The translations under genes were made by a program, and so were the position numbers. From Mycteria americana (taxonomy: Eukaryota; Chordata; Aves; Ciconiiformes; Ciconiidae), in assembly GCF_035582795.1 (NCBI RefSeq), contig NW_027445626.1:248001-312000 (forward strand): 64,000 nucleotides of DNA. The letters are read 5' to 3'. The notes under the pieces were generated by a model, which was not told the DNA's origin, searched no databases, and was given only the letters and a program-made list of their open reading frames with translations. Shown here piece after piece: positions 1 through 64,000 of the stretch (positions are counted from its first letter, which is position 1; each line of letters begins with the position of its first letter).

Positions 1-540
1 TATATATGGGGATATATTTGGAGATTATAAATGGGGAGGGGTATATATGGGGGTCTATATGGAGAGTGTATATATGGGGGTATATACAAAGAGTATATAT
101 ATGGGGGTGTATAAGGGGCATATATATGGGGAGGGGTGTAAATAGGGTTATAACTGAGGGGCTATAAAAAAGGGGGTATAAATGGGGGCTATAAATGGGG
201 AGGGCTATATAGGGGGTATCTATGGGGAGGGGTGTAAATGAGGTTGTAAAATGGTTAAAAAGAGGGGTATAAATCGGGGTATAAATGGGGGGTACATATG
301 GGGAAGGGTGTATATTGGGCGGGGTATAATGGGGAGCAGTGTATATGGGGGTATATACAGGGAGAGGTATATAGGGGGTATAAAGGGGGATATAAACTTG
401 GGGAGGGTAATACATGGTGGGTATATGGGTAGCATAAAGAGGGGGTATAAATTAGGGAGGTATAAATGGCGCTGATACATGCAAGGGCTATAAATGTGGG
501 AGCTATAAATGGGGGTACAAACAAGGGGGTACAAGTGGGG
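1..540. repeat. G-rich TATAAA/GGGG satellite, outer end of left arm
   Basis: Irregular tandem units of roughly 11-25 bases in which runs of 4-5 G alternate with TATAAAT, TATATAT or TATAGG. The strand is G-rich throughout and starts at the window edge, so the array may continue to the left. The complementary C-rich array lies at 53,890-54,650. No coding sense: open frames here are products of the repeat. Confidence 0.85.
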
Positions 541-838
541 GATACCCCACCCTACCTGGCTGGGGGCGTCACCCGAAGCAGACAGGGGCTGTCACAGTCA
601 CCGGGCCCAAAGTTTGATCCTGCTTTCCCGGGTCTTCTTGCTGACGGGGTTTTTCAGGCAGGGACAATTAAACCCCAGGGTGAAATACCGTACCACCCCC
701 AATGGTGGGATGGCCCGTGGTCCTCTGGGGTGGGGGGTCCTGGACAAACAGGGTACTGAGGTGGCCACCAGCACCCCCAAAATGTCTAGGGGAGCCAGGG
801 GGGTGGGGAAAATGATTGCTGCTCTTTGAGGGACACCA
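541..838. other. Arm sequence without recognised gene
   Basis: Unique-looking sequence between satellite and minisatellite. Its reverse complement is found at about 53,645-53,885, with more small differences than in the genes. No gene or known repeat seen. Confidence 0.5.
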
Positions 839-1085
839 AAATCTTGGGGTTTGAGGGACATCAAGGTCTTGGTGTTGGGGGTGGTCATTGATGGTCCTTG
901 ATGAACACCAAGATCTAGGGGTCTAGGGTTGGTCATCAATGGTCCTTGAGGGACACCAAGGTCTTGTGGTTTGGGGACAATCATCTCCAGTCCTTGGGCA
1001 ATGTCTAGGCCTTGGACTTTGGGGACAATCATGTCCAGTCCTTGCGGAACACTAAGGTTTTGGAGTTGCGGATGGTTGTCTCTGG
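839..1085. repeat. Minisatellite, about 60-65 base units
   Basis: About four degenerate copies of a unit built around gggacaccaaggtcttg followed by a G/T-rich stretch and a 'caatcat..ggtccttg' segment. The inverted counterpart, with a different copy arrangement, is at about 53,430-53,640. Confidence 0.7.
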
Positions 1086-1089
1086 CCTT

Positions 1090-1425
1090 TGATGTATCTC
1101 ATGTCATGTCTGAGTAGCTCATAGGCCTGGAGTAGGCCCATGGCATGTGTAGGTGCTTCTTCTAATGTCACTGCTGCCTGAGGAGCTGGGAGGGCAGGAG
1201 CAGGCCCATAGTTTCTGTAGGTGGTTTTGAGGTCATTGGTGCCTGAATGGCCGATAGGCCGGGAGCAGGCCAATATCAGAGGTAGATGCTATGACATCCT
1301 CTGTGGCTGAGTAGCAGATAGGCCAGGGGCTGTGCATGAGCTTGTGATGTCACTGCTGCCTGAGTAGCTGGTAGGCCAGGAGCTGGCACATAGCTTCTGT
1401 AGGTGCTTCTGATGTCACCAAAACA
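1090..1425. repeat. Minisatellite, about 75-80 base units
   Basis: Four or so copies of a unit containing 'gatgtcactgctgcctgag', 'agctggtaggccaggagc' and 'cttctgtaggtgcttc'. Mirrored at about 53,095-53,410 in the right arm. Confidence 0.7.
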
Positions 1426-2357
1426 ATATTTCGACCATGCCCAAATATGGCTTTTTGGAAGAAACATCAGGAGCAGAAGTCCATACACCGCACACACGTG
1501 TGACAGTGTAACGCATGCACACACAGTGCCAGCAGTAGGAGGGTGTGAGGTCACTGTCAGGATAACCCATGAGCACACAGCAGTGACAGTGGTGACATCA
1601 CCGATGGCAACCCATGGCTGTGGAGCTCGGTGCAGAGCAGCCGTGTGCTGTCACAAGGGCTTCACGGAGGAAGGAGCTGCCCGGCCCCGTGCCTGCGAGG
1701 CCGAAGGAGCAGCCCCTACAGCCCTGGCTGGAGCAGTCGGGGTGGGGGTGGCTCGGGGACCCCGCAGGGATGTGCCTGGGCACGGCGCCAGGAGGAAACC
1801 ACAGACTTCCTGCCTGGGCGCTGCGGGGGGAGCGTGGGGAGTGCTGCGAGGCCACGTGGGCTGTGGTTTGTGCACCTGCAGGCTGGAGCTCCCGATGCGC
1901 CCGCGGGGAATAACGGCCCCTCGGTGACACGCTGACAGTCAGGGATCTGTCTGAGCCTCTGGGCTGCACGTCTGCTGCCAGGGCAGGGACATGTCCCAGC
2001 TCCGGCTCCTGCGAGGGACCTTCCATGGGGCTCTCCAGGGAAGGAAGGGTGAGGCAGCACTCCTGGGACGGGGCTCTGGCCTGGGCTAAGGCCCTTTCCC
2101 AGCTGCTGCTCCCAGCACAGCGGGGTCTGTAGCAGGGACAGGGGCTGTTTCCTTCCCTTCCTGACACAGCCTCCGGCGCAGCCCCAGCCCTGTGCTTCCC
2201 ACGGCACGAGGGTGGCTGGACACTCACCTTGGGCTCTTGGGTGTGCCTGTCATAAGTGACACTCAGTGCTCCTGGTTGAGAAAGCAGGGTTGAGGGGGTG
2301 AAAAATCCATTTACCCCCACACAAGCAGCCCTGTCCTGTGACGGCCCCCCACCAAAG
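1426..2357. other. GC-rich 5' flank of receptor gene A
   Basis: GC-rich sequence with many CpG, upstream of the receptor gene and conserved in the right arm (about 52,155-53,090). An open frame of 256 codons runs on the minus strand here, but it has no recognisable domain and its counterpart in the right arm shifts frame. I see no supported gene. Confidence 0.5.
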
Positions 2358-2397
2358 TGACGTGACACCTGTAGCAGAGCCGTCTGTCATATATGGT
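2358..2397 (+). promoter_or_regulatory. Possible core promoter of gene A (CRE-like and TATA-like)
   Basis: A TGACGTGA motif (2358-2365, CRE-like) is followed by CATATATGG (2389-2397, TATA-like), about 235 bases before the start codon. Both motifs are kept at the mirror position in the right arm. Motif match only; no transcript evidence. Confidence 0.3.
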
Positions 2398-2626
2398 CAT
2401 GAATGGCGCTGGAGAAGTTCATTGGAGGGCCGGGCTGTGTCGGAGGGGAGATAGCTCCCGATAATGTCGAAAAAGGCCCTGCTGCTTTGATTGGCTCGTC
2501 CTGTAGCTGGGCTGGCATCTGCAGAGATATATTGCCCTGCTGTCGTCATTGTCCCCAGGAGTCCCCAGGAGCCGTGGCAGGGAGTGTGGCAGAGCAGGGA
2601 TGTGCTGGCAGGGCAGGAGGCTCAGG

Positions 2627-15430
<12,804 letters not shown>

Positions 15431-15531
15431 GCACCAGGGAAACATCTCCCTTTACCACGGGCAGCAGAAACCGCCTGCCGTTTCCTCTATTTTTATTCCC
15501 GCTTTTACACTGTGCGTCCATATTGGTTCTT

Positions 15532-15537
15532 ATTAAA
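15532..15537 (+). terminator. Polyadenylation signal ATTAAA, gene A
   Basis: ATTAAA about 100 bases after the stop codon, followed by a T/G-containing stretch. Conserved at the mirror site 39,155-39,160. Confidence 0.6.
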
Positions 15538-15969
15538 AGTCTCTGAGGGCTTTGACCCAGAGCTGGGGCTTGCCTGCCCAGGTGTTGGGTCACCTCCCTG
15601 AGGCTGATGAGGGGGAGCAGAGAACGATGACACAGTGGTAGGCAAGGGGCACATCTCAGGGACAGCAGGCTCGGGGTCAGGCTGTGGGGCTGCGAGAGCC
15701 CATGGTCCCTGGGGAATAATCCTGCTGCTCACCCCAAAACACCCCAGCCATCCCCAGGGGGGATCATGGCCCACGGATTACCTCCCACAATGGTGAGGAT
15801 GCAGCTCTGCTCCCCACTGCCCCAGCACAGGGTGCAGAGCCACTTTCTGGGACACACGGGCTGAGATTCCCTCTCCTCATGCTCTGCCAGGAGCCCAGTC
15901 TCCAGGGGCTGTTCCATGGGCTCCAGCCCACACCTGCCTGAGGCTGGGGAGTCAGGGCAAAATCAGCCC

Positions 15970-16041
15970 TGGAGATGCTGGGGATTGAACCCAGGACATC
16001 CCACATGCGAAGCAGGTGCTCTGCCACTGAGCTACATCCCC
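15970..16041 (-). tRNA. tRNA-Ala (anticodon CGC), left arm
   Basis: A 72-base cloverleaf on the minus strand. Acceptor GGGGATG pairs with CATCTCC (one G-U). Box A-like TAGCTCAGTGG, anticodon loop TTCGCAT, T stem CTGGG/CCCAG fully paired around TTCAATC, discriminator A. A run of four T follows within about 12 bases and can end Pol III transcription. Close to the vertebrate tRNA-Ala-CGC consensus. It looks functional and lies head-on to the receptor gene. Confidence 0.9.
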
Positions 16042-18040
16042 TTGACACCTGCCAGCAGGAGAGACACTCTCCTCCCGTGATGTGTCTATGACAAGCCCAG
16101 TCCTGTTGTCCCCTGCGTGCCCAGGGATCCTCTGCAGAAAACAGCACTTGAACCCTTCTGAGGTGGGCAAGCTGGGACTGCCTCTGTGCTGGGGCCTGAT
16201 CCTGGCACAGGGCTGCACTGCAGAGTGCTGCCCCTTCAACGCCTCTGCAGGGCAATGGGGCAGAAGGAGGCTCTTGCTGCAGGTGCTGCTCCCACGCTCT
16301 GGCCCACTGCGGGATGGGTCGATGGAGGAGAGAAAACCCCTTCCCCTGAGCCTCCTCTGCCACCCAGGGCAACAGCCCTCTGTGCCACATCTGTCCCCAA
16401 CTCCACAGCAGGAGCAGTGCAACAGGGTGAGGGAAATGCCCTGCCTGGGGTGAGGTGCCTGCAGGCTCCGATGGCATCCCAGGGCATGCTGTGGAGGGGA
16501 CGTGGTGGCAGAAATCTTATACCCCCTTCTCCAGGCACCAGGTCTCCCCCTGCAGCCCTCTGTTCCCCAGCATCCCTGGAGGTGACTTGAAGAGCAGGCT
16601 TCCATCTGCATGGGGTGAGCATGTGGGTTGGGCTCAGGGACCTTCCCATTCCTTCAGCACTGATGACTGTCCTGGCAGCAAAGCAGTGCCCTGGGACAGC
16701 CCTGGCTGGGGTCTCTGTGGCAGGGTGGGTGACTGTGTTCAGCTGGTACTCAAAGGCTGATGGTTTGACCACATGCAGGGATGGTGTCCTCATGGTGGCA
16801 CAGCTGGGACAATTGTGTTGCCCAATGCCATAGAGTTTTCCCTGCTGAGCCCCTGCCTGGCATGGGGGTTTGGGGGAATCAAAAGCAGACCACAGTGCCT
16901 GTGAACTTCTGGAGTGGTTGAGTGGAGTTAAGGGGATGGACTGCTCACCTCTTCTGCTTTGCACACATGACCCCAAAACCCATCCTCAGCAATGACTCTC
17001 CCATTCTTGCTCAAGAAAGGCGTAGAAGGACTCTTCTGGAGCAGTGATAATCCTGCAGGCATTACCCCTGCAGCCAAGCGTGTTCAAGCTCGTGCTCAAA
17101 GCTGACAAGACAGTAACTGTGCTTGGACAGACAGTCTCTCCCTCTCACCACCTCTCACTTGCGCTCAGTCACAACAAAAGGCAGACTTCTCTGCAGGTGC
17201 ATCCCTAAGGAGCCAGCTGTGAGGCAGCAGAACTGCACGGGGTTAGAACATGCACGTTGCTATGCGACTGTAGTCCAGCACGTGCCATTCTTTGGGCTGA
17301 CTGGGGAGAGGCTGAGACTGGAGACAGAGGGAGATGTGCGGGGTCACAGCTGTCACTGTGTTCCTGGGGGGCAAGCAGGGCTCTGTAGCAGCAAGAGGTT
17401 GCAAGAGGGGAGCCCAGCAGCTTGTTGGAGCTCATGAGCAGGTCTTTCTTCCTCTGTGCAGGGACTGATGGCTGTGAGGGGCTGCAGCTGCTCTAGCCAG
17501 TGCAGTCTGGTGGGTGAGTCTATTTGGGCACGGCTTTGCCAGCTGTCCTTGGCACATCAGAGGTCTCGCTGTGACAGACCTCTGGAGGGAGGATGCTGCC
17601 ATTCAGGCCTCAGCTCCAGGGAGTGGATCTCCCTGGGACTGGGGTCACAGTGGCCTCCCCCATGGGCAGTATGCTCTGGTCTGCAAGCTGAGGTCCAGGT
17701 GAAGGATGTGTGTGAGGAGGGGAGCAGTCTGTGCATCATCAAGACTGACAAAGAGGAGAGAGACAAGGTCTTTGCAGAGACCCCATAAAGGAAAGGTGCC
17801 AATTGCTGTGGAGCAGGGAAGGAGGGACAGATGGAGAGCACCCCAAAGAAGCACTGAATGGAGAGTCCTGTTGAGGGGAAGGCTGGGGACTTGTGCAGCA
17901 AGAGGAAGGCTCCTTCTAACCCACAGATCTGCATCTGCAGTGCAGGGGCAGTGCTCTGGCAAGAGGTGAAGGAGCAAGGAGGGCCAGGGTAGGCTGGAAG
18001 AAGCAGGCAGGCTCTGCAGAAAACTGAGCGAGGATACCAC
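16042..18040. other. Arm sequence without recognised gene
   Basis: Non-coding sequence between the two tRNA-like loci, well conserved in the right arm (about 36,406-38,412). No domain, splice-consistent frame or repeat family recognised. Confidence 0.5.
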
Positions 18041-18113
18041 TGTATCAGCCCAGGGCTGAACCAGGGACCTTTAGATGTTCAGTCTAATGCTCTGCCAGCT
18101 GAGCTACTTCAGC
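18041..18113 (-). pseudogene. tRNA-Phe(GAA)-like, probably a pseudogene
   Basis: The D arm, anticodon arm (loop CTGAACA, anticodon GAA) and variable region follow tRNA-Phe closely. The 3' acceptor strand (CTGATAC) does not pair with the 5' strand (GCTGAAG), and the T loop reads TTCAGCC. Box A is intact in this arm. Likely a decayed tRNA gene. Confidence 0.75.
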
Positions 18114-18429
18114 CCTGCCCCAGCAGCCCTTGTCCCAGTTCCATCCCTGCCAGGCCACAGGCTGACACACATGAGGAGCATTCCTTGGCGAGGGTCCCAG
18201 GGAAGAGCTGTTGCTGGCCCTGGGCAGAGGGACCTGTCCTCTCCCTGCCTCCATGGCCAGGTGGGCTCCAGATTTGGGTGGAGGCCAGCTTACACTGGGC
18301 ATGCCAAAATGTGTGTGGGACTTCAGTCCAAACGTGACAGTGGCAAAGCAGGTGGGCAGGCCAGGCACGTGTAACTGCAAAGGCTGAGGGTGGAAGAAGT
18401 GTGGGGCTGTTGGAAGACCTTACCTCCTT

Positions 18430-19295
18430 CCCCATGGAAGGCCTCCTCCCCACCCTATTTTCCCCAGCTGAACTTCACTCCTTTATTCCCAACTCTTCTA
18501 CCTCCTCCCCTCTGAGCAGCGCTAGGCCATGGGGAAGGGGGGTTGTGGTCAGTCCAGAACACTTCCTGCCTGCTGCTCCTTCCTTCTCACACTTTTCCCA
18601 TGGGGTCCCTCCTACAGGCTGCAGTCCTTCAAGATGAACCTGCTCCACTCTGGGCTCTCCACAGGCCACAGTTCTTTCAGGAATTACCCAACTTCTCCAG
18701 CATTGCGTCCTCCACGGACTGCAGGGCTTACCTTGTCCACCATGGTCTTCTCCATAGGCTGCAGGAAAATACCTGCTGTGCTGTGGTATTCTGCTTGGGC
18801 TGCAGGGGAATATCTGCTCTGGTGCCTGGACCACCGAGGGGGTGGTTCTCCTCCTTCTTCATTAACCATAGTGTTGCAGGGCTGTTTCTTACATGTTTTT
18901 TTTCCACTAACTCCTATTCCAGTCTGGCAATTGTGCCCCTTCTTAAATACATTTTCACACCAGTTCCACCAGCTTTGTTGCTGGGCTCAGTTTTGGCCAG
19001 CGGTGGGTCTATTTTGGAGCTGGCTGGACCCAGCCCTGTCTGGCATGGAGGCAGCCCTTGGTCTTCTCTCACAGAGGTCACACATGCAGCCTCCTCGCTA
19101 CCAAAACATGGTCATGGACACCAATGCACTGTGTAAATCTTTGCCTTGCTAAATGGTGTCCCCTGCTCTTCCCTCATCAAGAAATCCAACCTAGTTGCTG
19201 GGGAGGAAGAGAGAGCAAGAGAGAAGGCCTTGATGCTGTGAAAGCACTCTTCCGCAAATAGCTACAACACTGGTGTATTATAACACTGTGGTCAC
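18430..19295 (-). mobile_element. ERVL-type LTR fossil at the inner end of the left arm
   Basis: Matches, in reverse, the right-arm LTR at 35,078-36,010, with the short internal 'gcagccc..ggag' repeats usual in this avian LTR group. It is incomplete: the outer tip seen in the right copy is missing here, and the next element starts at 19,296. Shared by both arms, so older than the inverted duplication. Confidence 0.65.
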
Positions 19296-21424
19296 TGTCC
19301 TGGTTTTGGCTGGGATAGAGTTAATTTTCTTCTTGTGGGGGTGGTTACAGCAATGGAAGCAGAACAATTGGCAGCACAGAGGCAAACCCATCTGGGCTGC
19401 AGCATTGTGGCAAAATATTGCTGCCTGTGTAGAGAACCTGGTGGTAAATGTACGTCACGTAGATGCTCACGTACCCAAGAGTCGGGCCACTGAGGAACAT
19501 CAAAACAACCAGCAGGTGGATCAGGCTGCTAAGACTGAAGTGGCTCAGGTGGATCTGGACTGGCAACATAAGGGTGAATTATTTATAGCTCGGTGGGCCC
19601 ATGACACCTCAGGCCATCAAGGAAGAGATGCAACATATAGATGGGCTCACGATTGAGGGGTGGGCTTGACCATGGACACTATTGCATGGGTCATCCATGA
19701 ATGTGAAACATGCACTGCAATTAAACAATCCAAGCTGTTAAAGCCTCTGTGGTATGGAGGGCGATGGCTGAAATATAAATATGGGGAGGCCTGGCAGATC
19801 GATTATATCACACTCCCACAAACCCACCAAGTGCTTACAATGGTGGAAGCAACCACCAGATGGCTGGAAACATATGCTGTGCCCCATGCCACCACCCGGA
19901 ACACCATCCTGGGCCTTGAAACGCAAGTCCTATGGTGACATGGCACCCCAGAAAGAATTGAGACAGAGAACGGGACTCATTTTTGAAACAACCTCATAGA
20001 CACCTGGGCCAAAGAGCACGGCATTGAGTGGGTATATCACATCCCCTATCATGCACCAGCCTCCGGGAAAATCAAACAATACAATGGACTGTTAAAGACA
20101 ACACTGTGAGCAATGGGTGGTGGGACATTCAAACATTGGGATGCACATTTAGCAAAGGCCACGTCATTAGTTAATACTAGGGGATCTGCCAGTCGAGCTG
20201 GCCCTGCCCTATCGGAACTTCTACACACTGTTGAAGGGGATAAGGTCCCTGTAGTGCACATAAAAAACATGCTGGGGAAGACAGTCTGGGTTACCCCTGC
20301 CTCGGGCAAAGGCAAGCCCATTCATGGGATTGCTTTTGCTCAAGGACCCGGGGGCACTTGGTGGGTAATGCCAAAGTATGGGGAAGTCCAATGTATACCT
20401 CAAGGGGATTTGATTTTGGGTGAGAATAGCCAATGAACTAAATGGTTTGATGTCACTTGCTATATAATACTGTATGTCATCACTTTTATGGTGACTATAC
20501 ACCATATCAATGGTATTTCAGTAAGGATCACCCAGATTAATGAAGAATGAGCTTTGATGAAACCAAGCAAAGTGCAGCAGTGATGGAACGAGAACTGGCT
20601 TCAGCATGCAACAATGCAACACCACGCACCATCTCTCCTGCCCTGAAAGACTGTTATGACAGATAGAGCCCAAAGTCATGGACTAAATGAACTCAATGGA
20701 CATTGTAGAGGGATGGCCCATAGACCAAGGGAATGATAGCTGTGTGTATATATCTAGAGACAGGGAAAGTGGTGGTGATTAATTGTATTAGAAAGGGTAG
20801 AACCTGGGCATGACATAGATGGTATAGAATAAGGGGTGAACACTGTCCTGGTTTCGGCTGGGATAGAGTTAATTTGCTTCCTAGTAGCTGGTGTAGTGTT
20901 GTGTTTTGGATTTTAGTATGAGAATAATATTGATAACACGCTGATGTTTTGGCTGTTGCTAAGTGGTGTTTATGCCAATCAAGGACTTTTCAGCTTCCCG
21001 TGCTCTGCCAGGTGCAAAAGAAGTTGGGAGGGGACACAGCCAGGAGAGTTGATCCAAACTGACCAAAGGGCTTTTCCATACCATATGATGTCATGCTCAG
21101 TATATAAACTGGGGTGAGTTGGCTGGGGAGCAGGGGTCACTGCTTGGGGACTGGCTGGGCTTCGGTCGGCAGGTGGTGAGCAGTTGTATGAGGTTTTTTT
21201 TCCTTGGGTTTTGTTCCTCTCTTTCTCTCTTATTGTTTTCCTTCTCATTACAATTTATTATTACTATTTAGTTTTTGTTGTTCAAATTATTAAACTGTTC
21301 TTATCTCAGCTCATGAGAATTCTTACTTTTGCTCTTCCGATTCTCTCCCCCATCCCACCAGGGAGGGTAGGGTGAACGAGAGTCTGTGAGGTACTTAATT
21401 GCCAACTGGGGCTAAACCACAATA
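19296..21424 (+). mobile_element. ERVL-like endogenous retrovirus remnant
   Basis: Parts: a very short 5' LTR start (TGTCCTGG..., about 45 bases), a piece of pol including integrase-region sequence (about 19,560-20,440), a short non-coding stretch, and a 3' LTR of about 580 bases at 20,844-21,424 with a TATATAAA-like box. The internal region is largely deleted and the pol part is broken in several places. An old fossil, not a working element. Confidence 0.8.
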
Positions 21425-21830
21425 AAGGCTTGACTAAAGTCCAAGTAGACAACATGCACAGCCTTCCCCTCATCCACTGAGCGGGTCGTCTTGTCATAGA
21501 AGGAGATCAGGTTAGCCAAGCAGGACCTGCCTTTCATAAACCCACACTGACTGGGCCTGCTCACCTGCTAAACTCCAGTCAACTGGCACCTTCCCGCTTA
21601 GCCAGGACTGCTGAGAAAGGATTGAAAGATGCTTGGTGGGGACTTCTGCCAGCTCCCTCGGTACTCTTGGGTGGATCCCATTCAGCCCCATAGACTTGCG
21701 TGTGTCTCAGTGGTGTAGCAGATCACTAACCATTTCCCCTTGGATTATGGGTGCAACAGTGGGAGATTTGTCTGCTCATTCCCTCCATGGTCTCTTCAGT
21801 GATGGCTCTCAGTGGGGACCACTAACACCC
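21425..21830 (-). mobile_element. CR1 LINE fragment (ORF2, reverse transcriptase region)
   Basis: The minus strand carries degenerate CR1 ORF2 sequence around the 'SFYDKTTRSVDEGKA' and 'LDFSKAFDT' region. It adjoins the LTR at its left edge, so the LTR may have inserted next to or into it. Confidence 0.7.
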
Positions 21831-23398
21831 TCAGAAACTTGGAGGTTTGCTGCTGACTTTTACTTCTCTAGAGGCCAGTTCATTCCACTTTCAGTATCTG
21901 CAGTTCAGGAACTTGGCACCACAGGGCTCATGAACATACAAAATGCCCTAAGAAGCCAAGTCTCTGGACATAATTTTCTTAATTCCTCAGTTCATATGTG
22001 GTTAATTAGAGAGATTTCAGAAGTGAAAAGATTTCAATACTCAGAAACAATAAGAAAGGATTTCTTTTTCTTCCCCTCTGTAAAGAGGCTGTTAGCTATA
22101 TGATCCCATTCTGGGAAATTCCAAATTCACTCAGACCTCTTGCAAACATCTGTCACACCTAAGTGCCAAACTCATCTCTTCTGTTGCACAAATGCTAAGC
22201 CATCAAATCAAATCACATCAAATCAAATCAAATCAAATCAATCAGTATGTTGAAAGCTATTCTTTCTGCTTTTCAGTACTTGCCTTTTTGGACGAGGAAT
22301 CCCTGAGAATCTGTTCATTTCAAAAGAAGTAATATCAAGGATCTCTTTTGCAATGCCCTGCTTTCTTCCACAGCTTCTTGCTCTCTGCTTCTTCAGGAAA
22401 GGGGGAGGGGGTGGAATAGGGACCAAGTATAACTCGTCTTCTTTAGTACTCTAAATAATGACTGAAATTCATTATGATTCCACACAGTCTGGCACACAGA
22501 CTCTCTCATCTGACATCCATCTGCACTGAAATGCCCTTGTTTCCAAACAGTTGCTCATTGCTATTACTATCCAATGTCCTGACCTAAATGGAGAGCAAGA
22601 GAAGAGTGTCTGGAAGAGGTTTGCAACCTTTCTTTGGCATGCCAGACATAGGTTGGGAGGAACCAGCCTCTAGCGTTTTGTCTTGTCTCCCTTGACTACA
22701 GAGGGAGCCTCGGGAAAACCAGTTCTCACAGGCACCTGCAGTGAAGTAGATGACAGTCACTATTCAAGTCTCAAACCACTGATTTATTAAGCTATTATTT
22801 TTTAAATCAGAATCCACATCTAACAGAAGGCAGCACAAGAAAAAAATATGCAAGAAAGACTGGTGTGTTTCCCTTCATCTTTACATTTGTTTTCAGACAT
22901 AGAAAGGAGCAGAGCAGATGACTCCCAGAGTAGGAGGATTCAAAATGCAAGGGGAGGAGAGGGAGGGGAGGAGATGGCGGGTTTGAAGCAGTGAAAGAAA
23001 GCTTCTCCACAGACTGTGTTGTCCCCTCAGGCTCTGTCCCAGGGCAGAATGGGTAGCACTTCCACAAGGAGTAAAATGGGAAGTTCAGTATAGGGCAGCG
23101 CTCCATGTTTGCCTTGACATTGTAGCTTGGGGCTCAGGCTAGTCTTAGATCCCAAGTGCCTGGCTTGTTCTTTGCCTCTAGTCCGGTGTAGGGCAACCTC
23201 TGCACTGGGTTTGTGTGGAAAACTTGCTGAGATTAAACCCCTGGCTGTATTTGAGCAAAAGCTCAAGCTCAGTCACCTACAGCGGTAGGACTGTAGTGAA
23301 TCAGTGAATCAGAGGTGACAGTCCCAGTTTCCATTTTCTGGGTCCATTCAAAGACTCAAAGGGTTCAAAGACTCTTACTCTGTTGGGTGACACCTAAA
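21831..23398. other. Intergenic; nothing recognised
   Basis: AT-richer than the arms. No gene, domain or clear repeat, apart from a small ATCAA microsatellite at about 22,205-22,243. Confidence 0.5.
22203..22243. repeat. (AATCA)n microsatellite
   Basis: Seven to eight imperfect pentanucleotide units. Confidence 0.85.
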
Positions 23399-24235
23399 TC
23401 ATGTACAATTGTTCTTCTCCTCAATGCACACTCCTAGGGGAACCTGCAAATTTGCAGGCAGCTTACAACAAAGCAGCTTCTCTTCAGGCCCCACATCATC
23501 AAACGTGCAGCTAGCATATGCAATAGTGAGTGAAGAGATATAGGACATGCAGGTGAAGGATATCCAGGTGAAGAAGGCCTTATGGTGCCTTTGCACAGAG
23601 GGTGTCCTCAGGATGGTGCATCTAATGTAGGCATAAACCACAGTAGTCAGCATGAAGGAGCTCAGCAATGCAGCAGAGGAGACAGCAACGCTCATGTTTC
23701 ATAGTAGCTGGTACCCATGCGGGCTGCTCTCAGCAAAGGGATGACGCCGCAGAAGCAGCAGTGTCTCCATTGGGCTCCGAGGGTCTAATGGCATACAAGA
23801 TGGTGGGGCTGAGTATGGCTAGAGATGCCATTCCCCAACAGCTAAACATGTGCATGGAGCACAACCAGGAGTTCGTAAGGACAGAGTAGTGTGAGTGGTT
23901 GCAAATGGCCCTGCAGCAATCGAAACACGTCACAACACATAGGTTAAACTCAGCTGTGCGCAGGAAGACAGAGAAGAAGGTCTGGGACTTGTAAGCAGCC
24001 GCAGAGATATCTTTATCTCCAAGCGAGGCTGACAAACATGTTAGGGGGAATGACCAAAGTGAACCAAACATCCAAGAAGGAGAAGGTGCTGAGGAAGGGA
24101 TACCTTGAGGTGTGGTACTAGTGGTGGAACCAAATGATGGCAATGGTGACTGCATTCTGCATGACAGCGAGCAGATCAATCACCAGTGGCAGAGTGAAAA
24201 GGAGGATTTTCAACTCTTGAATGACTGAAAAGGCC
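23399..24235 (-). pseudogene. Olfactory receptor pseudogene, heavily decayed
   Basis: Seven-helix olfactory receptor pieces are found in order but in different frames. A helix 1-2 part (LKILLFTLPLVIDLL, then PFLSTFSFLDVWFT) lies near 24,060-24,220, a helix 3 part (FLRTAEFNLCVVTCFDCCRAIC, an eroded form of the usual MAYDRYxAIC) near 23,870-24,000, and a helix 5-6 part (TVVYAYIRCTILRTPSVQRHHKAF) near 23,540-23,660. At least two frameshifts and several stops. A CR1 piece abuts its 5' end. Confidence 0.8.
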
Positions 24236-24239
24236 TTCA

Positions 24240-24650
24240 GGAAAAACGTTCTTGCTGTGAAAAATCGTTCTGGCTTGCACCAGATATAGTGTGGCCAGCA
24301 GGACTAGGGAAGTGATCATCATTTTGTACTTGGCGCGGGTGAGTCCACACTTTGAATACTGTGTTCGCTTTTGGGCCCCTCACTACAAGAAAGACATTGA
24401 GGTGCTGGAGCATGTCCAAAGAAGAGCAACGAAGCTAGTGAAGGATCTAGAGCACAAGCGTGACGACGAGCGTCTGAGGGAACTGGGGTTCCTTAGTCTG
24501 GAGAAAAGGAGGCTGAGGGGAGACCTTCTCGCTCTCTACAGCTACCAGAAGGCAGGTTGTAGCAAGGTAGGTCTCATTCTCTTCTCCCAAGTAACAAGTG
24601 ACAGGAGAAGAGGAAATGGCCTCAAGTTGTGCCTCAATGTCTTCCTTGTA
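24240..24650 (+). mobile_element. CR1 LINE fragment (ORF2 3' part)
   Basis: Open for over 100 codons and typical of CR1 ORF2 C-terminal sequence ([64 protein letters not shown]). Truncated at both ends. Confidence 0.9.
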
Positions 24651-25997
24651 GTGAGGGAATCCTCGTAGGCCAGATGAGACCCAGGAGACATAGTAGTTAT
24701 GCACCATGAGCAGCATGGCCTGAGGAGCAGGGTCTCCTCCCTGTAATGGATGTGGACAGTAAATACCACACTTCCTTAGGTGGATAAGGTTCCCCTGAAT
24801 AACGATCCACCTCTCTGGCACTTGAGCTGGTTGAATAATGGATTTTATTATTTTTTTTAGTCACAGAATTGAAAATGCAGATAAATAAAGAAAAGAAGCA
24901 TCCAAGTTCACTTCCAGGGCTTTGTTAAATGAACAAAGAACTATTCTGATCCAGTTCAAAACAATTCTTTCTTTTATACAGCCAAGAGGCTAGTACATGT
25001 TTTGTGGGTTGCCAGTGAACCAAAGACAAAACCCCTTTCAGTCAGCTCAGACAAATTTTACCTTGAAAGGACGTCCTTCTTTGGATTTATGAGACTGACT
25101 CATTGCAAATGGCTTCTGTGGAGACATTTACAACTACCTGAGATGAACCCCTCCCAGATCACCTTTTCTGAGCCACTCCTCTTGCTTCCTTCTGCTACCC
25201 ATGGGGAGAGAAAAATTGCCCTTTTTTGATTCATCACGTCCTAAGTGGGCTGACTGTATGCTCACCACTTAAAGGATCTCTCTCCACTGACCACAGAAAA
25301 GGGCCTCACATCAGATGCTGAATTAGAGATCAGATGTGAGCTTACATCTTAATACACTTTCAGTTCAGACCTGAGATTTTGACCTTAATTTAGACTATTG
25401 CTTTCACATTCATCTGATAAGTCACCTGCTTTCTAATCTTTTTCCCATTGGCCAAGAGGACCAAGTGTTCATCTGGAGGATGAAAGATGGTCCCTGGAGA
25501 GAAACAGATGATTGGAGAGTGATTTCAGCTGTCCACATGAAGTGGGATGAGTTATACTTCCTGAATACCTTTGGGGGTACTGTGGGGGTATTTTCTTCCT
25601 GCTGAATCCGAAGTGAGGGTAGATGATGAGGTCAGGAGCAGGTGTTGTAATAAAGATGTCTGTAGCTGGACAGAAGAGAACTCCTCTATCAGGGAGCAGC
25701 AAGAGCAGCGCTGCTCCCTAGAGGAAGGAGAGCTGGAAGCTGACGGAGACACCATGGCTGGCAGCACAGGTGCCTCTCCAGCCAGGCCCCACCCCCACAG
25801 TATCTGAGCAAGGCAAGCAGGAGAGGCCTGGGGATGGTGGCCTGCAGTGAAGCCAGGAAGTCAATCCATTGATTAGGATGAGGTTCAGGTCCAGCCATCA
25901 CCAAGCAGGCCCATAGTGATATGGCAGTGCCAAGGTCAAGCCAGGAAGTCAGTCTGCAGTTGAGGTCCAGATCAAAGGGCTCTGTGGCCAAATGAGA
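24651..25997. other. Intergenic; nothing recognised
   Basis: No supported gene or repeat. Confidence 0.5.
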
Positions 25998-26016
25998 GCA
26001 TGGGCATGGGCATGGA

Positions 26017-26061
<45 letters not shown>
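25998..26061. repeat. (GGGCAT)n hexanucleotide microsatellite
   Basis: About ten units with one GGACAT variant, about 1.2 kb from the symmetry axis of the inverted repeat. Confidence 0.9.
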
Positions 26062-26062
<1 letters not shown>

Positions 26063-26559
26063 GAAGAGTCAGAGGCTGATCTGGAGACCAGCATTCCTAC
26101 AGCACAGGGTAAGGTTGGGACTTAAGGCCTAGAGCTCCTAGGCCATGACTGTGGATGAAAGCATCAGCTGAGGCTGATCAGGGTCACTGAGGTTAATTAA
26201 TTCCCTCAGGCCTCTGACAACCCCCAAACTTCAAGAGCAGTTGAACTGAGTCCATGAAGCTAAGCAGAGAAGTAGGCCTGAGGGGAGATAAAAGAGAAGG
26301 ATTTCCTGATGTTTGTTTTGCTGAAGACTTGGAAGAAGACAAGCCACTTTTGACCCCCTGGCTAGCCAGTGTCAGCTCAGTCTGCAGGCCTGGAGAAAGA
26401 GTCTCTCTGATCATTCTGGTCCTCAGAAGTCCTTGTCTCCAATCTGGGACATTATGGCCTGGATGGTATACAAGACTGGATGAAAACCTGGCTGGATTAG
26501 TGCTCCCAAAGGGTAATGGGGAATAGTCCACACTCTACCCGAAGCCCAGCTACAAACAG

Positions 26560-27440
26560 AACTCTCTGGGAGTCTGCTCTGAGACCTCTCCTGGTTACTA
26601 GCTTTACCAATGACCTGAGAAGGATACAAGATGGACCTCCTCAAGTTTTTGGAAGACACAAAACCAGAGGGTTGCAGTCAATTTGTTCAACAGGCAGACT
26701 GCCAGTTCCAGGGAGCTAGACAGCAATGCCAATTCCTTTGGCGTTGGAGGACTGGACCAAAAAGAAATGTCCCCATCCATCCTGACAGAAGGAAACGTGG
26801 CACAGACTAATGCTCTAGAATAGTGATAGATAGAGCAGATGGAGTGACTGGGTAGCAACTCTGCTGACAAGGATCTGCAGACCTTGGTGAACAGTAGGTC
26901 AGCCTGGATTCAGCAGTGAGTCCTGACAGCACAGAAGGCTAACAGCACTTGGCGTTGTATCAACAGGAGAGTAGGCAATAGACAGGCTCATTAGACCGGC
27001 ACTCATCCGATCACATCTGGAATGCTGCACCCGGCACCCCACCACCCCGTACAAGACAGACACATACAAGCCCTCATGAACTCAGCAGAGACCACTAGAT
27101 GGTCAGGGGCACAGTGCACCTGAGCTGTGAGGACAAGCTGAGGCAAGTGGCTCTCGTTTAGCTTGATGAAGAGACAGCTTAAAGAGAATGTACCAGCAGC
27201 CTTGCAGAAGCTAAGAGGAGGTTACTGGAAAGGCAGAGCTGCTGGGCGCTTTACAGAGGTGCATGGCAGAAAGACAAAAGACGTGGTCATAACTTGAAAG
27301 AGGGGAGAGGCTGACCTGGAACAGGAAGAACATTGACCATGAGGACAGACAGACCTCGGACCAGGTTGCCCAGGCAGGCTATGGAATGTCCATCCTTTGA
27401 GGTTTTCAAGATCCCACTGGACACAGCACTCACCTCCAAT
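26560..27440 (+). mobile_element. Old CR1 LINE fragment
   Basis: Highly degenerate sequence that follows CR1 ORF2 from the 'FTNDLRRIQDG' region through the '..LIRPALIRSHLECC' region to the 3' part ('caggttgcccaggcaggctatggaatgtccatcctttgaggttttcaag'). No long frame remains. Confidence 0.6.
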
Positions 27441-29900
27441 TCTGACTTCACTGGAGACCCATGCTCTAGGCAGTTGCTTACCCCAAATAACATCCCAGGG
27501 TCCCTCTCTCCCTTTGCATTCAGTGGAGAGACCAGGGAGTCTACGTGTCATGAGGTACAAGTCAACAGAGCTGAGAGGTATCATGGCCTCTTGCTCCCCT
27601 TGCCCTAAAGCCAGAGCAAAGGAGAACCCTGTGCAGCATTCTTTAAGAGGGTGGAATCCCAACTGGCAGTCTAGATCAGTAGCTGAGCTCCCTTTAGCCG
27701 CCAGCAAGTTAGGCACCTTTGCCCCTGGGAGAGGTTTGGGTTTCCTCTCTCCTCAACGGGCAGAGCCTGGCACCCCTGAGGGTGATTCATCCTGTCCCAT
27801 ATTGCCAGTCTCCTCAGCTTGGAGGAAATGCCTCCTTTCTCCCCACTGGCCATTCCTGGAGTCTGGAAGGAGCAGCTGTGGCACATATCTCATTGGAGTT
27901 CTGCTCCAGGAGTGTGAAGAGCTCATGGCTCGTTCCCCTGCCTCCTTTCCCCTCTTCCTAAGAGCACAGAGGTCCAGGGGAGGGCAGCTCAGGGCTTCCA
28001 TCCCCACAGGGCTTCAGTTGCGCAGTGCTCACTTTCTGCGACACAAAGAGAACTCTGAGCTGCAGCAGGAACCTTCAGGAGACTCTTCTATAAACCCAGC
28101 AGGCACTGCAGAGCTGGAGACATTCAGGTGCTGCTGAAGACTCAAAGGAAAGGTTATCACATCATGCTGGGGATTACAGGTAGGTGCTGGATTTGCTGAG
28201 GCAGGTGGGCTTAACGTGCCAGTGGCTCTTTGCACAGTGGCAACTATGAAGTGAGACCATGTGGCCTGGTACAGTCCTGTCCTGCATGTCTTCTCATTCC
28301 AGCTCACTCTTTCCTCTAGAGACCCTCCCTGTGTCCGTGACACTGCTGAACAGAGATACCGGCAGCATGGTTGTCACTACAGTCAGAGCTGTGGGGCATA
28401 AGCTGGTGGGCACTCACACACCTCAGTGGACGTGAAGAGGTTGGGGCAGAGTGTATGGGGCCAGTGTGCCAATACATGTCCCTTATTTTCTTAGCTCTCT
28501 GAATCTCTCTCTGTCTCTTTCTCCATCTTGCTTGTATCATAGGGATCAATCTCAATCCCTCAGCTATCTCACAGTTGTCTCTCAGCCATCAACGTGGCAT
28601 GTGATGTCCAGAGAGCAGTGAATCTGAGGCACCCTGCCCATGGAAGCACCTTCAGGAACGAGGCATCCCAGTGTAGGTTGGGTGGATCACTCAGTAAAAG
28701 GGCTCCTCCATCCCAGGAACTCTCTGGGCTGCCTAGGTGCCTGCCTTGGCCATCTCCATGTCGCTGTAAAAGGTATCAAGTTTGAGACAGGGAATCATCG
28801 GGACAGTGTTTTTTCTGAGCTGAGTGTTATGAAAACCCAAAGAGGAGGTGTGGGCAAAGTGCTCTCTCTTTCAGCCACAGATGTTCCCTGGGCAGGCAAG
28901 CAGGCATGTATCAGGCATTTAGTGGAACCCTGTGCTTGATCATGATCCTGCCCTGCCTCAGCCCCCACTTGCCCTCGGGACACAACTCTGTCTTCATTGC
29001 AGTGCAGAATAGGGAGCCCTGAGAACTGAGATGGGAATACTGAGGTCCAGGTGCTGTGCTGCTTCAGGGAAGCAGCCCAAATGCATTCAGAAATTGAAGG
29101 AGAGCAGGAAAAGATGTTCAGCCAGTGGTCATCACCCCTGTCCTTTTCGCCTCCTCCTCATGCAACATCGCCTTTCCTCATTTGGCTTAAACAACTCAGT
29201 TACCTCTTCTCTGGAATTCGGTTTTCCCTGCCCTTCCCTCCCAAGTTCACATCTGCTTGTAAGTCTCCTGTCTAACAGACCCTTTGCAGTGCCTTCAACT
29301 ACCAAGCTAGTAACTGCTGGCCACTCTTGCTCCGTGGAAAGAGATGCACTGTCCAGGGACAGAATGGGCTCATCAGAAAGCAAATGCTTCAGGGAGTTGA
29401 GACCGCTAATCCTGTTTCGTGTCCATTCTTCCTCAGTGTGAAGAAAGAGTCTATGGCACGATGCGTTCCCCTAAAGGCTTTTTTGCATGATGGGGCTTTC
29501 CTGTCTGGCCCATCTTTCTGCTGCTGGAAAGCAGGACTTGGCTAAGGCCTGTGCTGGGTACTACTGGGAAGAACTTCAAGCGTCATCATCTAATGTGAGC
29601 AAATGAACCTTCTCTTTCATTCCACAGAAATAGGCACCTCATTGCAGCAAATCATCGCTCTAATCAGAGGAGGTTCTTCTAAGAAGAGTAGTTTGGCCCT
29701 CTCAAAGAACCTGTTCCTGCCCTTTCACGAGGAATGGAGCCCCTAAACCAAGTGTGAATTCAGGCAGATGAGGGAAAACCTCCGTGTTGTCTCTGGCAGT
29801 CGCTGCTTCCCAGTTCCTTTTTGCAACAAACACAGAAGCGCATGCCCTTCCTCAGGTTCCCTTCCTGCCAAGAGGGGAAAAGAAAGTCCTACAGTGCTTC
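27441..29900. other. Intergenic; nothing recognised
   Basis: Some open frames but none with a recognisable domain. This is the 5' side of the olfactory receptor at 29,901; an upstream non-coding exon of that receptor could lie here unseen. Confidence 0.45.
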
Positions 29901-30860
29901 ATGGAGAAAGAGGAATGGGACAACCGGACATCACCAGTGGAGTTCCTCCTGCTGGCACTGTGTAATGTCCCCAAGCTTCAGATGCCTCTCTTTCTCCTCT
30001 CTCTCATCATCTACATGGGGACCATGTTTGTTAACATCCTCATTGTTGTGCTGCTGGTGGCAGATCAGCACCTTCACACTCCCATGTTGGTCTTCCTGGG
30101 GAATTTCTCCAGTGTGCAAATGTGCTGTACCTCCAGAATCCTGCCCAGGCTGCTGGCCAGCCTCCTAAGCAGGGACAGAGCCCTTTCTGCTCAAGGCTGC
30201 ATGACACAGCTCTTTTTCTTTGGCAGTTTTGCAGGTACCGAGTGTTACCTGCTGGCCACCACGTCCTCTGATCGGTACTTGGCCATATGTCAACCCTTGC
30301 TCTACGCAAGCCTCATGAACCGGAAACTCTGTCTCCAGCTGGTGGCTGGCTCTTGGCTAGCAGGATTACTGATGTCTACCATAGTCACCAGGCTATTTTT
30401 GAAGTCACAGTGCTGTGGTCCCAATGCAAGTGATCATTTCTTCTGTGATTTTGCCCCATTGCTAGAGCTTGCCTGCAGTGACAGCACCATGCTGAGACTG
30501 GTTACTTTCATCATCTGCTTTCTGGATGTAGTCTTCCCATTTGTATTCACATTGGCATCCTATATCTGCATCATAGCTGCGATCCTGAGGATCCCAGCCA
30601 CCACGGGGAGGCAGAAGGCCTTCTCCACCTGCTCCTCTCACCTTATCGTGGTGACTCTTTTCTATGGTACCCTCATCGTTGTCTAGATGATTCCCAGAAC
30701 AGCCTCACTGAGGCAGCTCAAGGAAGTGCTCTCCTTTTTCTACACCATCCTCATGCTCATGGTCAATCCACTCCTCTACAGCCTGCGGAACAGGGAAGTC
30801 AAGGGGGCTCTTGGAAATGCACTCAGAAAAACTGTGGCCTGCATCGAGAGCTCATACTAG
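29901..30860 (+). pseudogene. Olfactory receptor (OR11A/OR6-like) with one in-frame stop
   Basis: A full-length seven-helix olfactory receptor, 320 codons including the final TAG, with one internal TAG at 30,684-30,686. Features in order: N-glycosylation site NRTS, LHTP(M) after helix 1, SSDRYLAIC at the end of helix 3 (usual form MAYDRYxAIC), KAFSTCSSHL before helix 6, NPLLYSLRNREV in helix 7. The stop falls where Tyr usually follows FYGTLIVV. Reading continues in frame after it through the normal end. The start chosen is MEKEEWDN; the frame is open further upstream. One nonsense change makes it a pseudogene or a segregating null. The subfamily is a judgement from overall similarity. Confidence 0.85.
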
Positions 30861-32760
30861 TTGTGATCCACCAGGAATAATCAGGTTGTGGTTGTGTCAA
30901 GTGTGGACAACTCGTAAGTGCATATTTTGTGTGCCAGGCATATCTTTACAAGTGCAGAATCTTAGGAATGTTTGGGGAATGAGAATTGGGAGAAGAGCAT
31001 TTGTGTCTTAAAGAAGGATAGGTCTGGTGTTGAAGAGTGTAAAAACATTCCCTGCCTTTCTTCTTTCTTTCAAGTAGACACAATTGGGATGCTGCAAGTG
31101 GGAGCTGTTGAAATGCCACACCTGCCCAGGACTGGGAGAAAACTTACTCTAGACATGCTGATTTCTCTTCCGTTACCCAGCCAAGCTTGAGGGGTGGGAT
31201 TGTTGCATGTCTGGCATTCCTTAGGGCATGTCCAGATTGGCAGTGAGAAGTGGGCAGCTGACTCAAGCCCTTCCACTGGGCATGTCTAAATGCGCGTAGA
31301 TGAATCCCATCCCTGGTGTTCTCGGGCCTTTCTAGCAGAGGAAAACTGTGAAAGCTAGTCTGATAGGGTCAGCCCCTCAGGAAAAAAAGTAGATCTTTCC
31401 GCAGAAGAAACATACACAAGCTGGGTCTCAGTTTCCCCATTTTTTAAACACAGAAATCATTATTTCCCTGTTCTTTCCTTCTCATAATCTGACCCCCTCT
31501 CCAACAATGTAATTACTTATTTGTTTCCCACTGGCTGACTTAGATATTGCAAACTGAGTCCTCCTATTTTCTTCTTTCTTGCAAAATAGAGCAAGGTGAG
31601 CTCATGGGACATGACTGAGCCCATCCAGCCCCAGCAGCGGGCTTTCCCCATTTCCTCGGCGGATGCATGTGCATAAGGTGGAAATGTTTCCATCATCCTT
31701 GATTTGCACAAGGGCCCTGACATACTCCCACAACACACTTATTCCACTTCCACCCACACACATCAACTCCTTCCCACTTCCAGGCTCAAATCGTGGTTGC
31801 AAGAATTTGCTGCACTTCAGAAAAGGCCTTGAGCTTCGTGGATCTTCCTAGTGCTGATGGCAATCTTCCTGGCTCCCTCCAGATCTGATGGGGAGACTTC
31901 CTTCCTGTAACAAGGGCTTTATGACAAACTTTTATGAAGTGTTTGTCTTTCTGTGATTCTGATGTGTGGACGGAGTAGACACAGAAAAGAAAGATGTGCA
32001 CCATAATGGATGCTGAGTGATGTGCCAGTAAGAACCAGGTGAGATACCCCCATGGCTGTGGCTTCCTGGCAAGAAGTGTGTCCCGAGAAGGGATCCAAGC
32101 TCTGCCACTGTGGAGTGGGGAATCAGCAGTGTCCATGCCAGCTGGGGATGCAACCAGTGACTTTTGAAAGACCACCCTTCATCTGAACTGCTTTAGAGTT
32201 GTCCTTGAGGATGGGGTATGATGGCTTACATTGCAACTACTGATTGAACTGGCATTGCCCAGAGTGGCTATCAGAGATGCAAACTGCTATGTTGCAGCTA
32301 TTGAGATTTAGGCAGATTCATGTTGGCGGGTTGTTTGTAGGTTGCTTTGTGTTGCTTTTTCTTCTTTTTTAGATACTGATCATCTTAGGGAAATCACCCA
32401 ACCACCTGAAGGATTGTTGAAGGTTTACTGCCAGAAGCCCCAGCCAATGTGCATCTCAAGAAATGAGATGCCAGAGGGCAAGGGGAGGATGGTTTGGGCA
32501 CTGTCCTGGGATGTGGGAAACGGAAACGTGCTCCCCTCTCCCTGACACCTTGCCCCCAGTGAGGGCTGTGAGGAACTCTGCCAACTAGAGTTCCTCTGAA
32601 GTCACAGGGGTGTCAGGTAACCTACATCTAACTGCAGCCAATGTGGTCCTGACAGCTCAGCATTGCAGTTTCCATTTGAGCCCAAGGAGTGGTTTCTTTT
32701 TGAACTAGAGAGGAGTAGTTTCTTTTTGAACCAAAGGTGGCCAACGGACCACCGTTAGTG
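30861..32760. other. Intergenic; nothing recognised
   Basis: No gene or repeat family recognised. Confidence 0.5.
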
Positions 32761-32762
32761 AG

Positions 32763-33035
32763 AAGGCACGTGGAGGAGGAGGAGGTGAGGTAGGAGGCAA
32801 GAGCAGAAATCTGGAGGAGGTGTAGGAGGAGGCACCAGGAGACAATAAGACGAAAGAGGAGGCAAGAAGAGGAGGAAGCAACAGGATGCAACAGTAGGAG
32901 GAAAAAGGAAGAGGAGGCAAGAGGGGAAAAAAGGGAGCTCAGGAGGCAACAGGAGGCAAAAAAAGGAGCAGGAGGAGGAGGAGAATGCACCAAGAGGCAA
33001 AAGGAGGCCGCAGGAGGAGGAGGAGGCAACAGGAG
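32763..33035. repeat. Purine-rich (GGA/GCA) tract, short side of a strand-switching repeat
   Basis: The plus strand is almost all G and A with scattered C/T, in units such as ggaggaggagg and ggcaacagg. It is the reverse complement in composition and motif of the tract that follows at 33,036. Confidence 0.9.
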
Positions 33036-34640
33036 TCGCCTCTTGTTTCCTTATCCTCCTTTTGCCTCCTGTTGCCTCCTCCTCCTCCTCTTGCCTCATA
33101 TTGTCTCCTCCTTCTGGTACCTCCTGTTGCTTCCTCCTGCTCCTCCTCCTCCTCCTCCTCAACCCCCTGTGCCTCCTCTTCCTCCTTCTGTTGCCTTCCC
33201 TTGCCTCCTCTTGCCTTCTTTTCCGCATCCTGTTCCTATTGCCTTTTGTTGCCCCAATGTTGCATCCTAGGCCTCTTCCTCCTTTTGGCTCCTCATGCCT
33301 CCTGTTGCCTCCTCCTCTCCTCCTCTCCTCCTCTTCCTCCTCCTTTTCTTCCTCCTCCACCTCCTCCTCCTCCCCGTTCTCTTATCCTCCTCTTCCTTTT
33401 CCCCTTCCTCCTCTTACGCTTCCTTCTCTTACTGTTGCCTCCTCTTGCCTCTTTTTGCTTCCTCCTCCTTCTCTTCCTCCTCTTGTGGCCTCCTGTTGCC
33501 CCACCATCCTATGCCCCTACTGCCTCCTCCTTCTCCTGCTCTTCTTGCCTTTTCCTCCTCATCATCCATTTCCTCTTGCCTCCTCTTTCCTCCCCTTCTT
33601 CCTCCTCCTCTTCCCTGCTCTGCCTCCTTTTACCTCCCTCTCTTTCTCCTGATGGTGCATCCTCTGGCCTCCAGCAGACTCCTTTTCCTCCTCTTGCTCT
33701 TACCTCTTGTTCCTCATTGTTGCCTCCTCCTCTCCTCCACCTCCTTCTCCTCCACATTCTCCTCTTCATCCTGTTGTCTCCTCTTGCCACTTACTTTGAC
33801 CTTTCCTAATTCTCCTCCTCCTCCTCCTCTTCTTCCTCCTCTGCCTAGTACCTTCTGTGTCTTCCTCCTCCACCTTTTGCCTCCTGTTCCTTCTTCCTTC
33901 TTTTCCTCCTCTTCTTGCTTCCTTCTCTTGCCTCTACTTGCCTCCTCCTTTTGTTGCCTCCTCCTGCTGTGTCCTCCTGTTACCACCTGTTGCCTCCTCC
34001 TTCCCTTCCTTCTCCTCTTCCTATTGCCTCCTCCCACTCCTTTTGCCTTCTGTTGCCTCCTCTTCCTCCTCTTGCCTCCTATTTCCATTTGTTGCCTCCT
34101 CCTCTCCTGCTCCTGGTGCCTCCTCTTGCCTCTTCCTCCTCCTCCTCCTCTTGTCCTCTCCTCTTCTCTCCATCTCCTTCTCCTCCTGCTTTTCCCTCCT
34201 CTTTTGTCCTCTTGCCACCTCCTCTTCCTCCTGTTGCCTTCTGTTTCCTTTTCCTCCTCCTGTTGCATCTGGGGACCTTCTCTTTTTCCTCCTTGTCCTC
34301 TTGCCTCAAGTGCCCGCCTCTTGCCTCCTTTTGCTTCCACCTCCTCCTCTTAACTCCATTGGCCTCCTGTTGCGTCTTCCTCCTCCTCCTCTTTCCTCCT
34401 CTTGTGTCCTTTACATCCTGTTATGTCCATCTCCTTTTCCCTCCTCTTGCCTCCTTTTGCCCGCTCTTGCCTCTTATTCCCTCATTCTCCATTTGTGTCC
34501 CATTGCCTCCTCTTCCTGTTGACTCCTCCTCCTCCTTTGCTTGTGGCCTCCTCTTGCCTCCTCCTCTTTTTAATCCTGTTGCTTCTGTTGCATCCTTGTC
34601 CTCCTCTTGCCTCCTCCTTCTTCTGCTGCCTCCTCTTGCC
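33036..34640. repeat. Pyrimidine-rich (CCT/TTGCCTCCT) tract, 1.6 kb
   Basis: The plus strand is a C/T-rich imperfect tandem of cctcctcctc, ttgcctcctgttgcc and similar. Long open frames on both strands (up to 352 codons of Leu/Ser/Pro) are artefacts of the repeat. With the preceding purine tract it forms a potential hairpin whose turn is near 33,036. Confidence 0.9.
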
Positions 34641-34654
34641 TATTTCTTCTTTTG

Positions 34655-35077
34655 GAAGAGGCTGAGGTACTGAATGCCTTCTTCACCTCCTCTTTTACTA
34701 CCAAGACCAGCCTTCAGGAATACCAAGTGCCAGAGATGAGGGGGCAAGTCTGGAGCCAGGCAGACATAGCCCTGCTGGAAGAGGATCAGGTCAGGGAATA
34801 CTTATGCAAACTGGGCATACAGAAGTCCACGGGCCCTGATGGGATACACCCATGAGTGCTGAGGGAGCTGGCAGATGTCATTGCGAGGACACTCGCAAGA
34901 ATCTTTTACCGTTCATTGAGATGGGGATGTGCCCGAAGACTGGAAGAAATCAAATGTCACTGCTATTTTCAAGGAGGGCAAGAAGGAGGACCTGGGGAAC
35001 AAGAGATGAGTCAGCCTCTCCTCGAGCCCTGGGAAGGTGATAGAGCAGCTAATCCTGGGAAATATTTCCAGGTACAT
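34655..35077 (+). mobile_element. CR1 LINE fragment (start of reverse transcriptase domain)
   Basis: Encodes typical CR1 ORF2 sequence (EAEVLNAFFTSSFTTKTSLQ, EEDQVREYLCKLGIQKSTGP, VLRELADVIARTLARIF), with one stop where Arg usually follows GIHP and a frameshift further on. It is cut off at 35,077, where an LTR begins, so the LTR inserted into this LINE. Confidence 0.9.
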
Positions 35078-36010
35078 TGTGCTGGTTTTGGCTGGGATGG
35101 AGTTAATTTTCTGCATAGCAGCCCGTATGGTGCCATGTTTGGGATTTGCGACCAACGCAGTGTTTCTAATACACCAGTGTTGTAGCTATTTGCGGAAGAG
35201 TGCTTTCACAGCATCAAGGCCTTCTCTCTTGCTCTCTCTTCCTCCCCAGCAACTAGGCTGGATCTCTTGATGAGGGAGGACCAGGGGACGTCATTTAGCA
35301 AGGCAAAGTTTTACACAGTGCGTTGGTGTCCATGTCCAGGTTTTGGTAGCGAGGAGGCTGCACGTGTGACCTGTGAGAGAAGACCAAGGGCTGCCTCCAT
35401 GCCAGACAGGGCTGGGTCCAGCCAGCTCCAAAATAGAGCCACTGCTGGCCAAAACTGAGCCCAGCAACAAAGCTGGTGGAACGGGTGTGAAAATGTATTT
35501 AAGAAGGGGCACAAGTGCCAGACTGGAATAGGAGTTAGGGGGAAAACAAAGTGTGAGAAACAGCCCTGCAAACACCATGGTCAGTGAAGAAGGAGGAGAA
35601 CCACCCTGTCGGTGGTCCAGGCACCAGAGCAGATATTCCCCTGCAGCCCAAGCAGAATACCACAGCACAGCAGGTATTTTCCTGCAGCCTCTGGAGAAGA
35701 CCATGGTGGACAATGTAAGCCCTGCAGTCCATGGAGGACGCAATGCTGGAGAATTTGGGTAATTCCTGAAAGAACTGTGGCCTGTGGAGAGCCCAGAGTG
35801 GAGCAGGTTCATCTTGAAGGACTGTAGCCTGTAGGAGGGACCCCATGGGAAAAGAGTGAGAAGGAAGGAGCAGCAGGCAGGAAGTGTTCTGGACTGACCA
35901 CAACCCCCATTCCCCATGGCCTAGTGCTGCTCAGAGGGGAGGAGGTAGAAGAGTTGGGAATAAAGGAGTGAAGCTGAGCTGGGGAAAAAAGGGTGGGGAG
36001 GAGGCCTTCC
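35078..36010 (+). mobile_element. ERVL-type LTR fossil at the inner end of the right arm
   Basis: Starts TGTGCTGGTTTTGGCTGGGA, the usual start of this avian LTR group, and has the characteristic run of short 'gtggcctgtggagag..gagcagg' repeats. Its 3' end is not clear. From about 35,165 inward to the gene it is shared with the left arm; its first 85 bases or so have no counterpart there. Confidence 0.7.
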
Positions 36011-36332
36011 ATGGGGAAGGAGATAAGGTCTTCCAACAGCCCCACACTTCTTCCACCCTCAGCCTTTGCAGTTACACGTGCCTGGCCAGCCCACCTGCTT
36101 TGCCACTGTCACGTTTGGACTGAAGTCCCACACACATTTTGGCATGCCCAGTGTAAGCTGGCCTCCACCCAAATCTGGAGCCCACCTGACCATGGAGGCA
36201 GGGAGAGGACAGGTCCCTCTGCCCAGGGCCAGCAACAGCTCTTCCCTGGGACCCTCCCCAAGGAATGCTCCTCGTGTGTGTCAGCCTGTGGCCTGGCAGG
36301 GGTGGAACTGGGACAAGGGCTGCTGGGGCAGG

Positions 36333-36405
36333 TCTGAAGTACCTCAGCTGGCAGAGCATTAGACTGAACATCTAAAGGTCCCTAGTTCAGCGCTGGGCTG
36401 ATACA
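36333..36405 (+). pseudogene. tRNA-Phe(GAA)-like pseudogene, right arm
   Basis: Mirror copy of 18,041-18,113, more decayed: the box A-like TAGCTC is TACCTC, and the T stem has a further mismatch. Anticodon GAA is kept. Confidence 0.75.
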
Positions 36406-38412
36406 GTGCTATCCTCGCTCAGTTTTTTGCAGAGCCTGCCTGCTTCTTCCAGCCTACCCTGGCCCTCCTTGCTCCTTCACCTCTTGCCAGAGCACTGCCC
36501 CTGCACGGTAGCTGGAGATCTGTGGGTTAGAAGGAGCCTTCCTCTTGCTCCACAAGTCCCCAGCCTTCCCCTCAACAGGACTCTCCATTCAGTGCTTCTT
36601 TGGGGTGCTCTCCATCTGTCCCTCCTTCCATGCTCCACAGCAATTGGCACCTTTGCTTTATGGGGTTTCTGCAAAGACCTTGTCTCTCTCCTCTTTGTCA
36701 TTCTTGATGGTGCACAGACTGCTCCCCTCCTCACACACATCCTTCACCTGGACCTCAGCTTGCAGACCAGAGCATACTGCCCATGGGGGAGGCCACTGTC
36801 CCCCCAGTCCCAGGGAGAGGCACTCCCTGGAGCTGAGGCCTGAATGGCAGCATCCTCCCTCCAGAGGTCTGTCACAGCGAGACCTCTGATGTGCCAAGGA
36901 CAGCTGGCAAAGCCGTGCCCAAATAGACTCACCCACCAGACTGCACTGGCTAGACCAGCTGCAGCCCCTCACAGCCATCAGTCCCTGCACAGAGGAAGAA
37001 AGACCTGCTCATGAGCTCCAACAAGCTGCTGGGCTCCCCTCCTGCAACCTCTTGCTGCTGCAGAACCCTGCTCGCCCCCCAGGAACACAGTGACAGCTGT
37101 GACCCAGCACATCTCCCTCTGTCTCCAGTCTCAGCCTCTCCCCAGTCAGCCCAAGGAATGGCACGTGCTGGACTACAGTCGCACAGCAACGTGCATGTTC
37201 TAACCCCGTGCAGTTCTGCTACGTCACAGCTGGCTCCTTAGGGATGCACCTGCAGAGGAGTTTGGCTTTTGTTGTGACTGAGCGCAAGTGAGAGGTGGTG
37301 AGAGGGAGAGACTGTCTGTCCAAGCACAGTTACTGTCTTGTCAGCTTTGAGCATGAGCTTGAACATGCTTGGCCGCAGGGGTAGTGCCTGCAGGATTATC
37401 ACTGCTCCAGAAGAGTCCTTCTACGCCTTTCTTGAGCAAGAACGGGAGAGTCATTGCTGAGGATGGGTTTTGGGGTCATGTGTGCAAAGCAGAAGAGGTG
37501 AGCAGTCCATCCCCTTAACTCCACTCAACCACTCCAGAAATTCACAGGCACTGTGGTCTGCTTTTGAAACTCCCAAACCCTCTCTGCCAGTCAGGGGCTC
37601 AGCAGGGAAAAAATGTATGGTATGGCATTGGGCAACACAATTGTCCCAGCTGTGCCACCATGAGGACACCATCCCTGCATGTGGTCAAACCATCAGCCTT
37701 TGAGTTACCAGCTGAACACACTCACCCACCCTGCCACAGAGACCCCAGCCAGGGCTGTCCCAGGGCACTGCTTTGCTGCCAGGACAGTCATCAGCGCTGA
37801 AGGAATGGGAAGGTCCCTGAGCCCAACCCCCATGCCCAGCCCCATGGAGATGGAAGCCTGCTCTTCAAGTCACCTCCAGAGATGCTGGGGAACAGAGGGC
37901 TGCAGGGGGAGGCCTGGTGCCTGGAGGAGGGATATAAGATTTCTGCCACCACGTCCCCTCCACGGCGTGCCCTAGGATGCCATCGGAGCCTGCAGGCACC
38001 TCACCCCAGGCAGGGCATTTCCCTCACCCTGTTGCACTGCTCCTGCTGTGGAGTTGGGGACAGATGTGGCACAGAGGGGTGTTGCCCTGGGTGGCAGAGG
38101 AGGCTCAGGGGAAGGGGTTTTCTCCTCTCCATCGACCCATCCCACAGTGGGCCAGAGCGTGGGAGCAGCACCTGCAGCAAGAGCCTCCTTCTGCCCCATT
38201 GCCCTGCCGAGGCGTTGAAGGGGCAGCACTGTGCAGTGCAGCTCTGTGCCAGGATCAGGCCCCAGCACAGAGGCAGTCCCAGCTTGCCCATCTCAGACGG
38301 GTTCAAGTGCTGTTTTCTGCAGAGAGTCCCTGGGCACGCAGGAGAAAACAGGACTGTGCTTGTCATAGACGCATCACGGGAGGAGAGTGTCTCTCCTGCT
38401 GGCAGGTGTCAA
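36406..38412. other. Arm sequence without recognised gene
   Basis: Mirror of 16,042-18,040. Nothing recognised beyond the arm similarity. Confidence 0.5.
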
Positions 38413-38484
38413 GGGGATGTAGCTCAGTGGCAGAGCGCCTGCTTCGCATGTGGGAGGTCCTGGGTTCAATCCCCTGCATCTCCA
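38413..38484 (+). tRNA. tRNA-Ala (anticodon CGC), right arm
   Basis: Mirror copy of the left tRNA-Ala. Acceptor, D and anticodon arms are kept. The T stem is CTGGG/CCCTG, leaving one T-T mismatch that the left copy does not have. A TTTT run follows the gene. Probably still transcribable; it may be slightly less stable. Confidence 0.85.
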
Positions 38485-38724
38485 GGGCTGCTTTTGCCCT
38501 GAATCCCCAGCCTCAGGCAGGTGCAGGCTGGAGCCCATGGAACAGCCCCTGGAGACTGGGCTCCTGGCAGAGCATGAGGAGAGGGAATCTCAGCCCGTGT
38601 GTCCCAGAAAGTGGCTCTGCACCCTGTGCTGGGGCAGTGGGGAGCAGAGCTGCATCCTCACCATTGTGGGAGGTAATCCGTGGGCCATGATCCCCCCTGG
38701 GGATGGCTGGGGTGTTCAGGGGAC

Positions 38725-38965
38725 TCGGCCACCTTAGGGCTCACTTCTGTGGGGCCACAGCCCAGGGCTTACCCTGACATGGCAGCTCTGGCATGGCCTC
38801 TGCACTGGGGGACCAGCGTGGCCCAGGCAGGGCCTGGGACAAAGAGCAGCTGGAAACCCGAGGGTGAGGAAATGGATGTTGCCGCTGGGGTGCACCACAG
38901 GACCTACCAGAGAGCCATTTTGACTAGAAACTGCCCGTGGCCAGCAGCATGGAAATGTCTCTCTC
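38725..38965. other. About 240-base segment present only in the right arm
   Basis: The mirror offset between arms changes by 238 bases between the receptor stop codon and the tRNA-Ala. The extra sequence lies here; the left arm jumps from 'ggggaataatcctgctgctc' straight to 'accccaaaacacccc'. No repeat ends seen. Confidence 0.65.
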
Positions 38966-39154
38966 AGCAGGAACATTCCCCAGGGACCATGGGCTCTCGC
39001 AGCCCCACAGCCTGACCCCGAGCCTGCTGTCCCTGAGATGTGCTCCTTGCCTACCACTGTGTCATCGTTCTCTGCTCCCCCTCATCAGCCTCAGGGAGGT
39101 GACCCAACACCTGGGCAGGCAAGCCCCAGCTCTGGGTCAAAGCCCTCAGAGACT

Positions 39155-39160
39155 TTTAAT
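39155..39160 (-). terminator. Polyadenylation signal ATTAAA, gene B
   Basis: ATTAAA on the minus strand about 100 bases after the gene B stop codon; mirror of 15,532-15,537. Confidence 0.6.
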
Positions 39161-39261
39161 AAGAACCAATATGGACGCACAGTGTAAAAGCGGGAATAAA
39201 AATAGAGGAAACTGCAGGCGGTTTCTGCTGCCCGTGCTACAGGGAGATGTTTCCCTGGTGC

Positions 39262-51884
<12,623 letters not shown>

Positions 51885-52114
51885 CCTGAGCCTCCTGCCC
51901 TGCCAGCACATCCCTGCTCTGCCACACTCCCTGCCACGGCTCCTGGGGACTCCTGGGGACAATGACGACAGCAGGGCAATATATCTCTGCAGATGCCAGC
52001 CCAGCTACAGGACGAGCCAATCAAAGCAGCAGGGCCTTTTTCGACATTATCGGGAGCTATCTCCCCTCCGACACAGCCCGGCCCTCCAATGAACTTCTCC
52101 AGCGCCATTCATGA

Positions 52115-52153
52115 CCATATATGAGAGACGGCTCTGCTACAGGTGTCACGTCA
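52115..52153 (-). promoter_or_regulatory. Possible core promoter of gene B
   Basis: Mirror of 2358-2397: a TATA-like CATATATGG at 52,115-52,123 and TGACGTGA just upstream (about 52,147-52,154). Conserved motifs only. Confidence 0.3.
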
Positions 52154-52154
52154 C

Positions 52155-53090
52155 CGTGGTGGGGGGCCGTCACAGGACAGGGCTGCTTGTGTGGGGGTAA
52201 ATGGATTTTTCACCCCCTCAATCCTGCTTTCTCAACCAGGAGCACTGAGCATCTCCTATGCCAGGCACAGCCAAGAGCCCAAGGTGAGAGTGTCCAGCCA
52301 CCCTCGTGCCGTGGGAAGCACAGGGCTGGGGCTGCGCCGGAGGCTGTGTCAGGAAGGGAAGGACACAGCCCCTGTCCCTGCTACAGACGCCGCTGTGCTG
52401 GGAGCAGCAGCTGGGAAAGGGCCTTAGCCCAGGCCAGAGCCCCGTCCCAGGAGTGCTGGCTCACCCTTCCTTCCCTGGAGAGCCCCATGGAAGGTCCCTC
52501 GCAGGAGCCGGAGCTGGGACATGTCCCTGCCCTGGCAGCAGACGTGCAGCCCAGAGGCTCAGACAGATCCCTGACTGTCAGCGTGTCACCGAGGGGCCGT
52601 TATTCCCCGCGGGCGCATCGGGAGCTCCAGCCTGCAGGTGCACAAACCACAGCCCACGTGGCCTCGCAGCACTCCCCACGCTCCCCCCGCAGCGCCCAGG
52701 CAGGAAGTCTGTGGTTTCCTCCTGGCGCCGTGCCCAGGCACATCCCTGCGGGGTCCCCGAGCCACCCCCACCCCGACTGCTCCAGCCAGGGCTGCAGGGG
52801 CTGCTCCTTCGGCCTCGCAGGCACGGGGCTGGGCATCTCCCGTCCTCCATGAAGCCCTTGTGACAGCACACGGCCGCTCTGCACCGAGCCCCACAGCCAT
52901 GGGGTGCCATCGGTGACGTGACCACGGCCACTGCTGTGTGCTCAGGGTTATCCTGACAGTGACCTCACACCCTCCTACTGCTGGCACTGTGTGTGCATGC
53001 GTTACAGTGTCACACGTGTGTGCAGTGTATGGACTTCTGCTGATGATGGTTCTTCCAAAAAGCCATATTTGGGCGTGGTCGAAATATTGT
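52155..53090. other. GC-rich 5' flank of gene B
   Basis: Mirror of 1426-2357. CpG-rich; no supported gene. Confidence 0.5.
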
Positions 53091-53094
53091 TTTG

Positions 53095-53410
53095 GTGACA
53101 TCAGAAGCACCTACAGAAACTATGTGCCAGCTCCTGGCCTACCAGCTACTCAGGCAGCAGTGACATCACAAGCTCATGCACAGCCCCTGGCCTATCTGCT
53201 ACTCAGCCACAGAGGATGTCATAGCATCTACCTCTGATATTGGCCTGCTCCCGGCCTATCGGCCATTCAGGCACCAATGACTTCAAAACCACCTACAGAA
53301 GCTATGGGCCTGCTCCTGCCCTACCAGCTCCTCAGGCAGCAGTGGCATTAGAAGAAGAACCTACACATGCCATGGGCCTACTCCAGGCCTATGAGCTACT
53401 CAGACATGAC
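53095..53410. repeat. Minisatellite, about 75-80 base units (right arm)
   Basis: Inverted copy of the array at 1090-1425. Confidence 0.7.
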
Positions 53411-53429
53411 ATGAGACACATGAAAGACC

Positions 53430-53640
53430 AGAGACAACCATCCCCAATCCCCAATCCTTGGTGTCCCTCAAGGACCAGAGAACCCCAAGACCTTGGTGTC
53501 CCTCAAACCCCAAACCACAAGACCTTGGTGTCCTTTAGGGACCATCATTGACTACCCCAAACCCCAAGACCTTGATGTCCCTCCAACCTCAAGACCTTGC
53601 TGTCCCTCAAAGACCAGAGATGATCTTCCCCATTCCCCCC
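53430..53640. repeat. Minisatellite, about 60 base units (right arm)
   Basis: Inverted, rearranged copy of the array at 839-1085; units contain 'aagaccttggtgtccctcaa'. Confidence 0.7.
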
Positions 53641-53889
53641 ATTCCCAACATGTTGGAGGGGTGCTGGTGGCCTACCTCAGCACTTCGTTTCTGCACTACC
53701 CCCACCAGAGAGGACCACAGGCTGTCCCACTGCTGGGGGGCTTAATTCACCCTGGGCTTTAATTGCCCCCACCTGAAAAACCCCAGCAGCAAGAAGGCCT
53801 GTGGCCGCAAGATCAAATGTTGGGCCTGGCAGCTCCGTCAGCCCCCCCCGCAGTGGGGGGACCTCCCCAGCCAGGTAGGGTGGGGTGTC

Positions 53890-54650
53890 CCCCTCTTCTA
53901 CCCCCATGTTTGTACCCCCATTTATAGCCCCCCTATTTATTGCCCCCCATTTTTAGCCCCCCTATTTATTGCCCCTCCTTTTTAGCCCCTCATTTATCAT
54001 CCCCAATTATAACCCCCTCATTTATCACCCTGATTTATACCCCTCAAATTATAGCCCCTGTTTCTTCTCCCCTTATATACCCCCTGTGTATAGCCACCAT
54101 CTATTACCCTCCCCATATATATCCTCCTATATACCCCCATATATACCTCTCCCTGTATATTGTCTGTATACCTCCATATACACCCCTCCCCATATACACC
54201 CCTCCCCATATGGACCACTTCCCATAAATACCTCCCCCATTTATAACCCCGATTTACAACCCCCTTTTTAACCCCCCCATTTAAACCCCCATTTACACCC
54301 CTCCCCATAGATCCCTCCTATGTACCCCTCCCCGTAAATACCACCCATTTATACCCCACTTTTTAACCCCCCATTTATTACCCTATTTACAACCATCCCC
54401 ATATATACCCACTGTATATACCCACATTTATATACGCCCCTATATAACACCTTATAGATATAGTCTCAATATATACCCGTGTATATAACCCCATATACAT
54501 ATACTTTCCATATATACCCCCTATATATACCCCCCTATATATACTCTCCATATATAAACCCTTATAGTTTCCACATATCCCCCTCCCCATATATACGCCT
54601 CCCTTTACATAGCCCCTATATATACCCCCATTTACCCCCAGTCCTGTCCC
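53890..54650. repeat. C-rich complement of the TATAAA/GGGG satellite, outer end of right arm
   Basis: Units such as CCCCCATTTATAGCCCC, CCCCTCCCCATATATACC and similar. It runs about 220 bases further than the part matching 1-540, so the left array probably also continues past the window edge. Confidence 0.85.
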
Positions 54651-54769
54651 ACAGGGGAGGTGGAGGTAATGGGGGACCCCCCCTGGTGGGGGTGCTGCCA
54701 GGTGAGAGTTTATGGGGTCCCTCGGGGGGGTTGGGGGGAGCACCCCCATGGACCCCCCCACGTTGCTCT

Positions 54770-55700
54770 TTGGAGTCACCAAATTACCCCCGGGGACCCC
54801 AAATTAGCCCTAGGGATCCCCAAAATGCCCCAGGGACTCCAAAACTGCCCCAGGGAAACACAAACTACCCCAGGGTCCTCTCCACATATACCAGGAACCC
54901 AAAAATTAACCCCAGGGATTCCAGAAGTGCCCCTGGGACCCCCCAAATTTCCCAAGGGATCCCCAGCTTCCCCAGCGAATCCCCAAACTACCCCCAAGGA
55001 CCCCCAACATCCCCAGGGACCCACAAACTGCCCCCAAGCACCCCAAATTACCCCCAGGGACCCCAAAACTGCCACAGGGACCACAAAACTGCCCCTAAAG
55101 CCCTTTGAACTATCTTCAGGGATCCCCAAAACTACCCCAGGGACCCCCAAACAGTCCCTAAGATCCGTTGAGTTGCTTCCAGGGACCGCACATTAGCCCA
55201 GGGTCTCACAAAACCACCCTAAGCCCCCTCGACCTACCCCCAGGGACCCACTAACTGGCTCAGGAGCCCCAAAGTGCCCCAGGGACCACAAAATTGCAAA
55301 GGGACTCCAAAACTACCCCCAGTGACAAGCAAACTGCCTCAGGGACCCCCAAATTACACCCACAGACCTCCCCAAACTGCCCCAGGGACCCCAAAACTGC
55401 CATGGAACCCCCCAGCTTCCCCAGTGACTCCCAACATCTCCAGGGAGCCCCAGATTACACCAAACTACCCCAGAGATCCCACAAACTGCCCCCAGGGACT
55501 TGCAGATTAGTCTCAGAGACACCCTAAACTGCACCAGGGACCCCCAACATCCCCAGGGACACCAAACTTCCCCTAGGGACCCCAACAGATACCCAACTGC
55601 CCCAGGGATGCCCAGAATTACCACAGGGCCTCCACAAATCACCCCCCAACATCCCCCAAATCCTATCGCCCCTATATCCCCCCCTCCTCCACCTGCTAAA
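54770..55700. repeat. Degenerate tandem array, CAGGGACCCC-AAA-CTGCCC units
   Basis: About 30-40 imperfect copies of a unit of roughly 20-32 bases of the form 'ccccagggaccccaaaactg'. The complementary strand is G-rich. Outside the inverted repeat. Galliform chromosome 16 carries a G+C-rich 41-base repeat (PO41); whether this is related cannot be told here. Confidence 0.8.
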
Positions 55701-55744
55701 GAACCCACATCCCCAACTAGCCCCCACCCCACCCCCCGGATCCC

Positions 55745-55865
55745 CATCCTCCCCCATAAGCAGTGACTGGGAGGAAGACCCCAAAGATGAAGATTTATGG
55801 GTGGAGCTGAAAAGGCTGCAGGAAATGAAGTTGGAGGTCACAGGGACGTTTTGGGGAGACCCACA
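55745..55865 (+). other. Exon-like stretch, function unknown
   Basis: After a pyrimidine-rich run and AG, the plus strand reads SSDWEEDPKDEDLWVELK and then RLQEMKLEVTGTFWGD. This acidic, helical composition looks coding and is unlike the flanking repeat. No clear donor follows, and the frame runs on into low-sense sequence. I do not recognise the protein. It may be an exon fragment of an unseen gene or chance. Confidence 0.25.
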
Positions 55866-56915
55866 CAGTATTGAACCATCTCCGTCCTCTTGCTGGGCTC
55901 AGTGTCTGTACTGGGGGAACATCCAGACCTGCATGGGCTCACACATGCCCACACCCTGGCAGACCCCAGAGCAGGGCTGTCTGCAAACCCTCACGGGGGC
56001 CATGGCCAAGGCAGGGAAGGGGTCGGGTGCTGGGGTGGGCAGTCAAAGCTGGGTGGCTGCAGGGGAATGAGGCACTGAGGTCGCTTGTGGGAACTGTGCC
56101 GGGAGAATGTTTCCCCAGCCCTGAATGCACCCTGTCCCAAGTGGTGGTTGCACCAGCAGAGGTCTAGGGCCACATGTGGGGATGCAGGTGTGGGCCAGCC
56201 CAGGGACAGGGACAGGGATCTCAACAAAAGCCACGATGCTGCAAGAACCTCCCACACTGATGGAAACTCTAAATTGCCCTCAATCCCCAGCCAGGCAGGG
56301 CTGTCACCCCAGTCAGTGCGATTGCTGCGGAGACCCAAGAGACATGCTGGGCTGGGAGGTGCAGGGCAGCCAGGACTGACCCCAGCACTCCCAGGAACCT
56401 CTCTGCAGCCACAGCAGCTCTCCACAGTTGGGACAAGACTCGCTGATGCTCTCTCCATGGCCAGGGGTCTCTTGGGGCTGTAGCCAGTGGCACTGCCTGC
56501 TGGGAACCCCAGACCTAGTTCTGAGCCCCAGTGCCCTGCACCACAGCTCTTAGTACCTCCCCTCCCATGCCACCATCCTCTCTCAGGAGCACCACCAAGT
56601 GCATTACTCCCTGACCAGGTATGCAGAGGAGCTGCTGGAGGTCTTCTCTGCTCACCCTTTCTGACCAACACCCTGCCTCGGTGTCAGCCCACAGGCACCA
56701 CCACATTCCCTCTGTGTTAGGTGCTGCGTGTCTCCACATGCCCTCCTCTGAGCCCAGGCAGGGACCCCCAGGGTGTCTCTCTGCTCACAGCTGGCCACAA
56801 TGCCTGGCTGTGCAGTCACAGGGGATCCTGGTGTTGCCACACTTGGAGAGAAGGTTGTGGCTGCCCTTGCTCACAGTAGGCATGAGGATGTGTCTGGCAG
56901 TCAGGAAGGAAAGAC
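55866..56915. other. Intergenic; nothing recognised
   Basis: No gene or repeat family recognised with confidence. Confidence 0.45.
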
Positions 56916-56917
56916 AA

Positions 56918-57145
56918 GGACAAGAGACAATGCGGACAAGAAGCAGGCAGGGAAATTTCACATGAGGTTTAAGGAAAATTACCACATCTTTATCGTCTGG
57001 GTCTGGGGCCCAGACATTTTCAAAACTCAAGTGGGAAAAGCACTCACCAACCTGATCTAACGGACAAGCTCTCCCTGCTCAGAGCAGAGCGTAGCACTGG
57101 ACACCTCCACTGGTTCCTTCTGACTCTTCTTGGCGGCACCTCTGG
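56918..57145 (+). mobile_element. CR1 LINE 3' fragment
   Basis: Follows the CR1 3' region ('gggaaatttcacatgaggtttaagg', 'ttcaaaactcaagtgggaaaagcactcaccaacctgatctaacgg'), degenerate. Abuts an oppositely oriented CR1 at 57,150. Confidence 0.6.
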
Positions 57146-57149
57146 AGAT

Positions 57150-58480
57150 GGCCTAGTCTAGTCTAGAGCGGGATGCCCAATACAGGCTCCAGCTGGATTT
57201 TTAATATCTCCATGCATGACACTCCACAACCTCTCTGGACAACCTGTTCCAGTGTTTAACCACCGTCACAGCAGAAAAGTGTTTTCTTGGGTTGAGATGG
57301 AAGTTCCTGTGGTTCCCTTGCTACCCGTTGTCTGTCACTGGGCACCACGGAGAAAAGCCTGGCTCCCTCTTCTTCATTCCCTCCCGTCAGGTATTGATAC
57401 ACATGGACAAGATCCCCATGAGCCTTCCCTTCTCCAGGCTAAACAGTCGCAACTCTCTCAGCCTCTTCTCCTGAAGGATGCTTGTGTGCCTTCATCATCT
57501 TTGTGGCCCTTTGCTGGACTCGCTCCAGTCACTCCATGTCTCTCTTGTACTGGGCAGCCCAGCACTGGACACAGCACTCCACACGTGGCTTCAGCACTGC
57601 TGACTAGAGGGGAAGGATCACCTCTCTCCACCTGCTGGCAAACCTCTCCTGAACGCAGCACAGGAGGCTGTTGGCCTGCTTTGCCACACAGCCGCACTGC
57701 TGGCTCGTGGCCAGCTTGTTAGCCACCACGACCCCCTGATCCTTCTCTAGAAACCTGCTTTCCAGGCAGTCAGCCCCCAGCCCCCAGTACTGGTCCATGG
57801 CGTTATGCCTGCCCAGGGGCAGGACTTTGTCTTTCCCTTTGTTGAACTTGATGAGCTTCCTCTCTGCCCACTTCTCCAGCCTGCCTACGTCCTTCTGAGC
57901 AGCAATGCAACCAGCCGCTCTACCAGCCACTCCTCCCAGTTCTGTATCATCCACAAACCTGCTCACGATGCCCCTGGTCCCATCCTCCAGGACTCCAATG
58001 AAAGGCTGTATAGAACGGGACCCACATCAACCCCTGGGCTACACCCCTGGTCATTATCCTCAGCTGGACTTTGTGCCACTGGACACAGCCCTCTGGGATT
58101 CAGGCACTTTTCCATCCATCTCATTTTCCACTTCTCTAGTCCATACTTGCTCCGCTTGTCTACAGGGGTATCATGGGAGACAGGCTGACAGCTCCCTGCA
58201 TCCTCCTTCCTGCCCTGCTTCAAGATAGGTTGTACATTTGCTTTCTTCCAGTCCTCAGAAACCTCGCCCAAACCCCACAACCTTTCCAACATGATGTCAA
58301 GTGGCCTTGCAATGACATCAGCCATCTTCCTCAGCACTCACCAGTGCATCCCCTCAGGTCCCAAGGACTTATGCACGTGCAGTTCCTTTAAATGTTCCCT
58401 AACCTGAGACTGCTGCACCAAGGGTAAATCTTCCTTGCCCTACCTCTGGTCTTGGGGGCCGGGCATTCCTGAAGGTTGTT
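57150..58480 (-). mobile_element. CR1 LINE, ORF2 with internal deletion
   Basis: The minus strand carries reverse transcriptase sequence (MLRKMADVIARPLDIMLERL, EVSEDWKKANVQPILKQG), then, after a deletion, FVDDTELGGVAGRA, EKWAERKLIKFNKGK and LESRFLEKDQGVVVANKLAT, then the 3' ORF2 and 3' region. Several frameshifts. Old and broken. Confidence 0.9.
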
Positions 58481-59140
58481 CTTACCAGTAAACTTAGAGA
58501 GGAAGAAGGCATGGCCCTTTCTTGGCCCTTTCTGTGCTCTCTGTCACCAGGGCCCCTGCCTCATGTAGCAGCAGGCACACATTTTCCCGAGCCTTCCTTT
58601 TGCTGCTGGTGTCGTTGTTAAATCCTGTCTTCATGCCCTTCATGTCCAGACTGAATTACCAGATTGAGGTCGAGGTGGACTTCGTCTTTCCTCACACTCT
58701 CGCTGAATGGTTGGGAGGTTCTTGGTGCCCTCCAGAAGCCTCCTGAGTGTCTTGTGCCCTGCTGTGCTGCCCCTCAGGCAGACGTCTGACTGGGTAGTGT
58801 CCCCCATGAGGACCAGGGCTTGCAATGAGAAGCTCCTTCTACTTGTCTGAAGAAGGCCTCATCTGCTGCTTCTTCTTGATATGGTTGGTCCATAGCAGAC
58901 ACCAACTACAATGTTATCCACGTTGGTCTGCCTACTAATCCTGATCCATCAGCTCTCACCTGGCTCTAGGCAGAGCTCCATGCTGTCCTTCTGCTCACTC
59001 ACATACTGACTTGACACACAGTGAAATTCCCCTCCTCACCAACCTGCCCCATTCTTCCTAAAGAGCCTGCTTCAATCCATGGCCAACCTCCAGTGATGTG
59101 AGCTATCTGGCTGTGTCTTGGGTATCTAAGTGAGATTTTA
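58481..59140 (-). mobile_element. Probable further LINE-derived sequence
   Basis: Weak resemblance to the upstream part of a CR1-type ORF2 in the same orientation as the element at 57,150. Too degenerate to be sure. Confidence 0.35.
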
Positions 59141-59540
59141 GCTCAGGAATTGCCCACACTGTGTGCATTCCTGTCGAGGCACATCAGAGGTGTACCCAGC
59201 CATGCTGATTTCCCTGCTGGAGAAATGAGATTGAGGGCTACTTGACAGGTGCCCACAAACAGCCCTGGCTGAACCCTTTGCTTCACCTCCAACTTCCTTC
59301 TTCCATGTTTCCCCCCTCCCCTTTGGTCATCCTCCAACCCTCCCACACAAGAAGCCCACCTCTGTTTTCCCTTTGCCCACTGGCCCTGGCTTTGCTTGCC
59401 TGGTGCCCTCTGTTGGTGTGTCTGGGATGGCTGCATTGTGAATTCTTACTTTGCTCTGCAAGTCCGTTAGACTAGGGCCTCCTTTTATTATCCGTCTTGT
59501 CCTGCAGTTCCTCCTGCTGCCATCTTGTTAGAGGCACCAC
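59141..59540. other. Intergenic; nothing recognised
   Basis: No supported feature. Confidence 0.45.
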
Positions 59541-59544
59541 AGGA

Positions 59545-60140
59545 CAGGGTGGCCAACAGAAACCTCACCAAGTTTTACAAGGAGAAGTGGCCAGTCCTGC
59601 ATCAGGAGCAGAATAACCCCATGTATCAAGGCAAGCTTGGAGCTGACCAGCTGAGGAGTGAGCCTGAGGAGAAGGCGTGGTTGCTACAAGGGATGCTATA
59701 GGAAGCCAGTGCAGCATGTTGACCACGAATCAGGCCAGCTGCATATGGGGCTGAATTAGGAGGAGTGTGGCCACCCAGACAAGGGGAGTTAGCTCCTCCC
59801 TTGACTCAGCAGGGGTGTGGCCACATCTGAACTAATCTGTGCTGGGGTGGGGCTCCATGTTCTGCAGGAGTGGGGAGGACCTGGAGAAGGTGCAGAGGAC
59901 ATCTGCCAAGATGGGGTGAAGGGGCTGAATCCCATGACTTGTGTGGAGAGGCTGAGGGACCTGGGCTGCTTTGGCCTCCTGATGTAGAGGCCAAGGACAA
60001 TGTTGTCATGGCCTGCAGCTGCTTGAAGGGTGCTTTCAGAGAGGATGAAGATTTCCTTTGTAGAGGAAACAGCATGAGAAAGGAGAAGGTTTGGAGTCTG
60101 AGCCTGGGCATGAGGAAAAAGGAAATGTCACTTGAAGGGT
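59545..60140 (+). mobile_element. CR1 LINE fragment
   Basis: Degenerate CR1 ORF2: 'gaaacctcaccaagttttacaaggagaag' and 'aataaccccatg' match the NLTKFYKEK-type region, and 59,860-60,130 matches the later 'gaaggtgcagaggac..gaggctgagggacctggg' region. An internal part is missing or unrecognisable. Confidence 0.65.
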
Positions 60141-61475
60141 AGTGCTGTGGTGCAACCGGGCACTGGGGGTGGTGGTGTTTGTCTGTGTTACAAATGCCCT
60201 GGGGCACCTTCCCCAGCTGTCCATGCCACCAAAGACAACAGACCAGCCTCCTCTCTCCTGTGTCTGCAAGTCTCCGCTGCCTTCCACAAGCCCTGACTCT
60301 GCACCAGCAACCCCCTGGTGTGAGTCCTCACCCTGCATGGTCAGGCAGCTCAGCTAACTTCAGTGTGTTCCTCTCCCAAGTAGTTTCCAGCCCAGCCCTG
60401 TCCCTCTCTGGTGGTCCCCAGCACTTTCCGTCCCCTACCCATCTATCTCTTTCCTGTCCAGCCCAGAAAAGCAGCCCATTCTGGGCTGACCCCATGGCAG
60501 TGCCCACTGATGGGTACTGCAAAGCTCTGCACACTCAACCCCACAGCCCCAGCCCCTCTGAAGCTCACAGTAGCTCCTGCCAGAGAGGCAGAGAGGTGTC
60601 TCAGTCCCAGGGCTGAGGGCCAGCCATGGCATGAGGAGATGGAGGCCAGTGTCTGCTCCTGTCTCCAAGACAGCCTTATTGTCCACGGCCAGCAAACCCC
60701 TCTGTGCCAGCCCCACTCCCAGGAAAAGGCTCCTGGCCCAGGGCATCCTCAGGCTGCTCCAGCCACCCAAGCAATAGAGAAGCCTGCCCGAGCTGGTGCA
60801 TTCAGAAATAGATATCTCTTTGTCATTTATTCCCTCCTAGAAGCATAGAGTTGCTGCTTTCCCTTCTCCAGAGATGTTCCTGCCCCCAGAGAGCCTTTCA
60901 CCAGGGAAGTTTGTGCATGCTGGCCTGACTTGCCGCTCCTTCCTCCTCCCTGTGCCCTCCACAGGGTCCCACGCTGTTGGTATTGCTCTGCAGAGCGAGC
61001 GGGCTGTGGTGCCTGAAAGCCATGGGGTGAGAGTCCCAGGCAGATCCCTGTTGATCATTCACCATCTCCGGGGGAGCTGGGCACCCACAGGTGAAGGTTC
61101 AGCCCAGGCCCATTCTCTAACACATTGCCACATGCCCTCCTCCCCTCATCCCATGGGGAGAACCCAAGCAAAGCAGCATGGCATTGTGGGGGCAATTTCT
61201 TCAGCCTGAGCTCAGCTTTGGAAGAAGAGCCCAACCTCCAGACACCACCATGAGGAAATCCCCTTTTATTACAGAGGTGCGACACGAGAAGCCAGCTGTA
61301 CCATTGTGCCAGACACACGTGAACAGGCCTCTGGGTCAGACAGGCTGGGTTCATGGCTCTGGGGAAGTGGAGTGGATGCAGACATGGACAAACATGGTCA
61401 TCACAGATAAAGTGGCCAAAGCACAGGAGGTTCCCAAGATGAATTTGAAATCACTTCTGAAGAGGCGTGAGCAGG
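60141..61475. other. Intergenic; nothing recognised
   Basis: 3' side of the olfactory receptor at 61,476. No gene or repeat recognised. Confidence 0.45.
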
Positions 61476-62456
61476 CTATTGCTGCTGAGAAAGAGCTGAT
61501 TGAATCAGCTTCTTGAATGTGTCTTTAAGCTCCTGGTTCCTCATGCTGTAGATGAGGGGGTTCACAGCTGGAGGCACTACTGAGTACAGAACTGCCACCA
61601 ACATATCCAGCAATGGGGAGGAGATGGAGGGGGGCTTCAGGGAGGCAACCATGACAGTGCTAATAAACAAGGAGACCACGGCCAGGTGAGGGAGGCACAT
61701 GGAAAAAGCTTTGTGTCATCCCTGCTCAGAGGGGATCTTCAGCACTGCCCTGAAGATCTGCACATAGGACAGCACAATGAAAACAAAACACACAAAATCC
61801 ACATATATACTAACCACAATAACCCACACTTCCCGGAGGTAAGCATCTGAGCAGGAGAGCTTGAGGATCTGGGGGATTTCACAGAAGAACTGGTCCAAGG
61901 CATTGCCTTGGCAGAGAGGTATTGAAAATGTATTGGCAGTGTGCAGCACAGCATAGAGGAAACCACTGCCCCAGGCAGCTGCTGCCATGTGGACACAAGC
62001 TCTGCTGCCCACGAGGGTCCCATAGTGCAGGGGTTTGCAGATGGCCATATAGCGGTCATAGGCCATGATGGTGAGGAGAGAAAACTCTGCTGAAATGAAA
62101 AAGACAAACAGAAAGACCTGGGCAGCACATCCCAGGTAGGAGATGGCCTTGCTGTCCCACAGGGAATTGGCCATGGCTTTGGGGACAGTGGTGGAAATGG
62201 AGGCCAGGTCGAGGAGGGAGAGGTTGAGAAGGAAGGAGTACATGGGGCTGTGGAGGTGGTGGTTGCAGACTACAGCGGTGATGATGAGTCCATTGCCCAG
62301 GAGGGCAGCCAGGTAGATGCCCAGGAAGAGCCAGAAGTGCAAGAGCTGCAGCTCCCGTGTGTCCATGAATGCCAGGAGAAGGAACTCGGTGATAGAGCTG
62401 CTATTGGACGTTTGCTGCCTCCAGGCATGGGGACCCGTGCAAAGAGGAAAAGTCAT
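61476..62456 (-). pseudogene. OR14-type olfactory receptor with one nonsense codon and changed start
   Basis: A seven-helix receptor of the OR14 group expanded in birds: SNSSSITEFLLLAFMDTREL start, MAYDRYMAICKPLHYGTLVG, SYVQIFRAVLKIPSEQG, then stop, then HKAFSMCLPHLAVVSLFIS, NPLIYSMRNQELKD. The single stop (TGA, near 61,716-61,718) stands where Arg (CGA) is usual, a CpG transition. At 62,409-62,411 the usual start ATG reads ACG, so translation would need an upstream start such as 62,454-62,456, adding residues before the usual N-terminus. Everything else looks intact, so inactivation is probably recent or polymorphic. Confidence 0.88.
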
Positions 62457-62499
62457 TGACAAGTTAGGGGAGACTTTTCTGAGCAAAACCAAAGCCATT

Positions 62500-63396
62500 T
62501 CCTGAAGGCCCTCCCCTTGCTACAGACCTCACCCCTCCATTTCCCTTTCCTAGGACACCTTCCTTCAGCTCCATGGCTGAAGCTCTCGTTTGGTGCTGGT
62601 TGAATGTGCCATGAGGAGCTGGGCCTCTGGCCACTGGCTGCTGAGGTGTCAGCCCTGCTCTGCAGCAGTGAGTTCATGGGAATGGTGGAAGCAGCGGCCA
62701 GTCCTGGTGTTCAACTTTGTCCTATGAATCCACCCATAACAGAAGGGCTTGTCAACATCTGAATCCCAGTGCTAAGGAATGAAGATTGCAGAAAGCAGAC
62801 TGAAATTTGTTGTGTTGTTTGTTTTTTGTTTTAAATTTGGGGGAAATTTTTATATTATTCCCCCCATCTGATTTGAGGATTGTACTGGGATGTCCTAGTA
62901 TTTCTGTTGCCCTCAGGGAAAACTGAGTGAATCCTGCAAGGCAAGAGGATTGCCATTGGATTAGAGCAGAGTGAGGGGCCCTGGTCTGTCCTTCAGACCG
63001 AGATGCCTTGGGCTTGCACCTTTCTGAGACTGAGGGCGATCACACTGCTCTGTTTGCATGAAAAGCCAGCAGACACTGCTGAGAGCAGAGGGATCCACTG
63101 CAGACTGCTAGATGTCTCACCCTTTCTCAACATCTCAGCAACCCACTTCCAGTCAAGGACACACACGGCTCATTTCACCAACCAACAGCATTTCCTTGGT
63201 CATAGCAGCACTGTGCTTATAGATGGGGCTTTCAGATAACACAAAGATGCTATGGGACAGATTTGCATTCTGGAGGGCAGCTCACAGCATGGAAAGATAG
63301 CAAAAGGAGATCCGTAAGGTTTTTCATGATGGTATGTCACTAAGGGAAAACCAGCTCATTCCCCAGCCCCACAGGCTGCATTGCCCACAGCCTCAC
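62500..63396. other. Intergenic; nothing recognised
   Basis: 5' side of the OR14-type receptor. A T-rich stretch lies near 62,810-62,860. No gene recognised. Confidence 0.45.
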
Positions 63397-63795
63397 AGAT
63401 CACAGAATCACAGAATCACAGAATCATATAGGTTGGAAAAGACCTTTAAGATCATCGAGTCCAACCATAAACCTCACACTGCCAAAAACCATCACTACAC
63501 CATGTCTCTAAGTACCTCATCCAAACGTCCTTTAAATACCTCCAGGGATGGCGACTCAACCACTTCCCTGGGCAGTCTGTTCCAATGCTTGATAACCCTC
63601 TCGGTGAAGAAAAATTTCCTAATATCCAGTCTAAACCTCCCCTGGCGCAACTTGAGGCCATTTCCTCTTGTCCTATCACTTGTTACCTGGGAGAAGAGAC
63701 CGACCCCCACCTCTCTACAACCTCCTTTCAGGTAGTTGTAGAGAGCGATGAGGTCTCCCCTCAGCCTCCTTTTCTCCAGGCAGATGAGAGGAAAG
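63397..63795 (-). mobile_element. CR1 LINE 3' end, relatively young
   Basis: A long open frame on the minus strand with well-kept CR1 ORF2 sequence ([60 protein letters not shown]), ending in three ATTCTGTG-type 3' repeats at 63,397-63,425. 5'-truncated, as is usual for CR1. The best preserved CR1 in the window. Confidence 0.95.
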
Positions 63796-64000
63796 CTGGG
63801 ACACTTGTTCCCATGGACACACCTGCACAAAAGGACCCACAAGATCAGTGTGTGACTCTGCAGCTGAAACTCCCGTCCCCAGAGAGCCTGACAGCAAGAA
63901 CAGGATAACAACAGCAATAACACAGACAAGTGGAGAAACAAGGAAAAATACAGTGAGGTTCTGGCTGAGAGAGGCGAGGGGAGAGGCAGCCAGGCACTCA
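63796..64000. other. Window end; nothing recognised
   Basis: No supported feature. Confidence 0.4.

Follow-up and report, generated by a model that had tools for sequence, protein, structure and literature searches.

How did two intact immune-type receptor genes come to face each other as mirror images in a stork genome, and are they maintained in the manner of the gene pairs held by sex-chromosome palindromes, the parallel drawn in a preliminary description of this locus? We addressed this question in a window of 64 kb, meaning the whole stretch of DNA that was analyzed. The inverted repeat is present in the sequence: within the 64-kb window, self-BLAST and arm alignment show positions 1-19288 as the reverse complement of 35158-54432 (extending to about 54530), and the large inverted repeat of the preliminary description is recovered nearly to the base, with a 15.9 kb spacer between its arms. 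The elements of the repeat are as follows.

1-19288, plus strand: left arm (self-BLAST and arm alignment; base 1 is the window edge and the outer end lies beyond the window)
19289-35157: unlike spacer of 15,869 bp (self-BLAST)
35158-54530, minus strand: right arm (self-BLAST and arm alignment; matches become sparser in the minisatellite past about 54432)
15970-16041, minus strand: tRNA-Ala (CGC) of the left arm
38413-38484, plus strand: tRNA-Ala (CGC) of the right arm

Three self-BLAST matches, each with E=0.0, join the arms: 1-7179 with 54432-47349 (89.9%), 8439-15727 with 46319-38965 (94.2%) and 15732-19288 with 38722-35158 (96.0%). Their mirror-coordinate sums run from 54,433 to 54,758, in agreement with the earlier estimate of about 54,430-54,750, and the arm alignment contains arm-specific gaps of 354, 238 and 81 bp. 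The mirror order described for tRNAs and satellites also holds, with one tRNA-Ala per arm and minisatellites at 42-1064 and 53442-54566, though arm identity within 1-1000 is only ~79%. A weak tRNA-like match at 18041-18113 (32.5 bits) was reported in arm A only.

Each arm carries one receptor gene, A on the plus strand and B on the minus strand, convergent and each reading toward the spacer. Both are sequence-based models, built manually on reading frames, phases and splice signals, and the following features are needed for the argument.

2627-15430, plus strand: gene A; 17 exons encoding 1243 aa, with nine SRCR domains, a single transmembrane segment and a cytoplasmic tail
39262-51884, minus strand: gene B; 17 exons, 1243 aa, architecture as in gene A
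2387-2882: 496-bp stretch identical between the arms, covering the upstream region, exon 1 and the start of intron 1
7180-8440, plus strand: module-2 intron of gene A, dissimilar to the gene B intron at the mirror position
11920-11982, plus strand: 63-nt inter-domain exon of gene A at the SRCR 8/9 boundary (mirror 42806-42744 in gene B)
13130-13267, plus strand: transmembrane exon of gene A (mirror 41592-41455 in gene B), the segment being read from sequence
45758-50440, minus strand: internal direct repeat of gene B (45758-47685 and 48510-50440, 92.8%)

The start and stop coordinates first proposed for the two genes proved exact, and the one-to-one correspondence of their exons stands: all 17 exon lengths are equal between A and B, 16/16 introns in both genes have a GT donor and an AG acceptor, neither model has an internal stop, and 1189 of 1243 protein residues are identical. 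A 16-exon model was superseded when bird relatives revealed the inter-domain exon, making 17 exons correct. Two bird proteins with a like start (P0097 and P0100) support the joint between exons 1 and 2; the public models of other bird proteins, including Mycteria P0009, begin farther upstream, in the exon-2 frame.

The identification of the pair as nine-domain SRCR receptors is borne out by nine PF00530 stretches in each of the 16-exon proteins, and in both genes the nine domains occupy nine exons, one exon per domain. One exon per SRCR domain marks group B. Each protein has a single transmembrane segment, read from sequence, and a tail with the motifs YEEI, YSPV and two YDDA, which we take to resemble those of WC1. 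Eight of the nine domain exons hold 8 cysteines and the remaining one 6, identically in A and B; the group B rule is eight cysteines per domain, with six to eight allowed (PMC2906472). One-exon SRCR domains, these cysteine counts, the inter-domain exon, the transmembrane segment and the tyrosine-motif tail place both genes with the WC1/CD163c-alpha (SCART)-like receptors. According to parts of the chicken survey (Herzig 2010, PMC2906472), WC1/CD163-like SRCR genes are a multigene set in that bird, CD163_1 to CD163_18, in which WC1/CD163c-alpha (SCART)-like members, like A and B, combine several group B SRCR domains with a transmembrane segment and a tyrosine-motif tail; the inter-domain exon is paralleled in bovine CD163A, CD163c-alpha and WC1 (PMC2906472). 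Judged from similarity and order, the domains of A and B read as a pair of a-b modules and then five further domains. Chicken CD163_3 likewise has nine domains, in the order a-b-c-a-b-c-x-e-d', and CD163_1 and CD163_8 have an N-terminal a domain and a c-n-d-e-d' cassette (PMC2906472); compared with these chicken genes, A and B are distinguished by our reading of their module order and by forming a mirror-image pair.

The arms are equal at 15,885 of 16,661 well-aligned sites (95.3%), and the 776 differences (4.7%) are unevenly spread. Introns differ at 478 of 7482 sites (6.4%) versus 188 of 5447 (3.5%) in the flanks (p 1e-13), an excess that is not predicted by simple drift since a single duplication. 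Divergence is patchy over the whole alignment (dispersion 5.87 versus a shuffle mean of 0.95, reached in 0 of 2000 shuffles) and in noncoding sequence alone (6.48, reached in 0 of 1000 shuffles). The longest identical run, 496 bp, compares with a maximum of 303 among 2000 shuffles, and the longest within introns alone, 189, was reached in 1 of 1000 shuffles; the 496-bp patch likely reflects recent conversion or strong constraint. Such patchiness makes local exchange between the arms likely, presumably through conversion rather than rate variation, and unequal mutation rate or constraint could be the source of part of it. One exception to simple mirroring is 7180-8440 of gene A, where 340 of 888 aligned sites differ from the mirror partner because the gene B intron there is of another type; as the internal direct repeat of gene B indicates, a module-1 type intron sits in module 2. 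Between the 16-exon coding sequences, which lack the 63-nt inter-domain exon, there is more silent than replacement change (dS 0.058, dN 0.022), and at a dN/dS of 0.38 both copies look to be under ordinary purifying selection.

Taken together, these observations make it highly probable that the locus arose by segmental inverted duplication, with arms of about 19 kb, in a WC1/CD163c-alpha (SCART)-like SRCR cluster of a stork or close relative, with both copies under purifying selection and with local exchange since. The cluster probably lies in the region equivalent to the OR/SRCR portion of the avian MHC microchromosome. In our model, one receptor gene would have been copied in reverse orientation together with its tRNA and flanking satellites, and purifying selection would have kept both copies intact, each encoding a useful surface receptor. 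The arms would afterwards have diverged, to 6.4% in introns and about 3.5% outside the gene pair, while exchanging sequence locally. Short tracts, one spanning exon 1 and the region upstream of it and another in the tail region, would have been homogenized or strongly conserved, and one gene B intron would have been replaced by that of the neighboring domain module, presumably in that direction. Each protein would be a type I membrane receptor, binding microbial or self ligands through its SRCR domains and possibly signalling through its tyrosine motifs, as in WC1; chromosome, expression, ligand and signalling are what we infer for the pair. It is tempting to go further and regard the mirror pair as a diversity device, in which short-tract exchange maintains similarity in the upstream region, the signal peptide and the signalling tail and the ligand-binding N-terminal modules diverge via swaps with neighboring modules or other cluster members. 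We consider this unlikely; the pointers to it are dS by exon group, which in the 16-exon model, on small counts, is 0.086 in exons 2-5 (23.5 silent differences), 0.054 in exons 6-10 (20) and 0.031 in the exons past the last SRCR domain (6), the low-divergence 300-site blocks at 1935-2234, 2535-2834, 3135-3434 and 14925-15224, the six high-divergence blocks (10-13%) within the gene, and the intron replaced between modules.

It is very unlikely that the mirror pair is an assembly artefact in which two haplotypes of one gene were placed end to end in opposite orientation. The region is repeat-rich, and assembly errors are common in such regions; however, 4.7% divergence exceeds the usual allelic difference, and the arm-specific indels, the intron type that differs in one copy and the 15.9 kb of distinct spacer sequence argue against joined haplotypes. 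Still less probable is a palindrome maintained by arm-to-arm gene conversion, sex-chromosome style, that actively preserves the gene pair. The 496-bp run is what such a process might leave, and sex-chromosome palindromes resemble this locus in being inverted repeats with gene pairs; yet arms of the mammalian ones are homogenized to >99% identity (PMC8981503), whereas mean arm identity here is 95.3% and introns are 6.4% diverged, and we rejected the palindrome model for the arms as a whole. Of the preliminary interpretation, the sequence supports two intact immune-type nine-SRCR genes within a large inverted repeat of a bird, but does not support the sex-chromosome parallel.

The inverted duplication that we favor can also be placed among the relatives of A and B. 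A search with the stalk, transmembrane segment and tail returned 166 proteins at E<=0.001 among 7986 candidates scored, with 120 of the 166 listed. Across the searches, the most similar proteins among the matches listed are stork WC1/CD163-like receptors; those most identical to protein A are Mycteria americana P0009 (91.7%) and Ciconia boyciana P0015 (91.4%), or 91% and 90%, respectively, with the 16-exon protein. In a separate search with protein region 445-900, the matches listed were mostly DMBT1-like or other repeat-rich proteins. Two trees, containing the two window proteins with 27 of at least 120 relatives and with 17 of at least 267 relatives, agree on stork kinship: A and B group in one clade with Mycteria P0009 (support 100/99), joined by Ciconia P0015 (100/100). 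The order of A, B and P0009 is weakly supported, at 83 in the first tree and at 82/57 for B with P0009 in the second. Where A and B differ, at 54 protein sites, P0009 matches A at 23, B at 19 and neither at 5, with 7 gaps, and P0015 matches A at 26, B at 16 and neither at 7, with 5 gaps. Neither A nor B is a clear orthologue of P0009 or P0015 by these sequence comparisons, which therefore do not establish a duplication unique to this bird. Least probable of all is that A and B are older paralogues united by rearrangement and kept similar by selection alone, since, even if the weak grouping of B with P0009 apart from A allows a split older than the divergence from Mycteria, the noncoding flanks and tRNA are collinear and the flanks 96.5% identical, which argues that the copying took in the entire segment.

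The surroundings of the duplication bear on its genomic setting.

23730-24179: weak olfactory receptor (OR)-like piece in the spacer (7tm match below cutoff)
29772-30686: OR frame in the spacer (olfactory receptor domain match)
61716-62519: OR frame in the right flank (olfactory receptor domain match)
19289-35157: other spacer content, namely a retroviral RNase H-like piece, CR1-like pieces (our own reading) and a CCT-rich array

Within the 64-kb window the SRCR genes are accompanied by OR genes, the copies of which appear broken, and no NOR or MHC-Y marker was found in the same 64 kb. Rfam microRNA-family matches at 32.9-33.1 kb were rejected as below gathering scores and in low-complexity sequence. 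One Calonectris gene model, P0223, holds SRCR and OR Pfam domains together. On chicken chromosome 16, SRCR genes nearest WC1/CD163 are reported alongside OR genes that include OR14J1 family members (Miller and Taylor 2016, PMC4988538). The window, whose chromosome we infer, resembles this region in combining SRCR and OR genes, and by analogy the OR/SRCR portion of the avian MHC microchromosome is its probable counterpart.

Large inverted duplications of immune genes have a precedent in chicken MHC-Y, where the adjacent inverted duplications on record span about 40 kb in an autosomal, transposable-element-rich setting (PMC9635633); unlike A and B, the duplicated genes named in the relevant part of that report are YLEC, MHCY2B and ZNFY, not SRCR genes (PMC9635633). 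An inverted SRCR gene pair in birds was not found in the literature searched, as judged by titles, phrase counts and the starts of abstracts. The locus looks like an ordinary inverted duplication in a rapidly changing avian cluster of immune genes, and chicken already offers a described example of the kind. Its value is that A and B are a clean, dateable and intact WC1/SCART-like pair outside chicken, with divergence enough for mapping exchange tracts. To our knowledge, the ligands of the WC1/SCART-like chicken receptors are not established. In chickens the share of gamma-delta T cells is high and, as part of the chicken survey describes, the set of receptors of the WC1/SCART kind is expanded (PMC2906472). 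The pair described here suggests that SRCR genes in another bird order are shaped by large inverted duplication, the process published for chicken MHC-Y.

Self-comparison of the window pairs bases 1-19288 (arm A, left) with 54432-35158 (arm B, right) through three long inverted matches, with identities of 89.9, 94.2 and 96.0%, that flank a spacer of 15,869 bp. The preliminary description of a two-gene inverted repeat was accurate, exon count and coordinates included. Per-500-base identity in the arm alignment, followed up to base 19,000, ranges from 63.9% to 99.6% and is lowest at the minisatellite end (1-1000) and in the block 7001-8500. Within the well-aligned part only, which we chose ourselves as 1000-7100 plus 8652-19288, the arms differ at 776 of 16,661 sites. 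A weak tRNA-like match in arm A (32.5 bits, 18041-18113, minus strand) has no reported counterpart in arm B.

Each arm carries nine full scavenger-receptor (SRCR) domains, together with degenerate pieces.

Degenerate SRCR pieces
4031-4192, arm A
8348-8467, arm A
50304-50474, arm B

The intron that follows exon 2 contains a degenerate partial domain in both genes (4031-4192 and 50304-50474), and these intronic pieces probably come from internal duplication. The predicted models of genes A and B, built by hand, each comprise 17 exons, equal in length between the copies, and 16 introns, all GT-AG; beyond the SRCR exons, there is one exon for the signal peptide, one inter-domain exon and, following the last SRCR domain, six that encode the stalk, transmembrane segment and tail. 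No stop, frameshift or lost splice signal was found in either hand-made model. Each predicted protein has 1243 aa without an internal stop, 1189 residues are identical between the two, and the 16-exon coding sequences give dS = 0.058 and dN = 0.022. Pfam finds nine PF00530 stretches per protein as modelled with 16 exons, and the best solved-structure relatives are CD163 (M130) chains (28 distinct sequences matched). Of the nine domain exons, all but one contain eight cysteines and the remaining one contains six, which fits the six to eight given for CD163-family group B domains in PMC2906472. The same kind of signal peptide is joined to the first SRCR domain in proteins of Theristicus (P0097) and Ciconia maguari (P0100), whereas the public models of Mycteria P0009 and some others begin upstream of that domain instead.

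Differences between the arms cluster more strongly than shuffled ones do (dispersion 5.87 versus a shuffle mean of 0.95, reached in none of 2000), and the longest stretch of identity spans 496 bp, compared with a shuffle longest of 303. Clustering is also seen in noncoding sites alone (dispersion 6.48, 0/1000 shuffles), in introns alone (478 differences in 7482 sites; dispersion 6.72, 0/1000; longest identical run 189, reached in 1/1000) and in flanks alone (188 in 5447; dispersion 2.45, 0/1000; identical run 335, 0/1000, shuffle longest 317). Rate differences and constraint are a possible source of this patchiness; we read it as local exchange between the copies and with other modules. The clearest sign of between-module exchange lies in module 2 of gene B, where the intron resembles module 1 (B1-B2 92.9%, A1-B2 92.2%, A1-B1 93.0%), while module 2 of gene A has a different intron (73.5-73.9% to the others across the full segment, falling to about 56-67% in middle windows); gene B would then be the copy that changed and gene A the one that kept the older state.

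The spacer and right flank hold olfactory receptor (OR) sequences and repeats.

Spacer and right-flank features
Near 19.4 kb, spacer, retroviral RNase H-like sequence (Pfam 28.1 bits, cut-off 25.8)
23730-24179, minus, spacer, weak OR-like piece (7tm match below Pfam cut-off)
29772-30686, plus, spacer, OR reading frame (304 aa; Pfam 7tm_4, 1.4e-31)
32667-34654, spacer, purine/pyrimidine-rich sequence of about 2 kb, AGG-rich, then CCT-rich
61479-62519, minus, right flank, OR gene (reading frame 61716-62519)

The frame at 29772-30686 may be a pseudogene because it ends near the expected last transmembrane segment, and the piece at 23730-24179 is probably an old OR remnant. The right-flank gene, which we read as OR14-like, is probably a pseudogene, since a stop terminates frame 61716-62519 and the adjoining frame 61479-61715 looks like its continuation. 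Spacer frames 24261-24668 and 34856-35185 have no Pfam match and look CR1-like to us. The polypurine and polypyrimidine parts of 32667-34654 meet near 33035, and this tract could form unusual DNA structures. A 16-base motif that we read as the opening of a bird endogenous-retrovirus LTR has only two exact matches in the window (19301-19316 and 35083-35098, both plus strand), each within the spacer and close to the inner end of an arm; as a lead only, LTR-type elements may have had a role in setting the arm breakpoints. OR and SRCR genes are described together on chicken chromosome 16 in passages of PMC4988538 and PMC8813856. A public Calonectris borealis gene model (P0223) joins SRCR domains and an OR domain, which suggests that genes of the two kinds are neighbors there too.

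Altogether, a segmental inverted duplication within a dynamic SRCR cluster, accompanied by local exchange and purifying selection, explains the data, and the earlier idea of a palindrome keeping the gene pair alive is not needed. At an assumed avian neutral rate of about 2e-9 per site per year, the 3.5% divergence of the flanks would place the arm split some 9 million years ago, and a divergence of 6% some 15, both estimates being uncertain because of conversion. The inverted arrangement is not new in kind for bird immune genes, since a passage on chicken MHC-Y describes inverted sequences of about 40 kb with the second copy adjacent and reversed (PMC9635633). The chicken scavenger receptor nomenclature includes six WC1.1-like genes (PMC12032555). 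Within the literature listings covered, the SRCR pair appears to be a new instance.

Among the matches listed, those of highest identity are bird proteins that carry the names WC1.1-like or M130-like; over 1042 aligned positions protein A shares 91.7% identity with Mycteria americana P0009, and over 1016 it shares 91.4% with Ciconia boyciana P0015. In a 19-row tree, A, B and P0009 form one clade (support 100/99), which C. boyciana joins next (100/100), and a stork or one of its near relatives is therefore the most likely source of the window. Within the first clade B groups with P0009 at 82/57, and either of A and B, or neither, may be the orthologue of P0009. A second clade unites three further Mycteria proteins with two from C. 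maguari, and the receptor family was therefore probably multigene already before storks diversified.
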